DNA from: Mesobacillus jeotgali
GTDB taxonomy: Bacteria > Bacillota > Bacilli > Bacillales > Cytobacillaceae
NCBI RefSeq assembly: GCF_900166585.1
Contig: NZ_FVZC01000007.1
Span: 768,139-832,138 of the forward strand
Length of the DNA stretch: 64,000 nt
Reading direction: 5' to 3'
How positions within the stretch are numbered: position 1 is the first letter of the stretch; each line of letters opens with the position of its first letter. The notes under the pieces were generated by a model. It was not told the origin of the DNA and made no database searches. It saw only the letters and a list, made by a program, of their open reading frames with translations. Below, in pieces: positions 1-64,000 of the stretch. The position numbers and the translations under genes are program-made.

Positions 1-111
1 ATGATCTCGATGATGCATGAGTTAGAGCGGACCGGCGGCCGATTTGGCCTGCAGACCATGTGTGAAGGACATGGCATGGCGAATGCAACCATCATTGAAC
101 GCTTGGATTGA
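1..111 (+). CDS. Thiolase (acetyl-CoA acyltransferase), C-terminal end only
   Basis: The first 36 codons are the tail of a gene that begins before the window; the ATG at base 1 is internal. The residues [20 protein letters not shown] match the C-terminal end of type II thiolases, in which the Cys of the TMCEG/CxG motif is the second catalytic cysteine that deprotonates the nucleophile during condensation or cleavage of acyl-CoA. It precedes two acyl-CoA synthetases and a CaiB-family gene on the same strand, so it probably belongs to the same fatty or aromatic acid degradation cluster. Which thiolase (degradative or biosynthetic) cannot be told from the fragment. Confidence 0.85.
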
Positions 112-302
112 CAGCGATATTAGCGTGCAAAAAAACCAAGGTGTTGAAAGAAGCAATCAACAGCAGTTTATTGAAGATATAAGAATTCGAATGTAACTAT
201 AGGTAACCATTTCATTGAAAAACTATAAGAATGACAACCTGGTACTCTCATATACAGTTACACAGTAAAGCTAGAATAGGCATTTTAATAGGAGGAATGT
301 AA

Positions 303-1874
303 ATGAGTACAACGATCGGCAAGATTTTTGACCTGACCGTAATGAAGTCCCCGAACAAGGAAGCTCTCTATGATGTCCGCAAAAATGTCCGCTTTACGTA
401 CAGTGAATGGAATGACGAGGTGAACAGGCTCGCCAATGCCCTTCTTGCGGAAGGAGTGAAGAAGGGGGATCGTGTTTCTACATTCACCTTCAACACTGAG
501 GAACTGGGAACAGCATTTTTTGCCTGTGCGAAGATTGGAGCTGTCTTCAATCCTATCAATTTCAGACTGTTAGGGGAGGAAGTAGCATTTATCCTCAGTG
601 ATGCTGCACCAAAGGTTGTCCTTTTTGAAAGGGCGGTGGAACCAGTGATTGCTTCGATTGAAAACAGGTTCCCGCATATCTCCTTCTGGTACATTGACGA
701 GGATACGCCTGGTTATGCCCAGAGCTATCATGAAAAGGTAAGAGCGGCAGGTACGAAACCTGTAAAAGTCGCTGTGAATGAAAATGACCTATATGCAATT
801 ATGTACACAAGCGGCACGACCGGCAGGCCAAAGGGTGTTATGCATAAACATCGCAACATGGTCGAGCAAAGCCTGATTGTCATCGGTTCCACCAGGCTGG
901 GTGCAACTGATAAAGGACTGGTAACTGCCCCGATGTTCCATTGTGCCGAGTTGCACTGTGCTTTCCTCCCGAGGATTCATGTCGGAGGAAGCAATGTCAT
1001 CCTCCATCAATTTGCGCCAAAGAAAGTGCTTGAGCTGATTGATTCTGAAAAAATAACCAAGTTCTTTGCTGCTCCAACCATGTGGAATATGCTTTTGCAG
1101 GAGAATCTGGCAGACTATAATCTCGAGAGCCTTAAGCTTGGGCTGTATGGAGCTGCCCCGATGGCGCCTTCATTAGTACACGCCTGCCATGACAAGCTGG
1201 GTATCAAGCTTGTTCAGGCATATGGAATGACGGAAATGGGTCCGGCCATCACCTTCCTTTCTGAGGACGATCAGCTCACTAAAGCTGGTGCTGCCGGCCA
1301 GGCTTGCCTTAATCATGAAATCAGGATTGTCCGGCCGAATGAGGATGGCCCGTCAGACCCGGAAGAAGTCCTTCCGCCTGGACAGAGCGGTGAAATCATC
1401 GTTCAGGGACCATGCATGATGTCCGGCTACTTTAACCGTGAAGAAGCGACGGAAAAAGCGATGTACAAGGGGTGGTACCATTCAGGCGATATCGGCTACC
1501 TTGATGAAGAGGGTTACCTTTGGGTGAAGGACAGGGTGGATGACATGATCATCAGCGGCGGGGAAAATATTTATCCGCGTGAGGTCGAGGATGTACTCCA
1601 TGCCCATAAAGGTGTCCTTGATGTGGCGATTGTCGGTCAGCCGGATGACCGCTGGGGTGAGTCCGTAACAGCCTTTGTCGTGAAAAAAGATCCACAGGTG
1701 AAGGAAGAAGACCTGGATGAATGGTGCAAAAACAGTGACAGCCTGGCAAATTACAAACGGCCTCGAAAGTACCTATTCGTCGATGCGCTGCCGCGCAATG
1801 CAAGCGGAAAAATCCAGAAATTCATGCTGCGAAAGCAAATGGAGGAATTGTTTTCAAAAGGACAGCCGACCTAA
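303..1874 (+). CDS. AMP-dependent acyl-CoA synthetase (fatty acid--CoA ligase family)
   Basis: A 523-residue member of the ANL superfamily, which adenylates a carboxylic acid and transfers it to CoA. Visible motifs are the P-loop-like YTSGTTGRPKG at about 168-178, the YHSGDIGYLDEEGY motif from 392, the hinge KDRVDDMIISGGENIYPREV and the C-terminal catalytic lysine at about 503 in NASGKIQK. Full length for the family. Start chosen because AGGAGG sits 7 bases upstream. It is first in a run of three same-strand genes (24-bp gap to the next). Substrate is not readable from sequence; medium or long fatty acids, or aryl acids, are all possible. Cytoplasmic. Confidence 0.9.
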   Translation: MSTTIGKIFDLTVMKSPNKEALYDVRKNVRFTYSEWNDEVNRLANALLAEGVKKGDRVSTFTFNTEELGTAFFACAKIGAVFNPINFRLLGEEVAFILSDAAPKVVLFERAVEPVIASIENRFPHISFWYIDEDTPGYAQSYHEKVRAAGTKPVKVAVNENDLYAIMYTSGTTGRPKGVMHKHRNMVEQSLIVIGSTRLGATDKGLVTAPMFHCAELHCAFLPRIHVGGSNVILHQFAPKKVLELIDSEKITKFFAAPTMWNMLLQENLADYNLESLKLGLYGAAPMAPSLVHACHDKLGIKLVQAYGMTEMGPAITFLSEDDQLTKAGAAGQACLNHEIRIVRPNEDGPSDPEEVLPPGQSGEIIVQGPCMMSGYFNREEATEKAMYKGWYHSGDIGYLDEEGYLWVKDRVDDMIISGGENIYPREVEDVLHAHKGVLDVAIVGQPDDRWGESVTAFVVKKDPQVKEEDLDEWCKNSDSLANYKRPRKYLFVDALPRNASGKIQKFMLRKQMEELFSKGQPT

Positions 1875-1898
1875 CCTAATGGAAAGGATTAATCTATC

Positions 1899-2981
1899 AT
1901 GTTAAACGGTATTAAGATTGTCGATTTCACCAATTATATCCCTGGTCCTTTCGCTACACTAAGACTAAAAGAACTTGGGGCAGAGGTCGTCAAAATCGAA
2001 GCACCCGATGGGGACCCTGCCAGGAACACTGGCGAAGGTTATGTATTCAATGCCCATAACCGCGGTAAAAAGAGCATTGTGATCGATTTGAAGCATCAGG
2101 AAGGAAAAATGCTAGCCCTTGATTTGATTGCGGGTGCGGATGTGGTTGTTGAAAGCTTCAGGCCTGGCGTGATGGAAAAACTCGGGCTTGGTTATGAGGC
2201 CGTGAAAAAGGTCAATCCTGGAATCGTGTATTGCTCAGTGACTGGTTATGGATCAGATGGAGAAATGAGCAGACTTGGAAGCCATGACCTTAATTACATG
2301 GGCTTGAGCGGGGCTCTGGCCCAGATGAAGGACAATACAGGAAGACCGGTACATCCAACCCATACTTTTTCTGATTATATAGGCGGAATGGCTGCAAGTG
2401 AACGAATTCTTGCAGCACTGGTTGCCAGGGGAAAAACCGGCACGGGAAGCTGCCATTGCATCTCAATAGCCGACAGTATGGCTTCCTTAATGGCGAACCA
2501 TGTGCTGATAGAAAAGGAAACTGGCTATCAGCATGGCGTTTCTGAACTTAACGGAACTGTCATTGGCTATGGGATTTACGAAACCAAGGATCGCCGCTAT
2601 GTCAGCCTTGGGGCGCTTGAACCGAAATTCTGGCGCAATTTTTGCCGGGCTGTCGGACGGGAGGATTGGATATCAGCGCATTATTCCGAAGCGGAAGAAT
2701 CGAATCCCGTTTACACAGATCTGGTTAAGCTGTTCAAAAGCAAACCGCTGCCAGAGTGGACAGAATTCGGTATGAAGGTCGACTGCTGCCTGACTCCTGT
2801 CCTGGAGTCAGGAGAACTGTCAGAGTTTCCTTATTGGAGACAAAAAGGCTTCATCCTGCCTGAAGGCCAGATTAAAATGCATGTTGATTTCCCGTCCCAA
2901 GAGGGAACGTCCCCTCCTGGAAAAGGAGAACATACAGAAGAAATTTTAAAAGAATGGCTTGGTGCAGAGAGCAGCAAATAA
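1899..2981 (+). CDS. CaiB/BaiF (family III) CoA-transferase or alpha-methylacyl-CoA racemase-like protein
   Basis: A 360-residue family III CoA-transferase fold: the N-terminal signature VDFTNYIPGPFATLRLKELG with GAEVVKIEAP, then SHDLNYMGLSGAL around 128-140 and TFSDYIGGM with Asp159. In racemases of this family (AMACR/MCR) a His-Asp pair at these places does proton transfer; in CoA-transferases the Asp forms the acyl-CoA anhydride. His129 and Asp159 are both present, which leans towards the racemase branch, but the sequence alone does not settle it. Either role fits between two acyl-CoA ligases: racemising branched acyl-CoAs for beta-oxidation or moving CoA between acids. Confidence 0.85.
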   Translation: MLNGIKIVDFTNYIPGPFATLRLKELGAEVVKIEAPDGDPARNTGEGYVFNAHNRGKKSIVIDLKHQEGKMLALDLIAGADVVVESFRPGVMEKLGLGYEAVKKVNPGIVYCSVTGYGSDGEMSRLGSHDLNYMGLSGALAQMKDNTGRPVHPTHTFSDYIGGMAASERILAALVARGKTGTGSCHCISIADSMASLMANHVLIEKETGYQHGVSELNGTVIGYGIYETKDRRYVSLGALEPKFWRNFCRAVGREDWISAHYSEAEESNPVYTDLVKLFKSKPLPEWTEFGMKVDCCLTPVLESGELSEFPYWRQKGFILPEGQIKMHVDFPSQEGTSPPGKGEHTEEILKEWLGAESSK

Positions 2982-3027
2982 ATTTTATTTAATATTTTTC
3001 CACAGAGCGGAAGGGGAAATGTCTGTT

Positions 3028-4644
3028 ATGATGAATGTTCCATTGACAGTAGGATCGCTATTGGAAAGAGCAGAGAAGTTTTTTCCGAAAAAGCAGGTAA
3101 TATCACGGACTCTATCAGGTATTCACCGTTTTACTTACAAGGAGATTGGCGAGCGGACCCGAAAATTGGCCAGTGCGCTTGAAAGGCTTGGTGTTGAAAA
3201 AGGCGACCGGGTCGGAACTTTTGCCTGGAACCACCATCGCCATCTGGAGGCTTATTTCGCCGCACCTGGAATGGGGGCTGTACTCCATACAATCAACATC
3301 CGACTATCTCCCGAACATGTCTCTTATATTATCAATCATGCAGAGGACAAGGTTTTGCTTGTCGATGAGGACCTGGTGCCGCTGATTGAGCGGAGCAAAG
3401 ACCAGTTCAAAACAGTAGAGGCATATATCATCATGACAGACAAGAACGAACTGCCTGAAACAACCCTGGAACCCGTCTATTCATATGAAGAACTGCTGCG
3501 GAACGCCAGCCCGGATTTTGAGTTCGTGAAGGACCTGGACGAGAACGAACCAGCAGGGATGTGCTATACATCGGCAACAACCGGCAATCCAAAGGGAGTA
3601 GTTTATTCACACAGAGGAATCGTTCTCCATAGCTTCGCGTTTGGATTGGCAGACACCGCCGCCTTATCGGAAACGGATGTCGTCCTGCCTGTTGTCCCGA
3701 TGTTCCATGCCAATGCCTGGGGTCTGCCATTCGCCGCGACTTGGTTCGGCTCAACGCAGGTTCTGCCGGGACCGCTGTTCACTCCCAAGCTGCTGGCTGA
3801 TCTGATTGAACAGGAGAAGGTCACCTTTACTGCAGGAGTGCCAACAATCTGGCTTGGCCTGCTGAATGAACTTGAAAAAGGAAGTTATGATACTACTTCA
3901 TTAAGATCGATCGTCTGTGGTGGTTCTGCTGCACCACGCGGCATGATTAAAGCATTTGAAACAAAGTATAAAATTCCGTTCCTCCACGCTTATGGAATGA
4001 CCGAAACCACTCCACTCGCGACAGTTTCCCGTCTCAAGAGCTACCAGGTTGGACTGGAGGAAGATGAAATCCTCGACATCCGTTCGAAGCAGGGGCTTCT
4101 GGTTCCAGGTCTTGAGATGAAAGTGATTGGCGGTAATGGTGAAGTAAAATGGGATGGCGAGGAAATGGGAGAGCTATTGCTGCGGGGACCGTGGATTGCG
4201 GATGAATATTACAAGGATGAACGGTCTGCCGATGCATTCCGTGATGGCTGGCTTTACACCGGAGATGTTGCTACGGTAGACGAAGAAGGAGTCATTAAGC
4301 TTGTTGACAGGACAAAGGATTTAATCAAGAGCGGCGGGGAATGGATTTCATCCGTTGATCTCGAAAACGCCTTCATGGCACACGATGCTGTATTCGAGGC
4401 AAGTGTCGTTGCTGTGCCCCATGAGCAATGGCAGGAGCGTCCGATTGCGTGTGTCGTCCTGAAAGAGCAATATAAAGATAAAATCGGCAAGCAAGAGCTG
4501 ATCGACTTTATTGCCCCGCAGTTCGCCAAATGGTGGCTGCCGGATGATGTTGTATTTATGGAAGAAATTCCGAAAACCTCAGTAGGAAAATTCCTGAAAC
4601 GGGCATTAAGGGATCAATTGAAAGACCATCTGGTGCAGAATTAA
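3028..4644 (+). CDS. Second AMP-dependent fatty acid--CoA ligase
   Basis: About 538 residues, another ANL-superfamily ligase, only distantly similar to the first one. It has the nucleotide loop CYTSATTGNPKGVVYSHRG near 179-197 (Ala replaces the usual Gly, as in several medium/long-chain ligases), HAYGMTETTP, YTGDVATVDEEGVIKLVDRTKD and the catalytic lysine at about 521 in SVGKFLK. The open frame reaches back to 2959 inside the upstream gene; I prefer ATG 3028 (MMNVPLT, the usual N-terminus in relatives) with GGAAGGGG upstream, while ATG 3019 is possible. Last gene of the cluster, followed by a terminator. Confidence 0.9.
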   Translation: MMNVPLTVGSLLERAEKFFPKKQVISRTLSGIHRFTYKEIGERTRKLASALERLGVEKGDRVGTFAWNHHRHLEAYFAAPGMGAVLHTINIRLSPEHVSYIINHAEDKVLLVDEDLVPLIERSKDQFKTVEAYIIMTDKNELPETTLEPVYSYEELLRNASPDFEFVKDLDENEPAGMCYTSATTGNPKGVVYSHRGIVLHSFAFGLADTAALSETDVVLPVVPMFHANAWGLPFAATWFGSTQVLPGPLFTPKLLADLIEQEKVTFTAGVPTIWLGLLNELEKGSYDTTSLRSIVCGGSAAPRGMIKAFETKYKIPFLHAYGMTETTPLATVSRLKSYQVGLEEDEILDIRSKQGLLVPGLEMKVIGGNGEVKWDGEEMGELLLRGPWIADEYYKDERSADAFRDGWLYTGDVATVDEEGVIKLVDRTKDLIKSGGEWISSVDLENAFMAHDAVFEASVVAVPHEQWQERPIACVVLKEQYKDKIGKQELIDFIAPQFAKWWLPDDVVFMEEIPKTSVGKFLKRALRDQLKDHLVQN

Positions 4645-4700
4645 CTATCCCTAAATTTCTATGCCCCGATTACACTCTTTTTATTAATATTCGCTTTGGA

Positions 4701-4732
4701 AGACTCTCAACCTTGGTTGGGGTCTTTTTTTT
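4701..4732 (+). terminator. Intrinsic terminator after the acyl-CoA ligase cluster
   Basis: AGACTCTCAACC / GGTTGGGGTCT form a slightly bulged stem followed by a run of eight T. It closes the ligase operon and lies 39 bp before the tandem array that follows. Confidence 0.8.
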
Positions 4733-4770
4733 ATTGATGAACTGGTAAAAAACGTTCAGAATTTCCAGGT

Positions 4771-4881
4771 CGCCAATAAAATTTTATTTTCGCCAATAAA
4801 GTCAGAATACCGCCAATAAAAATTAAGGATCGCCAATAAAAATTAAGGATCGCCAATAAAGTTGTGAACTTCGCCAATAAA
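4771..4881 (+). repeat. 20-bp tandem array of CGCCAATAAA
   Basis: Six copies of CGCCAATAAA begin at 4771, 4791, 4811, 4831, 4851 and 4872. The first five are exactly 20 bp apart; the spacer is A+T rich and identical (AATTAAGGAT) in two units. No reading frame is conserved. It lies just after a terminator. Confidence 0.9.
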
Positions 4882-5087
4882 TTATTTACCGGATAAAAAA
4901 CAAATACTGGACGCCTTTTTACATCGTAATCTTTTGTGTATTTATAATTTTACGGCCGAAAATTACTCAATGGAAATTTCTTAAAAAATATCCAGGGCAT
5001 CAATAACCAAGCCGCCTAAAAGGTAGTCTTCATGTCTTTCATTGAATCTAGATCGCTGGCGACCTAAAATTTTAATTTGGAAAAGCA
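4882..5087. other. A+T-rich spacer, nothing recognised
   Basis: Between the 20-bp array and the sdpR promoter. No reading frame, RNA fold or repeat was recognised here on either strand. Confidence 0.5.
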
Positions 5088-5137
5088 TTGCAAAAATCAA
5101 GAAAGTGATTTAGTATTTAGTTAAATAACTAAATACT
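5088..5137 (+). promoter_or_regulatory. sdpR promoter with palindromic operator
   Basis: TTGCAA (5088-5093), a 17-bp spacer and TAGTAT (5111-5116) form a good sigma-A promoter. Starting inside the -10 box, 5112-5137 is a perfect inverted repeat with 12-bp arms (AGTATTTAGTTA and its complement) around a central AA. Placement over the -10 and start point is what an ArsR-type autorepressor would use to shut off its own operon. Confidence 0.85.
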
Positions 5138-5165
5138 TAAATTCCAAAAAAGGGAGGTCTTTAGT

Positions 5166-5447
5166 TTGAATGAAGCATTCAAAGCACTTTCAGACCCTAC
5201 CAGAAGAAGAATCCTCGACCTGTTAAAGGAAAGGGATATGACAGCTGGAGAAATCGCAGACCATTTTAACATGACAAAACCAAGCATTTCCCAACACTTG
5301 AAACTGCTGAAGAATGCTAATTTAATTCAGGATGAGAAGAAAGGGCAATTTATTATCTATTCTCTCCATACGACAGTTTTCCAGGAGCTCATTAGCTGGG
5401 CGTTCAGCTTTACAGAAAATAAGAAAGAACAGGAAGGGGAAAAATAA
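5166..5447 (+). CDS. sdpR: ArsR-family winged-helix repressor, SdpR-like
   Basis: A 93-residue ArsR/SmtB-type repressor: FKALSDPTRRRILDLL at the N-terminus and a helix-turn-helix at about 25-50 (MTAGEIADHFNMTKPSISQH). No Cys metal-binding pair is present in the recognition helix, so it is not a metal sensor of the ArsR type. The start is TTG 5166 with GGGAGG 7-8 bases upstream. It is followed after one base by an SdpI-family gene, the arrangement of B. subtilis sdpRI, where SdpI sequesters the repressor SdpR at the membrane when the SdpC toxin is bound. The large palindrome over its promoter is the likely target. The symbol rests on family and neighbour, not on alignment. Confidence 0.8.
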   Translation: MNEAFKALSDPTRRRILDLLKERDMTAGEIADHFNMTKPSISQHLKLLKNANLIQDEKKGQFIIYSLHTTVFQELISWAFSFTENKKEQEGEK

Positions 5448-5448
5448 A

Positions 5449-6081
5449 ATGAAAAAGCATGTATTGCCTTTGACAATGATTGGCCTGCTAGTACTTGCAT
5501 GGGTTATAGCATTTCCAAAGCTGCCCGAACAAGTTCCGATTCACTGGAATGTAAATGGAGAAGCGGATGGGTTTGCTTCGAAACTAAATGCGATGTTTTC
5601 TACCCTTGGAATCATGGTAATCCTGTATATATCTATGTCTTTTTTGCCAAAAGTGGATCCGAGAAAAGCTAATTATAAATTCTTTTCGAAAAGCTACCAC
5701 ATCATATTAAATGCGATACTTGGAGTCTTTTTTGTAATCAACATCCTTGTGCTGGCAAATGCGGCAGGATATGATGTCCCTATTGGCAGCATCGGCCCAT
5801 TGGTTGTCGGGATTATTTTTATGATTCTAGGAAACTATATGCCGCAGGTGCGATCAAATTTTTTCATAGGAATCCGCACTCCATGGACCCTTAGCAATGA
5901 AGAAGTTTGGAAGAAGACACATAGGGCTGCTTCAAAAATTTTCTTCTTTGGCGGGCTGGCCATGATATTGGCCACTTTCGCTCCTGTATACTGGAAGGAA
6001 ACGGTGTTAATCAGTGTGATTGCCCTGACTGTGGTCGCTCCATATATTTATTCGTATGTTTTATTCAAAAGACGGTTGTAA
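5449..6081 (+). CDS. sdpI: SdpI-family membrane immunity / signal protein (DUF1648 + SdpI)
   Basis: 210 residues with about six hydrophobic segments. The N-terminal part carries the DUF1648 pattern (PEQVPIHWNVNGEADGFASK) and the C-terminal part the SdpI pattern FFIGIRTPWTLSNEEVWKKT. In B. subtilis SdpI gives immunity to the SdpC cannibalism toxin and acts as its receptor. Start ATG 5449 has AGGAAGGGG upstream; the gap to sdpR is one base, so the two are co-transcribed and probably translationally coupled. No sdpABC genes are in the window, so this is an orphan immunity pair here. A decayed paralogue of its 3' half lies at 9784-9985. Confidence 0.85.
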   Translation: MKKHVLPLTMIGLLVLAWVIAFPKLPEQVPIHWNVNGEADGFASKLNAMFSTLGIMVILYISMSFLPKVDPRKANYKFFSKSYHIILNAILGVFFVINILVLANAAGYDVPIGSIGPLVVGIIFMILGNYMPQVRSNFFIGIRTPWTLSNEEVWKKTHRAASKIFFFGGLAMILATFAPVYWKETVLISVIALTVVAPYIYSYVLFKRRL

Positions 6082-6126
6082 AGCTCTGAATGCAAAGAAC
6101 TAGATAGGGAACCAGGAACAATAATG

Positions 6127-6148
6127 GACAGTCCTAAAAAGGACTGTT
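6127..6148 (+). repeat. Left target duplication of IS copy 1: sdpI terminator hairpin
   Basis: The 22 bases are repeated exactly at 7886-7907. They consist of a complete hairpin (ACAGTCC, loop, GGACTGT); only the right copy keeps the following T-run. This is the sdpI terminator duplicated by insertion of the IS element. Confidence 0.9.
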
Positions 6149-6247
6149 CAGTTTGTAGACAAAAGGGATTCGGAATGCTCTCATTCCGAACCCCTTTTTG
6201 GATCTCATCGGATTTTTCAAAGGAAATAGACTCTATTTGCTATACTT

Positions 6248-7606
6248 TTAGGCCATTTTTGGACTTCTCCATGTCCAGTTGGCCATCTTCTTCAGGTTCA
6301 AGGCAGCGAAAGTAAGCATCGCCTGCATCGACAATTTTTTAAGCCCCCTCAGGGTTGTCCAACGCATGCCATGCTTTTCTTTTGCATCTGCGAATACACG
6401 CTCAATGGTTTCCTTGCGCTTCGCATAGATTTGTTTTACTTCTGGTGTATGCCTTAAGTGATCCGCCTCTTCCACATACTCCTGCCAGATATGGCGCGTT
6501 ACCACCTTTTGGTGGTCTTTGCTTTCTGTGCATTGCCCTAAAAACGGGCAGGTTGCGCAGATCTGTTTGGGGGATTTATATTCACGATATCCCTCTTTCG
6601 TTGTGGTCGAATACTTTAGGACCTCACCGGCAGGACACAAGTAACAGTCGAAAAATTCGTCATACACATATTCATATTTGCGGAAAAAGCCATCCTTCGT
6701 CCGTGGTCGGGTATAAGGCAAAGCAGGGGTCATTTCGTTTTCCATCAGAAACTTCGTAATAGCTGGAGTTTTATAGGCTGCATCTGCCGCAACGGCATTA
6801 GGCTTTCCAACTTTCTCTATCACTTGTTCTACCATTGGCTCAAGGATCAGGCTGTCATGCGTATTCCCAGGTGTCACGATGGTTCCCAAAACAAATCCAT
6901 TCCGATCTGATGCCGCATGGAAAGAGTAGGCAAACTGCTTTGTTCGCTCGTCCTTGACGTAGTATCCACTCTCAGGATCGGTCGTGCTTTCCTTGATTTC
7001 CTTCGTTTCTTCCTTCTCGAATTTATCGGGAGGAAAAGGTTTCTTCCCGTGGTCTTCTCGATCCTGATTGATCTCTTCCTGGAGTTTCTCTTGATACACC
7101 CGTGTTTCCTTTCGCACCACTTTCTTCTGGAATTTATTCTTATTCGCACTTGCTTTTACATGGGTTGAATCAATAAAGACATGTTCAGCACTAATAAGTT
7201 TCTTATCCGCTGCGGTCTTAAGAATTCGATAGAAGATCTGTTCAAACAAATCGGTGTCTTTAAAACGGCGTTCGTAATTCTTCCCGAAGGTGGAGAAATG
7301 GGGCACTTTATCATGGAATCCATAACCCAAAAACCAGCGGTAGGCCATGTTCGTTTCTACTTCGGCAATGGTCTGGCGCATGGAGCGGATGCCAAAGGTA
7401 TATTGAATGAAGCTGAGCTTAATTAGAATCACAGGGTCAATGCTTGGGCGACCTACTTCGGAATACACATCCTTCACCAAATCATAGATGAAAGAAAAAT
7501 CAAGGGCTGCTTCCATCTTACGGACTAAATGGTCCTGAGGAACCAGTTGGTCTAAAGCAACCATCTCTAATTGATCTCGTTGGATTGGATTATTTTTCGA
7601 AAGCAT
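6248..7606 (-). CDS. IS1182-family transposase (copy 1)
   Basis: 452 residues, full length for the family. The N-terminal DUF772-type domain has PSIDPVILIKLSFIQY and YRWFLGYG, followed by a DDE domain with the first Asp in VFIDSTHVKA, the second in AVAADAAYKTP and the Glu in KETIERVFADAKEKHGMR. The four-Cys insertion CYLCPAG...CATCPFLGQC is also present. The start is ATG 7606, six bases after GAGGTG; the upstream GTG and ATG lie in or next to that ribosome site. No frameshift or stop is seen, so the gene looks active. Confidence 0.92.
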   Translation of the reverse strand: MLSKNNPIQRDQLEMVALDQLVPQDHLVRKMEAALDFSFIYDLVKDVYSEVGRPSIDPVILIKLSFIQYTFGIRSMRQTIAEVETNMAYRWFLGYGFHDKVPHFSTFGKNYERRFKDTDLFEQIFYRILKTAADKKLISAEHVFIDSTHVKASANKNKFQKKVVRKETRVYQEKLQEEINQDREDHGKKPFPPDKFEKEETKEIKESTTDPESGYYVKDERTKQFAYSFHAASDRNGFVLGTIVTPGNTHDSLILEPMVEQVIEKVGKPNAVAADAAYKTPAITKFLMENEMTPALPYTRPRTKDGFFRKYEYVYDEFFDCYLCPAGEVLKYSTTTKEGYREYKSPKQICATCPFLGQCTESKDHQKVVTRHIWQEYVEEADHLRHTPEVKQIYAKRKETIERVFADAKEKHGMRWTTLRGLKKLSMQAMLTFAALNLKKMANWTWRSPKMA

Positions 7607-7682
7607 CTTCATCACCTCAAGCGTTATATGTATCTATTTTAAAAGAGACTTATGGTTAGTTCCACACTAAGTTGAGGAATCC

Positions 7683-7815
7683 TGTTGATTGAAGTGGAAG
7701 GCGCGTAGACTCCTGCGGGATCAGACGGACAGGTGAGACCCCGCAGACGCCAACGGCGGCGAGGAGGCTCAGCGCCGGCCCCGCGGAAAGCGAAGCGCCT
7801 GGAACGGAAATCAAC
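7683..7815. repeat. G+C-rich multi-stem palindromic block inside the IS
   Basis: About 133 bp, far richer in G+C than its surroundings, bounded by GTTGATT and AATCAAC which can pair. Inside are GGCGC/GCGCC, CTGCGGG/CCCCGCAG and a GGCG...CGCC stem around GAGGAGG. The same block is at 28668-28801 in copy 2. I recognise its phrases (ACTCCTGCGGG, GTGAGACCCCGCAG, GAGGAGGCTCA, CGGAAATCAAC) as a repeat that recurs in Bacillaceae genomes; this is from memory. Confidence 0.75.
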
Positions 7816-7885
7816 GGCCCCATTCCAGCACAAACCAAAAAGACTGTAGACAAGCTCGATCTCCATCAAGTTTGTCTACAGTCTG

Positions 7886-7912
7886 GACAGTCCTAAAAAG
7901 GACTGTTTTTTG
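7886..7912 (+). terminator. sdpI terminator, now displaced behind the IS (right target duplication)
   Basis: ACAGTCC-TAAAA-AGGACTGT followed by T6. Bases 7886-7907 are the exact right copy of the 22-bp target duplication. The left copy still lies 45 bp after the sdpI stop but lacks the full T-run. Confidence 0.85.
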
Positions 7913-8280
7913 GTTTTAATTCAATATATTCACTAAATGGGAGTTGAGATCAGGCCGGCAGAAGGGATTTATTCTGACAATCCTATCCTTTTTTAATGGA
8001 AAATGTTGATTTTAAACTCGGCTGCTTGGAAAGACTCAAGGGAAAACATCATATTAATCAAATTATTGAAAAAAATTTCAAAATACTTTGACTTAACATT
8101 TCGATAAGTGAACATAATTTTATAAATGTTTAAACAAGTTTTACATAATTTCTTTAAATATTAAAAAACAATCATTGTTTCCAATGTTTTGTTAGAATTA
8201 GGTGAATAATTCTTGTTTTGGAAAAAAATAAACTTTATTTTTGTTCAAAGTTATATTAACAAATGTTCATTTATTGTGTT
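7913..8280. other. A+T-rich region before nupC, no gene
   Basis: No reading frame or RNA fold recognised. It carries TGAACA at 8109 and TGTTCA at 8242 and 8264; the last two are 22 bp apart, and could be half-sites of a regulator of the nucleoside permease, but this is weak. Confidence 0.4.
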
Positions 8281-8306
8281 ATATTTATAAGGCATTAAGA
8301 GGGAAA

Positions 8307-8320
8307 TGAAAGCGTTAACG
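8307..8320 (+). promoter_or_regulatory. Catabolite-responsive element (cre)-like site before nupC
   Basis: TGAAAGCGTTAACG matches the CcpA consensus TGWAANCGNTNWCA at all but the last base. It lies just downstream of a TATATT at 8280, in the presumed leader, which is a position for CcpA repression of a nucleoside uptake gene. Confidence 0.6.
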
Positions 8321-8533
8321 CCAAGGAGAGGAATGGAAAACTAATTGCTATGTTAGTCTAATTTTTTCTCTGCCCTGCTTCTGTTCTTGAATATTTACTT
8401 TAGAGGCTGACCGGGTTTTGATTGTAAGCCTTTACAGATTAACATTCTTTATTTTAGTAAAGAATAGTTGGCAGGAATATTAACTATTATTAAATCTTAT
8501 TTATCACTCAACTTAGATTTGGAGGCAAAGTAT

Positions 8534-9709
8534 ATGTCAATCTTAATTGCAATCGTAGGTATCCTGGCCCTTTTAGGCATTGCCTGGATTATGTCCAACG
8601 ATAAGAAAAACATTAACTATCGTGCAGTCGCCATCATGCTGGCTGTGCAGTTGTTCATAGCATGGTTTATGCTGAATACCTCAATTGGTCAGAAAGTATT
8701 GCAGCAAATTGTTAATGTATTTAACAAAATACTTTCTTTCGGTAACGAAGGAATTGCATTTGTTTTCGGTGATCTGGCAGGGAAAAACTATTTCTTTATC
8801 AACGTTCTAATGATGATCGTTTTCGTGTCGGCCTTGCTATCGATTTTAACTTATACAAGAATCTTGCCGTTTGCGATTAAATACATTGGAGGAGCAGTTG
8901 CCAAGGTTACTGGCCTTCCTAAAATCGAATCCTTCGTAGCGGTTAACTCAATGGTATTCGGCGATACTACCGCGATTCTTTCCGTGCAATCTCAATTGCA
9001 CAAACTTTCGCCAAACCGTTTATTTATTGTTGTAACGTCTTCATTGGTAGCTGTTTCTTGCTCGATTTTGGGTGCTTACATGCAAATGATACCTGCTGAG
9101 TTTGTGCTGGTGGCTTTGCCGATTAACATATTCTCCGGATTGATTCTTTCATCAATGGTTGCTCCAGTATCGAAAGAAGAGGACGAGGATATCGACATAA
9201 AAGAAATGATTCCTGAAAAATCATTATTTGAAGCCATCGGAAACGGTGCATTGATTGGTGGTAAAACCGCCCTAATCGTTGGTGCGATGCTCATCACTTA
9301 TATTGGCTTACTTGAGATGCTGAACTTCTTCCTTGATAATTTAGTAGGATTATCCTTCCAGGGAATCCTTGGATATATTTTTGCTCCGATTGCCTTCATC
9401 ATGGGGATTCCTACATCTGAAATTGTCAGGGCGGGTTCTGTAATGGGTACTAAAGTCGCTGCAAATGAATTTGTTGCCATGCTTGACTTTATGAAAATGA
9501 TTCCGGACATGTCACCGAAAACAGTAGGTATCGTGTCGGCATTCTTGATTTCTTTTGCTAACTTCTCTTCAATTGGAATTATTCTGGGAACAGTACAAGC
9601 GATCAATGGTGAACAGGCAAGCAGGTTGGCTAAGGTGGGTTTAAAGGTATTGTTAGTGGCTACAATGGGTTCCGTCTTAACTGGAACGATCGTAGGACTA
9701 TTCCTGTAA
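8534..9709 (+). CDS. nupC: Concentrative nucleoside transporter, NupC family
   Basis: 391 residues (about the size of B. subtilis NupC), a polytopic membrane protein of the CNT family that imports nucleosides with H+ or Na+. Visible family features are VFVFGDLAGKNYFFINVLMMIV-like sequence in the first third, KIESFVAVNSMVFGDTTA, and the C-terminal GIPTSEIVRAGSVMGTK and FANFSSIGIILGT. Start ATG 8534 is chosen over the earlier TTG 8468 because GGAGG lies 8 bases before it and homologues begin with the first membrane helix. Monocistronic, with a terminator behind and a cre-like site ahead, consistent with catabolite control. Confidence 0.9.
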   Translation: MSILIAIVGILALLGIAWIMSNDKKNINYRAVAIMLAVQLFIAWFMLNTSIGQKVLQQIVNVFNKILSFGNEGIAFVFGDLAGKNYFFINVLMMIVFVSALLSILTYTRILPFAIKYIGGAVAKVTGLPKIESFVAVNSMVFGDTTAILSVQSQLHKLSPNRLFIVVTSSLVAVSCSILGAYMQMIPAEFVLVALPINIFSGLILSSMVAPVSKEEDEDIDIKEMIPEKSLFEAIGNGALIGGKTALIVGAMLITYIGLLEMLNFFLDNLVGLSFQGILGYIFAPIAFIMGIPTSEIVRAGSVMGTKVAANEFVAMLDFMKMIPDMSPKTVGIVSAFLISFANFSSIGIILGTVQAINGEQASRLAKVGLKVLLVATMGSVLTGTIVGLFL

Positions 9710-9729
9710 AAATAGATGTGATAAAAAAA

Positions 9730-9773
9730 GGATCCTCTTTCTCCTATTTCAAAGGTGAAAGGGGATTTTTTTT
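9730..9773 (+). terminator. nupC terminator
   Basis: ATCCTCTTTC and GGTGAAAGGGGAT pair around a loop, followed by T8. Confidence 0.8.
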
Positions 9774-9783
9774 GTTTTACTCT

Positions 9784-9985
9784 GGGGAATTCGCATTCCG
9801 TGGACCCTTAGTAATGACGAGGTCTGGAAGAAAACACATCGGCTGATTCAAATTGGATGTGGCCATTATATGGCTCTTTCGTTTCTGTTTATTGGAATGG
9901 AGGGGTGTGATCTATAATGTGAATGTCCTGACTATCAACGCACCATATATTTATTCTTTCTTTTATTCAAAAGATGGCAAAAGAT
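9784..9985 (+). pseudogene. Decayed 3' part of a second sdpI
   Basis: Bases 9786 onward read GIRIPWTLSNDEVWKKTHR, matching GIRTPWTLSNEEVWKKTHR of the intact SdpI. After a disrupted middle with deletions, another frame reads APYIYSF...YSKDGK, matching the SdpI end APYIYSYVLFK. The DNA around TATATTTATTC and TTTTATTCAAAAGA is shared with the end of the intact gene. No start, no continuous frame, no 5' half. The following hairpin also resembles the sdpI terminator, so this is the remnant of a duplicated sdpI unit. Confidence 0.85.
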
Positions 9986-10005
9986 GTTACCGAAACAAAA
10001 AATGG

Positions 10006-10032
10006 ACAATCCAAAAGGACTGTTTTTTTTTA
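10006..10032 (+). terminator. Terminator of the sdpI relic
   Basis: ACAATCC-AAAA-GGACTGT then T9. It resembles the hairpin behind the intact sdpI (ACAGTCC...GGACTGT), supporting common origin. Confidence 0.8.
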
Positions 10033-10130
10033 TCTTTTAATTCAAAAAATTAGCCAAAAGGGGTATGATAGAACATATAAAATTCGGAAGACGAAATAAC
10101 GGTAATGGGATACAGGGGGGATTCATCTTC

Positions 10131-11855
10131 ATGAGTATATTTTCATTTATAAAACCATATCGCATCCCTATTGCGATTGCGCTTAGCTTGATGCTCGTTG
10201 AATTGGCAGTTGAACTTGTCCAGCCGCTTTTGATTGCAAAAATCATCGATGAGGGGATAGTTGCCAGGGACCTCGACACGGTCGTCAAATGGGGCGGTGT
10301 CATGCTTGGAATCTCTTTTCTAGCTTTTGCATCAGGTATTGCCAATTCGTTTATCGCTGCACATGCAGGGCAAAGTTTTGGCTTTGACCTTCGTGAAAAG
10401 CTTTTTTCGAAGGTCCAGGCTTTTTCCTTCACGAATTTCAGTCATTTTCCATCCTCTTCCTTGATCACGAGGATCACCAATGATGTGACCCAGCTGCAGA
10501 ATACCTTTTTCATGAGCCTCCGGATTGCGATGCGTGCACCACTGCTGGTGATCGGGGGAATCATCATGGCGATGACGGTTCATGTAAAATTGGCCCTGCC
10601 ATTTGTCATCATCATCCCGCCTCTTTTAATTTTCCTCATTTGGATCATGACAAAGGCAGCAGGTTTGTTCAAAAGTGTCCAAAAGCGTCTCGATAAAGTG
10701 AATAGTGTAATGAGAGAAAACCTGGTGGGCATGAGACTGATCAAAGCTTTTGCAAGGGGGAATTACGAGGGCACAAGATTTTCAAAAGCCAGCACTAAAC
10801 TAAAGGATCGAACTGTATTTGCTTTAAGGGTTACTGAGGTAACCATTCCAGTACTTCTTCTATTCATGAACCTGAGTGTTATTGCCGTTCTCTGGTTTGG
10901 TAAAATAGACGTTCAGTCAGGTAGGGTGTCAGTTGGCGAAGTGGTTGCGATTGTGAACTACGCTGCGAGGATTACAGCTGCTTTTTCAATGTTTTCATGG
11001 ATTATCATGGTATTTTCCCGTGCAAGGGCGTCGGCTGAGCGTGTAACCGATGTGATGAACGAGGAAATCGATCTTGAAGATACTGCTGGCAGCCGGGATG
11101 GTTACGAAATTACCAGGGGTAAAGTTGAGTTTGATAAGGTTTCTTTCCAGTTCCCCAACACCAACATCCCAATCCTCCAAAATTTATCATTCACAATTAA
11201 CCAGGGAGAAACAGTGGCTGTCCTGGGAGCTACCGGAGCAGGAAAAACAGCCATGTTCCAGCTTATCCCGCGGTTGTATGATGTCACCAGCGGCGAAATC
11301 CGGATCGATGGCAGGAACATAAAGGAGATGAAGCTTAAAAGCCTAAGGGAGGGAATCGGATACGTACCACAGGAGGCATTACTATTCACCGGATCCATAA
11401 AGGAGAATTTAGCGTGGGGTAAACAAGAAGCTGCTGATGAGGAATTAGTGAAGGCAGCATCTGACGCACAAATCCATGAAACAATTCAGAAACTGCCAAA
11501 TCAGTACGATACGCTTCTTGGGCAAAAAGGCGTCAACCTTTCAGGCGGGCAAAAGCAGCGATTATCCATCGCCCGGGCTTTGATTAAAAACCCTAAAATC
11601 CTTCTGCTTGATGACAGCACAAGTGCGCTCGATTTAAAAACGGAAGCCAAACTGCTGGATGCTATAAGCAAATATCAGTGTACGACGATTATCATTACAC
11701 AAAAGATCAGCACAGCGAAGGAAGCTGATAAAATTCTTCTGCTGGAAGACGGAACCTTGATAGGCTGCGGAAACCATGAATATTTGCTGGAGAATTCTTC
11801 ACTTTACCAGGCAATATACAACTCCCAGTTCGGGGAGGTGAAGGCAGGGTGCTAA
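10131..11855 (+). CDS. yfiB: ABC exporter half-transporter with degenerate ATP site, YfiB-like
   Basis: 574 residues: a six-helix exporter transmembrane domain (about 1-300) fused to an ATPase domain. Walker A GATGAGKTA starts at residue 366 and the signature LSGGQKQR is intact, but Walker B reads LLLDDSTSALD, with Asp495 where the catalytic Glu should be, and the switch is ITQKIST with Gln524 in place of His. So this subunit contributes a non-hydrolysing site, as in heterodimeric exporters such as BmrCD and TM287/288. Start ATG 10131 follows GGGGGG by about 10 bases. It overlaps the next gene by 7 bases, which codes for the partner. Confidence 0.88.
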   Translation: MSIFSFIKPYRIPIAIALSLMLVELAVELVQPLLIAKIIDEGIVARDLDTVVKWGGVMLGISFLAFASGIANSFIAAHAGQSFGFDLREKLFSKVQAFSFTNFSHFPSSSLITRITNDVTQLQNTFFMSLRIAMRAPLLVIGGIIMAMTVHVKLALPFVIIIPPLLIFLIWIMTKAAGLFKSVQKRLDKVNSVMRENLVGMRLIKAFARGNYEGTRFSKASTKLKDRTVFALRVTEVTIPVLLLFMNLSVIAVLWFGKIDVQSGRVSVGEVVAIVNYAARITAAFSMFSWIIMVFSRARASAERVTDVMNEEIDLEDTAGSRDGYEITRGKVEFDKVSFQFPNTNIPILQNLSFTINQGETVAVLGATGAGKTAMFQLIPRLYDVTSGEIRIDGRNIKEMKLKSLREGIGYVPQEALLFTGSIKENLAWGKQEAADEELVKAASDAQIHETIQKLPNQYDTLLGQKGVNLSGGQKQRLSIARALIKNPKILLLDDSTSALDLKTEAKLLDAISKYQCTTIIITQKISTAKEADKILLLEDGTLIGCGNHEYLLENSSLYQAIYNSQFGEVKAGC

Positions 11856-13651
11856 AAAAACAAAAAGAATATAAGGCAGACGAAAACAAAAGTATGGCAA
11901 GGGGAGTTGGAGCTACCATCAGAAGAATATGGTCCTACCTTGCAGACCAAAAGAGCCTGCTGATCCTGGTGCTTTTGATGGTGGTAGCAAGCTCAGCGCT
12001 TGGATTATTAGGTCCATTCCTTATCGGCTGGGGAATCGATAAGTATTTTGCGACTGATTCTACAGATGGATTCCTATGGCTGTTACTTGGCCTGGCTGCA
12101 GTTTACCTGTTCCATTCATTATCATTGTGGTTCCAAAGCTACTGGATGATTGGAATCGCCCAGAAGACTGTCTATACAATGAGGAAACAACTATTCAATC
12201 ATTTTCATAAGCTCTCGATTGATTTCTTTAACAAACGCCAGCATGGCGAACTCATGAGCAGGGTTACAAATGATATTGAAAATGTCAGCGCAACGCTGAA
12301 TTCCTCCGTCATCCAGATTTTTTCTAGTGTTCTTACCCTTGTGGGGACGTTAGCCGTTATGATCTGGCTGAGTCCTTTACTAACCCTGGTGACCATGATT
12401 ATCGTCCCGCTGATGTTCGTGGGGATGAAATGGATTACGAGCAGGACTGGAAGACTGTATAAAGAACAGCAGCGACGGCTTGGTGAGATGAATGGGTATA
12501 TTGAGGAAACCATTTCTGGCCAAAAAATCATTAAATCCTTTTCGCAGGAACCAAAAGTCATTGAAGAGTTCCGTGTGAAAAATCAGCAATTGAAGGAATC
12601 AGGTTACTGGGCACAGACTTTTACCGGTTTCATTCCGAAATTGATGAATATGCTCAATAACCTCAGTTTTACAATAGTGGCAGGCGTTGGCGGCTTCTTC
12701 GCCTTAAAAGGATATGTAACGATAGGTACAATTGTTATCTTTTCAGAATACTCCCGTCAGTTCACAAGGCCACTCAATGACTTATCCAATCAATTCAATA
12801 CCTTGCTTTCTGCTGTAGCAGGTGCCGATCGGGTTTTCGATATCATTGATACGGAAGAAGAGGCTGTTGATGAAAAAGGAGCTGAACCACTGCCAAACAT
12901 CTTAGGGAAGGTCGAGTTCAAAGACGTATCTTTTTCTTATGAAAAGGGGGGAGATACGGTATCTGATTTGAACTTCATTGCAGAACCCGGCCAAACCGTT
13001 GCACTAGTTGGCCCGACTGGAGCAGGCAAATCAACAATCATAAACCTGGTATCGCGATTTTATGAACCTGATCAAGGAATGATTTTAATTGATGGGCACG
13101 ACAGTAAAAAAATCACCCGTGAAAGTCTGCGAAAGCAAATGGGTTTTGTCCTCCAGGATTCATTCCTGTTCCAGGGGAGCATCAGGGAGAATATCCGCTA
13201 TGGAAAATTGGATGCTACCGATGAGGAAGTAGAGAAAGCGGCAAAGGCAGCGAATGCCCATACCTTCATACAAAGATTGCCTGAAGGATATGAAACAGAG
13301 TTGAACCAGGATGATGCCGGCATAAGCCAGGGGCAAAAACAGCTTCTATCCATTGCCAGAGCCATCCTTGCTGACCCTTCGATATTGATACTCGATGAAG
13401 CAACAAGCAGTATTGATACGATTACAGAACTTAAAATTCAGGAAGCACTCCAGCATTTGCTGAAGGGAAGAACTAGTTTCATTATAGCCCACCGTTTGAA
13501 TACGATAAAAAGTGCCGATCGGATTATCGTCATAGAAAGCGGGCAAATTATTGAAAAAGGCAAACATGATGAACTGCTGGCTCAGAAGGGGTTTTATTAT
13601 GAACTTTATACAAGCCAGCTGGAAAAAAAGAAAATGTTGATGAATTATTAG
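11849..13651 (+). CDS. yfiC: ABC exporter half-transporter, catalytic partner, YfiC-like
   Basis: 600 residues, transmembrane domain plus ATPase. Walker A GPTGAGKST, Walker [12 protein letters not shown] with the catalytic Glu, and switch IIAHRLNT are canonical, but the signature is ISQGQKQLL instead of LSGGQ. With the upstream subunit this yields one complete composite ATP site (this Walker B with the partner's LSGGQ) and one degenerate site, so the pair should be an obligate heterodimer exporting drugs or lipids. GTG start 11849 lies inside the end of the upstream gene with GGGGAGGTG before it, indicating translational coupling. Confidence 0.9.
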   Translation: MLKKQKEYKADENKSMARGVGATIRRIWSYLADQKSLLILVLLMVVASSALGLLGPFLIGWGIDKYFATDSTDGFLWLLLGLAAVYLFHSLSLWFQSYWMIGIAQKTVYTMRKQLFNHFHKLSIDFFNKRQHGELMSRVTNDIENVSATLNSSVIQIFSSVLTLVGTLAVMIWLSPLLTLVTMIIVPLMFVGMKWITSRTGRLYKEQQRRLGEMNGYIEETISGQKIIKSFSQEPKVIEEFRVKNQQLKESGYWAQTFTGFIPKLMNMLNNLSFTIVAGVGGFFALKGYVTIGTIVIFSEYSRQFTRPLNDLSNQFNTLLSAVAGADRVFDIIDTEEEAVDEKGAEPLPNILGKVEFKDVSFSYEKGGDTVSDLNFIAEPGQTVALVGPTGAGKSTIINLVSRFYEPDQGMILIDGHDSKKITRESLRKQMGFVLQDSFLFQGSIRENIRYGKLDATDEEVEKAAKAANAHTFIQRLPEGYETELNQDDAGISQGQKQLLSIARAILADPSILILDEATSSIDTITELKIQEALQHLLKGRTSFIIAHRLNTIKSADRIIVIESGQIIEKGKHDELLAQKGFYYELYTSQLEKKKMLMNY

Positions 13652-13652
13652 C

Positions 13653-13676
13653 GAGGAGCCTAGGGCTCCTCTTTTA
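13653..13676 (+). terminator. yfiBC terminator
   Basis: Perfect GAGGAGCC / GGCTCCTC stem with a TAG loop and T4. Confidence 0.85.
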
Positions 13677-13825
13677 TTCGATTTGAGTAATCTGGGGGGC
13701 TGTTTATATGACAAATTTCCCGGGGAATAGAGGATTCATGAAAACTTTGTCGTATTCCTAAATGAAGATACCATTTATTGGCCTTATTCCTTAATTTAAC
13801 TCTCTTCGAATGGAGAAGATAAAAA

Positions 13826-15127
13826 ATGCTTGCCGAGAAACTCCTGTTAAATGTCTTGATCATTCTGTTGCCAATCTTTATTCATAGTGTTCTTTCTGAC
13901 GATAAGAGGGTAGGGAACTCCCCGTTTTTATGCGGGGTCCTGCAAAGTTTCGCCTTATTTCTGTCGCTTATGTTTTCATACAAAGAAGGGGGCTTATACT
14001 GGGATCTTCGCTATGTCCCGATGGTGCTTGCTTTTCTGTATGGGGGCCGGATTGCAGGGGGCATGGTTTTAATTACCTATCTCGCAACAAGAACTTTTAT
14101 GGGCGGTGATATCCTTCTCGGTTATGCAAGCGGTTTTCTGGCTGCAATTGTTCCATTCCTGTTCTTGAAAAGATTTTGGAATCTGGATGCAAAAAGGAGA
14201 GTAAAAACAGCTGTTATTATAGGATTTTGGCCATCACTTTCCATGCTTGTAATCCTGATAACCAATATTATAATCAATGAAGCCAAAGGAGAAGACTCTA
14301 ATAAAATTCTGATGAATGTAGCGATCTTCGGTATCATCCAAATATTCGCCGTTTGGGTGACAGCAATCCTGAATGAGGCGATGATTGAAAAGGATTTAAT
14401 GAAGAAAGAAATCCTGAGGGCAGAAAAACTCAATACTCTCGGTGAATTGGCAGCTTCCATTGCACATGAAATCAGAAATCCGCTCACAGTGGTAAAAGGA
14501 TTTCTGCAAATGATGCACAAGCAAGAAAAGGGAGATAATTATTACTATTTAAGTCTGGTGCTTACCGAACTCGGCAGGGCTGAGTCCATCATTAATGATT
14601 ATCTGAATTTTGCCAAACCACAATTCGAGAAGCTGGAAGACGCCAAACTCGCTGAAATTATTACAGAGGTCACGTTACTTCTTGAAGCCTTCGCAGCAAA
14701 AGAAGGAGTACAGGTGAATGTCAAACTTGATTGGGATGTATACGTCAAAACGGACCGAAACCAGTTGAAACAAGCTCTTGTAAACCTTATAAAAAATGCG
14801 ATAGAAGCCACAGAAGAAGGCGGCGAGGTGCACATCAGCCAGGCTTCAGCAGGTCAAGAATCATATGTAGTCATTTCAGATACGGGTAAAGGAATGGATC
14901 AGGACCAGCTAGCGCGTCTAGGCACGCTTTTTTATACAACAAAAGATAAGGGTACCGGACTTGGTACATCCGTTTCAATCAAAATCATTGAGACGATGGG
15001 CGGATCCATTTCATTCAAGAGTGAAAAAGGCGTTGGAACGGAAGTAACTATCATACTCCCTACATATAAAACATCGTTCTTAGAGGGGCAGAATAATGCA
15101 AAACTTAGTACAATAGTTAAACAATGA
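13826..15127 (+). CDS. Membrane sensor histidine kinase (5TM-Lyt type input, sporulation-kinase-like core)
   Basis: 433 residues. The N-terminal 190 residues are five or six membrane helices with the LytS-YhcK-like phrase VPMVLAFLYGGRIAGG, followed by a short linker, a HisKA domain with the phospho-acceptor His214 in SIAHEIRNPLTVVKGFLQ, and a HATPase domain (NLIKNAIEATEEGG, SDTGKGM, GTGLGTSVS). The core closely resembles the phosphorelay kinases (KinA-KinE), which feed Spo0F without a cognate response regulator beside them; indeed no regulator gene is adjacent on this strand. The overall build is like KinB. The signal is unknown. Start ATG 13826 follows GGAGA. Confidence 0.85.
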   Translation: MLAEKLLLNVLIILLPIFIHSVLSDDKRVGNSPFLCGVLQSFALFLSLMFSYKEGGLYWDLRYVPMVLAFLYGGRIAGGMVLITYLATRTFMGGDILLGYASGFLAAIVPFLFLKRFWNLDAKRRVKTAVIIGFWPSLSMLVILITNIIINEAKGEDSNKILMNVAIFGIIQIFAVWVTAILNEAMIEKDLMKKEILRAEKLNTLGELAASIAHEIRNPLTVVKGFLQMMHKQEKGDNYYYLSLVLTELGRAESIINDYLNFAKPQFEKLEDAKLAEIITEVTLLLEAFAAKEGVQVNVKLDWDVYVKTDRNQLKQALVNLIKNAIEATEEGGEVHISQASAGQESYVVISDTGKGMDQDQLARLGTLFYTTKDKGTGLGTSVSIKIIETMGGSISFKSEKGVGTEVTIILPTYKTSFLEGQNNAKLSTIVKQ

Positions 15128-15164
15128 CCCAGTGGACTCTATATTTGTCCAAGGGTTGTTTTTC
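15119..15164 (+). terminator. Terminator after the sensor kinase
   Basis: ACAA..GACCC..GTGGAC pairs, with small bulges, with GTCCA.GGGTTGT, then TTTTTC. Some of the stem overlaps the stop codon. Confidence 0.65.
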
Positions 15165-15176
15165 TTTATGAACATA

Positions 15177-16091
15177 TCACTGATGAATTGATTTACGTGA
15201 TTCCAGGTATAAAGCCTGAAGAAACTTCTTAATGTTGGATCGGGGAGCAATTGAACATGTCTCTGTTTTGCCCTCTAACTCCAGCATCTTCATGCGAACC
15301 TGCTCATAGTCAAAAAATGAACTGCTGTAATGGTCAAATTTCGGGTTTGAATAATCAGTCAAACCTAATGAGGCTAGATGTTCCAAAGCTTGTTGAAGTG
15401 CCCTGCGAACTCGCTGTTCACCAGCTTTCATCTCTTTTCGGACTTCGGCATTCGAAGCATTTGGCCCTAATCGTTTTTTCATAATCTCTTCAAATAGATC
15501 CTTTAAAGGCGGGGTCTCTTTGATTCCCTTCTGCTCATGTTCGTAAAGTATATTTAACAGGTCTAGGAGGTCTTTATTGCCGCTTTCACTGATGATTCCC
15601 AGTTCGAACAGTATATTCTTCCCTGAGCTGACTATCGAATATGTCCTTTTAGGTGAACTTATATTTGTCTTTAATCCGGGAAGCATGTTCAGCGATCGCT
15701 GGATTTCCAAAAGGGATTTTTTAAGTGACAGGTTATCACATACTTTTTTGATTACACTTGAGACTTCAAGCTTGTTAAGCGGTTTGGTAATATAATATTC
15801 AACACCAAGTCCATAAGCCTCACCAATCAGTTCTTTCGATTCCACTTGAGAAATCATAATAATCTTTCCAGTGAATGAAGGACCTATTTCTTTAATTGTT
15901 TCCAAACCATCACGATTTGGCATCAGTAGATCAATCAGTAATATATCAATATTCTTAGCTTCGAGTATATCAGCATAAACCTCAGAACCATCTTCCGCCT
16001 CTCCTTCTACTGTGCCGAAATCCTGCTCTTCAACGATTGTGGCCAGCATGGCTCTAATTGCTGTTGAATCATCCACAATAAAAAACCTCAT
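15177..16091 (-). CDS. glnL: Response regulator with YcbB domain, GlnL-like
   Basis: 304 residues. An N-terminal receiver with Asp7/Asp8, phospho-acceptor Asp54 in LLIDLLMPNRDG, Ser81 and Lys103 (YITKPLN), then a C-terminal region of about 170 residues of the YcbB type rather than a standard HTH class. In B. subtilis GlnK-GlnL (YcbA-YcbB) senses glutamine and activates the glsA-glnT genes. Here the pair is divergent from a dicarboxylate transporter and fumarate genes, so it may instead, or also, control those. AGGAGG lies before the ATG. Five bases separate it from the kinase gene. Confidence 0.8.
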   Translation of the reverse strand: MRFFIVDDSTAIRAMLATIVEEQDFGTVEGEAEDGSEVYADILEAKNIDILLIDLLMPNRDGLETIKEIGPSFTGKIIMISQVESKELIGEAYGLGVEYYITKPLNKLEVSSVIKKVCDNLSLKKSLLEIQRSLNMLPGLKTNISSPKRTYSIVSSGKNILFELGIISESGNKDLLDLLNILYEHEQKGIKETPPLKDLFEEIMKKRLGPNASNAEVRKEMKAGEQRVRRALQQALEHLASLGLTDYSNPKFDHYSSSFFDYEQVRMKMLELEGKTETCSIAPRSNIKKFLQALYLESRKSIHQ

Positions 16092-16096
16092 TATGA

Positions 16097-17368
16097 TTAA
16101 CCTCCTTGTGTAAGACTTCGAATTGGAACTTCGATGCTGAAAATGGTATTAAAGCCAATGCAGTTCTCATGTTCGATTTTTATTCTTCCATCAATATTTT
16201 CAATTGCATTCTTGACGTAAGATAGTCCGATACCGTTGGAGGCCGCTCCTTCATGATTGAACTTAGTTGTGAACCCTGGCTCGAAAACAAGCTGTCTATT
16301 TCGAATTGATATGCCTGGTCCGTTATCCTTTACCTGGATAATCACCATATCTTGATTGCGATTTACATCTAATTGGATGATACCCGAATGGTGAACTGCT
16401 TCGACTGCGTTTGCAACAAGGTTATTGATAACAGACATTAGCATGAATGTATGATAGGGAGGGTGCTCTCCAGTAACGAAACTTGTAATTTCAATAGATT
16501 TTCCTAATGTATCAGCATAATTTCCATTTGCTTTTATGATTACCTGCAAAATTTCTTCAATATCCAAAAAGTCACTCAGGTTCTCCTTGACCATTAACTT
16601 TATCAGTCCGGCATAAATACGCTGGTTGTCTTTTTTGATTTCGTGCAACTCACCGGCAATCTTAAGCGCTGAGTTAGCTTGTTTTTCCTGCTGCTCCTCC
16701 TTTAATTCCTTATATAATGAATAGCATTGAGAAGTTAAATATTCGGCATTTTTCATCGTTTTCTTTAGCTGAATCATTTCTACATATAAATTCGATATTA
16801 ACATCAGCATTTGTTCATTTCGTTTCTTTTGCTGCCCTTCAGATAATCTGGCTTCTCTAATGACAAGAATATTGAAAAAGCCTAATACAAAGAAACTACG
16901 GATAAAGGCAATAATTCCAATGGTCAAGAAAGTGCTCAGATTGATCGGAGAATGTGAGAGTAATGAACGAAAAAAGATTTCGATCATGCTTGCAGTAATC
17001 TCAACAATGACCCCAAGCAATCCAACCAAGAAAGGTTTACTATATAGTGTATGAATCTTAAATAAATAGAAGAGCAGTGCAAAGGTCAAATAATAAAAGA
17101 AGACAGGGAAGTGTAAAAGAAATGCTTCCTTAAGGATGTAGATATTCTCAGAAAAGCTGAACAAGGCAACCCTAAAAAGCACTACTGCCAATCCGGCAGC
17201 CATTCCAGCCAATAATGGATGCAGTTTTTTTGACCATAACAAAATGAAGAAAAAAATCGGCGTTCCTAAACTAACCCTCATATCACCTTCAAAAGGATAG
17301 AACTTCAATTCCCCTCCAATCGGAACGGCAATCATTATCGCTATATATAAGAACAGCTTTTCTTTCAT
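16097..17368 (-). CDS. glnK: Sensor histidine kinase, GlnK-like (YcbA)
   Basis: 423 residues. About six membrane helices in the first 190 residues, a coiled-coil-like linker rich in Lys, Glu and Gln, a histidine near residue 240 in GELHEIKKDNQRIYAG, and a HATPase domain with NNLVANAVEAV, VKDNGPGI and NGIGLSYVK. Start ATG 17368 is preferred over 17386 because AGAGGTGG lies between them. It forms an operon with the response regulator downstream. The family is known from glutamine signalling in B. subtilis; the neighbouring aspartate/fumarate genes make an amino acid or dicarboxylate signal plausible. Confidence 0.8.
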   Translation of the reverse strand: MKEKLFLYIAIMIAVPIGGELKFYPFEGDMRVSLGTPIFFFILLWSKKLHPLLAGMAAGLAVVLFRVALFSFSENIYILKEAFLLHFPVFFYYLTFALLFYLFKIHTLYSKPFLVGLLGVIVEITASMIEIFFRSLLSHSPINLSTFLTIGIIAFIRSFFVLGFFNILVIREARLSEGQQKKRNEQMLMLISNLYVEMIQLKKTMKNAEYLTSQCYSLYKELKEEQQEKQANSALKIAGELHEIKKDNQRIYAGLIKLMVKENLSDFLDIEEILQVIIKANGNYADTLGKSIEITSFVTGEHPPYHTFMLMSVINNLVANAVEAVHHSGIIQLDVNRNQDMVIIQVKDNGPGISIRNRQLVFEPGFTTKFNHEGAASNGIGLSYVKNAIENIDGRIKIEHENCIGFNTIFSIEVPIRSLTQGG

Positions 17369-17606
17369 GCTTCCACCTCTTTTCATTTCAATCTTGTTTT
17401 AAGACTCATATTCTTCATGTGGACAATACTATTTTAATCGAGCCATGATGTGTTGGCTTGTTTAATTTTGACAATATTATTAAGAACCGCATTGCCTTTG
17501 TTACTTTTTGTAGTATTCAGTAGGGCGGAATATAAAATAAGAATGTAAAGGAAAGGAAGCAACTTAATGCAGGATTTAATTAAGATGAGGCTAGTATAAT
17601 TTGATT

Positions 17607-17622
17607 TGTGAAAAACTTCACA
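17607..17622. promoter_or_regulatory. FNR/CRP-type operator before dcuB
   Basis: TGTGAAAAACTTCACA is an exact match to the Bacillus FNR consensus TGTGA-N6-TCACA. A TATAAA lies at 17651-17656, giving a site centre about 48 bp before a start near 17662, near the usual activating position; a TATAAT at 17595-17600 is also present, for which the site would be downstream. It would induce the fumarate operon without oxygen. Confidence 0.75.
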
Positions 17623-17721
17623 ATTAGTAAGGGCAGGTGGTATTTGCTGTTATAAAGCTGACATCACAGCTGTTTGGATTATAGGCAGGTTAGAAAAATT
17701 TTGTATAAGGAGGTAACAAAA

Positions 17722-19035
17722 ATGTTCTGGGTTCAATTTTTAATTGTAATGACATGTATCTTTATAGGAGCACGGCTCGGCGGTGTTGGGCTTGGCGTCA
17801 TGGGAGGCGTAGGTCTTGGGATTCTGGTTTTTGGTTTTGGGCTTCAGCCCACATCAGCCCCGATCGATGTAATGTTGATGATTCTGGCCGTCATTACAGC
17901 AGCTGGTGCTCTTCAGGCAGCTGGCGGAATGGAATATCTGGTCTATCTCGCTGAAAAGGCACTGCGAAAAAATCCTAAATGGATCACATTCATTGCACCA
18001 ATGGTCACATATATATTCACTTTCTGTGCTGGTACCGGCCATGTTGCCTATTCTGTACTTCCGGTTATTGCTGAGGTATCAAGAGAATCAGGCATTCGTC
18101 CAGAAAGGCCAATGTCAATTGCCGTTATAGCTTCACAACAAGCCATTACAGCAAGTCCGATATCGGCGGCGACTGTTGCATTGCTGGCATTGCTTGCAGA
18201 TTTTAATATTAGTTTAATGCAAATCTTAATGATCTGTGTTCCTTCAACATTCCTTGCATGTATGGCGGCTGCATTCGTAGCAAGCAAGATGGGCAAGGAC
18301 TTAAATATGGATCCTGATTATCTCGAGCGTTTGGAGGAAGGTCTTGCACCGATTAAGAAAGATAAAAAAGAATTCGTTGCAAATGCTGGTGCAAAGCTTT
18401 CAGTATACCTATTCTTATTGGCAGCGGTGTTAGTTGTCATTCTTGGTTCGTTCCAGGAATTACGTCCTGGATGGGAAATTGAGGGTGTATTCACCAGGAT
18501 GAGCATGCCGGCTGCAATTGAAATTGTCATGCTGACTATAGCAGCCATGATCATCCTGTTCGCAAAACCCAAAGTAGAAGATATTGTTTCAGGCAGTGTA
18601 TTCAAGGCAGGTGCTGCAGCAGTTGTAGCCATTTTTGGTATTGCATGGATGGGGGATACATTCTTCCAGGGAAATATGGCACTGATTTCTGGATCTATAT
18701 CAGATCTTGTCACAGCAGCTCCGTGGTTGTTCGCTATTGCACTATTCGCGCTCTCCATCCTTTTGTACAGCCAGGCTGCAACAGTCAGGACTCTAATGCC
18801 GCTTGGTATAACACTAGGCATTAATCCAGCCTTATTGATTGCAATGTTCCCGGCGGTGAACGGATACTTCTTCATTCCGAACTATCCCACTGTAGTTGCG
18901 GCAATTAACTTCGACCGGACTGGAACAACCAGGATTGGTAAGTATATCTTGAACCACAGTTTCATGGTGCCTGGTCTGGTTGCAACGATTGGTGCAGTCG
19001 GAATCGGTATTTTGTTAAGCACGATTATTCTTTGA
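17722..19035 (+). CDS. dcuB: Anaerobic C4-dicarboxylate transporter, DcuA/DcuB family
   Basis: 437 residues, about 11 membrane segments. The family signature is clear: LIVMTCIFIGARLGGVGLG at the N-terminus, GLQPTSAPIDVMLMILAV, CAGTGHVAYSVLPVI and the C-terminal VNGYFFIPNYPTVVAAI. Dcu carriers exchange external fumarate, malate or aspartate for internal succinate during anaerobic growth. Start ATG 17722 is chosen because AAGGAGG precedes it by 8 bases. First gene of a run dcuB-aspA-frdCAB with an FNR-type site upstream; a G+C-rich hairpin separates it from aspA. DcuA and DcuB cannot be told apart here. Confidence 0.9.
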   Translation: MFWVQFLIVMTCIFIGARLGGVGLGVMGGVGLGILVFGFGLQPTSAPIDVMLMILAVITAAGALQAAGGMEYLVYLAEKALRKNPKWITFIAPMVTYIFTFCAGTGHVAYSVLPVIAEVSRESGIRPERPMSIAVIASQQAITASPISAATVALLALLADFNISLMQILMICVPSTFLACMAAAFVASKMGKDLNMDPDYLERLEEGLAPIKKDKKEFVANAGAKLSVYLFLLAAVLVVILGSFQELRPGWEIEGVFTRMSMPAAIEIVMLTIAAMIILFAKPKVEDIVSGSVFKAGAAAVVAIFGIAWMGDTFFQGNMALISGSISDLVTAAPWLFAIALFALSILLYSQAATVRTLMPLGITLGINPALLIAMFPAVNGYFFIPNYPTVVAAINFDRTGTTRIGKYILNHSFMVPGLVATIGAVGIGILLSTIIL

Positions 19036-19047
19036 AGATGAACTTCA

Positions 19048-19076
19048 GGCAGCCGTTCGGATTATGGGCGGCTGCC
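19048..19076 (+). promoter_or_regulatory. Intercistronic hairpin between dcuB and aspA
   Basis: GGCAGCCG (19048-19055) pairs perfectly with CGGCTGCC (19069-19076). No T-run follows, so it is not a standard terminator; it more likely stabilises the dcuB message or causes partial attenuation. Confidence 0.6.
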
Positions 19077-19105
19077 CATTATCAATAGAAACGGGGTTGT
19101 TTGAA

Positions 19106-20551
19106 ATGATGGATCAATTTAGGGTAGAAAAAGATTTTTTAGGAGAAAAGCTAGTTCCTTCTGATGCTTACTACGGTGTGCAGACTATGCGGGCAATAGA
19201 GAACTTTCCAATTACAGGGTCAAGGATTGATGAATCTCTAATCAAGGCAATGGCTGTTGTGAAGAAGGCTGCCGCGCTGGCGAATGCCGATATTGGCCAA
19301 TTGGATCGAAGGATTGCCGATGCTATTTCTCTCGCGGCAGACGAAGTCATAAATGGAAAACTTCATGATCAGTTCATTGTAGACCCAATTCAGGGGGGCG
19401 CTGGTACCTCAATCAACATGAATACAAATGAAGTGATTGCAAATCGTGCACTTGAACTGATTGGAGAAGTGAAAGGGAATTACAAAAGGATCAGTCCGAA
19501 TACGCATGTGAACATGGCTCAATCGACCAATGACTCCTTTCCTACTGCTATTCATTTATCCACACTAATGACACTTAATCAATTGATTGAAGCAATGGAA
19601 GAACTGCATGAAGGCTTCATGTCTAAAGCAAATGAGTTTGATGGAATCATCAAAATGGGGAGGACCCATTTGCAGGATGCTGTGCCAATCCGGCTTGGGC
19701 AGGAATTTGCAGCGTATGCAAGAGTCCTAAAAAGAGATATTAAGAGGGTCAAGACTACAAGAGAGCATTTATATGAAGTGAACATGGGAGCCACTGCCGT
19801 TGGTACAGGGCTCAACGCTGATCCCGATTATATCGAGAAAGCTATCGGGTATTTGATTGAGTTTACCGGACTGCCGTTATCTGGTTCTGAAAATCTAGTG
19901 GACGGAACACAAAATACAGATTGCTATATTGAAGTTTCGGCCGCGTTAAAAGTTTGTATGCTGAACATGTCAAAGGTTGCCAATGACTTAAGGATGATGA
20001 CATCCGGACCGCGATGCGGATTTGGTGAGATTAATCTTCCTGCACGCCAGCCTGGCTCTTCCATCATGCCGGGGAAGGTAAACCCGGTTATGGCTGAAGT
20101 CCTTAATCAGAGTGCTTTCCAGGTTGTCGGAAATGATTTGACAATCAGTATGGCATCAGAAGCCGGCCAGTTTGAGCTGAATGTCATGGAACCTGTTATA
20201 GTGTTCAACCTTTTACAATCTATTAAAATCATGACAAATGTCTTCAATGTATTCCATGAACATTGCTTGAGAGGCATCACAGCCAATGTCGAGAGGCTGG
20301 AAGCTTATGTGAATAATAGTGTCGGTGTGATCACAGCTATTAATCCTCATGTTGGATATGAAACAGCCGCGTCCGTTGCAAGAGAAGCCATAGTCGCCAA
20401 TAGAGCAGTCCGTGATATTGTTCTTGAACGAGGTGTATTAACAGCAGAGGAGTTAGATACCATCCTTAATCCATTTGAGATGACCCATCCTGGGATAGCA
20501 GGCAAGGAATTAATCGAAAGGAAAAATCAAAGAGAAGCCGTTTTGCTTTAA
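19106..20551 (+). CDS. aspA: Aspartate ammonia-lyase
   Basis: 481 residues of the aspartase/fumarase superfamily, catalysing aspartate to fumarate plus ammonia. The signature loop GSSIMPGKVNP begins at Gly317 and contains the catalytic Ser318; NTHVNMAQSTNDSFPTA and GRTHLQDAVP provide the other active-site segments. The combination with GAGTSINMN is typical of aspartase rather than fumarase. The open frame reaches back to 19064, but that ATG lies inside the hairpin; ATG 19106 with GGGG 10 bases upstream is the better start. Placed between a Dcu carrier and a fumarate reductase, it would supply fumarate as electron acceptor from aspartate. Confidence 0.93.
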   Translation: MMDQFRVEKDFLGEKLVPSDAYYGVQTMRAIENFPITGSRIDESLIKAMAVVKKAAALANADIGQLDRRIADAISLAADEVINGKLHDQFIVDPIQGGAGTSINMNTNEVIANRALELIGEVKGNYKRISPNTHVNMAQSTNDSFPTAIHLSTLMTLNQLIEAMEELHEGFMSKANEFDGIIKMGRTHLQDAVPIRLGQEFAAYARVLKRDIKRVKTTREHLYEVNMGATAVGTGLNADPDYIEKAIGYLIEFTGLPLSGSENLVDGTQNTDCYIEVSAALKVCMLNMSKVANDLRMMTSGPRCGFGEINLPARQPGSSIMPGKVNPVMAEVLNQSAFQVVGNDLTISMASEAGQFELNVMEPVIVFNLLQSIKIMTNVFNVFHEHCLRGITANVERLEAYVNNSVGVITAINPHVGYETAASVAREAIVANRAVRDIVLERGVLTAEELDTILNPFEMTHPGIAGKELIERKNQREAVLL

Positions 20552-20577
20552 AGAGTGCATGAAAAGGAGGCAGATTG

Positions 20578-21195
20578 ATGTTAGAGCGTGGAAAAAATCA
20601 GCATTTATATCGAAAACTACATTCATTGTCAGGAATCATCCCAGTAGGGGTGTTCCTGACTGTTCACTTATTTGTGAACTATACAGCAACTTGGGGGCAG
20701 GATGCTTATAACATTGCTGCAGGAATTATGGTGAATCTGCCATTCAAATACTTCCTTGAAGCGTTTATTATTTTTATCCCGATGTATTTCCATGCAATAT
20801 ACGGCCTTTATATTGCGCTTCAGGCTAAGAATAATGTTGGAAGATATGGATATACGCGGAATTGGAGGTTCTTTTTACAAAGACTTACGGGAGTGATTAC
20901 CTTTATCTTTGTCACCTGGCACATTTGGGAAACGAAAATCCAGGTGGAGTTTTTTGGCGCAGAGGCGAACTATCATTTGATGGCCAACATTGTAAATGAC
21001 CCATTTTCACTGACTCTTTATATTATAGGAATTGTTTCAGCGGTATACCATTTTGCAAATGGTATCTGGACCTTCCTGATTACTTGGGGAATCACTGTAT
21101 CGCCTAAATCCCAAAAAGCTTCTTCATATATTACTTTCGGTTTATTTGTCGTACTATCCATCATTGGTGTACGCGCAATTTTAGCATTTGCTTAA
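20578..21195 (+). CDS. Succinate dehydrogenase / fumarate reductase cytochrome b558 subunit
   Basis: 205 residues with five membrane helices, the di-heme b558 type of Bacillus-like quinone oxidoreductases. Candidate heme ligands are the His residues in LHSLSG (N-terminus), VHLFVNY, MYFHAIYG, TWHIWET and YHFANG. It anchors the flavoprotein and iron-sulfur subunits and passes electrons to or from menaquinone. ATG 20578 lies 8 bases after AGGAGG. It follows aspA by 26 bases. With aspA and dcuB as operon partners, I infer the fumarate-reducing direction in vivo, but the family works both ways. Confidence 0.88.
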   Translation: MLERGKNQHLYRKLHSLSGIIPVGVFLTVHLFVNYTATWGQDAYNIAAGIMVNLPFKYFLEAFIIFIPMYFHAIYGLYIALQAKNNVGRYGYTRNWRFFLQRLTGVITFIFVTWHIWETKIQVEFFGAEANYHLMANIVNDPFSLTLYIIGIVSAVYHFANGIWTFLITWGITVSPKSQKASSYITFGLFVVLSIIGVRAILAFA

Positions 21196-21218
21196 TAGTT
21201 GGATAGGAGGGCATTCAT

Positions 21219-22982
21219 ATGAGTAAAGGAAGAATCGTGATTGTAGGCGGAGGGCTTGCAGGGCTTATGGCAGCAATCAAGATTGCCGAGAAAGGAACTA
21301 TGGTCGATTTATTTTCAATCGTTCCTGTGAAAAGATCGCACTCGGTCTGTGCGCAAGGCGGTATCAATGGAGCAGTTAATACTAAAGGGGAGAACGATTC
21401 TCCGTGGGAACATTTTGACGACTCTGTCTACGGAGGGGATTTTCTTGCCAATCAGCCACCTGTAAAGGCCATGTGCGAAGCGGCACCAAAGATCATTCAC
21501 ATGTTTGACAGGATGGGAGTCATGTTCAATCGCACTCCAGAAGGTCTGCTCGATTTCAGGAGATTTGGCGGTACGCAACATCACCGTACTGCATTCGCTG
21601 GTGCAACAACCGGGCAGCAGCTGCTCTATGCATTGGATGAACAGGTGAGGATGTTTGAAACCAAAGGACTGGTAACGAAATATGAGAACTGGGAATTTGT
21701 ATCGGCAATTTTAGATGATACAGGGGTCTGCAGAGGAATTACTGCGCAAAATCTCAGGACTATGGAAATGAAAGCATTCAGCGCAGATGCTGTCATTATA
21801 GCAACTGGAGGTCCCGGGTTAATTTTTGGAAAATCAACGAATTCCACGATTAATACCGGATATGCTGCTGCAAGGTTATATGAACAAGGCGCTTTGTATG
21901 CTAATGGAGAATTCATTCAAATCCACCCAACAGCCATACCTGGTGATGATAAAAACCGCTTAATGAGTGAATCTGCACGTGGGGAAGGAGGGCGTGTCTG
22001 GACGTACAAAGAAGGAAAGCCTTGGTATTTCCTTGAGGAAAAATACCCTGCTTATGGAAATTTAGTGCCCAGGGATATCGCGACCAGGGAAATTTTCGAT
22101 GTGTGCGTGAACCAAAAGCTGGGGATTGATGGAGAGAACAAAGTCTATCTGGATTTGTCACATATAGATTCACGCCAGCTTGATATAAAGCTGGGAGGAA
22201 TTATGGAAATTTATGAAAAGTTCATGGGAGATGATCCGCGGAAGGTGCCGATGAAAATTTTCCCAGCTGTCCATTATTCTATGGGGGGACTATGGGTAGA
22301 TTACCAGCAACAAACAAAAATCCCGGGTTTATTTGCCGCAGGGGAATGTGATTACTCACAGCACGGTGCAAACCGCTTAGGCGCCAATTCATTGTTATCC
22401 GCTGTCTACGGAGGCATGGTTGCTGGTCCTTCTGCCCTGGAATATGTATATGGACTGGATAAATCTGCAGGTTCGCTTTCTTCCAGCTTCTACGACAAAT
22501 TTGTTCAGGAAGATGAGAGAAAATACAATGCCATCCTTAAAATGGATGGAAACGAAAATTCCTATCTTCTCCATAAGGAGCTAGGGGAATTGATGACAGC
22601 AAATGTAACGGTTGTCCGTGAAAATAAAAAACTGAAAATGACTTACGAAAAACTTCACGAGTTCAAGGAGCGTTTTCAAAGAATCAATATTGAAGATACG
22701 GCAAAATGGAGCAATTCAGGGGCGTCATTCACTAGACAGTTGGAAGGCATGATTAATTTAGCACATGTTATTACCAAGGGAGCATACCAGAGGAATGAAA
22801 GCCGTGGAGCCCACTATAAGCCGGAGTTTCCAGAGAGAAATGATGAAGAGTGGCTGAAAACAACGATGGCGAGATTCAATGAAAATTCGAAACAGCCAGA
22901 CCTGTTTTATGAGGATGTTGACGTGTCTTTGATAAAGCCAAGAAAACGTGACTACACAAAATCCAAGAAGGGAGTAAAATAA
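21219..22982 (+). CDS. Fumarate reductase / succinate dehydrogenase flavoprotein subunit
   Basis: 587 residues. The dinucleotide fold IVIVGGGLAGLMAAIKIAE opens the protein, and His41 in SHSVCAQGGINGA is the residue that carries covalent FAD. The active-site region includes HRTAFAG, IQIHPTAIPG, ARGEGGRVW and the C-terminal HYSMGGLWVD with GANSLLSAVYGG. Full length for the b558 class. Tightly packed with the subunit genes on both sides (23 and 2 bases), so one operon. Physiological direction is inferred from the aspartase and Dcu neighbours; the expected housekeeping sdhCAB would have to be elsewhere on the chromosome. Confidence 0.92.
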   Translation: MSKGRIVIVGGGLAGLMAAIKIAEKGTMVDLFSIVPVKRSHSVCAQGGINGAVNTKGENDSPWEHFDDSVYGGDFLANQPPVKAMCEAAPKIIHMFDRMGVMFNRTPEGLLDFRRFGGTQHHRTAFAGATTGQQLLYALDEQVRMFETKGLVTKYENWEFVSAILDDTGVCRGITAQNLRTMEMKAFSADAVIIATGGPGLIFGKSTNSTINTGYAAARLYEQGALYANGEFIQIHPTAIPGDDKNRLMSESARGEGGRVWTYKEGKPWYFLEEKYPAYGNLVPRDIATREIFDVCVNQKLGIDGENKVYLDLSHIDSRQLDIKLGGIMEIYEKFMGDDPRKVPMKIFPAVHYSMGGLWVDYQQQTKIPGLFAAGECDYSQHGANRLGANSLLSAVYGGMVAGPSALEYVYGLDKSAGSLSSSFYDKFVQEDERKYNAILKMDGNENSYLLHKELGELMTANVTVVRENKKLKMTYEKLHEFKERFQRINIEDTAKWSNSGASFTRQLEGMINLAHVITKGAYQRNESRGAHYKPEFPERNDEEWLKTTMARFNENSKQPDLFYEDVDVSLIKPRKRDYTKSKKGVK

Positions 22983-22984
22983 TC

Positions 22985-23740
22985 ATGTCATCCCACGACA
23001 AAATCCATTTGATGATTAAACGGCAAAAGGATGCGAGCGCCACTCCTTATCTTGAAGAGTTTTACGTACCATACCGATCGAATATGAACATCATTTCAGC
23101 CTTAATGGAAATACAAAAGCATCCAGTCAACCGAAAAGGGGAGAAGACGACTCCAGTAATCTGGGAATCCGTTTGTCTTGAAGAAGTTTGTGGAGCTTGT
23201 TCAATGGTTATCAACGGGAAACCAAGGCAGGCATGTTCCTCATTAATTGACCAGCTGGAGCAGCCAATCAGAATTGAGCCATTGAGCACATTTCCTGTTA
23301 TGAGAGATTTGGCAGTAGATCGTCAACGTATGTTTGATTCCTTAAAAAAAGTAAAAGCGTGGATACCTATTGACGGTACACATGATTTAGGGCCAGGGCC
23401 AAGAATGTCAGAAAACACCAGGGAATGGGCATACGAACTCTCAAAGTGCATGACGTGTGGCTGCTGCCTTGAAGCCTGTCCAAATGTCAACAATCAATCA
23501 CCATTTATTGGACCTGCTCCGCTATCACAAGTCCGTTTATTTAATGCCCATCCTACAGGAGCTATGCATAAGGCAGAACGGATTGCAGCTATCATGGGAG
23601 AAGGAGGAATCACTACATGCGGCAATTCCCAGAACTGTGTAGAAGTCTGCCCTAAAGGCATCCCTCTGACCACATCTATTGCCCACTTGAATCGCCAGGT
23701 AACCCTTCATTCCTTCAAAACTTACTTTGGAGATTATTAA
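22985..23740 (+). CDS. Fumarate reductase / succinate dehydrogenase iron-sulfur subunit
   Basis: 251 residues with all three cluster motifs: the [2Fe-2S] cysteines at 64, 69, 72 and 84; the [4Fe-4S] group at 155, 158, 161 (followed by 165 in CLEACP); and the [3Fe-4S] set at 212, 218 and 222 (CGNSQNCVEVCP). It moves electrons between FAD and the b558 hemes. Last gene of the dcuB-aspA-frd run; a perfect palindromic terminator follows, shared with a convergent RNA gene on the other strand. Confidence 0.92.
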   Translation: MSSHDKIHLMIKRQKDASATPYLEEFYVPYRSNMNIISALMEIQKHPVNRKGEKTTPVIWESVCLEEVCGACSMVINGKPRQACSSLIDQLEQPIRIEPLSTFPVMRDLAVDRQRMFDSLKKVKAWIPIDGTHDLGPGPRMSENTREWAYELSKCMTCGCCLEACPNVNNQSPFIGPAPLSQVRLFNAHPTGAMHKAERIAAIMGEGGITTCGNSQNCVEVCPKGIPLTTSIAHLNRQVTLHSFKTYFGDY

Positions 23741-23778
23741 AACAGTATATGAGAAATAAAAAAACTTTAAAAATTAAA

Positions 23779-23804
23779 AAAGCGAACCGGATCCGGTTCG
23801 CTTT
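23779..23804. terminator. Bidirectional terminator between the frd operon and a minus-strand RNA
   Basis: A perfect palindrome with arms AAAGCGAACCGGA, with A-runs on the left and T on the right, so it can act on both strands. On the minus strand it is followed by T6AATTTTT. Confidence 0.88.
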
Positions 23805-24043
23805 CAAGTAACTTGCTACTCCACAAGATGTATAAGAAATCATCCATTTATAAACTTTGCCGCGGTACAAAATTCCACTTGACCATTTTTAACCTAAACG
23901 ACGCAAGCCCTACCTCTCTTGCATCCTTACGGCTCCGAAGCCGATCCAGTGTGAATAAGTTGTTACCTAAAAATAAAAGCAGAACGCCATTAATTGTTTA
24001 CATTATATTTGTTGTGATTCAAGTTACTTCTTTTTGGCGAAGC
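23779..24043 (-). ncRNA. Candidate structured non-coding RNA, about 265 nt, family not recognised
   Basis: A transcription unit with no credible protein. A perfect sigma-A promoter precedes it and the bidirectional hairpin at 23779 ends it. Near the 5' end AAGTAACTTG (24029-24020) pairs over ten bases with CAAGTTACTT near the 3' end (23815-23806), closing the molecule. Inside are a CGGCTTCGGAGCCG stem with a UUCG loop (23943-23930) and an eight-pair stem GATGCAAG / CTTGCGTC (23925-23918 with 23907-23900), separated by short single-stranded, partly purine-rich stretches. A TACCGCGG near 23865 recalls the T-box core but the rest of a T-box is missing and no gene follows. No 6S, tmRNA, RNase P or SRP features seen. 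Confidence 0.65.
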
Positions 24044-24049
24044 TTATTT

Positions 24050-24078
24050 ATTATATTACATTTTCCTGGTAATGTCAA
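24050..24078 (-). promoter_or_regulatory. Perfect-consensus sigma-A promoter for the candidate RNA
   Basis: On the minus strand TTGACA (24078-24073), 17 bases, TATAAT (24055-24050). All twelve positions match the consensus and the spacing is ideal; transcription should start near 24043. Such promoters usually drive abundant stable RNAs. Confidence 0.9.
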
Positions 24079-24104
24079 ATGCAATTTACAAATGTTTGAA
24101 TTCC

Positions 24105-24356
24105 TTACTGTTTACGTAAATTTTCCTGTGCCATTTTGACGAGCTCCCGAACCATACTTCCTCCCAGCCTGCCGCCAACTTTTCCTGCTTCCCGTGTTGT
24201 GAGATTACCGTTATAGCCCTTCTTCAATGGAACACCGACTTCTCTTGCTGTTTCAAATTTTGCATCCTCTGATTTCATTGTTCCAGCTACCTGTGCTTTT
24301 AAATCATCGAGTGCTCTCCTGGCTTCCGGTACAAGGATCTTATTCCTTCTTGACAT
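24105..24356 (-). CDS. Alpha/beta-type small acid-soluble spore protein
   Basis: 83 residues. The two conserved DNA-binding blocks of alpha/beta SASPs are visible: ARRALDDLKAQVA with a following KFETAREVGVPLKKGYNG, which includes the germination protease region (KFETA), and NLTTREAGKVGGRLGGSMV. These proteins coat spore DNA in the A-like form, give UV resistance and are degraded on germination. Somewhat longer than typical (60-75 residues) by an N-terminal extension MSRRNKILVPE, as in SspC/SspD-like proteins. GGAGG lies 7 bases before the ATG. Expected to be expressed in the forespore under sigma-G. Confidence 0.9.
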   Translation of the reverse strand: MSRRNKILVPEARRALDDLKAQVAGTMKSEDAKFETAREVGVPLKKGYNGNLTTREAGKVGGRLGGSMVRELVKMAQENLRKQ

Positions 24357-24501
24357 TGGTCATTCCTCCAGTGAATTGAGTAAAATCCTGTTAGTATTAT
24401 TTGTTATCTATGCGTTTTTTATTGATTAAATAGAGAGATTAAGCCTGATGTTTTGTCTGCATGTAAAAAGGGTAAAATAGTGATAATAAATATCCTCATG
24501 T

Positions 24502-24654
24502 TTATCAACAATTAAAAAGTATATTTGTTAAGTATTCCACAGGTTTATCCACATTATCCACAAAAAAGATGAAGAAAATTAAGTAGGCTTAGAAATCTTT
24601 ATAATTATATGCTTCCTCAATGTTTATCCACATTATTCACATACTTGTTGATAA
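24502..24654. promoter_or_regulatory. Cluster of six DnaA boxes
   Basis: TTATCCACA at 24545, 24554 and 24624, TTATTCACA at 24633 and TTATCAACA at 24502 on the plus strand, plus TGTTGATAA (the complement of TTATCAACA) at 24646. Two pairs are directly abutting. Four match the TTATNCACA consensus exactly. The region is intergenic and not at an obvious origin. In B. subtilis, DnaA-box clusters away from oriC titrate DnaA or regulate genes. Confidence 0.8.
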
Positions 24655-24787
24655 CCTTTTTTTGAACATTTAGTGAACCTGCTTGTTTAATGATGAAGTT
24701 AAGTGTAAAGTAAACGTATCCCGAGTTAGTGAAATATTTCACAAATAAATAATTCCCCTTTGCTAACCGGAAATCTCCCCTTACCCT

Positions 24788-24827
24788 AAGAGAAAAAGCA
24801 GAATCAGTCGATTCTGCTTTTTCTCTT
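24788..24827. terminator. Long terminator hairpin after yfhD
   Basis: A perfect 18-bp stem starting AAGAGAAAAAGCAGAATC with a four-base loop. It lies just past the yfhD stop on the minus strand and also separates it from the DnaA-box region. Confidence 0.85.
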
Positions 24828-24836
24828 GTTAGGAGG

Positions 24837-25022
24837 TTATTTTCTTCTGCTTTTTGCACGCTGGTCAGCAGCCTTTGAACGTGCCATGGCTTCGAGGTCT
24901 TCATGGTCAGCTAAATCACGATCAAATTCCACATCAAGTCCATCAGATTTCATATTTTTTGGAACTTGCGGAAGGGATGCCTTATTACGATTTCGTGTTT
25001 TATGTCCATGTGCTCTTCCCAT
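24837..25022 (-). CDS. yfhD: YfhD family protein
   Basis: A 61-residue, very hydrophilic protein beginning MGRAHGHKTRNRNKASLPQV and ending in a basic ADQRAKSRRK tail, recognisable as the YfhD family of Bacillaceae. Function unknown. Position next to yfhE and yfhF as in B. subtilis supports the identification. AAAGGGG lies nine bases before the ATG. No membrane segment or cysteine. Confidence 0.85.
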   Translation of the reverse strand: MGRAHGHKTRNRNKASLPQVPKNMKSDGLDVEFDRDLADHEDLEAMARSKAADQRAKSRRK

Positions 25023-25045
25023 TCGAAAAAACCCCTTTCAAATTG

Positions 25046-25078
25046 AAAAGTACGGAAATGATTTATTTCCGTACTTTT
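25046..25078 (-). terminator. Terminator between yfhE and yfhD
   Basis: AAAAGTACGGAAAT pairs with ATTTCCGTACTTTT around a short loop; A-run and T-run on the two sides make it usable on either strand. It separates the two small genes into different messages. Confidence 0.8.
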
Positions 25079-25110
25079 ATGTTCCTCCAAACGAAGGGGG
25101 TTAATGCCTA

Positions 25111-25230
25111 TTATCTCTTTCCATTTGTATAGCCGCCGGCTCTGTCTGCTTTTTTGAATTCACGGCTATATGTAACTTCCTGCATGCTTGATAACGTGTT
25201 CTTTGTCGTATCCCTTTTCTTCTTATCCAA
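25111..25230 (-). CDS. yfhE: YfhE family protein
   Basis: A 39-residue frame starting at TTG 25230 that reads MDKKKRDTTKNTLSSMQEVT and continues to a C-terminal YTNGKR, the YfhE family of Bacillus. Too short for most gene callers. GGGTGA lies about nine bases before the TTG. Function unknown. It sits between yfhF and yfhD exactly as in B. subtilis. Confidence 0.85.
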   Translation of the reverse strand: MDKKKRDTTKNTLSSMQEVTYSREFKKADRAGGYTNGKR

Positions 25231-25298
25231 AATAAATTCACCCTTTCAAAAATGATTTACCTTACAAGTATTTCCTTGTTGAAAGGGATTAAACAGAA

Positions 25299-26195
25299 TT
25301 ACTTATCTAAAATTTCCTTTAGAGCTTTTCCTAGGTCAGGATACTTGAACGTAAAACCTGCTTTAAGCAGTTTTTCAGGTATTGCATTCTGACCTTCCAA
25401 TACGAGCATGCTCATTTCCCCTAGAGCGAGTTTTAATGCAAAAGCCGGGACGGGCAGCCAATGTGGCCGTTCCATTACTTGGGATAAGGTTTTTCCAAAC
25501 TGATCCATAGTGACCGGGGAAGGAGAAACAAAATTAATGGGTCCCTCCAGGTGTGGATTCTCGATTGCAAAATAAATACTGCGGATGACGTCTTCAAGAT
25601 GAATCCAGGAGAGCCATTGAGAACCTGACCCAACTTTTCCGCCCGCAAATAATTGGTAAGGTAAGAGCATTCTCGGCAGTGCTCCGCCATTTTTATCAAG
25701 AATCAAACCGAAACGGCATAAAACTACCCGGGTACCAAACTCTTTTACCTCGTTTGCAGAAGCTTCCCAGTTTTTTACCGTATCAGCCAGAAAGTCATGA
25801 CCGGGTCCAGATTGTTCATCAAATTTCCCTGTCAGTGATGTTCCGTAATAGCCCACTGCACTAGCGTTTATTAGAACATCAGGTTTTCTATTTAGTGCCT
25901 TGATGATTCTTTTTACTTCAGCGGTTGATTTAATCCGGCTATCCATTATCTTCTGTTTGTACTCTTCAGTCCATCTTCCATTAATCGTCGCACCAGCAAG
26001 ATTGACTATTGCGTCAATTCCCTCTAGGTCTGCTTCTGGCCGGTCCCCTGGATTCAGCCACTGAACAAATTTCGGATTTTGCCCTTTTTCTTTTACTTTC
26101 CGCGTTAAAATAAGCACTTCATGTCCACTATGAACCAATTCACTGCTTAATGCCTTGCCGACTAGGCCTGTACCTCCGGTGATGGCAATTTTCAT
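25299..26195 (-). CDS. yfhF: TIGR01777 family NAD(P)-binding epimerase-like protein, YfhF
   Basis: 298 residues of the extended short-chain dehydrogenase fold. The N-terminus IAITGGTGLVGKALSSEL holds the GGTGxxG dinucleotide loop; INLAGA-type sequence (VNLAGATINGRW) and the C-terminal DUF1731 region (GQNAIPEKLLKAGFTFKYPD) are diagnostic of the TIGR01777 family. Plant and bacterial members have been linked to chloroplast or cell division (SulA-like naming), but substrate and role are not known. GGAGG precedes the ATG. Divergent from recX. Confidence 0.88.
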   Translation of the reverse strand: MKIAITGGTGLVGKALSSELVHSGHEVLILTRKVKEKGQNPKFVQWLNPGDRPEADLEGIDAIVNLAGATINGRWTEEYKQKIMDSRIKSTAEVKRIIKALNRKPDVLINASAVGYYGTSLTGKFDEQSGPGHDFLADTVKNWEASANEVKEFGTRVVLCRFGLILDKNGGALPRMLLPYQLFAGGKVGSGSQWLSWIHLEDVIRSIYFAIENPHLEGPINFVSPSPVTMDQFGKTLSQVMERPHWLPVPAFALKLALGEMSMLVLEGQNAIPEKLLKAGFTFKYPDLGKALKEILDK

Positions 26196-26294
26196 AAGTT
26201 TCCTCCTTACTTCTTCTCTTGTCTATATAGTACTGCTTTTAACATGATAAACCTCCTTTGAATGTGTTAAAGTTTCTTTAGAGGTGAAAAACAT

Positions 26295-27107
26295 ATGCCA
26301 GTCATTTCAAAAATCTCAGTTCAGAAACACAATAAAGACAGATACAGTATTTTTACCGACAGCGGAAGGGGAGAAGAGTATGCCTTCAGTGTCGACGAAG
26401 ATGTTTTAATCAAATACAACCTGAAAAAAGGAATGGAACTGGATGACTTTGCGGTGACGGAAATGCTTTTCCAGGACGACATTAGGAAAGCCTATAATAC
26501 GGCAATCAATTATCTTTCACATCGCATGCGGTCAGAGTCCGAAGTCAGGGAACATCTTAAGAAAAAAGAAATTTCAGATTCGGTCATAAAGGAAGCCATC
26601 CATAAATTATATGAATTCAAATTCCTGAATGATGAGGAATTTGCCAGTGCGTTTGTTCGGACACAATTGAATACGACGGATAAAGGCGCTGACGTCATAA
26701 AGTTGGAACTAAAGCAAAAAGGGATTGCCCCTGATTTGATCACTAAAGTGGTCGATGAAGTTTCATTTGATGAACAGTTGGAAAAGGCTAGGAAACTCAG
26801 TGAAAAATATGCTGTGAAAAACAAGAAGGACTCTTCAAGAGTATTGAAGCAAAAAATTGAGCAGATGCTGAAACGCAAAGGATATTCTTTTTCCATAATT
26901 CGTGCGGCTTTGGACGAGACAGAAATAGAAAAAGAAGACGATGCCGAAATGGATGCTTTGAGGATGCAAGGTGAAAAACTGTACAATAAATACAGTAAGC
27001 TTCCAGAACGGGAATGCAGGCAGAAGCTAAAGATGGCCCTATATCGAAAAGGGTTCCCAATGGATATGATTGATAAATTCATTTTGGAAAAAGAAAATGA
27101 GGAATAA
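26295..27107 (+). CDS. recX: Recombination regulator RecX
   Basis: 270 residues, the long Bacillus-type RecX (B. subtilis about 264). Tandem three-helix RecX repeats are recognisable, for example RSESEVREHLKKKEISDSVI, FLNDEEFASAFVRTQLNT and the later KLPERECRQKLKMALYRKGF. RecX binds RecA filaments and modulates strand exchange. It is not next to recA here but in its usual Bacillus place beside yfhF. AGAGGTG precedes the ATG. Its terminator has been split off by an IS1182 insertion that starts 27 bases after the stop. Confidence 0.9.
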   Translation: MPVISKISVQKHNKDRYSIFTDSGRGEEYAFSVDEDVLIKYNLKKGMELDDFAVTEMLFQDDIRKAYNTAINYLSHRMRSESEVREHLKKKEISDSVIKEAIHKLYEFKFLNDEEFASAFVRTQLNTTDKGADVIKLELKQKGIAPDLITKVVDEVSFDEQLEKARKLSEKYAVKNKKDSSRVLKQKIEQMLKRKGYSFSIIRAALDETEIEKEDDAEMDALRMQGEKLYNKYSKLPERECRQKLKMALYRKGFPMDMIDKFILEKENEE

Positions 27108-27109
27108 AA

Positions 27110-27133
27110 AAATCATGACAACTGTCATGATTT
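27110..27133. repeat. Left target duplication of IS copy 2: recX/SDR bidirectional terminator
   Basis: 24 bases repeated exactly at 28873-28896. They form a palindrome with 11-bp arms (AAATCATGACA and its complement) around AC, the terminator shared by the convergent recX and SDR genes. Confidence 0.92.
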
Positions 27134-27232
27134 CAGTTTGTCGACAAAAGGGGTTCGGAATGCTCTCATTCCGAACCCCTTTTTGAATTTCACCCTATTT
27201 TTCATAAAAAATAGACCTTATTATCTTAACTT

Positions 27233-28591
27233 TTAGGCCATTTCTGGACTTCTCCATGTCCAGTTGGCCATCTTCTTCAAGTTCAAGGCAGCGAAAGTAA
27301 GCATCGCCTGCATCGACAATTTTTTAAGTCCCCTCAGGGTTGTCCAACGCATGCCATGCTTTTCTTTTGCATCTGCGAATACACGCTCAATGGTTTCTTT
27401 GCGCTTCGCATAGATATCTCTTACTTCTGATTTGTGCCTTAAGTGATCGGCTTCTTCCACATATTCTTGCCAGATATGGCGCGTTACCACCTTTTGGTGG
27501 TCTTTGCTTTCTGTGCATTGCGCTAAAAATGGACAGGTAGCGCAGATATGTTTAGGGGATTTATACTCACGATACCCCTCTTTCGTGGTGGTGGAATACC
27601 TTAGGACCTCACCGGCAGGGCACAAATAACAATCGTAGAATTCGTCATATACATACTCATATTTACGGAAGAAGCCGTCCTTCGTTCGTGGTCGGGTATA
27701 AGGCAAAGCCGGGGTCATTTCGTTTTCTATCAGAAACTTCGTAATCGCTGGAGTTTTATAGGCTGCGTCGGCCGCAACGGCATTAGGCTTTCCAACTTTC
27801 TCTATCACTTGTTCTACCAGTGGCTCAAGGATCAGGCTGTCATGCGTGTTACCAGGTGTCACAATTGTCCCCAGGACAAATCCGTTACGATCTGATGCCG
27901 CATGGAAAGAGTAGGCAAACTGCTTTGTCCGTTCGTCCTTGACGTAGTACCCACTCTCAGGATCGGTCGTACTTTCCTTGATTTCCTTCGTTTCTTCCTT
28001 ATCGAACTTATCAGGGGGAAAAGGTTTCTTCCCATGGTCTTCCCGATCCAGATTGATCTCTTCCTGGAGTTTCTCTTGATACGCCCGTGTTTCCTTACGC
28101 ACTACTTTTTTCTCGAATTTATGTTTATTCGCACTGGCTTTTACGTGGGTTGAATCAATGAAGACGTGTTCTGCACTAATAAGTTTCTTATCAGCTGCGG
28201 TCTTAAGAATTCGATAGAAGATCTGTTCAAACAAATCAGTGTCTTTAAAACGGCGTTCGTAATTCTTCCCGAAGGTGGAGAAGTGGGGAACTTTATCATG
28301 GAATCCATAACCCAAAAACCAGCGGTAGGCCATGTTCGTTTCTACTTCTACAATGGTCTGGCGCATGGAACGGATGCCGAATGTATATTGAATGAATGAG
28401 AGTTTAATCAGAATAACAGGGTCAATGCTTGGGCGGCCTACTTCCGAATACACATCTTTCACCAAGTCATAAATGAAAGAAAAATCTAGGGCAGCTTCCA
28501 TCTTACGGACTAAATGTTCCTGAGGAACCAGTTGGTCTAAAGCAACCATTTCTAATTGATCTCGTTGGATTGGATTATTTTTCGAAAGCAT
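27233..28591 (-). CDS. IS1182-family transposase (copy 2)
   Basis: 452 residues, differing from copy 1 at only a small number of residues (for example VPQEHL versus VPQDHL, QTIVEVE versus QTIAEVE, CPFLAQC versus CPFLGQC). The same DDE residues are present: VFIDSTHVKA, AVAADAAYKTP and IERVFADAKEKHGMR. Start ATG 28591 after GAGGTG. Divergence of the two copies suggests they are not from a very recent single duplication. Confidence 0.92.
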   Translation of the reverse strand: MLSKNNPIQRDQLEMVALDQLVPQEHLVRKMEAALDFSFIYDLVKDVYSEVGRPSIDPVILIKLSFIQYTFGIRSMRQTIVEVETNMAYRWFLGYGFHDKVPHFSTFGKNYERRFKDTDLFEQIFYRILKTAADKKLISAEHVFIDSTHVKASANKHKFEKKVVRKETRAYQEKLQEEINLDREDHGKKPFPPDKFDKEETKEIKESTTDPESGYYVKDERTKQFAYSFHAASDRNGFVLGTIVTPGNTHDSLILEPLVEQVIEKVGKPNAVAADAAYKTPAITKFLIENEMTPALPYTRPRTKDGFFRKYEYVYDEFYDCYLCPAGEVLRYSTTTKEGYREYKSPKHICATCPFLAQCTESKDHQKVVTRHIWQEYVEEADHLRHKSEVRDIYAKRKETIERVFADAKEKHGMRWTTLRGLKKLSMQAMLTFAALNLKKMANWTWRSPEMA

Positions 28592-28667
28592 CTTTATCAC
28601 CTCAAGCGTTATATATATCTATTTTAAAATAGACTTATGTATAGTTCCACGTTAATTTTGGAAGCCC

Positions 28668-28801
28668 TGTTGATTGGAGTGGAAGGCGCGTAGACTCCTG
28701 CGGGCTCAGCTGGACAGGTGAGACCCCGCAGACGCCAGCGGCGGTGAGGAGGCTCACCGCCAGCCCCGCGGAAAGCGAAGCGCCTGGAACGGAAATCAAC
28801 A
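28668..28801. repeat. G+C-rich multi-stem palindromic block inside IS copy 2
   Basis: The counterpart of 7683-7815. Outer TGTTGATT / AATCAACA can pair. Here the inner stem GGCGGTGAG / CTCACCGCC is perfect, while copy 1 has two mismatches there. Other paired parts are unchanged between copies. Confidence 0.75.
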
Positions 28802-28872
28802 GCCCACATTCCAGCACCAACCAAAAAAGACTGTAGACAAGCTCGATTTCCATCGAGTTTGTCTACAGTCTG

Positions 28873-28896
28873 AAATCATGACAACTGTCATGATTT
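28873..28896. repeat. Right target duplication of IS copy 2
   Basis: Exact copy of 27110-27133. It includes the final Ser codon and stop of the SDR gene (TCA TGA read on the minus strand), and still provides that gene with its terminator. Confidence 0.92.
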
Positions 28897-29565
28897 TTTG
28901 GATTCTATTACAATCTCGGCTTTTTCTAGATTGTCGATAATGATTTTAGCCACTTCTGACGCTGACCGGAATCTTGTCGGGTCTGACACATGTTCACTTT
29001 CATCCCAGAAAGGAGTGTTCATCCCGCCCATATAGGCTGCGACAAAGCGAATACCTGTACCTTCATACTCCTTCTGAAGGCTTTCTGTAAAGCCCCTGAC
29101 CGCAAATTTACTTGAACAGTAGACTGCCTCATTCTTTTTCCCGCGAAGTCCTGCGGTTGATACAATATTGAGTATCAGACCTTCATCAATTTGTTCAAAA
29201 TAGGGAAGGATAGCCTTCGTCATATGGATGGTCCCGAAAACATTCGTCTGGAACATTTCTTCAATTTCAGTATCAGAGGTTTCGGAGAATGGGCCGAAGT
29301 AACCCAGACCGGCATTATTTACAAGACCGTATAGCTCATGCTTTTTACTGAGCAATAAAGCTTTTTCCTTGATATCCTCAATGTTGCGCAGGTCTAGGGG
29401 CATGACCGTGGCACTTCCTCCGGATTGTTCGATCTGCTTTTTGACATCGTTTAGCTTATCTTCTGTTCTTCCTGTTAAAATCATATGATAATCCTGTTTC
29501 GACAGCAGCAGGGAGAGTTCCTTACCCAGACCTGTGCCGGCACCAGTTACAATGATTGCTTTCAT
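28888..29565 (-). CDS. Short-chain dehydrogenase/reductase
   Basis: 225 residues, classical SDR fold: the cofactor loop TGAGTGLGK at the N-terminus, NNAG at about 88, and the catalytic Ser-Tyr-Lys set in IVSTAGLRGKKNEAVYCSSK. Substrate unknown; relatives include sepiapterin reductase-like and benzil reductase-like enzymes. AAGGAGG lies before the ATG. Convergent with recX; its stop codon lies within the terminator palindrome that the IS duplicated. It is an addition relative to the B. subtilis order between recX and yfhH. Confidence 0.85.
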   Translation of the reverse strand: MKAIIVTGAGTGLGKELSLLLSKQDYHMILTGRTEDKLNDVKKQIEQSGGSATVMPLDLRNIEDIKEKALLLSKKHELYGLVNNAGLGYFGPFSETSDTEIEEMFQTNVFGTIHMTKAILPYFEQIDEGLILNIVSTAGLRGKKNEAVYCSSKFAVRGFTESLQKEYEGTGIRFVAAYMGGMNTPFWDESEHVSDPTRFRSASEVAKIIIDNLEKAEIVIESKKS

Positions 29566-29654
29566 GATAGCCTCCTTAAGATAACATGCTATAATTTAGT
29601 TATATCTTAAATGCTTGAATGTTAAAAGCGAGAACAATCCAGGAGTGAATAGAT

Positions 29655-29990
29655 ATGGGCAGAGAAAAACGATACAGCGAGATGAATGAATATGAATTGA
29701 ATCAGGAAATCGCAGGTCTTAGGGATAAGGCCAGGAAAGCAGAACAAATGGGAATGGGCAGTGAACTTGCTGTTTACGAGCGGAAAATTGCTATGGCTAA
29801 ATCCTATATGCTGAACCCAGATGACTTTAAGCCTGGGGAAGTTTATGGCATTGAAGGCGACCCGGGGTCCTACTTTAAAATTGATTATATGAATGGCGTT
29901 TTTGCCTGGGGAGCGCGTCTCAATGGAGATGGAAAGGAAGAGGCACTGCCGATTTCCCTGTTGTTGGAATTGGAGCAAAACCAGAATTAG
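29655..29990 (+). CDS. yfhH: YfhH family protein (DUF1811)
   Basis: 111 residues. N-terminal helix REKRYSEMNEYELNQEIAGL and a C-terminal beta-rich part with GEVYGIEGDPGSYFKIDYMN and GVFAWGARLNG are characteristic of YfhH/DUF1811. The C-terminal half resembles a small SH3-like barrel, but no function is established. AGGAGTG precedes the ATG. The end of the gene overlaps an imperfect hairpin (GGAGCA...TGCTCC) without a T-run. Confidence 0.88.
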   Translation: MGREKRYSEMNEYELNQEIAGLRDKARKAEQMGMGSELAVYERKIAMAKSYMLNPDDFKPGEVYGIEGDPGSYFKIDYMNGVFAWGARLNGDGKEEALPISLLLELEQNQN

Positions 29991-30052
29991 TTTACATCTG
30001 GTTCTGCTCCTGGCTTACTTAAGGAACAACTACACTATGTCATCGGGAGCTT

Positions 30053-30235
30053 TTAGTGATCCTTAATGACTGCTGAAGTATCATCTTCACGGTGAGATGA
30101 AGCATACATGCGCTCCTGCGGATGGGTATTGATGGTACCGTCTGCTCTTGTTGAAGCATACTCCGCTTTTGCGCGAGGCTCGCCCTCGAGCTTGTTGTTA
30201 TTCTGATTTGGGAAGTTCGTTACTTTATTTCGCAT
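30053..30235 (-). CDS. sspK: Small acid-soluble spore protein K
   Basis: 60 residues beginning [20 protein letters not shown] and containing [14 protein letters not shown], the hallmark of SspK. About ten residues longer at the C-terminus than the B. subtilis protein ([15 protein letters not shown] tail). The open frame extends 18 codons further, but ATG 30235 has GGAGGG five bases upstream and matches family N-termini. A minor spore protein made in the forespore. Convergent with yfhH, divergent from yfhJ, as in B. subtilis. Confidence 0.9.
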
Positions 30236-30353
30236 AATGCCCTCCGTGACGGGTGAAATTACGTGTAATGCCAAAATGGCTGCACGCATTCATAGTATTC
30301 GAGTAATGATAGGCATTCATAACAACATTAAATATTGGCAAAGGGTGATCAAG

Positions 30354-30608
30354 ATGCAGGAAACTCACGAAAAGCTAGCCAGCTTGCTGCAGGAAAAAAA
30401 CAGCGGCATCACTTATGAACAGGCCTTGAGGTGGGTAGAGCTTTTATGGAGCGACTTCGAAGCAACCTATGCAAAAGCCGGCCATAAATATATGGGCAGC
30501 GAAATGACCGAAAAGGTCGTCCGCCAGTGGGTTGAGAATTATGGCGGCCAGCTGCACGAATTCGTTGCCAGAAATCCAAAGTATAAGCATTTATTGGATG
30601 AAGAGTAA
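30354..30608 (+). CDS. yfhJ: YfhJ family protein (WVELL)
   Basis: 84 residues. Contains the naming motif WVELLWSDFEATYAKAGHKY and an acidic C-terminus KHLLDEE, marking the WVELL/YfhJ family found only in spore-forming bacilli. ATG 30354 with AAGGGTG upstream is preferred over longer frames. Function unknown. Followed by a terminator and then by the 52-bp array. Confidence 0.88.
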   Translation: MQETHEKLASLLQEKNSGITYEQALRWVELLWSDFEATYAKAGHKYMGSEMTEKVVRQWVENYGGQLHEFVARNPKYKHLLDEE

Positions 30609-30623
30609 CTCGTTTATTTGAAT

Positions 30624-30653
30624 CCCCCGTTTTCACGGGGTTTTTGTTTTTTG
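30624..30653 (+). terminator. yfhJ terminator
   Basis: CCCCGT-TTTC-ACGGGG then TTTTTG TTTTTTG. Lies 34-86 bp before the 52-bp tandem array. Confidence 0.88.
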
Positions 30654-30686
30654 TCTAGGTGAACGTTTAGCTTAAATGGTTTAGGT

Positions 30687-31120
30687 ATGCACTTTAGATT
30701 TGCAGAAATTTACCGACTAGATGGGAAATCTCAATAACCGGTCACATAAATAAAAATTTCTCACCGACAGAGAAGATGAAAAAAGGAGATCGGTCACATG
30801 AATAACACATATGTGACCGAAGAGAAGAGGAAACGCGAAGATCGGTCACATAAATAACAAATATGTGCCCGAAGAGAAGGAAAAATGCAGAGATGGGTCA
30901 CATAAATAACAAATAAGTGCCCGATGAGAAGGGGAAACGCGTAGGTGGGTCACATAAATAACAAATATGTGCCCGAAGAATAGGGGAAACGCGTAGATGG
31001 GTCACATAAAGAACAAATATGTGCCCGAAGAGAAGGGAAAACGCGTAGATGGGTCACATAAAGAACAAATATGTTACCGAAGTGAAGGGAATACCTGAAA
31101 ACCGGCCACTTAACCTGCAG
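30687..31120. repeat. 52-bp tandem array with CGGTCACAT / ATGTGACCG palindromes
   Basis: Unit starts at 30739, 30791, 30843, 30895, 30947, 30999, 31051 and 31103, always exactly 52 bp apart, with a degenerate unit before 30739. Each unit begins CGGTCACATAAA or GGGTCACATAAA. In the second unit CGGTCACAT and ATGTGACCG form a perfect inverted repeat with an 11-bp gap; others have one change (ATGTGCCCG). The rest of the unit is purine-rich (GAAGAGAAGGGGAAA). No frame is conserved since 52 is not a multiple of three. Confidence 0.92.
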
Positions 31121-31241
31121 CAATCCCGAACAAATATTCACTTTCCCAAATCGTGACCCCATACCCATACCATGGCTCAGACAAAGTATCCTCCTACCAG
31201 TGATCCTTCCAATTTAACGCCCTGCCCACATTCCAACAAAA

Positions 31242-31268
31242 AAACCGGGTAAAAAACACACCCGGTTT
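31242..31268 (-). terminator. yfhP terminator
   Basis: AAACCGGGT / ACCCGGTTT stem overlapping the yfhP stop codon on the minus strand, followed by a T-run on that strand. Confidence 0.85.
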
Positions 31269-32253
31269 ATCCTTCTCCAGGAAGGAATTCTAATTTCTTT
31301 CGTAATTTTTCCTCACTGTAAATCCAGCCTGTATAAGAGCTGAGGATTTGCAGGTCCTTGCTCAGGTTCACTACGGCAACAAAAGGGTAGTGTCCATTGC
31401 TGCGATAGCGTAAATCAATGAACCTGACTTCGTAAAAATCATCATATTCGTCACATTCCCAACGGTAGACTGGTGAGAAGGATAGGAAAGCTGAAAGGTT
31501 TTTATCCTTCTTGGCCGCTTCAAGCACGGGAGTTTCTGGGACCGGGACACGGTTGAACTGATCCAGGATCCGTACATGGCGTTTATGACCACGTCCGACG
31601 AAGAACTGATGCTTGTTCATGACTGCAATACGCCAATGGTTGAATCGCATTGTCGGAGCAATAATAATTTCCGTAGCATCAGGAACAATGTTCTCAACCG
31701 CACATCTAATCCGATGCTTGACGATAAAACGGTAAATATAGTAGAGCACGAGGATTCCATAAATGGTTAAAAATGTATACCCTGGGTGTGCTCCAAATGC
31801 CCAGAGGAACAAACCAACGACATGAAGCGCAAATATAATTGGGTCAAATGTGTTGATGACTCCCAATGCGACCCATTTCGACGAAAACGGCCTTAGTGCC
31901 TGGGTTCCATAGGCATTAAAAATGTCGACAAAAACATGAAGGAAAACAGCAATGAATGTCCAAATCCATAAGTGCAGCAAATTTGCTTCCGGATAAAAAA
32001 GGTAAATTGCTCCGGAAATCAATAGCGGCCACAGGAGGACAGCTGGAATAGAATGTGTGATTCCTCGATGGTTACGTATATAAACTGCATTATTCCTAAG
32101 TTTTAAAACAGTATCTATATCCGGGATTTGTGATCCGACGAGTGTAGCAATCAGTACGCTGCTGGCAGTGATGCTGCTTTCGCTGACTACTGGATCAAGC
32201 GTCGCCAACCCGCCAAGAGCGAATCCCATTACAACATGGGTACCTGTATCCAT
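31267..32253 (-). CDS. yfhP: Membrane-bound metal-dependent hydrolase family protein YfhP
   Basis: 328 residues. The N-terminal half is the YdjM/DUF457 membrane domain: MDTGTHVVMGFALGG with a conserved His, SQIPDIDT, and HRGITHSIP, which group His and Asp residues thought to bind metal, spread over about four or five membrane helices (to about 180). The C-terminal 140 residues are soluble. In B. subtilis yfhP lies just before mutY, as here, and has been described as a negative regulator of neighbouring genes; enzymatic function is not established. GAGGAGG precedes the ATG. Confidence 0.85.
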   Translation of the reverse strand: MDTGTHVVMGFALGGLATLDPVVSESSITASSVLIATLVGSQIPDIDTVLKLRNNAVYIRNHRGITHSIPAVLLWPLLISGAIYLFYPEANLLHLWIWTFIAVFLHVFVDIFNAYGTQALRPFSSKWVALGVINTFDPIIFALHVVGLFLWAFGAHPGYTFLTIYGILVLYYIYRFIVKHRIRCAVENIVPDATEIIIAPTMRFNHWRIAVMNKHQFFVGRGHKRHVRILDQFNRVPVPETPVLEAAKKDKNLSAFLSFSPVYRWECDEYDDFYEVRFIDLRYRSNGHYPFVAVVNLSKDLQILSSYTGWIYSEEKLRKKLEFLPGEG

Positions 32254-32391
32254 GGAAACGCCTCCTCTTTCAAATTTTTTTTGTTACCAAGTTCATGGCA
32301 GGTAAAAGTTCTTGTCACAATGCAAATAATCGTTTACTTTTAAAGGGCTGTACTATTCAGTCCCATTGAAAGTTCATAGGGAGCTGATTAA

Positions 32392-32688
32392 ATGATCCAG
32401 ATGATTATCCAATATGAAGTAAAACAAAATCTGCTTGGCCAATACGTTCAGGCAATTAATCGAATTTCAGAGATGCTTCCTGATTTTGAAGCTTATATGT
32501 TTTCATGCAGCCGGTCGGATGAGCGAAATATATTCATTGAATCATTCTTTGTACCGACTGAAGCTCATTACCATGCATTGAAAAAAATGCGTCTTTCCCG
32601 GAAGCATTCAGTATTCGGAATGCTTGAGGACTGCGTTCCGGGAGGACTCGAACGAATTGGCTTTATGGCGATCAAGCAGAAGCGTTAA
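32392..32688 (+). CDS. Small conserved-looking protein of unknown function
   Basis: 98 residues starting MIQMIIQYEVKQNLLGQYVQ. The pattern strand-helix-strand-helix (IIQYEV, helix to about 28, FEAYMFSCS, NIFIESFFV, then helix EAHYHALKKMR) suggests a ferredoxin-like or dimeric alpha/beta-barrel fold of the antibiotic-monooxygenase/NIPSNAP sort, but this is inference. GGGAGC lies before the ATG. It lies 48 bases upstream of mutY and could be co-transcribed with it. I do not recognise the family. Confidence 0.7.
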   Translation: MIQMIIQYEVKQNLLGQYVQAINRISEMLPDFEAYMFSCSRSDERNIFIESFFVPTEAHYHALKKMRLSRKHSVFGMLEDCVPGGLERIGFMAIKQKR

Positions 32689-32736
32689 TATTATATTCCC
32701 AAATTTCCGGAAAGTTTAACACCTGGAGGAACAAAA

Positions 32737-33843
32737 GTGGCAACTGACATCAAGAAATGTGTAGATAAAATGGATATAAAATCCTTTCAGGATGACTTAA
32801 TAGGATGGTTTGTTAATGAGCAGCGAGAACTGCCATGGAGAAAGGATCAAGATCCTTATAAAGTGTGGGTATCAGAAATCATGCTTCAACAAACTAGAGT
32901 AGATACTGTCATCCCTTATTTTAATCGGTTTTTGGAGAAATTTCCAACGATAGAGGCGCTTGCGTCTGCCGATGAAGAAAAGGTCTTAAAAGCCTGGGAA
33001 GGTCTTGGTTATTATTCCCGTGTCCGCAACTTACAATCCGCTGTCAGGGAAGTGCATCAGAATTACGGAGGCGTTGTACCTGATTCACCAGAAGGTATCT
33101 CCTCCTTAAAAGGGGTTGGCCCATACACCGCTGGGGCCATTCTCAGTATCGCTTACGGAAAGCCTGAGCCCGCAGTCGACGGAAATGTCATGAGGGTTTT
33201 ATCCAGGATATTGCTGATCTGGGATGACATTGCCAGACCTGCTTCACGTAAAATATTTGAAGCTGCTGTCAGGGAAGTTATCTCGCATGAAAACCCATCC
33301 TATTTTAATCAGGCCTTAATGGAGCTGGGAGCCCTCATTTGTACACCAACGTCACCTTCATGCCTTCTCTGCCCGGTCAGGGATCATTGCGAGGCTTTCC
33401 ATGAAGGAGTACAAACTGAACTTCCGGTAAAAACAAAAAAGAAAAAGCAAAAAAACGTCCTGCTTGCGGCTGGTATTTTTAAAGATAGCCAGGGCAAAAT
33501 CCTGATACGGAAAAGGCCAGAAACTGGTTTGCTGGCAAACTTATGGGAGTTCCCGACTGTTGAATTAAACCTGGAATTCCAAAGGCAGCGAGAGCAGCTG
33601 GGGGAACATTTCGAGGAACTTTATGGCTCGTTTCCAAAGATAAATGATTCTTTAGGCGAAATTGAACATGTTTTTTCACATCTTAAATGGAATATTCATG
33701 TATTCAGCGGAAGTTTTCAAGATGATATCCCGCAAACCCCGCATTTAAAACTTGTTACCGAAGACGAGATCCAGGAGTTTGCCTTTCCAGTACCTTATCA
33801 AAAAATGCTGAAACAGTATATCGAGTTTAAAAAGGCTGACTAA
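32737..33843 (+). CDS. mutY: A/G-specific adenine glycosylase MutY
   Basis: 368 residues. It removes adenine mispaired with 8-oxoguanine. Catalytic Glu47 lies in [13 protein letters not shown], the helix-hairpin-helix is [12 protein letters not shown] (124-135) and catalytic Asp148 is in [10 protein letters not shown]. The [4Fe-4S] cysteines are 202, 209, 212 and 218. The C-terminal part from about 228 is the MutT-like domain that recognises 8-oxoG ([20 protein letters not shown]). GTG start 32737 lies 7 bases after GGAGG. Usual Bacillus neighbour of yfhP and fabL. Confidence 0.95.
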
Positions 33844-33869
33844 CCGCTCTGGTTTGTCAGCCTTCTAAT
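33831..33869. terminator. Bidirectional terminator between mutY and a convergent small gene
   Basis: AAGGCTGAC.AACC pairs with GGTT.GTCAGCCTT; the 5' arm overlaps the mutY stop codon. Confidence 0.75.
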
Positions 33870-34094
33870 TTAATCGTAGCTGACTTTTGTACCATGGGTG
33901 TAATCGGCTTCGCCACGTCCCAGGCCGCCCCTGCGCTCTATTTCTTCAACAATTTCCCTGTGGATCGTCTGTCCCTCAGCATTTAAATATGGTACCATCT
34001 GCTGCAAAGAGTGATGGAAAAAGGCAAGCTCACTGTCTTTCCAATCGGTCTTTGACATCATTGAAAGTTCAGTCATATCACGGCCAACGTACAT
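33870..34094 (-). CDS. YfhS-like small protein
   Basis: 74 residues beginning MYVGRDMTELSMMSKTDWKD, hydrophilic, with a central helix ELAFFHHSLQQMVPYLNAEG and a Gly-rich RRGGLGRGEADYTHGT end. Length, position between mutY and fabL and the MTELSMM phrase point to B. subtilis YfhS, a sporulation-associated protein of unknown function; I am moderately sure. AAAGGATGA lies before the ATG. Confidence 0.75.
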   Translation of the reverse strand: MYVGRDMTELSMMSKTDWKDSELAFFHHSLQQMVPYLNAEGQTIHREIVEEIERRGGLGRGEADYTHGTKVSYD

Positions 34095-35161
<1,067 letters not shown>

Positions 35162-35250
35162 AAACAAAATTTTAGATATTGATTGGTAAAAATTAGTCGG
35201 ATATTACACCCCGCGGATGGTTAATCTATATTTCGTGGAGGTGATAAACA

Positions 35251-35526
35251 ATGGCAAAACAACCTAACCAAACTCAAGCTGGAACTAACATTCAAGAAGT
35301 TCGTCAGCAAAACGCTCAATCTGCTGGACGCCAAGGTCAATTTGGTACTGAATTTGCTAGCGAAACTAACGCTGCAGAAGTACGCCAGCAAAACGCTCAA
35401 GCAGCTCGTGGCGGACAAGGCCAATTCGGTACTGAATTCGCAAGCGAAACTAACGCTCAAGAAGTACGCCAGCAAAACCAGCAAGCTGAAGCTCGCAAAA
35501 GCCAAAACTCTGGTCAACAGCGTTAA
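35251..35526 (+). CDS. sspE: Gamma-type small acid-soluble spore protein
   Basis: 91 residues, extremely rich in Gln, Asn, Ala and Glu, without Cys or Trp. It is built from two repeats of about 31 residues, each with GQFGTEFASETNA, the cleavage site for the germination protease, followed by EVRQQNAQ. Gamma SASP does not bind DNA; it is an amino acid store for the germinating spore. Start ATG 35251 follows GGAGGTG. Own terminator behind, expected sigma-G control. Confidence 0.95.
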   Translation: MAKQPNQTQAGTNIQEVRQQNAQSAGRQGQFGTEFASETNAAEVRQQNAQAARGGQGQFGTEFASETNAQEVRQQNQQAEARKSQNSGQQR

Positions 35527-35540
35527 TATCACCTAAATGA

Positions 35541-35567
35541 AAGGCACTCTATTCCAGAGTGCCTTTT
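35541..35567 (+). terminator. sspE terminator
   Basis: AAGGCACTCT-ATTCC-AGAGTGCCTTTT; strong perfect stem. Confidence 0.9.
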
Positions 35568-35817
35568 CCATTGTAATTGAAACCTGCGTTGCTGTTTCAA
35601 AAAGAAGCTGGAGGCCCTGTCTAGCCCAATGCCCGTCCTAGTTAGATACCTTTATTACTTGTACACCCAACTAAATAACACTTCATCCAATTTATACATG
35701 GAATTAATAACATTCCATTCGACAAAGGTTCCGATTCCTCTACATAACTAGTCAAAGGAATTTAAAAGCCGCCCAAGAATACAAATAGGAGATAAATTTT
35801 ACAGGCGGTGGATAAGC

Positions 35818-36072
35818 ATGGATAAATTTAACGAATTGGTATCTACTCAAATGCAAACAATGGAAAAGCTTCTGTATTTGCAATCTGAACTGGAAAGGTG
35901 TCAGGAAATCGAAAAACAGCTGGATGCCCTGAAGCAAAGTGCAGAGTTAGAGGAGCTTCGCTTGGAAATTGATCGTAAAAAGCTTGATCTGCAGGAAATT
36001 CACCGGATGTTTGAAAAACAGACGGAGGAAGTAATCCATACTTACCAGCAGCTAGCTGTAACTATTCGCTAA
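35818..36072 (+). CDS. ygaB: YgaB family coiled-coil protein
   Basis: 84 residues, nearly all helical with heptad-like Leu spacing (EKLLYLQSELERCQEIEKQL and onward). The start MDKFNELVSTQMQTMEKLL and place between sspE and ygaC match YgaB of Bacillus. Function unknown; the coiled coil suggests it works as an oligomer or adaptor. The upstream 245 bp hold no recognised feature beyond the ribosome site. Confidence 0.85.
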   Translation: MDKFNELVSTQMQTMEKLLYLQSELERCQEIEKQLDALKQSAELEELRLEIDRKKLDLQEIHRMFEKQTEEVIHTYQQLAVTIR

Positions 36073-36126
36073 TAACAGTTAATGTAAGGATAAAAAATGA
36101 ATTTTTATAAAAATTTAAGCAATTTT

Positions 36127-36164
36127 AAAGGGCGATCGAGGAAATCGATGGCTCTTTTGTTTTA
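36127..36164 (+). terminator. ygaB terminator
   Basis: AAAGGGC.GATCGA pairs imperfectly with TCGAT.GGCTCTTT, then TTTTGTTTT. Confidence 0.7.
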
Positions 36165-36299
36165 AATTCTCATGTTAACCGTTATAATAATAAAAAATAG
36201 GAATCGTTCTTTGTTGCCTTTTGTCGTTTTGAAGAACTGAGATAAATATACATTTATAGGTTGCAAAGTTTCCGGGAAAGGAAAGTAGGGGAGAAGAAC

Positions 36300-36830
36300 A
36301 TGGGCGTACCCACAGAAGGTGAACCGATCCAAATCCATAGTTATAAGCATAATGGGCACATCCATCGAGTCTGGGAAGAAACTACCGTCTTAAAGGGCAC
36401 ACAGAATCTGGTAATTGGCGGAAACGATCGGACTGTCGTGACTGAATCAGACGGCAGGACTTGGATTACGAGAGAGCCTGCGATCTGTTACTTCCACTCT
36501 CAGCTGTGGTTCAACGTTATAGGCATGATCCGGGAAGATGGCGTATATTATTACTGCAATATTAGTTCTCCATTTATTTTTGACGGAGAAGCACTGAAAT
36601 ATATTGACTACGATCTCGACATAAAAGTTTTTCCAGATATGACGTTTAATCTACTCGATGAAGATGAATATGAACGCCACCGCAAGGAAATGCAGTACCC
36701 TGATGTGATTGACAAGATTTTAAAATACAATGTTGAAAAGCTTAAACGCTGGATCAGGCAAAGGAAAGGTCCGTTTGCACCTGATTTTATCGACATTTAT
36801 TATGAGCGGTATTTAACCTATCGCCGCTGA
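36300..36830 (+). CDS. ntdP: Nucleoside tri-/diphosphate phosphatase NtdP (YgaC, DUF402)
   Basis: 176 residues, the same length as B. subtilis YgaC. The DUF402 fold is visible: [21 protein letters not shown], then [30 protein letters not shown] and the acidic metal-binding region [14 protein letters not shown]. Family members hydrolyse nucleoside di- and triphosphates with divalent metal. ATG 36300 is chosen because GGGGAG lies about seven bases upstream; the open frame begins earlier. Confidence 0.88.
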
Positions 36831-36854
36831 CCATACAGGGTAGACAAGTTTCAG

Positions 36855-36884
36855 CCTGTTGATTTGAATCAACAGGTTTTTGTT
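36855..36884 (+). terminator. ntdP terminator
   Basis: Perfect CCTGTTGAT / ATCAACAGG stem with TTGA loop, then TTTTTGTTT. Confidence 0.88.
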
Positions 36885-36929
36885 TCGTGCAGATAGAAAG
36901 CAAGGAGCTCCATAAGGGGGAACTTTACA

Positions 36930-38678
36930 TTGGGCAGCATTCGCAGATACTTAAAATTCGTAAAACCATATCGGCTGCAAATCATCGGAACAATCATCAT
37001 CGGAATCCTTAAATTTGCGATTCCGTTAATGATTCCGCTTTTAATCAAGTTCGTCCTGGATGATGTCATCGGCAATGAAACGTTGGCGAAGGATGAAAAA
37101 ATAGACAAATTGTTTTGGATCATGGGCATCATGATTGTCGTGTTTGTTGTCCTCAGGCCGCCAATTGAATACTATCGTCAATACTTTGCCCAGTGGACCG
37201 CCAGCAAAATCCTTTATGACATAAGGGACAGGCTGTTCACACATATGCAGAGGCTCAGCTATAGGTATTATTCCAACACGAGGGCCGGAGAGGTCATCTC
37301 AAGGATGATCAATGATGTAGAGCAGACAAAAACATTCGTAATTACAGGGCTGATGAATTTATGGCTGGACGTTGCTACAATTGTGATAGCAGCTGCTATC
37401 ATGTTCACGATGGATGTTCAGCTAACCTTGGTGTCACTTATCCTGTTCCCTTTTTACGCTTTCTCGGTAAGGTACTTTTTCGGAAACCTTCGGAACCTTA
37501 CGAGGCAGCGTTCGCAAGCGCTGGCAGAGGTACAAAGCTATTTGCATGAAAGAGTAGCCGGTATCTCCGTTATCAAGAGTTTTGCAATTGAAGATTATGA
37601 GCAGACACAATTCGACCGGCAGAATAAAAACTTTTTAACAAAAGCACTGGAGCATACAAGCTGGAATGCCAAAGCCTTCGCCGTGGTCAATACGATTACC
37701 GACATCGCGCCGTTGCTTGTCATTGGCTTTTCCGGTTATCAGGTACTCGAGGGCAATCTTAGCATCGGGGAAATGGCCGCATTCATTGCCTACATCGACA
37801 GGCTGTATAATCCATTGCGCAGACTGGTGAATTCATCAACGACGCTTACACAATCGATTGCCTCAATGGACCGGGTATTCGAGTTCATGGATGAGAAATA
37901 TGATATTAAGGATTCTCCTGAGGCCGTCGAATTGAAAAAAGTTCATGGAGACATTTCTTTTAAGAATGTAAGCTTCTCATATGAAGAAGACGGGGAGACC
38001 GTCCTTAAGAATTTGAATATAGAAGTTGAAAAAGGGGAAACCATTGCGCTGGTCGGGATGAGCGGAGGCGGAAAGTCCTCATTTGTCAGTCTCATCCCGA
38101 GATTCTTTGATGTAACCGCTGGGGAGATTCTACTTGATGGCAAGGACATCCGCTCTTTCAAAGTCCGTTCCTTGCGCGATAAAATAGGGATGGTTGCGCA
38201 GGATAATATTTTATTCAGTGAATCGGTGAAATCGAATATTCTTTTAGGCAAGCCAGGTGCCAGTGATGAAGAAGTAATCCAGGCAGCAAGGGCAGCAAAT
38301 GCCCATGAATTTATTATGAATCTCCCAGAAGGCTATGATACAAAAGTCGGGGAAAGAGGGGTCAAGCTTTCGGGCGGGCAAAAACAACGAGTTGCGATTG
38401 CGCGTGTATTCCTGAAGAACCCGCCGATTTTAATTCTGGATGAAGCTACTTCTGCCCTCGACCTTGAGAGTGAACACCTCATACAGGAAGCGATCGAAAA
38501 GCTGGCAAAAGACAGGACAACATTTGTTGTAGCCCATCGTTTATCCACGATCACCCATGCTGACAGGATCGTCCTGATTGAACATGGAGAAATCGGTGAG
38601 GTCGGCAGCCATGAAGAGTTGATGGCAAAACAGGGCGGTTATCATAGATTATTCCAGGTTCAGCAGCTGGAAAGTTGA
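36930..38678 (+). CDS. ygaD: ABC exporter (permease-ATPase fusion), YgaD-like
   Basis: 582 residues. Six membrane helices (about 15-310), then an ATPase domain with all canonical residues: Walker [10 protein letters not shown], signature LSGGQKQR, Walker [12 protein letters not shown] and switch VVAHRLST. Unlike the yfiBC pair, a single gene with two good sites, so a homodimeric lipid or drug exporter. TTG start 36930 lies after AAGGGGG. Same place as ygaD in B. subtilis. Its terminator T-tract has received a MITE-like insertion. Confidence 0.9.
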
Positions 38679-38688
38679 ATATTTTAAA

Positions 38689-38720
38689 AAAAGCGAAGCT
38701 CATCGGCTTCGTTTTTTTTA
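38689..38720 (+). terminator. ygaD terminator
   Basis: AAGCGAAGC-TCATC-GGCTTCGTTTTTTTT. The last bases of the T-tract (TTTTATTA, 38716-38723) are the left target duplication of the adjoining repeat element. Confidence 0.88.
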
Positions 38721-38723
38721 TTA

Positions 38724-38886
38724 GGCTCTTTTCGTGAAGATTGTTGTTAACGTGATAAAAGCCATTTTGCAGGTCGGTACTAAGTTGGCAAGCTCTTTTC
38801 TCTTATTAAGCGTTAATTTTGTGAAGAAACTTAGGTAATTCCATCCTATTTTGTAGTCAGTAGCAACAAAGTTTGAGAAAAGAGCC
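38724..38886 (-). mobile_element. MITE-like element, copy A (163 bp)
   Basis: Begins GGCTCTTTTC and ends GAAAAGAGCC, perfect 10-bp terminal inverted repeats with further partial pairing inwards. Flanked on both sides by TTTTATTA (38716-38723 and 38887-38894), an 8-bp target duplication. No coding capacity. An inverted, diverged copy lies at 45157-45339, beyond the opp operon. The 8-bp A+T-rich duplication and GG-starting ends resemble ISL3-type transposition, which is inference. Confidence 0.85.
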
Positions 38887-38894
38887 TTTTATTA

Positions 38895-39355
38895 AGAATA
38901 AAAGTTTTTCCCTGCTGAAAAAATATAAGCCGAAAGAAAGCCGTAATTATATACTAAAAAAATGCCGATAAACTTTTGTCCGTCTAGTATGTCAAAGCAC
39001 ATACCTCTCCATCTAATGTCTTCATAGGAAGGAAACTAGAAGTTTTCTTATATTCCTGCCAGTTATGCTCCAAAAGACAGATCTAAAATGAATTCAACCT
39101 CAATCTTTTAGAAAATCCCTTGTGTCATAGGCTTCGTATCTCTACCCAAAAACAATCTAATATTCTTGTCATAATTTATCAACTTTTAGAATACAAATAG
39201 TACCAATTTCCTAATACTATTCAAAATTATTATTATATTTAAATAATTAAGAAAAATCAGTGGACTATTCATAGGCTTTTAATATAAAATGTTTTCACAG
39301 AGAGAAGTAGTTTTTATTCAGCAATAATATCTCGGTAATAGAAAGGAGTAGGAAA
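38895..39355. other. Region before the peptide-transport operon, no gene
   Basis: No reading frame or fold seen. Bases 39103-39117 (ATCTTTTAGAAAATC) match 11 of 15 positions of the CodY box AATTTTCWGAAAATT, which would make sense for peptide uptake, but the match is only suggestive. A TATAAA near 39285 may be the -10 box. Confidence 0.4.
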
Positions 39356-40369
39356 GTGGTACATGCTCCGGTTTTAGAAGTGAAAAATTTAAGGACCTCA
39401 TTTTTTACCAAGGAAGGCGAGGTTCCTGCAGTAGATGATGTTAGCTTTTCGGTTAACAAAGGAGAAATCCTCGGAATAGTCGGAGAATCAGGCAGTGGAA
39501 AAAGTGTTACCTCTTTATCAGTCATGAAGCTGATTCCACAGCCGCCGGGAAAAATTGCAGGAGGGGAAATCCTGCTCAATGGTGAAGACCTGGTACGCGC
39601 TTCGGAGTCGAGGATGAGGGAAATTCGCGGGAATGAAATAGCAATGATTTTCCAGGAGCCGATGACTTCTTTGAATCCTTTATTCACTATTGGTGAACAG
39701 CTGGTGGAAGCATTGAAAATACATAAAAAATTAGGTAAAAAGGCGGCAAACCAGCAAGCTGTGGAAATGCTTAAGCTGGTTGGCCTTCCCAGGGCAGAGC
39801 AGATCGTAAAAGAATATCCGCACCAGCTATCCGGGGGGATGAGACAGAGGGTCATGATTGCTATGGCACTCAGCTGCCATCCAAGGGTGCTGATTGCTGA
39901 TGAGCCGACAACTGCACTAGATGTTACCATCCAGGCGCAAATTCTGGCGTTAATGAAGGATTTGAATGAAAAGCTTGATACAGCAATCATCATGATTACT
40001 CATGATCTGGGAGTCGTCGCGGAAGTCTGCCAGCGTGTCGCTGTCATGTATGCCGGGAAAATCGTTGAAGAAGGTGTGGTCCAGGATATCTTCAAGAACC
40101 CGAAGCATCCCTATACACTTGGTCTCCTTAAATCGATACCTGATATCCGTGAGAAGCAGGAGCGCCTTTATTCGATCCCGGGTAATGTGCCGAAGCCTGG
40201 TTCAATTAAAACAGGGTGCCGCTTTGCAGCCAGGTGTGAATTTGTCATGGACAGATGCTTGAGTGAGGATCCTGAACTCTATCAAACTGACAGGCCCGGC
40301 CACCGCGTTCGCTGCCTGCTGCATGAGAAGGAGGGGGTAGCCAATGGCAGAAGTACTGTTAAAAGTTGA
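39356..40369 (+). CDS. Di/oligopeptide ABC transporter ATP-binding protein (DppD/OppD)
   Basis: 337 residues. Walker A GESGSGKS, signature LSGGMRQRVMIAMAL, Walker B VLIADEPTTALDVT and switch MITHDLGVVAE; the C-terminal oligopeptide-type extension with cysteines (GCRFAARCEFVMDRC) marks the peptide/nickel subfamily and may hold an iron-sulfur cluster or metal. GTG start 39356 follows GAAAGGAG. First gene of a D-F-A-B-C operon; overlaps the next gene by 26 bases. It forms the ATPase heterodimer with the next protein. Confidence 0.92.
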   Translation: MVHAPVLEVKNLRTSFFTKEGEVPAVDDVSFSVNKGEILGIVGESGSGKSVTSLSVMKLIPQPPGKIAGGEILLNGEDLVRASESRMREIRGNEIAMIFQEPMTSLNPLFTIGEQLVEALKIHKKLGKKAANQQAVEMLKLVGLPRAEQIVKEYPHQLSGGMRQRVMIAMALSCHPRVLIADEPTTALDVTIQAQILALMKDLNEKLDTAIIMITHDLGVVAEVCQRVAVMYAGKIVEEGVVQDIFKNPKHPYTLGLLKSIPDIREKQERLYSIPGNVPKPGSIKTGCRFAARCEFVMDRCLSEDPELYQTDRPGHRVRCLLHEKEGVANGRSTVKS

Positions 40370-41312
40370 TGGTCTTAAAAAATATTTTCCCATTACAGGC
40401 GGTATCCTTGGCAAACAGACAGGGGCCGTCAAAGCAGTTGATAATATCAGCTTCTGGGTGAACAAAGGAGAAACCCTCGGATTGGTTGGAGAGTCTGGCT
40501 GCGGGAAGTCGACAACGGGCAGGATGCTCATGCGCCTGATTGACCCGACGGAAGGGCAAGTTGTGTTCGAAGGGAAAGACCTTGTAACCCTCTCAGACAG
40601 CGATATGCGCAAAGCTCGAAAGGACATGCAAATGGTTTTTCAGGATCCTTTTGCATCGCTTAATCCTAGGCATACCGTTGAAAAGATCCTTGAGGAGCCT
40701 CTCATTGTCCACGGAATCGGGACGAAGAAGGAACGGAAGCAAATGGTGAAGGAAATGCTGGAGGTAGTGGGTCTCAGCAGCTACCATGCAAAAAGATACC
40801 CACACCAGTTCAGCGGCGGCCAACGCCAGCGAATCGGGATTGCCCGGGCACTGATGACGAGGCCAAAGCTTATTATTGCCGATGAACCAGTATCAGCATT
40901 GGACGTATCAATCCAATCACAAGTTTTGAATCTGCTGGAAGACCTGCAAAAGGAATTTCAGTTGACTTATATTTTCATTGCCCATGATCTTGGTGTCGTA
41001 AAACATATCAGTGATAGAGTTGGAGTCATGTATTTAGGCAGACTTGTAGAAATTACAGATGCCGATAAGCTTTATGAAAAACCGCTTCACCCTTATACAA
41101 GGGCCTTGCTTTCCGCAGTGCCGATACCAGACCCAGATGTTAAAAGGGAAATGGAACTTTTGACAGGAGACCTTCCAAGTCCGGCAAATCCGCCGCAGGG
41201 ATGCGCCTTCCATACAAGGTGCAAGGAGTGCATGGAAATCTGCAAGACTGATCGTCCCGAGTTACGGGAAATTGAACCAGGTCATTTTGCTGCCTGCCAT
41301 CTGTATTCCTGA
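40344..41312 (+). CDS. Di/oligopeptide ABC transporter ATP-binding protein (DppF/OppF)
   Basis: 322 residues. Walker A GESGCGKST, MVFQDPFASLNPR (Q-loop), signature FSGGQRQRIGIARAL, Walker B LIIADEPVSALDVS and switch FIAHDLGVVKH; C-terminal CAFHTRCKECMEIC motif as in OppF. Partner of the preceding ATPase. AGGAGGGGG lies before the ATG. A 120-base gap follows before the binding-protein gene. Confidence 0.92.
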   Translation: MAEVLLKVDGLKKYFPITGGILGKQTGAVKAVDNISFWVNKGETLGLVGESGCGKSTTGRMLMRLIDPTEGQVVFEGKDLVTLSDSDMRKARKDMQMVFQDPFASLNPRHTVEKILEEPLIVHGIGTKKERKQMVKEMLEVVGLSSYHAKRYPHQFSGGQRQRIGIARALMTRPKLIIADEPVSALDVSIQSQVLNLLEDLQKEFQLTYIFIAHDLGVVKHISDRVGVMYLGRLVEITDADKLYEKPLHPYTRALLSAVPIPDPDVKREMELLTGDLPSPANPPQGCAFHTRCKECMEICKTDRPELREIEPGHFAACHLYS

Positions 41313-41432
41313 TAATCAGGTATGGGAAATCTTTTCCTGAAATAGAGGAATGCTCGCAGGAAAAACAGCATAGGTGATAAATATTATGGACCGGAATATA
41401 GAAACTGGTCTGAAAAAACAAGGGGGAAGAAT

Positions 41433-43034
41433 ATGAAAAGGCGTTTTGGATTAATGTTTTTTGCTTTTATCCTAATCCTCAGCATGGGGCTTGCCGGCTG
41501 CAGCAATGAATCCGGCGGCAAGAAAACAGGCGGGGAATCTGGTTCTGAGGGCGGATCATCGTCTGGCGGAACACTGGTATTTGGCCGAGGCGGCGATTCC
41601 ACTTCACTTGACCCAGCTGTAACAACAGAAGGTGAAGCTTTCAAGGTAACAAAAAACATCTATGAAACTCTTATCGAATTCGGTGAGCAGGATACAGAAA
41701 TTCAACCAGGTCTTGCAGAGGAATGGACTGAGTCTGAAGATGGTTTGAAGCATACACTTAAACTTCGTAAAGGTGTTAAATTCCATGACGGCACTGATTT
41801 CAACGCTGAAGCTGTCGTATTCAACTTCGAGCGATGGAAGGCCGGAAATAAGGAACAATTCTATTACTATAATTCACAATTCGGTGATGTAATTAAGGAA
41901 GTTAAGGCAGTGGATGAGCATACTGTTGAATTCACATTGAACCGTATTCTTGCTCCATTCTACAAAAACCTTGCGATGTCTCCATTCGGGATTGCCAGCC
42001 CTGCTGCAATCGAAAAGTATGGTGATAAGTTCATTGAAAATCCAGTAGGTACTGGTCCATTCAAGTTCAAGGAATGGAAACGCAATGACAAAGTAACACT
42101 GGTGAAAAACGAAAATTACTGGGAGAAGGGACTTCCAAAGCTTGATGAAGTCATCTTCCGTGTCATCCCTGAAAACTCAGCTCGTCTGAATGCCCTTAAC
42201 ACAGGCGAAGTCGACATTATTGACGGCGTAAACTTCAGTGATGTTGAATCAATCGAGAAAAACCCGGATTTGCAGACTTTCTACAGACCTTCTTTGAACG
42301 TTGCCTACCTGGGATTGAACAACGAGCGTGGACCGCTTAAAGACAAAAAGGTACGCCAGGCATTGAATCACGCGGTTAATAAGCAAGCTCTAATTGACGC
42401 TTTCTTTGCTGGTGCTGCAGAGCCTGCGAAGAACCCAATGCCAAAAACAGTTGCAGGATATAACGATGCTGTAGAAGCATATGAATATGATCCAGAGAAG
42501 GCAAAGGCGCTTTTAAAGGAAGCCGGCTTTGAAGATGGCTTTGAAATTGAACTATGGGCAATGCCAGTTCCAAGACCATATATGCCAGACGGAAAGAAAG
42601 TTGCAGAAGCCATTCAGAAAGATTTTGCTGAAGTGGGCGTAAAAGCAAAGATTGTTTCTTACGAGTGGGCGACATACCTTGAGAAAACACGCGTAGGTGA
42701 AGCAGACACATTCCTTCTCGGCTGGACAGGCGACAATGGTGATGCTGACAACTTCCTGTATGTACTTTTAGACCAGGATAATATCGACAGCAATAACTAT
42801 GCTCGCTATGCCAACCCGGAAGTGCATGATTTGTTCATTAAAGCTCAGTCTACAAATGACCAGGCTGAACGCGAAAAACTGTATAAGGAAGCTCAATTGT
42901 TAATTAAAGAAGATGCTCCATGGATTCCGCTTGTCCACTCTGAGCCTGCACTTGCAGGAAGAGCTGACGTAACAGGATTCAAGGCACATCCGACAGGATC
43001 TGACATTCTTTCAACGGTTGAATTCAAAAAATAA
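41433..43034 (+). CDS. Peptide-binding lipoprotein (SBP family 5, DppE/OppA-like)
   Basis: 533 residues. A lipoprotein signal: MKRRFGLMFFAFILILSMG followed by lipobox LAGC, so the mature protein is anchored by Cys23 on the outside of the membrane, followed by a flexible Gly/Ser/Glu linker. The family 5 signature LRKGVKFHDGTDFNAEAVVF is clear, and FGRGGDSTSLDPA resembles the dipeptide/heme-type DppA branch. It captures peptides for the permease encoded downstream. An attenuator hairpin behind it should make this gene more highly expressed than the permease genes. Confidence 0.9.
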   Translation: MKRRFGLMFFAFILILSMGLAGCSNESGGKKTGGESGSEGGSSSGGTLVFGRGGDSTSLDPAVTTEGEAFKVTKNIYETLIEFGEQDTEIQPGLAEEWTESEDGLKHTLKLRKGVKFHDGTDFNAEAVVFNFERWKAGNKEQFYYYNSQFGDVIKEVKAVDEHTVEFTLNRILAPFYKNLAMSPFGIASPAAIEKYGDKFIENPVGTGPFKFKEWKRNDKVTLVKNENYWEKGLPKLDEVIFRVIPENSARLNALNTGEVDIIDGVNFSDVESIEKNPDLQTFYRPSLNVAYLGLNNERGPLKDKKVRQALNHAVNKQALIDAFFAGAAEPAKNPMPKTVAGYNDAVEAYEYDPEKAKALLKEAGFEDGFEIELWAMPVPRPYMPDGKKVAEAIQKDFAEVGVKAKIVSYEWATYLEKTRVGEADTFLLGWTGDNGDADNFLYVLLDQDNIDSNNYARYANPEVHDLFIKAQSTNDQAEREKLYKEAQLLIKEDAPWIPLVHSEPALAGRADVTGFKAHPTGSDILSTVEFKK

Positions 43035-43043
43035 TGCATCGGG

Positions 43044-43078
43044 GAAAGGGAGAACATATGCATTCTCCCTTTTCTTTT
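43044..43078 (+). terminator. Attenuator-type hairpin between binding protein and permease genes
   Basis: AAAGGGAGAA / TTCTCCCTTT around an 8-base loop, then TCTTTTG. Within the operon, so likely partial; binding proteins are usually needed in excess. Confidence 0.75.
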
Positions 43079-43130
43079 GAAAAAATAATTATGGAAACTG
43101 TAAGATTTATAAAAATTCCAATGTAAATGT

Positions 43131-43192
43131 TTCTAGCTCCAGCGCCTAGCCCCTTGCGCTTTTCAGGGCTGACCAAGGCGCTTGTGCTTTTC
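43131..43192. repeat. Short dispersed palindromic repeat inside the opp operon
   Basis: CTAGCTCCAGCGCCTAGCCC, a loop and GGGCTGACCAAGGCGCTTG: AGCGCCT (43141-43147) pairs with AGGCGCT (43176-43182) and AGCCC with GGGCT. I recognise this wording from other Bacillaceae genomes as a dispersed extragenic palindrome (from memory). Confidence 0.65.
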
Positions 43193-43221
43193 TATCAAGC
43201 ATCAAGAAAAGAGGTGGGAAG

Positions 43222-44226
43222 GTGTTTGCCTATTCTGTCAGAAGAATATTTTCACTAATTCCTGTTCTGTTGGGACTATCACTTATTGTATTTTTCATGA
43301 TCCGAGCAATTCCTGGCGATCCCGCCCAAGTCATTCTCGGGCAGTTGGCCACTAAAGAAGCAATGGCAGATTTAACAAGGGAACTGGGACTCGACCAGCC
43401 GTGGTATGTGCAATATTTTAATTATCTTGGCGGGTTGCTGACCGGGGATTTAGGACAATCACTAAGAACGAAGTCGGAAATAAGCAATGAAGTCTGGCCC
43501 TATCTAGCCGCAACGATGGAACTTTCATTTGTTGCGATGCTGATTGCGATTTTTATAGGCGTCAATGCGGGAATCATCAGCGCATGGTTCCAGAATTCCT
43601 GGTTTGATTACGGAGCGATGATTTTTGCTCTTGTCGGTGTATCCATGCCGATTTTCTGGCTGGGTTTGATGGAACAATGGATGTTCGCTATCAATCTTGA
43701 TATCCTGCCGACCTCTGGGCGGGAAGAAGTAAGGAACCCTGTCAATGCCATCACGAACTTTTATATTATTGATACATTGATCCAGGGGAGGACGGACCAG
43801 TTTGTCGAAGTCCTCAAGCATCTTGTCCTGCCGGCTATGGCGCTCGCAACAATTCCGATGGCCATAATTGCCAGGATCACTCGTTCAACCATGCTCGAGG
43901 TGATGAGATCTGATTTTATCAGAACTGCAAGAGCGAAGGGATTAAGCATGTTCTGGGTCGTTTACAAACACTCTCTAAAAAATGCAATCATTCCTGTATT
44001 AACGGTTATTGGTTTGCAGACAGGCCTTCTGCTAGGCGGTGCGATCCTTACAGAGACCATCTTCAGCTGGCCGGGTATTGGCCGGTATATTTACGAGGCG
44101 ATCAATTACCGCGATTATCCAGTAATCCAATCCGGTATCCTGATCATTGCGCTCATCTTTGTGCTGATCAATCTAGTAGTTGACTTATTGTATGCAGCAA
44201 TTGATCCTCGGATCAAATACCGTTGA
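43222..44226 (+). CDS. Peptide ABC transporter permease (DppB/OppB)
   Basis: 334 residues, six membrane helices. The N-terminal RRIFSLIPVLLGLSLIVFFM and PGDPAQ, the EAA loop near EVMRSDFIRTARAKGLS and the C-terminal AIDPRIKYR are typical of DppB. GTG start 43222 lies after GAGGTGGG. It pairs with the next permease to form the channel. Confidence 0.92.
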   Translation: MFAYSVRRIFSLIPVLLGLSLIVFFMIRAIPGDPAQVILGQLATKEAMADLTRELGLDQPWYVQYFNYLGGLLTGDLGQSLRTKSEISNEVWPYLAATMELSFVAMLIAIFIGVNAGIISAWFQNSWFDYGAMIFALVGVSMPIFWLGLMEQWMFAINLDILPTSGREEVRNPVNAITNFYIIDTLIQGRTDQFVEVLKHLVLPAMALATIPMAIIARITRSTMLEVMRSDFIRTARAKGLSMFWVVYKHSLKNAIIPVLTVIGLQTGLLLGGAILTETIFSWPGIGRYIYEAINYRDYPVIQSGILIIALIFVLINLVVDLLYAAIDPRIKYR

Positions 44227-44245
44227 TGGAAAGGGGAGAGAGCAG

Positions 44246-45145
44246 ATGGAAATTTCAACGCAAAATCAAATTCAGCCGCCAACAGTAAAGGTAGAGGAAC
44301 AAGTGGCGTCTCCCTGGGCAGAAGCATGGTATAGCTTTAAGAAAAATAAATTGGCTCTGGTTGGAACAGCTATCGTTTTATTCTTTATTTTGCTGGCAAT
44401 CTTTGCTCCGCTAATTGCACCGGAAGGAATTAATGAGCAGAAAATGGAGGTTCGTCTCCAGGCACCTTCAGCTGATCACTGGTTCGGCACTGATGACTTT
44501 GGCCGTGATATTTTTTCCAGGGTAGTTTTTGGAGCACGTATTTCTTTATGGGTGGGAACCTTTGCGGTAATGGGCTCCATCATCGTAGGCTGCCTGCTCG
44601 GTATCCTTGCCGGTTACTATGGCCGATGGGTCGATACCATTATCTCAAGAGCTTTTGATATCATGCTGGCATTCCCAAGCATCCTGCTGGCAATTGCCAT
44701 TGTTGCTGTTCTTGGACCTTCACTTAGAAATGCGCTCATAGCGATTGCAATCATCAATATTCCAAACTTCGGGAGGCTGATCCGATCGAGGGTACTCAGT
44801 GTTAAAGAAGAGGAGTATATCATGGCAGCGAAGGCGGTAGGCATGAAGGACAGCCGGATCCTGTTTCAGCATATCCTGCCAAATAGTATGGCGCCAATCA
44901 TCGTCCAGGGCACACTGGCCATAGCGACGGCGATTATCGAAGCGGCTGCGCTGGGCTTCCTTGGGCTTGGTGCAGACGCACCTAATCCAGAGTGGGGAAA
45001 GATGCTTGCAGATGCAAAAGACTATATGATCCAGGCACCGTGGACAATGATTTTCCCGGGACTTGCCATCATGCTGACTGTACTTGGTTTCAACCTGATG
45101 GGCGATGGCCTGAGGGACGCACTGGACCCAAGAATGAAGAGCTAA
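44246..45145 (+). CDS. Peptide ABC transporter permease (DppC/OppC)
   Basis: 299 residues. An N-terminal cytoplasmic segment of about 45 residues, six membrane helices, the HWFGTDDFGRDIFSRVVFGA signature and EAA loop EEEYIMAAKAVGMKD, ending GDGLRDALDPRMKS. ATG 44246 follows AAGGGGAGAG and lies 19 bases after the dppB-like stop. Last gene of the operon; no clear terminator follows because a MITE-like element begins 11 bases after the stop. Confidence 0.92.
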   Translation: MEISTQNQIQPPTVKVEEQVASPWAEAWYSFKKNKLALVGTAIVLFFILLAIFAPLIAPEGINEQKMEVRLQAPSADHWFGTDDFGRDIFSRVVFGARISLWVGTFAVMGSIIVGCLLGILAGYYGRWVDTIISRAFDIMLAFPSILLAIAIVAVLGPSLRNALIAIAIINIPNFGRLIRSRVLSVKEEEYIMAAKAVGMKDSRILFQHILPNSMAPIIVQGTLAIATAIIEAAALGFLGLGADAPNPEWGKMLADAKDYMIQAPWTMIFPGLAIMLTVLGFNLMGDGLRDALDPRMKS

Positions 45146-45156
45146 TTTTATATGAA

Positions 45157-45339
45157 GGCTCTTTTTTCAAACTTTGTTGCTATAGACTGCAAAATAAAAT
45201 TGAATTACCTAAATTTCTTCAAAAAATTAACCCTTATGATGAAAAAAGAGCTTGCAAACCTAGTACCGACCTACAAAATGGCTATTATCTCGTTAAAATC
45301 GGCTTTAGGATTTTAACAACAATTTTTACGAAAACAGCC
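45157..45339 (+). mobile_element. MITE-like element, copy B (183 bp)
   Basis: Same element as copy A but inverted. Starts GGCTCTTTTTTC and ends GAAAACAGCC (one base changed in the right terminus). It has about 20 extra bases (AATCGGCTTTAGGATTTTA) near the right end. Flanks TATATGAA and TATCTGAA agree at 7 of 8, an eroded 8-bp target duplication. It is older or more diverged than copy A. Confidence 0.82.
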
Positions 45340-45352
45340 TATCTGAAAAACG

Positions 45353-45380
45353 AAAAGCAGCTGATAAACCAGCTGCTTTT
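45353..45380 (-). terminator. ygaE terminator
   Basis: AAAAGCAGCTG / CAGCTGCTTTT stem, overlapping the ygaE stop on the minus strand. Confidence 0.85.
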
Positions 45381-46461
45381 AAATTTCTGTATTCTGTTCG
45401 ATTGTGATATTTCCGTCGTCTTTATGGTAGGACTGGAAGCTGGTCACGAGTTTATCAAGGTGTTCAACCTGCTCGCCATATTCCATAATGATCGATACTA
45501 GCTGCATGACATGATACAGCATCTGGCTGTTCGTTTCAGCGAGTTCATCTCTCTGTGCCAGAAACAATTCGAAAAGCTCCTTTTTATTGAGGCAGACGTC
45601 ACCCTCAATATACGACGCTTCAGGCCGTACTTTACCGACATACTTAAGCATTACCTGCTCATGGTGGTTGATCAGGCAATCAAGCTGATGCTGGACGACT
45701 TCCTGAAAATCCACCGGAAGATGGGTGAATTCATTCTCATATCGGTGAAGCCTCTTCAATGTTTCCAATGACTTTTTTACAGTATTAATCATCTGCCTAT
45801 AGATGACAAGCTTACGTGATTTGGCGAGTGTATTATTTTTAAAATAATCTCGTTCCTCTTTATACATCATATACAGCTGATCAAGCTTGATGATGCCCTC
45901 GCGAAGCTTTTCGATATCTGCCTTCAAAAGCTGGTGCTCGGAGGCATGGCGTGTACTGAGCCTTATCCACTTCGTAATTTCCTCTGATAAAATAGAACTC
46001 TTGTAATAAAGCTTATTTTCATATTTGGGAGGAAGGAAGACAAGGTTGACAATGAATGCCGACACAACCCCAAGCATAATTGTAGAGAAACGGATTAAAG
46101 CAAACATGATGAAATCATCACCAGGTGTCTCCATGATCGCGATCAACGTTACAAGGGAAAGTGAAATCGTCTTTTCCAGATTCAGCTTAAGGTTCAAAGT
46201 AATAACAAGGACGGCAGCTAGCCCGATGATGAAGATACTGTTGCCAAAAGCCATAACAAACAGGACAGCAGTTGCGGCACCAATTAGATTGCCCTGAATA
46301 TGTTCAATGATGGATTGATAAGAACGGTATACTGTAGGCTGCAGGGCAAAAATGGCAGCAATCCCGGCAAATACCGGAGACGGCAAATTAAAAATATGGG
46401 ATAAAAATAAAGCAAGAGTAATGGCAATTCCCGTTTTCAGAATGCGGGCACCAAGTTTCAT
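45379..46461 (-). CDS. ygaE: Aromatic acid exporter family protein (DUF939/ArAE_1), YgaE-like
   Basis: 360 residues. Four or five membrane helices in the first 145 residues, including ARILKTGIAITLALFLSHIF, FAGIAAIFALQPTVYRSYQS and GNLIGAA, which define the ArAE_1 family related to FUSC efflux proteins; then a 215-residue soluble helical domain with long amphipathic helices. Presumed efflux or envelope role; substrates unknown. AAAGGAA precedes the ATG. B. subtilis has ygaE next to gsaB; here a glutamate synthase gene and a 41-bp array lie between. Confidence 0.8.
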   Translation of the reverse strand: MKLGARILKTGIAITLALFLSHIFNLPSPVFAGIAAIFALQPTVYRSYQSIIEHIQGNLIGAATAVLFVMAFGNSIFIIGLAAVLVITLNLKLNLEKTISLSLVTLIAIMETPGDDFIMFALIRFSTIMLGVVSAFIVNLVFLPPKYENKLYYKSSILSEEITKWIRLSTRHASEHQLLKADIEKLREGIIKLDQLYMMYKEERDYFKNNTLAKSRKLVIYRQMINTVKKSLETLKRLHRYENEFTHLPVDFQEVVQHQLDCLINHHEQVMLKYVGKVRPEASYIEGDVCLNKKELFELFLAQRDELAETNSQMLYHVMQLVSIIMEYGEQVEHLDKLVTSFQSYHKDDGNITIEQNTEI

Positions 46462-46732
46462 GTAAAGTGAATTCCTTTCATATAGAGACAGAATATCTCA
46501 TTCATTAATTTATACTTTAAACCATTTTGTTCAAAACTAAACAATTATGTACTATACAATGGATAGAGAAGAAGTTCAAGGGACAATTTCCCGAAAAACA
46601 AGCCTATTTTTAAATGAAAGTGGTTACATATGTTTTTTTCGTGAATTTGAGACTAATAAAGTATGGTTTCCTTAGAATCTGCGGGGATCATCATCTGGAG
46701 GGGAATTAATATAATTTTTCAAGAGTACAAGA
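46462..46732. other. Upstream region of ygaE, no gene
   Basis: A+T-rich, no reading frame or fold recognised; should hold the ygaE promoter on the minus strand. Confidence 0.4.
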
Positions 46733-47062
46733 TTTTCCTGAAAAGCTGCTGTATCTTCCTTAAAATCCAATTATATTCCTGAAAAGCTGCTGTATCTTCC
46801 TTAAAATCCAATTATATTCCTGAAAAGCTGCTGTATCTTCCTTAAAATCCAATTATATTCCTGAAAAGCTGCTGTATCTTCCTTAAAATCCAATTATATT
46901 CCTGAAAAGCTGCTGTATCTTCCTTAAAATCCAATTATATTCCTGAAAAGCTGCTGTATATTCCTTAAAATCCAATTATATTCCTGAAAAACTGCTGGAT
47001 ATTCCTTACCATCGAACCATATTCCTGAATCACTGTAGGAATTCCTTGAAATCCTGATATAT
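46733..47062. repeat. 41-bp tandem array (two TTCCTKAAAA half-units of about 20 bp)
   Basis: TTCCTGAAAA recurs at 46735, 46776, 46817, 46858, 46899, 46940, 46981 and (as TTCCTGAATC) 47022: exactly 41 bp apart each time. Within each unit TTCCTTAAAA occurs 21 bases after TTCCTGAAAA, so the true motif spacing is 20-21 bp. The central units are identical; units at the right end have decayed. It lies 15 bp from the gltB terminator. Confidence 0.92.
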
Positions 47063-47076
47063 TCTTTCAAAACGAT

Positions 47077-47107
47077 AAATGGCCCCGTTTTAGAAGCGGG
47101 GCCATTT
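47077..47107 (-). terminator. gltB terminator
   Basis: AAATGGCCCCG / CGGGGCCATTT around TTTTAGAAG; very stable stem just after the gltB stop. Confidence 0.9.
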
Positions 47108-47113
47108 ACACAA

Positions 47114-50100
47114 TTATTCAGTTGAAACTGCCGGGTCTGCCTGCTCTTTTACAGGAACCACCTGGACAAAGTGATCTTCTGGATAGTCCATCAATAATTC
47201 AAGCTCCCTCGCCTCTTTTTTCTGGCCATGGCGTGCCAGCATCTCGATGTAGGTGGAGAGCATTTCTTTTATATCCTGAATGCCTTTTGCGGATAGTGTC
47301 TCAATGGAGACCTTTGCGCCTTTGGCAATTCTGCGTGCAATGGCTTCTTTGGTAAGGCCCATTTCTGGCTGATGTCTCAGATAAACGACACCGCCAGTCA
47401 TGCCTGCGCAAATCCATGGTCCTGGATCGCCGAGGACAAGACCGCGGCCATTTGTCATATATTCAAATGCAAAGCCCTTGATATTAGCGTTTGTGCCGAT
47501 GTTGCCGAATTCTTTTTCAGGAATAGGCTTCTTAACAAGGCCGCCTATAATCATGTCGGCTCCTGATAAACGAATTCCTGCACGTGCGTCCGCATTGCCC
47601 TGTGCAACGAGCAATCCCTTTTGTGCTCCGTAGCCAAAGCCCTTACCGACTGACCCATTATAGAAGCCTCCGTCTTTTCCTGGAGATTTGGCGATCATGA
47701 TTGCTCCGCCAAATGAAGTCTTGCCGACCCCGTCCTGGCCGCCGCCGTCAATTTCGATGCTAATGCCATCGGTGTTGTAGGCGCCAAGTCCATTACCGAG
47801 GATAGAGCCTTTATAACGCAGTGTCACAGGCTGAAGTTTTCTGTAAGAACCATCAAGCCGACCGCGTACCCTGTGGCAGGATACCCTGCTCGCCAGCACA
47901 CGCTGTTCGGCTGTCACAGCTTGGAATTCCCGTGACTGATGAAGCTCTTCGTCGACAGCATCAAGATACTCGGCGCCTGCAGCTACCTGTAACTGTGTTG
48001 AAGCAATTTCGGCAACAGCATCTTTTTGATGGGTGATCTGTCCAATTTCAAGCGGCTTCAAAAGGTAAGTCAAATCAAGCAAATCTTTTCCCTTTACCTG
48101 TTCCAGCAAGTCGGAACGTCCGACTGCTTCCTGCAGATTCTTGATTCCGGCAGAGGCAGCAAGAGCTTTCAGTTCGCTGCCGAAAGCGGTGAACAGGTTC
48201 ATGATGCCCTGGACGGCAAGGTCGAATTGGCGCGGTACGAAACGGCGCAATCCATGTTCCTTTGCCTGTGCTTCTGAATCAATTTGTGTTGCAATACCGA
48301 CATGGCAAGTATCAAGGTGGCAGCCTCGGCAGGTTGTACAGCCGATGGCAAGCATTGAAAGCGTGCCAAATCCGACGCGGTTTGCTCCAAGCAGCATGTA
48401 TTTAATGACATCCTGAGCACTTTTTACACCGCCATCAGCCCAAAGCTCGACATTGTCGCGCAATCCTGCTTCAAGCAAGGCGTTGTGTGCCGCTTTGATG
48501 CCAATTTCAGCTGGGAGACCCACATACTGAAGGGCGTGGATACGGGCAGCACCCGTACCGCCGTCAAAGCCGCTCAGTGTAATGATATCAGCTCCAGCTT
48601 TTGCAATACCAACTGCAATCGTACCAATATTCGGAACGACAGGTACCTTTACGGCAACGCGAGCCTGGTCATTGGCAGTCTTAAGTTCATGGATCATCTG
48701 AGCAAGGTCTTCAATTGAATAGATATCATGATTGTTTGAAGGTGATATCAAATCGGAACCAATCGTGGCATTCCTTGCTTCGGCAATTTTAGCTGTAACC
48801 TTTGAACCAGGGAGATGTCCGCCTTCACCAGGCTTGGCTCCCTGGCCAATCTTGATTTCCAGTAGGTTGGAGGAGTTCAGCAATTCAGCATTGACTCCAA
48901 AGCGTCCGGAGGCAACCTGCTGGCCGCGCGTACGCGGGTACTTGCCAAGCATATCCTTGATTTCGCCGCCTTCACCGTTCATGCTGACCATGTTCAGCCG
49001 GTCGGCACCTTCGGCATATGCACGGAATGCAATCTCGTTTTGCGAGCCGAAAGACATCGATGCAATGACAAATGGCAAGCTGTGTTCACCTACGCCAATC
49101 TCAACTTCTTCCGGTGAAACTCCTGTTTCCGTCTTCTTCAATCCAGTAAGGTGGCGGATTGTTGTAGGATTGCTGTCTTCCTGTTCGGTAATTTTCTCGC
49201 GGTACACACCATAATCCCCAGTGGATGCAACCTCGCCAATCGCTTTCCATATACGAGGGAAAAGGTGGAACGTTTTTCCGATTCTTTCTTTTTCGTTCTG
49301 GAAATCTTCAGCTCTTTTTATTGCATCTTCTTTCATAGCTTCAAAATTGTATGCAAGTTCATTGGAACCGAAGAAGTTAACGATCACCAGATAATCTGCT
49401 ACTTCATCGTTCAGGCCGATTGCCGAGAACAAACGGCCGTATCCGCGCAATTCATGGATACCTATTGTCGAGATGACTTTTTCGAGACCCTTTGTCAAGG
49501 CGCTGTATAGATTCACGAGCGGCTTGACGGAATCATCAAGCACTGTCATAAACATATAGTATGGACTGATTGCATCTGCGCCAAGACCTAATGCAAGGAT
49601 GATATCATGCAATGATCTTAAAGAAGCAGATCTCAAAAGGAGTGAACAATCGCGGCGCAGTCCTTCTTTTACAAGCGCCTGGTCGATTGCAGAGACTACA
49701 AGGTGCGGATCGAGCCACAATGCGTTATCCTGGTGAGCCATTGCGTCATCAAGCACGAGCAAGGTTTTGCCATCCTTGACGGAAGCAATTGCCTCGGAAG
49801 CTAATCTCGTAAGTGCATCCTTTACAGTTTCATCATTGTGAAAAACTGTTTCTAAATAGGCTGCAAGTCTGTCATCCTGATAGAACTGGATGACCTGGTC
49901 CATGCTTGGCTGGCCTGTTTCCAACGATGCCTCATAGCCAGCTTTTCCTTCTATAAGGAGAGGAGTGACCAATTCCACAATACTTCCTGTTTCCGTTTTA
50001 CTGAATAGGGAAGGGCGCTTTCCGAGCACAGTTCTTGTTGAAAAATGCTCTGCTTCACGATCACGGTCAATCGCAGGATTCGTGACGACAGCAACGCTTT

Positions 50101-51583
50101 CCTTAATAAAATCCGCGATATTTTTGCGCTCTGGATTCATCGCTGCAAGCGGAGCGTCATGTCCAAGAGAGCGGATTGGTTCTGCACCTTTTTCAGCCAT
50201 TTGTTCAACCAGCTGAACGTGGTCACGCTCCCAGCCGAATGCTTTATATTGCCCGTTGTGGATTTTATCCGGGTATGTCATGGTTACAGTTTTTGCAAGC
50301 TTAGGGACATCAAGGCGCTGGCGGGCTTCCTGGAAAGCAATTCGTTCAGAGAAACGCTTGTAAACCTCCCCCTGGAACTGCTCCATTTCGAATACTTCAA
50401 TTGTATCGCCGTTCCATTTCAGGCCGACCTTCTCTCCTGGTGCCAATGGCTTCGGATTCCCTGTATACTCAGTTGACGAAATGATTCCTGGCTCTGATGA
50501 AAACAGGTAAGAACTCTCTGTTTCCACCATCCAGAGGGGGCGCAGACCAAGTGCATCCACACTGAATACAGCTTCGTCAGCAAAGCGGGAAATGATCCCG
50601 GCAGGTCCTTGTGCAAAATGGCCCCATGCTTCACGGATATAAGTATATAAATCTTGTAAATGTTCCGGATAAGACTTTATTTCGTTGATGATTGGCGGGA
50701 ACATCATGTCCATAGCCTCAAACAGCGAATATCCATCACGGCAAATGAATGTTTCAAGTGTACGGCTTAAATCCTGTGAGTCACTGCCATCTTTGACTAG
50801 TGGGACATTGACCATGCGTGCTTCGTCGCGCAGTCTTGCGATGGTGTTAATTTCCCCATTATGTCCAAGGACGCTGAAGGGCTGCACACGGAAAAAGCTT
50901 GATAGAGTATTAGTTGAATAGCGATTATGTCCAAGTGTCATCGTGGAAGCAACGAGAGGGCTTGCCAGGTCATGATAGTATTTTGGCAGTATGTCTCCTG
51001 CACCCATTACCTTATAAACTGCATGGTATTGGCTGAGGGAAGCTACATGGACCTGTTCATTTTTCTCGAAATCTACAATCATAGCAAACAATTTATTCGA
51101 AAGTTCCTGACCGGCCTCATCTGCCAGGCATGCGAACTGCCAAAAAACAGGGTTCTCCTGGATGGCAATCGGTCCGAGTGCTTCTGAGTCGGTTACCTCA
51201 ACAGATGAGAAAATCAGCCTGAGGTTTTGCCCTGCAAGCTTTGCCTCAAGCTCATTTTGAATGGTTTCTGCCTGCTCAGTCCTTGTGATAAAAACATGTC
51301 CGACCACAAAGTTTTCTTTGTCAACAGCCTTTTCATCCACGCCAGATCCAGAAAGCTTTTTCTTCCACAGCGCGCGAGGAATGTCGATGTGCACACCAAC
51401 TCCATCACCTTCGCCATTGATAAAACCTGCGCGGTGATTCATGGTGACGAGGCCATCAATACAGTGGAAGATATTTTCGCGTGTAGGGATTTTCTTTTTT
51501 TCGATGCTGGCAACAATCCCACACGCATCATGCTCGAATCTCGAAAAGTCTTTAAACTGGGAAGGGTTCCATTGTGTAGTCAT
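47114..51583 (-). CDS. gltB: Glutamate synthase large subunit (GltB-type), orphan
   Basis: About 1489 residues with the full large-subunit layout. The class II amidotransferase nucleophile is the Cys in FEHDACGIV (residue 21 from ATG 51583), exposed after propeptide removal; GHNRYSTNT follows. The central and FMN-synthase domains include GEGGEIKDMLGKY, GAKPGEGGHLPG and SGFDGGTGAA, the [3Fe-4S] cysteines lie in CTTCRGCHLDTCHVG, and the Gly-rich GXGXG domain ends the protein. No gltD is adjacent, so it must use a small subunit encoded elsewhere or ferredoxin. The start is uncertain: the only good AGGAGG abuts GTG 51622. It is an extra gene between ygaE and hemL. Confidence 0.88.
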   Translation of the reverse strand: MTTQWNPSQFKDFSRFEHDACGIVASIEKKKIPTRENIFHCIDGLVTMNHRAGFINGEGDGVGVHIDIPRALWKKKLSGSGVDEKAVDKENFVVGHVFITRTEQAETIQNELEAKLAGQNLRLIFSSVEVTDSEALGPIAIQENPVFWQFACLADEAGQELSNKLFAMIVDFEKNEQVHVASLSQYHAVYKVMGAGDILPKYYHDLASPLVASTMTLGHNRYSTNTLSSFFRVQPFSVLGHNGEINTIARLRDEARMVNVPLVKDGSDSQDLSRTLETFICRDGYSLFEAMDMMFPPIINEIKSYPEHLQDLYTYIREAWGHFAQGPAGIISRFADEAVFSVDALGLRPLWMVETESSYLFSSEPGIISSTEYTGNPKPLAPGEKVGLKWNGDTIEVFEMEQFQGEVYKRFSERIAFQEARQRLDVPKLAKTVTMTYPDKIHNGQYKAFGWERDHVQLVEQMAEKGAEPIRSLGHDAPLAAMNPERKNIADFIKESVAVVTNPAIDRDREAEHFSTRTVLGKRPSLFSKTETGSIVELVTPLLIEGKAGYEASLETGQPSMDQVIQFYQDDRLAAYLETVFHNDETVKDALTRLASEAIASVKDGKTLLVLDDAMAHQDNALWLDPHLVVSAIDQALVKEGLRRDCSLLLRSASLRSLHDIILALGLGADAISPYYMFMTVLDDSVKPLVNLYSALTKGLEKVISTIGIHELRGYGRLFSAIGLNDEVADYLVIVNFFGSNELAYNFEAMKEDAIKRAEDFQNEKERIGKTFHLFPRIWKAIGEVASTGDYGVYREKITEQEDSNPTTIRHLTGLKKTETGVSPEEVEIGVGEHSLPFVIASMSFGSQNEIAFRAYAEGADRLNMVSMNGEGGEIKDMLGKYPRTRGQQVASGRFGVNAELLNSSNLLEIKIGQGAKPGEGGHLPGSKVTAKIAEARNATIGSDLISPSNNHDIYSIEDLAQMIHELKTANDQARVAVKVPVVPNIGTIAVGIAKAGADIITLSGFDGGTGAARIHALQYVGLPAEIGIKAAHNALLEAGLRDNVELWADGGVKSAQDVIKYMLLGANRVGFGTLSMLAIGCTTCRGCHLDTCHVGIATQIDSEAQAKEHGLRRFVPRQFDLAVQGIMNLFTAFGSELKALAASAGIKNLQEAVGRSDLLEQVKGKDLLDLTYLLKPLEIGQITHQKDAVAEIASTQLQVAAGAEYLDAVDEELHQSREFQAVTAEQRVLASRVSCHRVRGRLDGSYRKLQPVTLRYKGSILGNGLGAYNTDGISIEIDGGGQDGVGKTSFGGAIMIAKSPGKDGGFYNGSVGKGFGYGAQKGLLVAQGNADARAGIRLSGADMIIGGLVKKPIPEKEFGNIGTNANIKGFAFEYMTNGRGLVLGDPGPWICAGMTGGVVYLRHQPEMGLTKEAIARRIAKGAKVSIETLSAKGIQDIKEMLSTYIEMLARHGQKKEARELELLMDYPEDHFVQVVPVKEQADPAVSTE

Positions 51584-51848
51584 AAACAGTCGGCTTATAA
51601 AGGATTCCTTTAAGCCGTTCACCTCCTGAAATAATAATCTATGATTTGTTGTTTGATAGCCTGGTACATGAGGGTATTACTCTTTGACGGGAAATTAATG
51701 CAGGATTTAAAGCGGCCACTTGAATGGCGAATTTTAAGAATATTAATAGCAACTATATCATAAGAATTTTCAGAAATCAATTAATTATACATTACTTTGG
51801 ATGAGGAAATGACTTTAGTTGGATAAAAGAAAAGAAAAAACCCTTTAA

Positions 51849-51862
51849 TGTAAACGTTTTCA
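51849..51862. promoter_or_regulatory. Perfect catabolite-responsive element upstream of gltB
   Basis: TGTAAACGTTTTCA fits every position of the cre consensus TGWAANCGNTNWCA. It lies about 265-280 bp before the gltB ATG and some 60 bp beyond a TATAAT (minus strand, around 51787-51782), an upstream position more like CcpA activation than repression. Confidence 0.75.
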
Positions 51863-51877
51863 TTTTGTGTATGAAAA

Positions 51878-51906
51878 ATAACCGATGCCAATCAGGCACC
51901 GGTTAT
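51878..51906 (-). terminator. hemL terminator
   Basis: ATAACCG..GCC / GGC..CGGTTAT stem 19 bases after the hemL stop. Confidence 0.8.
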
Positions 51907-51924
51907 GTATAAGAAACTGCATTT

Positions 51925-53220
51925 TTATTCATTCGCCATCGAGTGAAAAGCCTGGTCAACAGCGTGAAGGGTAGCTTCGATATCTTCCTGTGTATGGGCA
52001 ATGGTCACGAACCATGCCTCATATTTGGATGGTGCAAGGTTGATTCCCTGCTGCAGCATGAGATTGAAGAAGCGTGCGAACATTTCGCCATCTGTGTTCT
52101 CCGCCTGTTCATAATTCTCGATTTTTTCTGTTGTAAAATAGATGGTCATTGCACCTTTCAGGCGATTAATCGTGATAGGAATGCCATGCTTGCTTGCTGA
52201 AGATGTGATTCCTTCTTCCAGCATGGCGCCGAGCTGGTCAAGATACTCATAGACACCATCTTGTTTCAACACCTCAAGGCAGGCGATACCTGAAAGGATG
52301 GAAGCGGGATTTCCAGCCATCGTCCCAGCCTGATACGCGGGGCCAAGCGGTGCAACCTTTTCCATGATTTCAGCACGTCCGCCATAAGCGCCAATCGGCA
52401 ATCCGCCGCCGATGATTTTACCCATTGCTGTCAAATCCGGGGTAACACCCAATAAATCCTGTGCTCCGCCGTACATAAAACGGAAAGCCGTGATTACTTC
52501 ATCAAATATAATCAGGGCTCCAGCCTGGTGAGTTAGCTCTTTAACTTCCTCTAGGAATCCGGGCTTCGGTTCGACGATTCCAAAATTGCCGACAATCGGT
52601 TCCACTAAAACAGCTGCGATTTCGCTGCCCCATTTTTCAAGAGCTTCCTTAAAAGGTTCAATATCATTGAATGGAACCGTTATGACTTCCTGGGCGATGC
52701 TTTTTGGCACACCGGCTGAGTCTGGAGTTCCAAGAGTGGATGGACCAGAACCAGCTGCCACCAGTACAAGGTCAGAGTGGCCGTGATAGCATCCTGCAAA
52801 TTTAATAATTTTGTCCCTGCCCGTGTAGGCGCGGGCGACACGAATTGTGGTCATCACTGCCTCTGTCCCTGAGTTAACAAAGCGCACCTTATCAAGTGCT
52901 GGCATTGCCTCTTTAAGCATTTTGGCGAATTTGACCTCATGTGGTGTTGGTGTTCCGTACAGCACGCCTGTTTCAGCAGCCCTCTTGATTGCTTCTGTTA
53001 TATGCGGGTGGGCATGTCCGGTAATGATCGGACCATAAGCCGCCAAATAATCGATGTATTGATTGCCGTCCACATCCCAGAAGTACGCTCCCTGGGCACG
53101 TTCCATCACGATAGGGGCTCCGCCTCCAACCGCTTTGTAGGAACGGGAAGGACTGTTGACTCCGCCGACAATATGTTCTAGTGCTTCATTATGTATTCGC
53201 TCAGAATTCGTTCTTTGCAT
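51925..53220 (-). CDS. hemL: Glutamate-1-semialdehyde 2,1-aminomutase
   Basis: 431 residues, class III aminotransferase fold. Converts glutamate-1-semialdehyde to 5-aminolevulinate in tetrapyrrole synthesis. PLP-binding Lys268 is in [42 protein letters not shown] and FDEVITAFR are the other cofactor segments. By position beside ygaE and ygaF it corresponds to B. subtilis GsaB, the second copy of the enzyme, rather than the one in the hemAXCDBL operon. GGAGG precedes the ATG. Confidence 0.92.
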
Positions 53221-53331
53221 TGTAAAACCTCCTACTATATAACTGCTTTTCTATTTTATCATTATTTCTCTATTTTACAGATTGTTTAACTTTTCGTTCA
53301 TTTATTTGGATAAAAAAGAAGCCCAAAAAGC

Positions 53332-54078
53332 TTACAGCTGCTTTTCGAGCTTAGGGGGCCAGAAGAAGGCCTTTTTATATTTGTTGTAGTGAAGAAGAGG
53401 TGGTTTTGTCAGTAGATCTTGATTGATAAAAGGAATGAGCATCTCTTGTGAAAGCTCTGCGTTTGCTCGCTGAAGCTCCCATTTTGTATGGTGGATATCT
53501 CCCCTGACAAGTTTGCTGCCCCGTTTTGTCCACAGGCAGTATCTCTCGGTGAACCAATGCTCCAGGGTCCCTTGCTCCGCGAAAAAAATATCGGATGATG
53601 GTTTATACCTGAGGCTCAGTTTTGCGTTCACATCTCCGGCAGGGACACGCTTAGAGTGCAGCTCAAAGTAGTCTTTTTCTTGAAAATCAATATTAGCCTG
53701 TTTATAATTCAGTCCAAAAACAGCCTTAGCCCCAATTACTGCCAGCAGTTGGTTTGCATCGAGAGTAAAGAAATATACACCAGATCTTGGACCGTATGAT
53801 ACATATGTCCTTACATTCACTTCCACATAGGAACTGAAGAACGGAATGGGAGGAGTCATTCTGCCATGTGTGTTTTTTACCTTAAACGGAACAATGCCAA
53901 TCCAGGCACTGCCATCGAAAGTGTCGATTTCCAGCTCACGGGGGACATGCTCCCTTAATGAAGCGGAAGGGACTGGCCAGTGAGCGAATAAAGTGTGATG
54001 CCATTCCTGGGTCATCAGCCAGTTCATGTCAGGCAGCGGATAGGGGCGGTGGCTCTGAATAAGCAATTCCTTGTTCAA
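53332..54078 (-). CDS. YqjF family protein (DUF2071)
   Basis: 248 residues. WLMTQEWHHTLFAHWPVP, LEIDTFDGSAWIGIVPF, a NVRTYV strand and TLEHWFTERYCLWTKRG place it in DUF2071/YqjF. The fold resembles acetoacetate decarboxylase-like barrels (inference); no function known. TTG start 54078 lies after GGGAGG. Not part of the B. subtilis order at this place as I remember it. Confidence 0.85.
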   Translation of the reverse strand: MNKELLIQSHRPYPLPDMNWLMTQEWHHTLFAHWPVPSASLREHVPRELEIDTFDGSAWIGIVPFKVKNTHGRMTPPIPFFSSYVEVNVRTYVSYGPRSGVYFFTLDANQLLAVIGAKAVFGLNYKQANIDFQEKDYFELHSKRVPAGDVNAKLSLRYKPSSDIFFAEQGTLEHWFTERYCLWTKRGSKLVRGDIHHTKWELQRANAELSQEMLIPFINQDLLTKPPLLHYNKYKKAFFWPPKLEKQL

Positions 54079-54199
54079 TCAACATTCCTCCCTTTTAGGG
54101 TTAAACTACCCCTGAAAAAGCAAAGGTAATCAGGCATAGCATTTGTTTTAGCCCGGAGGATTGGCTAAACTGTTTGAGTGACTAAAGGAGGAAATACTC

Positions 54200-55213
54200 A
54201 TGAACGCGATTGAAGTGAACGGTTTGCGGAAAGAATTCAAGGCATATTCAAGCCGATCGGGATTATCGGGTGCTTTCCGTGATCTTTTTACACGTAATTA
54301 TAAAATAGTTCCTGCAGTGAACGATATCAATTTCACTGTCAAACAGGGAGAGATGGTCGGTTACATTGGGGAAAATGGGGCCGGGAAATCGACGACTATC
54401 AAAATGCTGACCGGAATCCTGACCCCAACTTCAGGTAGTGTCATCGTAAATGGTATGAATCCACATAAGGAGAGGGAAAGGTTTGTTCAGACAATCGGGG
54501 TCGTATTTGGCCAGCGGTCCCAGCTCTGGTGGGATATCGCTGTCCAGGAATCATTCCGCCTGTTGAAAAAGGTATATAAAGTTTCAGATGCTCAGTATAA
54601 CGAGCATATGGATCATGTCATCAAAACACTTGATCTTGAGCCTTTGCTCGATAAGCCGGTAAGGAAGCTTTCACTAGGACAGAGGATGCGCTGTGAACTT
54701 GCAGCTGCGCTTATCCATAACCCGCCGCTGCTTTTCCTTGATGAACCCACAATCGGCCTTGATGTACTCGTAAAGCTGAGGATCAGGGAATTTTTAAAAG
54801 AAATCAATGAAAAGTACAACACGACAATCCTGCTTACCACACATGACCTGACGGATATCGAGGCATTATGCGAGCGGGTCATCATGCTTGATGAAGGAAA
54901 TATCATTTATGATGGTGCGCTGAAAAGCTTGAAGGAAACATGGGGCGAAGGAAAGGAAATCAGCTTTGAGTTTCTTGAAAAAGCGGAACTCAGCCGTCTT
55001 GAGTCTTTGACGGGAGACCTTGATATCAAATGGGAGCTGAATGAAAGGAAACAGATTTTTACCGCGTTGACCTCTGATGATGAAGAAGTTGTGTCGCAGG
55101 TTATCGCCCGTACGGTCGCTGCCTATAAGGTCAGGGACGTGAAGATCAATGAGCCATCCACAGAAGAAATAATCCGCAATATTTATGACAAAGGAATGGC
55201 GCTGAATGGATAA
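54200..55213 (+). CDS. ABC-2 type transporter ATP-binding protein
   Basis: 337 residues. Walker A GENGAGKST, QRSQLWWDIAVQESF, signature LSLGQRMRCELAAALI, Walker B LLFLDEPTIGLDV and switch LLTTHDLTDIEAL, with an 80-residue C-terminal extension. This branch accompanies two paired membrane proteins of the ABC2_membrane_6 (DUF990-like) family, as found next. AAAGGAGG precedes the ATG. Overlaps the next gene by 8 bases. Likely an export system for an antibiotic or other lipophilic compound; substrate unknown. Confidence 0.9.
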   Translation: MNAIEVNGLRKEFKAYSSRSGLSGAFRDLFTRNYKIVPAVNDINFTVKQGEMVGYIGENGAGKSTTIKMLTGILTPTSGSVIVNGMNPHKERERFVQTIGVVFGQRSQLWWDIAVQESFRLLKKVYKVSDAQYNEHMDHVIKTLDLEPLLDKPVRKLSLGQRMRCELAAALIHNPPLLFLDEPTIGLDVLVKLRIREFLKEINEKYNTTILLTTHDLTDIEALCERVIMLDEGNIIYDGALKSLKETWGEGKEISFEFLEKAELSRLESLTGDLDIKWELNERKQIFTALTSDDEEVVSQVIARTVAAYKVRDVKINEPSTEEIIRNIYDKGMALNG

Positions 55214-55997
55214 ATATCTCGAAATGATCCGCATCCGTTTTTTAATGATGCTCGCGTACAGGACGAATTACTATACAGGTATCTTAATATATAGCATCAA
55301 CATCGGTGCCTACTATTTCCTCTGGAATGCGATCTATGGAGGGAAGGGTGAAATAGAGGGCTTGAGCGCCCTGCAGATGACCACCTATGTTGCAGTTGCC
55401 TGGATGGCTAGGGCATTTTATTTTAACAATATCGACAGGGAAATGGCGACGGAAATTAAAGAAGGAAAGGTAGCCGTCGAACTGATCAGGCCATACAGCT
55501 ATCTTGGCATGAAAACGATGCAGGGACTGGGGGAAGGGATTTTCAGATTGTTCTTCTTTTCCGTTCCTGGAATGGTAATCGTGGCCTTGATTTTTCCATT
55601 GGAGTTTTCCGCTGATGTTTCTACTTGGGGCATGTTTGCTATTTCAATCGTGCTAAGTTTCTTTATTAACACCCAATTGAACCTGCTTACGGGAATCACT
55701 ACTTTCTTCCTATATAATAATACGGGCCTGATTCGGGCCAAACGCGTCCTGATTGATTTGTTCTCAGGCCTATTGCTGCCAATCAGCTTCTTCCCGGGCT
55801 GGGCTCAGGAAATCATGAGATTCCTGCCATTTCAGGGGATCAGCTATATTCCAAGCATGATCTTTACCAATGGCTTCACAGGCGGGGAGGCAATCGAAGG
55901 GCTTATACTGCAGGCCGCATGGGTATTGATTTTAGTGATTCCAACCCAAATTCTGTGGGTCGTCGCGAAAAAACAATTGATCATACAGGGAGGGTGA
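55206..55997 (+). CDS. ABC-2 type permease subunit 1
   Basis: 263 residues, six membrane segments, starting MDKYLEMIRIRFLMMLAYRT with the typical short cytoplasmic helix containing a Tyr-Arg-x-Asn turn, and LLLPISFFPGWAQEIMRFLP before the last helices, a phrase conserved in ABC2_membrane_6. It overlaps the ATPase gene and ends 3 bases before the second permease, so the three genes form a coupled operon and the two permeases probably a heterodimer. Confidence 0.88.
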   Translation: MDKYLEMIRIRFLMMLAYRTNYYTGILIYSINIGAYYFLWNAIYGGKGEIEGLSALQMTTYVAVAWMARAFYFNNIDREMATEIKEGKVAVELIRPYSYLGMKTMQGLGEGIFRLFFFSVPGMVIVALIFPLEFSADVSTWGMFAISIVLSFFINTQLNLLTGITTFFLYNNTGLIRAKRVLIDLFSGLLLPISFFPGWAQEIMRFLPFQGISYIPSMIFTNGFTGGEAIEGLILQAAWVLILVIPTQILWVVAKKQLIIQGG

Positions 55998-56000
55998 CGA

Positions 56001-56786
56001 GTGTTCTACATCAGCATGTTCTTTCAATATGTCGCCCAGTATATGAAAACAAGACTTGAATACAGGGCGGATTTGGTTGTTGAAATTTTTTCTGATCTAT
56101 TATTCCAGGCTGTTAACCTGATCTTTATCCTTGTGGTATTTGACCATACAGAATTTCTGAATGGCTGGAGCCGGGATGAAATTATCTTTATTTATGGTTT
56201 TTTCCTAGTGCCATACGCGCTCTTTTCAGCATTTTTCAATATATGGGATTTCAATGAACGTTATATCGTTAAAGGAGAACTTGACCGGATCCTGACAAGG
56301 CCTATCCACAGTCTGTTCCAGATCATCCTGGAGCGCATGGAATTGGAGTCATTGTTCGGGGCAGTGACCGGCCTGGCTGTCATGTTTTATGCAGGGAGCC
56401 GTCTGGAACTTGAAGTAAGCTGGTCCGATCCTTTCTTGTTTATTTTGTTCGTCATAGGCGGAGTTCTTGTCTACGCAGGGATTTTTGTGTTGATTGCCTG
56501 CATCAGCTTCTGGGCAGATGCACGTACCTCGATTATGCCAATGATGTACAATATCGGAAATTACGGCCGTTATCCAGTCGATATCTATAACAAAGCAATC
56601 AGATTCGTGCTGACCTGGATCTTGCCATTCGCTTTTGTCGGAGTCTATCCCGCTGCCTATTTTCTCGGGAGGGACGAATGGTACGGTTATTCATTTTTAA
56701 CTCCAGTAATCGGGATCGTCTTCTTCGCCTTGTCTGTATTTGTTTGGAATGAAGGCGTAAAAAGATACCGCGGCGCCGGAAATTAA
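56001..56786 (+). CDS. ABC-2 type permease subunit 2
   Basis: 261 residues, six membrane segments. YMKTRLEYRADLVVEIFSDL at the N-terminus, LDRILTRPIHSLFQIILERM and the region SFWADARTSIMPMMYN and YPVDIYNKAIRF are typical of the second permease in these triads. GTG start 56001 follows GAGGGTGAC. A strong terminator follows, then the long 52-bp array. Confidence 0.88.
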   Translation: MFYISMFFQYVAQYMKTRLEYRADLVVEIFSDLLFQAVNLIFILVVFDHTEFLNGWSRDEIIFIYGFFLVPYALFSAFFNIWDFNERYIVKGELDRILTRPIHSLFQIILERMELESLFGAVTGLAVMFYAGSRLELEVSWSDPFLFILFVIGGVLVYAGIFVLIACISFWADARTSIMPMMYNIGNYGRYPVDIYNKAIRFVLTWILPFAFVGVYPAAYFLGRDEWYGYSFLTPVIGIVFFALSVFVWNEGVKRYRGAGN

Positions 56787-56799
56787 ATATTACTTAGTC

Positions 56800-56832
56800 A
56801 GACCGCTGCCAACGCGAGCAGCGGTCTTTTTG
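56800..56832 (+). terminator. Terminator of the ABC-2 operon
   Basis: AGACCGCTGC / GCAGCGGTCT around CAACGCGA, then TTTTTG. Confidence 0.9.
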
Positions 56833-56866
56833 TATTCAATGTTGTTGCGGCAGATTATTGCTTGGG

Positions 56867-57690
56867 AGAGGAATGTTTGTCAGAAGTAAGTAAGGAGAAC
56901 TTTGGACAGGATTGGGGGTGGAAGGAGAAAAGCTGTCAGAAGTGGGGTTGACTTTGGACAGGATTGGGGGTGGAAAGAGAAAAGCTGTCAGAAGTGGGGT
57001 TGACTTTGGACAGGTTTGGAGTTGGGAGACGAAAAGCTGTCAGAAGTGGGGGTGACTTTGGACAGGTATGGGGATGGAAGGGGAAAAGCTGTCAGAAGTA
57101 AGGTGGACTTTGGACAGGTTTGGGGATGGAAGGGGAAAAGCTGTCAGAAGTAAGGTGGACTTTGGACAGGTTTGGAGTTGGGAGACGAAAAGCTGTCAGA
57201 AGTGGGGTTGACTTTGGACAGGTTTGGAGTTGGGAGACGAAAAGCTGTCAGAAGTGGGGTTGACTTTGGACAGGTTTGGGGATGGAAGGGGAAAAGCTGT
57301 CAGAAGTAAGGTGGACTTTGGACAGGTTTGGGGATGGAAGGGGAAAAGCTGTCAGAAGTAAGGGCGACTTTGGACAGGTTTGGGGGTGGAAGGAGAAAAG
57401 CTGTCAGAAGTAAGGTGGACTTTGGACAGGATTGGGGGTGGAAGGAGAAAAGCTGTCAGAAGTAAGGCGGACTTTGGACAGGTTTGGGGATGGAAGGGGA
57501 AAAGCTGTCAGAAGCAGGGTCGGCTTTGGACAGGTTTGGGGGTGGAAGGAGAAAAGCTGTCAGAAGTAAGGTGGACTTTGGACAGGTTTGGGGGTGGAAG
57601 GGGAAAAGCTGTCAGAAGCCATGAGAACATTGGACAGGTTCAAGGCTAGAAGGAGAAAAGCTGCCAGAATTAAAATCGACTTTTGGCATT
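56867..57690. repeat. 52-bp tandem array, about 15-16 units, purine-rich plus strand
   Basis: GGACAGG begins at 56904 and recurs every 52 bases without exception to 57632 (15 positions), with partial units on both sides. Each unit also has GAAAAGCTGTCAGAAG, so GACAG and CTGTC form an inverted pair. Between them lies a G-rich variable block (TTTGGGGATGGAAGGGG or ATTGGGGGTGGAAGGAG). Units differ at a few positions and variant types recur non-adjacently, indicating block duplications. No frame is conserved. Confidence 0.93.
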
Positions 57691-57809
57691 ATGTCAGTTT
57701 TTAATCCATAAATTTACCAGTCAGAATTCCCGCTATATGGACTTGCTTGCATACTCCCATTTTTAAGAGCGTATAGTGAAGGGAGAGAAGCAGGAAATGG
57801 GGCTTGAAA

Positions 57810-58217
57810 ATGCAATATTACATTTCGGTCACGTTAATCATTTTAGCTATATTTTTAAGTCTAAGGACATTATTTATCCCTCATAAGATTAAAGGCAAGC
57901 AGGTCTCTTTTGAGAATTTCATCACGCTTGCCCTGATATATGCTACGGTAATGGCAGGATTTGGACTTTTATATTATTTACTCGATCTTAAAGGGATCTG
58001 GGTGCTGTCAGATGTGAGCATGCGTCCAAGCACATCTTCATATGAGAGAATGGCAACAAGTATGTACTTTAGTGCAATTACCCTGTTTTCTGTGGGGTAC
58101 GGCGACATTGCACCAATCGGGATAGGCCGGGTGATTGCTGTTCTCGAGGCGCTTATTGGTTATACCATCCCTGCGGCGTTTGTCACCAGGGCTATGTTTG
58201 ACCAAAAAAGATCTTAA
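57810..58217 (+). CDS. Two-helix potassium channel protein
   Basis: 135 residues. An N-terminal membrane helix (about 4-21), a second at about 37-58, then the pore region with selectivity filter TLFSVGYGDIAP and a final helix. This is the Ion_trans_2 pore module; the extra N-terminal helix makes three membrane segments. No RCK/TrkA-N regulatory domain follows, so it would be a simple pore or need a partner. ATG 57810 follows GGGG; TTG 57804 is possible. Confidence 0.82.
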   Translation: MQYYISVTLIILAIFLSLRTLFIPHKIKGKQVSFENFITLALIYATVMAGFGLLYYLLDLKGIWVLSDVSMRPSTSSYERMATSMYFSAITLFSVGYGDIAPIGIGRVIAVLEALIGYTIPAAFVTRAMFDQKRS

Positions 58218-58294
58218 TAAACTCTCCGATTTGTATTCCAATCCAAAATTAGATAGGCTAAGGGTAAAACAACCTTATTTTGGAGGGATACATA

Positions 58295-58762
58295 ATGACA
58301 CTGTCAATAGGTGAAAAAGCTCCAGTATTTGAACTGCCAGCAAGCAATGGCGAGACCGTTAAGCTTTCTGATTTTGCAGGAAAGAATGTAGTGCTTTATT
58401 TTTACCCAAAGGATATGACTCCAGGCTGTACAACAGAAGCGTGTGATTTCAGGGATCATCATGAAAGTTTTGAAGGATTGAATGCAGTTATTCTTGGTGT
58501 CAGCCCGGACCCAATCAACCGGCATGAAAAATTTATAGCAAAGCATGGTCTGCCTTTCCTCCTTCTGGCAGATGAAGATCACAAAACAGCTGAAGATTAT
58601 GGAGTGTGGCAGCTTAAGAAAAATTTTGGCAAGGAATACATGGGTATCGAGAGATCAACCTTCATAATAGATAAGGAAGGCAATCTTGTTAAGGAATGGC
58701 GAAAAGTGAAAGTGAAAGGCCATGTGGAAGAAGCACTGGAATTTATTAAAGAAAACCTTTAA
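58295..58762 (+). CDS. bcp: Thioredoxin-dependent thiol peroxidase (Bcp, YgaF)
   Basis: 155 residues, a PrxQ/Bcp-type peroxiredoxin that reduces peroxides with thioredoxin. Peroxidatic Cys45 and resolving Cys50 are in MTPGCTTEACDFRD, the five-apart arrangement of this class. ATG 58295 lies 9-10 bases after GGAGGG. In B. subtilis ygaF sits before perR; here a TetR gene, a dehydrogenase and an adenosyltransferase are between them. No PerR box was seen directly upstream. Confidence 0.93.
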   Translation: MTLSIGEKAPVFELPASNGETVKLSDFAGKNVVLYFYPKDMTPGCTTEACDFRDHHESFEGLNAVILGVSPDPINRHEKFIAKHGLPFLLLADEDHKTAEDYGVWQLKKNFGKEYMGIERSTFIIDKEGNLVKEWRKVKVKGHVEEALEFIKENL

Positions 58763-58768
58763 TCGTGA

Positions 58769-58795
58769 AGACAGCCAGCGTCGGCTGTCTTTATT
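58769..58795 (+). terminator. bcp terminator
   Basis: AGACAGCC-AGCGTC-GGCTGTCT then TTATT. Confidence 0.85.
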
Positions 58796-58884
58796 GCTGC
58801 TCTAAGGAAAGTTCTAGGTTAAAATAGTGACATATTGAAATATGACCAGTCCGTCAATCTGCTTTTTATTGGGAGGCTATATGA

Positions 58885-59751
58885 GTGAAGGAAAAAGAAA
58901 AAGCAATTATCGAAGCTGCGATAAAGCTTTATGCGACGAAAGGATTTGCTTCCACTTCGGTCCAGGAAATCGTTAACGAGAGCGGAATTTCCAAGGGAGC
59001 TTTTTATCTATATTTCAAATCCAAGGAAGCTTTGTTGATCGCAATCCTTGAATATTATTTTGATTATATACAAAAGAAGCTGGAAGTATTTGAAAGTGAG
59101 AGTCTGCCCCCAAGGGTGAAGTTTGGTTTTCAGCTGAGGGCCTTATTCGATACCATGCTTGAACATAAAGAATTTATCATCATGCAATCAAGGGAACAGG
59201 CGATTCCTTTGAATGAAGAGGTAAAGGAATTAATGATCCGCAAGTATTACGAAGCGCAAATGTTCTATCAGCATAGTCTGCGAGAAATATACGGGAAAAA
59301 AGCGGAACCGCATCTCTGGGACCTTGCACTTATGCTGGAAGGCTTTTTTAACTCTTATATAAAGTTGCTCCTTTTCAATCCGGAGGGTTTTAAAACTGAT
59401 GAATTAGTTGACTATTTACTGAGAAGAGTGGATTCATTAGTTGAGGGGCTGGAGGGTGAGGATCCGATAGCCACAGAAGAAAAAGTGGATGAACTGATCA
59501 AAAAGACAAAAGCATACTTCCTAACGGATGGTCAGGAAATAACAAAGATAATCGGGGAAATGAAACTAGCTATTTCCAATCTTGATAATTGTGAAAATCT
59601 GCGGATTTCACTAGAAGTACTGGAGAGTGAAATAGAGAGGGAAGTCCCTAGGATCCCGGTGATCCAGGGGATGCTGTCTAATTTCAAGGATGAACCATCA
59701 CTTGAATCGTATTATCGATCAATTGCGAAAATTTATCATTTAAAATCATAA
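58885..59751 (+). CDS. TetR/AcrR family transcriptional regulator
   Basis: 288 residues, about 90 longer than a typical TetR repressor. N-terminal HTH: IIEAAIKLYATKGFASTSVQ, EIVNESGISKGAFYLYFKSKEALL. The ligand domain is followed by an acidic, helical extension (from about 190). GTG start 58885 lies nine bases after GGGAGG; the ATG at 58880 is in another frame. No transporter or enzyme gene directly beside it on the same message, so the target is unknown; long TetRs of this build in bacilli often control RND or ABC efflux. Confidence 0.88.
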   Translation: MKEKEKAIIEAAIKLYATKGFASTSVQEIVNESGISKGAFYLYFKSKEALLIAILEYYFDYIQKKLEVFESESLPPRVKFGFQLRALFDTMLEHKEFIIMQSREQAIPLNEEVKELMIRKYYEAQMFYQHSLREIYGKKAEPHLWDLALMLEGFFNSYIKLLLFNPEGFKTDELVDYLLRRVDSLVEGLEGEDPIATEEKVDELIKKTKAYFLTDGQEITKIIGEMKLAISNLDNCENLRISLEVLESEIEREVPRIPVIQGMLSNFKDEPSLESYYRSIAKIYHLKS

Positions 59752-59848
59752 AATTCCCGCCTATTTTTTTCAATACAGGCTACTGTCCATTCATTTCAGC
59801 TATAAGTGAATATCATTGTATTAGGGCATACCTCCTCAAAACGATTTA

Positions 59849-59878
59849 GCGGGCTTAAACAGCCCGCCTTTTTTTGTT
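59849..59878 (+). terminator. Terminator after the TetR gene
   Basis: GCGGGCT-TAAAC-AGCCCGC then CTTTTTTTG. Confidence 0.88.
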
Positions 59879-59954
59879 TTAACACGCTTGGAAGTTGTTT
59901 AATTAAGTGAAAATTAATACAATTATTAATACCATATTAACGAAGGGTTGGGTA

Positions 59955-60902
59955 ATGATGAAAATTTACTCCTCGATTCTTCCGGCTGAAGCGTTGCAGG
60001 AAGATGTAAAAAATGAATTCCCTCAGGTGAGCTTCGATTTTTATAAAGGTATAAATGAAGAACTTTTTTTTGATGCGGATATTTTTCTTACATACGGTGA
60101 AGATTTGACGGAAGCACTGGTCGAAAAGGCTAATAAACTTAAATGGATTATGGTCATGTCTGCCGGGCTGGATAGAATGCCCTTTGATGCATGCAAAAAG
60201 CGGGGGATTCTGGTAACGAATGTAAGGGGAATCCATAAAATTCCGATGGCTGAATTTACACTTGGGATGATGCTGCAGCATGTGAAACAGATGAAGTCAT
60301 TATGGTCTAATGAACAAAGCCGAACATGGGAACGTAAATTGCCAATGGGAGAATTATACGGCAAGACTTTGCTCATTCTAGGTATAGGTGCAATTGGCGG
60401 AGAAGTGGCTCGTTTGGCAAAAGCTTTTAATATGCGAACAATTGGTGTGAATCGAAGTGGCCGTGAATCCGACTGGGCAGACGAAATGTATACGATGGAC
60501 AACTTTAGGAAGGCCTTGCCAGCAGCCGATTTCATAGTATCTGTATTGCCGAGTACGAAAGAAACAAAGCATTTCCTCGATTTAAGCGATTTTGACCTGA
60601 TGAAAGACACTGCCGTATTTATTAATATCGGCCGTGGTGATTTAGTGAAGGATGAGGTTTTATTAAAAGCACTGCAGGAAAAAAAGATAGCACATGCTTA
60701 TTTGGATGTTTTCTACATAGAACCCTTAAAGGAAAGTCATCCGTTCTGGAAAATGGACAATGTAACCGTCACACCTCATATATCAAGTCTGACCAAAAAT
60801 TATATGCCAAGATCCTTTGAAATTTTTAAACAAAATCTTCATACCTATATTAGAAATGGCACGGATTTTATAAATGTGATTGATATGGACAGGGGGTACT
60901 AA
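59955..60902 (+). CDS. D-2-hydroxyacid dehydrogenase family protein
   Basis: 315 residues. NAD-binding loop GIGAIGGEVARLAKAF (142-157), then Arg227 in INIGRGDLV, Glu256 in YIEPLKESHPFW and His275 in TPHIS, the catalytic triad of the family. MSAGLDRMPFDACKKRGILV is the substrate-side signature. ATG 59955 is preferred to GTG 59907, which has no ribosome site. Three bases before the next gene, so co-transcribed with it. Substrate (glyoxylate, hydroxypyruvate, other 2-oxoacid) not determinable. Confidence 0.88.
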   Translation: MMKIYSSILPAEALQEDVKNEFPQVSFDFYKGINEELFFDADIFLTYGEDLTEALVEKANKLKWIMVMSAGLDRMPFDACKKRGILVTNVRGIHKIPMAEFTLGMMLQHVKQMKSLWSNEQSRTWERKLPMGELYGKTLLILGIGAIGGEVARLAKAFNMRTIGVNRSGRESDWADEMYTMDNFRKALPAADFIVSVLPSTKETKHFLDLSDFDLMKDTAVFINIGRGDLVKDEVLLKALQEKKIAHAYLDVFYIEPLKESHPFWKMDNVTVTPHISSLTKNYMPRSFEIFKQNLHTYIRNGTDFINVIDMDRGY

Positions 60903-60905
60903 GAT

Positions 60906-61466
60906 ATGAAAATCTATACGAAGACTGGTGACAAAGGAACAACATCGCTGATTTATGGAACCAGGGTAGGGAAGAACGATAAACGTGTAGAAGCATATGG
61001 AACATGTGATGAGACCAATTCAATGATTGGCCTGGCAATCAGCTATCTTAATAGTGAGTATTTCAGCGGCAAGGAAGAAATGCTGCAAATATTCCATAAG
61101 ATCCAGACAGTTATGTTCCATGTTGGAGCTGAATTGGCTACTCCTTCCGGTAAAGAAGTAAAATGGGTCCTTGATGAAAAAGATATAGAAGAGCTGGAAG
61201 AAAAAATCGACACATGGGATACTTTGCTTCCACAATTGACTAATTTCATTCTTCCAGGCGGCCACCAGGCCGGAGCAGCACTTCATGTAGCAAGGACGGT
61301 TGCAAGAAGAGCAGAACGCGAGGCTGTTGGGTTAGGGGATGAAGTAAACCCGCTAGTCCTTTCATATTTGAATCGATTGTCGGACTTCTTGTTTGTGGCC
61401 GCAAGGTATGTGAATATGCATCTTGGAGCAACAGAGCAAACATTGCATCAAGGGTCAAGATTGTAA
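60906..61466 (+). CDS. PduO-type ATP:cob(I)alamin adenosyltransferase
   Basis: 186 residues. N-terminal KIYTKTGDKGTTSLIYGTRV binds ATP; VEAYGTCDETNSMIGLA and the C-terminal RTVARRAEREAV and NRLSDFLFVAARYVN are the conserved active-site helices. It makes adenosylcobalamin, the cofactor for enzymes such as methylmalonyl-CoA mutase. The link to the preceding dehydrogenase is unexplained. B. subtilis has a homologue, YvqK, elsewhere in its genome. Confidence 0.93.
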   Translation: MKIYTKTGDKGTTSLIYGTRVGKNDKRVEAYGTCDETNSMIGLAISYLNSEYFSGKEEMLQIFHKIQTVMFHVGAELATPSGKEVKWVLDEKDIEELEEKIDTWDTLLPQLTNFILPGGHQAGAALHVARTVARRAEREAVGLGDEVNPLVLSYLNRLSDFLFVAARYVNMHLGATEQTLHQGSRL

Positions 61467-61486
61467 ATGTTTATGGTATGGCAATA

Positions 61487-61533
61487 TTGACAAAAGTGGA
61501 ATGAAATTAGTACACTAATTATAAATATTATAA
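61487..61533 (+). promoter_or_regulatory. perR promoter with PerR box
   Basis: TTGACA (61487-61492), 18 bases, TACACT (61511-61516). Just after the -10 box, 61519-61533 reads TTATAAATATTATAA, which differs from the PerR box TTATAATNATTATAA at one defined position. A second half-like ATTATAAT lies at 61541. This is the layout for PerR autorepression. Confidence 0.88.
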
Positions 61534-61573
61534 AATAAGAATTATAATCTAAAGTAAAGTGAGGTGCATGGCG

Positions 61574-62011
61574 GTGGTACAGAGTCAGTTGAAAGAAGCC
61601 CTTGATACCTTGAAGGATACAGGAGTCCGTATTACTCCGCAACGTCATGCGATACTCGAATATTTAATAAGCTCAATGTCGCACCCTACAGCTGACGAGA
61701 TATATAAAGCGCTTGAAGGAAAGTTCCCAAATATGAGTGTTGCGACGGTTTATAATAATTTGAGAGTATTCCGTGAAGTTGGATTAGTTAAGGAACTGAC
61801 GTATGGGGATGCCTCCAGTCGTTTTGACTTTGTGACTTCCCATCATTATCATGTCATTTGCGATAAGTGCGGGAAAATCGTTGACTTCCATTACCCCGGC
61901 CTTGACGAAGTTGAACACCTGGCTTCCCATGTAACGGGTTTTAAAGTCGGTCACCATAGAATGGAAATTTACGGCACTTGCCCGGATTGTTCCGCAAAGG
62001 AAGTCCACTAA
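61574..62011 (+). CDS. perR: Peroxide-responsive repressor PerR
   Basis: 145 residues from GTG 61574, which gives the same length and residue numbering as B. subtilis PerR. All functional residues fall in place: metal ligands His37, Asp85, His91, His93 and Asp104 (His37 and His91 are the ones oxidised by peroxide), and the structural zinc cysteines 96, 99, 136 and 139. GAGGTG lies 7 bases before the GTG; ATG 61568 is too close to it. PerR represses katA, ahpCF, mrgA, hemA and its own gene. The PerR box on its promoter supports autoregulation. Confidence 0.96.
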
Positions 62012-62021
62012 TCAATGACGG

Positions 62022-62050
62022 CTGATGGCATACGCTATCAGTTTTCTTTT
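62022..62050 (+). terminator. perR terminator
   Basis: CTGATGGC-ATAC-GCTATCAG (one G-T pair) then TTTTCTTTTTTT. Confidence 0.8.
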
Positions 62051-62202
62051 TTTATGTGCTGCCTTTTAACAGCTGTTCCAGGTGCTTTTCTCGAAAAGCT
62101 GAAGCTGTAAATGAGATATCTGAAGCCTTATGGGACATGCAGACACCATAACATAGTTCCACGGAATGATAAGTTGAAGGTTCGAAATGGAATTGTAACC
62201 GA

Positions 62203-62239
62203 ATAAAAAAGAACTCGGCTGATTCCGAGTTCTATTTTT
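62203..62239 (-). terminator. ygzB terminator
   Basis: AGAACTCGG / CCGAGTTCT stem overlapping the ygzB stop, with T-runs available in both directions. Confidence 0.85.
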
Positions 62240-62582
62240 GTTGCTTTCGATTATACTGTTCGTCAAACTCCTTGCCCTCCAAAGACGGGTCAAGGGTTAA
62301 CGGTTCATTGCAATACATGCAAATATCCACCCGGCCAAGCATTTTGGTGTGTTTTCCGCAGTTCGGACAGACAACCTGTACTGTTTTTGTCGATAACATT
62401 CCAATCCAAAAATAAACAACCGTGCTTGCAACTATGAAAAGCAATCCCAGGATCATGAAAATTGTCATGACCAATGGGGAGTTGCGAAAGAAAATACCTG
62501 CATACATAACGATAAAGCCTATGAAAATCAGGCTCAACGCAAAAGTGCGGATCTTATTTATTTTATTAGAATATTTAGCCAT
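62232..62582 (-). CDS. ygzB: YgzB family membrane protein (UPF0295)
   Basis: 116 residues. Two membrane helices (about 12-32 and 37-62), then a zinc-ribbon-like tail with [20 protein letters not shown], four cysteines in two CxxC pairs. The family is restricted to Bacillaceae; function unknown. In B. subtilis it also follows perR in opposite orientation and precedes ygxA, as here. Its position next to perR has not been tied to oxidative stress by anything visible in the sequence. Confidence 0.9.
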
Positions 62583-62740
62583 TGAAATTTCCCTCCCTAA
62601 AATCTAACTATATCATATCATTTACGGCAAGATAATCATAAAATTGTCGATGTCTATGTCGAAAATTGTCTAGATGAAATGAAGGAGATTTTATATAATT
62701 GTCGAACATATATGCTAACAAACAAATGGAGGAGTTTATT

Positions 62741-63616
62741 ATGGAGGATATCCTTCGTTCAATTTATCAAGAACGCGCAAGCCACCCTAATACCGTAGGA
62801 GTGGTTTTGGTGGAAAAAAGGCACAAAGCCATCGCAGCTACTGATACATTCGATGCGATCTTACTTATTATAGTGAAAGAAAATAATGAGCCTGTTTTTA
62901 TTAAGCATTATTCCTACAAGAATAAAAAAGCAGCTATGCATATTGTTACGGAAAAGCAAATTAATGACTGGCTACTTACTGGAAGCAATAAAAAAATTAT
63001 TGATTGGCTTTATAATGGGAAAATTGTTTTTGATCGAAATGAAAGGATTGCCAACCTGAAGCATGAACTAAGGGAATTTCCATTTTTCGGCCGTAAGATT
63101 AAAATGGGGATCGAGTTTGCGAAACTCATTAGAAGGTACTCCGATGGAAAAATGTTATTCGATAACCTCAATTACTTAGATGCCTATAATCATGTTGTTC
63201 ATTCATTACATCATCTGGCCAGACTTGCGGTCATAGAAAATGGCTTCCATCCGGAAGTGACGGTCTGGCATCAAGTAAAACAAATCGAGCCCGAGATCTA
63301 TAAACTATATGAAGAATTGATTTGCAGTGAAGAGACAATAGAAAAAAGATTAGAGCTTTTGTTCCTGGCAAGTGAATTCTTGATTCATCAGAGGACAAAA
63401 GTAGGAAGCCAGCATTTGGTTGAATTGATGGAAGGCAAAGAATATTGGGCATTCAGTGAGTTGATGTCACACCCAGAGCTCTCGCCGTACAACGTTGATT
63501 TAGGAATACTTTTAGAATATCTAATTGATAAGAAGGTCATTGAAGTAGTGAACATTGAAACAAAAGGACAGGGTATTTACCACAGGAATTATAAGGTAGC
63601 CGAAAAGTTATCCTGA
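62741..63616 (+). CDS. ygxA: Nucleotidyltransferase-like protein YgxA
   Basis: 291 residues from ATG 62741 (GGAGGAG ten bases upstream; the frame extends further back). MEDILRSIYQERASHPNTVG opens a nucleotidyltransferase-like domain with TDTFDAILLIIV, followed by a helical domain (YLDAYNHVVHSLHHLARLAV) and a winged-helix-like end. Family role unknown. It is the gene just before the rrnD operon in B. subtilis, matching the rRNA genes that follow here. Confidence 0.88.
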   Translation: MEDILRSIYQERASHPNTVGVVLVEKRHKAIAATDTFDAILLIIVKENNEPVFIKHYSYKNKKAAMHIVTEKQINDWLLTGSNKKIIDWLYNGKIVFDRNERIANLKHELREFPFFGRKIKMGIEFAKLIRRYSDGKMLFDNLNYLDAYNHVVHSLHHLARLAVIENGFHPEVTVWHQVKQIEPEIYKLYEELICSEETIEKRLELLFLASEFLIHQRTKVGSQHLVELMEGKEYWAFSELMSHPELSPYNVDLGILLEYLIDKKVIEVVNIETKGQGIYHRNYKVAEKLS

Positions 63617-63634
63617 AAAAGCGAAAAAAACATA

Positions 63635-63663
63635 TTGACCATTTGAAAATTACTTGGTATATT
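63635..63663 (+). promoter_or_regulatory. rRNA operon promoter P1
   Basis: TTGACC (63635-63640), 17 bases, TATATT (63658-63663). First of two tandem promoters in front of the 16S gene. Confidence 0.88.
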
Positions 63664-63762
63664 AATAACCGTCGCTGCGAAACAAAGAAAAAATATATTC
63701 GCGGCAGACGGTTACAACTTTAAAAGTATTTTTCACACGAAAACATTTTTGAAAAAAAGATG

Positions 63763-63791
63763 TTGACATGAAAAGTGCTGGATGTTATATT
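63763..63791 (+). promoter_or_regulatory. rRNA operon promoter P2
   Basis: TTGACA (63763-63768), 17 bases, TATATT (63786-63791). Closer to consensus than P1; 128 bp downstream of it. Confidence 0.9.
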
Positions 63792-63826
63792 AGTAAAGTC
63801 GCTTCTGGGCGACATGCTAACTAACT

Positions 63827-63836
63827 TGCTCTTTGA
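63827..63836 (+). promoter_or_regulatory. boxA antitermination element in the rRNA leader
   Basis: TGCTCTTTGA is the NusB/NusE-binding boxA sequence found in rRNA leaders of bacilli; it precedes the 16S gene by about 100 bases. Confidence 0.8.
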
Positions 63837-63937
63837 AAACTAAACAAACAAGCGTCAACAAACAATAAATTAATCATGGCTTCTATTATAGAAGAACATG
63901 AGCCAACGTTTTAACTTATGAGCTAACTCATAACTCT

Positions 63938-64000
63938 TTTTTGGAGAGTTTGATCCTGGCTCAGGACGAACGCTGGCGGCGTGCCTAATACATGCAAGTC
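63938..64000 (+). rRNA. 16S ribosomal RNA, 5' end (cut by the window)
   Basis: GGAGAGTTTGATCCTGGCTC, then CAGGACGAACGCTGGCGGC and GTGCCTAATACATGCAAGTC, the universal 16S start. The first base is set from the position of AGAGTTTGATC (E. coli position 8). Confidence 0.97.

Follow-up and report, generated by a model that had tools for sequence, protein, structure and literature searches.

Two fixed repeat lengths in phased intergenic tandem arrays of Mesobacillus jeotgali and its relatives

Well-repeated non-coding tandem arrays in Mesobacillus jeotgali and its relatives follow two fixed rulers, not any whole number of helical turns, with 49 of 50 arrays of at least 3.5 copies having periods of 20–21 or 51–53 bp. 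What is new here is that the units of the 52-bp class form imperfect palindromes whose mismatches are conserved, and that their purine-rich strand follows replication. Judging from sequence, we tentatively interpret the arrays as phased series of putative recognition sites and the 52-bp class as replication-polar, an interpretation that we hold as possible and well short of secure.

Arrays of the window and their repeat lengths

The window is a stretch of 64,000 nucleotides of M. jeotgali (contig NZ_FVZC01000007.1, positions 768,139 to 832,138), in which the following features concern us.

4698..4737, plus strand: intrinsic terminator (terminator scan) behind an AMP-ligase gene (Pfam), upstream of array 1
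4770..4881, plus strand: array 1, 21-bp class; (T/C)CGCCAATAAA core every 20–21 bp, variable spacers of 10–11 nt (TRF and direct reading)
30625..30648, plus strand: intrinsic terminator (terminator scan) behind a WVELL-protein gene (Pfam PF14043), upstream of array 2
30739..31091, plus strand: array 2, 52-bp class, GTCACAT family; imperfect palindrome (C/G)GGTCACAT...ATGTG(C/A)CCG with a purine-rich linker (TRF)
46733..47070, plus strand: array 3, a 41-bp higher-order unit of the 21-bp class; halves of 21 and 20 bp, TTCCT(G/T)AAAA core (TRF)
47077..47107, minus strand: terminator-like hairpin (read from the sequence) behind gltB (Pfam), adjoining array 3
56801..56834, plus strand: intrinsic terminator (terminator scan) behind an ABC-2 permease gene (Pfam PF06182), upstream of array 4
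56877..57690, plus strand: array 4, 52-bp class, GCTGTC family; half-sites AAAGCTGTCAGAAGT and ACTTTGGACAGGTTT, free spacers of 7 and 15 nt (TRF)
57739..57777, plus strand: putative promoter block GGACTTGCTTGCATACT...CGTATAG, preceding an ion-channel gene and forming the downstream limit of array 4

TRF recovered all four intergenic arrays of the initial annotation and so confirmed them, with positions adjusted: array 2 proper starts at about 30739, not 30687, and the core of array 1 at 4770. Array 1 (period 20, 5.6 copies, 1% indels by TRF) carries its core at successive steps of 20, 20, 20, 20 and 21 from 4770 onward, and this core recurs at 20–21-bp steps elsewhere in the same genome and in the genus. 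Array 2 has a period of 52, 6.8 copies and 4% indels by TRF. Array 3 (period 41, 7.2 copies, TRF span 46735–47029) is composed, on direct reading, of the 21- and 20-bp halves TTCCTGAAAAGCTGCTGTATC and TTCCTTAAAATCCAATTATA and is degenerate at its right end; the same site in relatives (loci L090, L093 and L096) carries a 20–21-bp version. Array 4 (TRF span 56888–57673) has a period of 52, 15.1 copies and 0% indels. The absence of slippage originally reported for all four arrays therefore holds for arrays 3 and 4, but array 1 has one step of 21 among its 20s and array 2 has a few indels. Beyond array 4, the promoter-like block is conserved in relatives both with and without an array, its first half being exact in 8 and its second half in 10 of the 10 loci L090–L099. 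A fifth TRF array (35275–35478, 84 bp) lies within a 91-aa open reading frame (35251–35526) and is thus coding.

Periods were tabulated in 800 kb of the genome, sampled at even intervals, and in 80 loci of relatives, considering as well-repeated only non-coding arrays of at least 3.5 copies; this leaves out arrays of lower copy number (27 of 55 in the own-genome sample, 38 of 64 in relatives and 42 of 49 outside the genus) and coding arrays (2, 2 and 4, respectively). The two length classes take in 25 of the 26 well-repeated arrays of the genome sample and all 24 of those in the relatives' loci, and neither set contains a well-repeated array of three, six or seven turns. The excess near 20.8 and 52 bp that the initial annotation had predicted is therefore strongly present in arrays of at least 3.5 copies, in the genome and in relatives alike. 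Its proposal that the motifs face one side of the helix fares less evenly, since the pitch is indeed rigid and close to two or five turns, but units of three, six or seven turns are absent. Phase jumps of about 10.5 bp in the GCTGTC family amount to a single step of 42 and none of 62–63, no more than background, which speaks for fixed rulers. Below 3.5 copies, the 27 arrays of the genome sample are spread over 22 periods between 11 and 86, and 11 of these 27, together with 19 of 38 in relatives, fall in the two classes. Outside the genus, 57 stretches totalling 1.14 Mb yielded three non-coding well-repeated arrays.

Orthologous sites reveal how these lengths behave over time. Downstream of gltB, 18 of 57 sites are periodic, with every lag equal to 20, 21, 41, 51, 52 or 103, and between the ABC-2 permease and ion-channel genes 13 of 75 are periodic, 11 of them in the two classes and the others at 58 and 110; array scores at these two sites range from 16 to 561, and base shuffles (five per site) never exceeded 14. 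Lengths of about 21 and about 52 bp substitute for each other at orthologous sites, arrays appear and vanish at one site between close relatives, and higher-order units of 41, 104 and 156 bp are observed. Unit sequences differ among arrays and among genera.

Spacing, symmetry and replication polarity

In the arrays that we studied closely, what is conserved is the short core in the 21-bp class and the pair of half-sites in the 52-bp class, and the spacers between them are nearly free. Pair counts bear out this rigid spacing with variable spacers. These counts were made independently of TRF from distinct neighboring pairs at most 130 bp apart in own-genome loci. GCTGTC is followed by GGACAG after 24 bp in 194 of 210 pairs, with a return of 28 bp in 195 of 219; the corresponding spacings are 32 (23/24) and 20 (25/25) in the GTCACAT family, 23 and 30 (41/43 each) in the CCTTATG family, and 20 (15/15) and 32 (9/13) in the TGTCCGAT family, and the two spacings sum to 52–53 in all four families. 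A fixed distance from arm to arm was rejected as a general rule, given that it varies by family and depends on the anchoring letters. A search for cores with gaps of 3–33 nt gave steps of 20–21 or 40–42 in 59 of 59 cases among the matches listed. Across 37 own arrays of the 52-bp class we counted 1684 substitutions versus 123 inserted or deleted bases, with substitution at 4.0% in the palindrome arms versus 9.5% elsewhere.

The imperfect symmetry of the 52-bp units is itself conserved. For 31 of 65 distinct unit consensuses (33 of 70 before five repeated arrays were taken out), none of 60 shuffles was as good a palindrome. Units of the GCTGTC family retain the mispairs A10/G28 in 18 of 22 and G4/G34 in 16 of 22, both in columns left free by the search pattern; GCTGTC and GGACAG were fixed by that pattern, and their invariance in these 22 units is by construction. 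In the GTCACAT family, A/C pairs between half-sites occur in 22 of 23 and 24 of 25 cases. Units of the 21-bp class are direct repeats and are not palindromic. The repeat families are dispersed over the genome and lineage-specific: phased CGCCAATAAA pairs are present in 20 of 21 genomes of the genus; of the 130 remaining genomes in the family only two have them, at chance-like steps of 36 and 31, and one more genome with such pairs (G058) belongs to a different family. Neither these pairs nor a match to GCTGTC was found in G067, and G074 has the pairs, with no GCTGTC match found.

Of the 35 own arrays of the 52-bp class, 31 (20/22 plus 11/13) have a purine-rich strand that matches the local GC skew, as do 23 of 23 arrays in five sister genomes of the genus, two of these 23 arrays being only 52% and 55% purine; agreement is weaker in other relatives (16 of 25). 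It persists where 0.40–0.52 of the coding length is on the purine strand. The same strand is sense in 19 of 24 tandem gene contexts, and purine-rich 8-mers are strand-skewed outside arrays as well. The two half-sites of the 52-bp palindrome show conserved differences, which give the site its direction, and because this direction follows replication in the GCTGTC and GTCACAT families, we infer a replication-polar job for the 52-bp class. The 21-bp class is weakly polar (15 of 21 loci in G068 and 8 of 11 own loci), and perfect polarity was rejected for it because its loci in G068 are found on both strands. A single mechanism for all four arrays, as first suggested, would have to accommodate both palindromic units that are strongly replication-polar in the genus and direct repeats that are weakly so. 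GAGAAGGG and GGGNAGGG are motifs of the SpoIIIE/FtsK translocases; they occur twice and zero times, respectively, in 12.1 kb of arrays, and 850 kb outside arrays carries 16 and 44 copies on its leading strand. We rejected SpoIIIE/FtsK marks as an explanation because both motifs are too rare within the arrays.

Placement at terminators

All four arrays of the window adjoin a terminator, and the initial annotation had taken this position as special. Array 3 is located between two genes on the minus strand (gltB, then ArAE), which places its terminator on the gltB side; a simple scanner did not list this hairpin, whose T-run is short, and similar hairpins occur at the same place in relatives. The special placement mostly fails in the own-genome sample, for which we combined a home-made gene caller with a terminator scan. 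Arrays of the 52-bp class are within 100 bp of a terminator in 6 of 19 cases; random placement would give 5.2 if spread over all intergenic points and 5.8 if kept to the regions that hold these arrays, and for this class we abandon the association. The 21-bp class gives 11 of 18, a count that 0 of 300 random intergenic placements reached (5.1 expected) but that stands less clearly above the 8.9 expected within its own regions (p = 0.087); its proximity to terminators thus derives mainly from the regions in which its arrays sit. A roadblock, in which an array-bound protein would stop read-through at gene ends as a back-up to termination, gains from the window and from the intergenic comparison of the 21-bp class, but we consider it very improbable given both same-region comparisons, a 53-bp array (L093) positioned before its terminator, and the arrays held by divergent regions (4 of 36 own 52-bp-class arrays of known context). 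Moreover, where replication and the flanking genes disagree (L079 and L080), orientation is that of replication.

Known repeat systems and competing explanations

STAR elements of Staphylococcus aureus, a related lineage, are described in the available part of the source as intergenic direct repeats with a conserved GC-rich core and locus-specific spacers; their units, near 50 nt long, undergo expansion and contraction, their positions differ by species and their function is unknown (PMC3532100). The present arrays are likewise intergenic, with locus-specific spacers and variable copy number. In contrast, STAR has one fixed 14-bp core, T(G/A/T)TGTTG(G/T)GGCCC(C/A), and a second class of 20–21 bp, a palindrome and replication polarity are absent from that part of its description (PMC3532100). 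STAR membership was rejected because core pairs (exact TGTTGKGGCCC, gap 27–57 nt) were not found in the present genome (G000); 1 of 398 class genomes, a member of another family, was positive, and its lone array has steps of 60–61 bp that vary with a T-run. Iterons of plasmid origins repeat directly at about 20–22 bp, close to two helical turns, and a Rep-type initiator reads them along one face of the DNA. The 21-bp class resembles them in form; the present arrays are dispersed over the chromosome at many loci per genome. Array 1, with its constant motif and unlike spacers of nearly equal length, also recalls CRISPR, but it has a 10-bp core, 10–11-nt spacers and many loci, versus CRISPR repeats of 24–48 bp accompanied by similarly sized spacers and cas genes, and falls outside the CRISPR repeat/spacer definition by repeat dimensions alone. 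STAR-like and tandem repeats have been miscalled as CRISPR arrays (PMC5294841).

For the 52-bp class, the likeliest options are a function tied to replication polarity and a REP-like spread by way of the lagging strand. REP and BIME sequences are, in the accessible part of their description, extragenic palindromes, some in tandem, that form lineage-specific families (PMC3733652). The 52-bp units, as extragenic imperfect palindromes in tandem, are similar; REPs measure 20–40 bp and carry GTAG or CGTC as a tag, whereas the unit here is a constant 51–53 bp across unlike sequences. Related single-strand transposons are oriented by replication. A comparable process, which we regard as rather unlikely, would have the unit fold into a hairpin where the lagging-strand template is single-stranded and be copied or inserted beside other units by a putative single-strand-specific enzyme; this enzyme would set unit length, and orientation would follow replication because one strand alone is exposed. 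Palindromes with conserved mismatches, dispersed and lineage-specific families, orientation set by replication and not by genes, and the different arrays that one orthologous site can carry are all consistent with such copying. Against it, GTAG or CGTC lies within 9 nt of the palindrome foot in 0 of 70 consensuses (median tetramer 3, maximum 16), and such copying leaves the non-palindromic 21-bp class unexplained. The sole Y1 transposases found are four Y1_Tnp profile matches of near-equal score, one of which, when read, is a 160-aa IS200-like open reading frame; no RAYT-like single-copy gene was seen among them, and no TRF array occurs in their 3.4-kb loci. On the tag count and these Y1_Tnp matches, a RAYT/IS200 origin was provisionally set aside.

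Functionless minisatellites, arising by slippage or unequal exchange in free DNA through machinery that favors steps of about 20.5 and 52 bp, would account for array gain and loss between close relatives, for the higher-order units, for the many other periods of low-copy arrays, and for intergenic placement with an apparent shortage in divergent regions (raw counts). We consider this improbable given that cores and half-sites are fixed despite diverging spacers, indels are rare relative to substitutions, such arrays are few outside the genus and orientation tracks replication. A function in RNA, with tandem hairpins in read-through transcripts that bind protein or pair with RNAs, would suit palindromic units whose purine-rich strand is mostly sense. 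It is as improbable as the roadblock, because mispairs are conserved, linker and loop lengths are fixed where an RNA hairpin has no need of it, and replication sets orientation where genes disagree; at gathering thresholds, Rfam matched only BsrC and 16S rRNA in the window and nothing over the arrays.

Under our tentative interpretation as recognition sites, putative proteins would bind cooperatively along the DNA and form a lattice whose pitch is roughly two or five helical turns. Purifying selection would preserve half-sites and pitch, slippage or unequal exchange would alter copy number, and arrays would gather where they disturb least, mostly from the upstream gene end to the downstream promoter. 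The 52-bp class may serve to orient a DNA translocase, or may be a tightly bound lattice that is tolerated solely in the fork-permissive orientation. Because the sequence families are lineage-specific, binding would call for many site–protein pairs. Also counting against it are the low-copy arrays, which are not confined to the two lengths, and the weaker polarity of other relatives and of the 21-bp class.

Bacterial intergenic repeats are usually treated as unrelated local families, and the titles and abstract openings found in open-licence literature contain no description of such arrays in Bacillaceae, which is weak evidence of absence. Here, lengths are constant though sequences differ, and the 52-bp class is replication-oriented in the six genomes checked for it, which belong to one genus. 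The near-exclusive use of two lengths points to a putative machine that measures DNA. A broader and doubtful proposal is that Bacillaceae chromosomes carry dispersed arrays of phased sites on two rulers, of two and five helical turns, whose sequences turn over between lineages at constant pitch and whose directional five-turn members, aligned with replication, would be a chromosome-wide polar scaffold for a putative fast-evolving DNA-binding or translocating protein. If a protein lattice is the true explanation, the arrays would represent a new kind of chromosome organizer; if a copying enzyme is, they would represent a new route to tandem repeats with a built-in ruler.

Non-coding arrays of the window

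The initial annotation had claimed four non-coding tandem arrays in the window, and TRF, run over the whole window, confirmed all four.

Non-coding tandem arrays in the window (TRF)
Array 1: start 4770, period 20 bp
Array 2: start 30739, period 52 bp
Array 3: start 46735, period 41 bp
Array 4: start 56888, period 52 bp

Read directly from the sequence, arrays 1 and 3 form a 21-bp class and arrays 2 and 4 a 52-bp class. Array 1 repeats the core CGCCAATAAA at steps of 20, 20, 20, 20, and 21 bp with mostly unlike spacers, and array 3 alternates halves of 21 and 20 bp. The array 2 unit is GGTCACAT...ATGTG(A/C)CCG plus a purine-rich linker (some indels of this array stem from a TRF consensus of 51 letters), and the array 4 unit is GCTGTC...GGACAG, also with a purine-rich linker. 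By Pfam, the flanking genes encode an AMP-ligase, an ArsR-type regulator, a WVELL protein, YdjM, glutamate synthase, an aromatic acid exporter, an ABC-2 permease, and an ion channel. A fifth TRF array (84 bp, start 35275) is coding: it belongs to an ORF (35251–35526, +) for a 91-aa protein whose repeats we take to resemble a gamma-type small acid-soluble spore protein; a family search with this protein gave no result. Rfam places the sRNA family BsrC (RF01410) at 23888–23974 (+) with 74.2 bits.

Two period classes and a rigid pitch

We sampled the window's genome (4.63 Mb) as 40 evenly spaced stretches of 20 kb (800 kb), which contain many arrays of two kinds, with periods of 51–53 and 20–21 (41–42) bp and diverse unit sequences. 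The expected excess at two periods is borne out among arrays of 3.5 or more copies that lack a long open frame: 25/26 arrays in the sample (the exception is a 10-bp repeat) and 24/24 in 80 loci of relatives fall within the classes. The latter are a sample of species, not genomes, because a single scan with the ABC-2 protein supplied these loci, which represent one syntenic region; several belong to close relatives with arrays in common, and a few carry unlikely genus labels (e.g., Chryseobacterium, Pseudomonas). Arrays of lower copy number are less restricted (11/27 in the sample and 19/38 in relatives). Outside the genus, 57 stretches totaling 1.14 Mb (four from G090, which belongs to the same family, and the remainder from other families) hold three arrays that pass the same filter, two within the classes. 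Comparable lengths exist outside the family: in a 6.8-Mb genome of another family (G003), a 51-bp array reaches 18.5 copies and two 41-bp arrays have 2–3 copies (L187:45-985, L227:4540-5066). This genome additionally has 60- and 66-bp repeats in 2–3 copies.

Distances between neighboring half-sites, measured per family without TRF, are nearly invariant in the 52-bp class: 24 (194/210) and 28 (195/219) in the GCTGTC family, 32 (23/24) and 20 (25/25) in GTCACAT, 23 and 30 (41/43 each) in CCTTATG, and 20 (15/15) and 32 (9/13) in TGTCCGAT. The paired distances add up to 52–53 in all four families, and no whole steps of 42 or 62–63 bp were found beyond background. At one locus (L288, G078:C1:2750268-2753850), GCTGTC-family matches recur every 416 bp (8 × 52) as a higher-order array. 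Across 37 arrays of this class in the window's genome, 1684 substitutions stand beside 123 inserted or deleted bases, with substitution rates of 4.0% in palindrome arms versus 9.5% elsewhere.

For the 21-bp class, we searched 200 genomes of the taxonomic class for two CGCCAATAAA cores separated by any gap of 3–33 nt. The window's genome has 23 matches, G065 has 86, and G058 has 19, with zero in the remaining 197; the reversed pattern, used as control, matched once (G189). All 59 listed core pairs show steps of 20–21 or double steps of 40–42. G058, from another family, has the core at 20–21-bp steps (C1:550331-550660 and others), which may reflect descent, transfer, or convergence. A family-level search found core pairs in 20/21 genus genomes and 2/130 others, the latter (steps 36 and 31) apparently by chance; its control matched once (G501). 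In G068, counted by eye in a search permitting only steps of 20 and 21, 45/70 steps are 20 and 25/70 are 21. Among the loci analyzed, 10-nt spacers are AT-rich, and GTGAA occurs in 9/11 of the 11-nt spacers versus 0/21 of the 10-nt spacers.

A palindrome unmatched by any of 60 shuffles is present in 31 of 65 distinct 51–53-bp unit consensuses and is weaker in the remainder. In GCTGTC units (one per array, 22 arrays of the genus; GCTGTC and GGACAG fixed in the search pattern, positions 10 and 34 free), A10 lies opposite G28 in 18/22 and G4 opposite G34 in 16/22, and in the GTCACAT family the half-site ATGTGCCCG and its partner ATGTGACCG occur in 22/23 and 24/25 pairs. The sites are thus directional, given these conserved mismatches between half-sites.

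Genomic position and replication polarity

The initial annotation placed the arrays just behind terminators. We examined 37 classed arrays of the sample (19 of the 52-bp and 18 of the 21-bp class). Of these, 12 and 8, respectively, occupy tandem regions; convergent regions hold 5 and 7, and divergent regions 2 and 3 (expected 4.4 and 4.2). Arrays of tandem regions sit somewhat closer to the upstream stop, at a mean fraction of 0.40 and 0.35 for the two classes. A terminator lies within 100 bp of 6/19 arrays of the 52-bp class (expected 5.2 for random intergenic placement and 5.8 within the same regions), so a special terminator link is unsupported for this class. For the 21-bp class, the count is 11/18 (expected 5.1 and 8.9), a value reached in 0/300 random placements over all regions; apart from the choice of region, the link is weak (p = 0.087 within the same regions).

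Orthologous sites carry unlike arrays. Periodicity above all shuffles was found at 18/57 gltB 3' loci, with lags exclusively of 20, 21, 41, 51, 52, and 103, and at 13/75 ABC2-channel loci, 11 of them within the classes (exceptions 58 and 110). Of the nearest relatives, L090, L093, and L096 have a 20–21-bp array at the gltB site (present in the window as a 41-bp version), and L092, L094, and L099 an unlike one of 51 bp. At the ABC2 site, the window shares its GCTGTC array with L092 and L094; L090 and L091 have a different 52-bp array, L096 has one of 21 bp, and L095, L097, L098, and L099 have none above threshold. These arrays lie mostly between the terminator and a conserved promoter-like block, except that a short 53-bp array precedes the terminator in L093. 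At the gltB 3' site of L091 (~700–1050), remnants of a 20–21-bp array enclose an unrelated insert (..GGCGCTTCGCTTTCCGCGGG..) that resembles a MITE.

The strand richer in purines matches the local GC skew in 20/22 sample and window arrays (the other two are 47–49% purine), in 11/13 further arrays of this genome (chosen by sequence matches, with skew from the two nearest sampled stretches), and in 16/25 arrays of relatives. Agreement is 23/23 in five other genus genomes, a count in which two arrays are only 52% and 55% purine and the GCTGTC family is mainly represented, as the 20 stretches were picked around its matches; the L288 array is absent from those passed by the TRF filter used. By eye, 40/40 GCTGTC loci in G068, G070, G076, G078, and G079 (distinct listed loci, 8 scored per genome among 39–49 candidates) are plus in the first contig part and minus in the second, and 8/8 in G075 form two arcs consistent with a shifted origin. 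On the three large contigs of the window's genome (small-contig loci excluded), 16/18 GCTGTC and 7/7 GTCACAT loci agree with replication. For the 21-bp class, agreement is 15/21 in G068 (origin assumed near coordinate 1) and 8/11 in the window's genome (one outside the sampled skew). Gene direction does not explain this polarity, because L276, L285, and L287 carry plus arrays although the plus strand holds 0.40–0.52 of their coding length, and the L079 and L080 arrays run against their genes' direction and with replication.

Candidate origins of the arrays

The polarity and conserved mismatches of the 52-bp class permit a REP-like process acting on the exposed lagging-strand template; we rank this origin second, at clearly less than an even chance. 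The tags of known REPs (elements described in PMC3733652) were not found at its units, and no RAYT-like gene was seen among the Y1 transposase matches of the window's genome. Contig C9 carries four IS200-like matches to Y1 transposases that score almost equally (L170–L173), and the 3.4-kb loci around them have no TRF array. The known system closest in kind is the STAR elements of staphylococci, which, according to PMC3532100, are of unknown function and share with the arrays an intergenic setting, a core with locus-specific spacers, and units of ~50 nt; a STAR array in one genome of the taxonomic class has steps of 60–61 bp that vary with a T-run, unlike the 51–53-bp units. CRISPR look-alikes are described in PMC5294841, and among the papers listed by our search of open-license literature we saw no description of a two-length rule in Bacillaceae.

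The initial annotation had proposed periods of whole helical turns and one shared mechanism. No well-repeated units of 3, 6, or 7 turns were found, and the ruler is therefore specific. We put forward, at somewhat less than an even chance, that the arrays are phased sites of a cooperative DNA-binding protein; such a protein, under selection, would leave conserved sites at a fixed pitch with free spacers.
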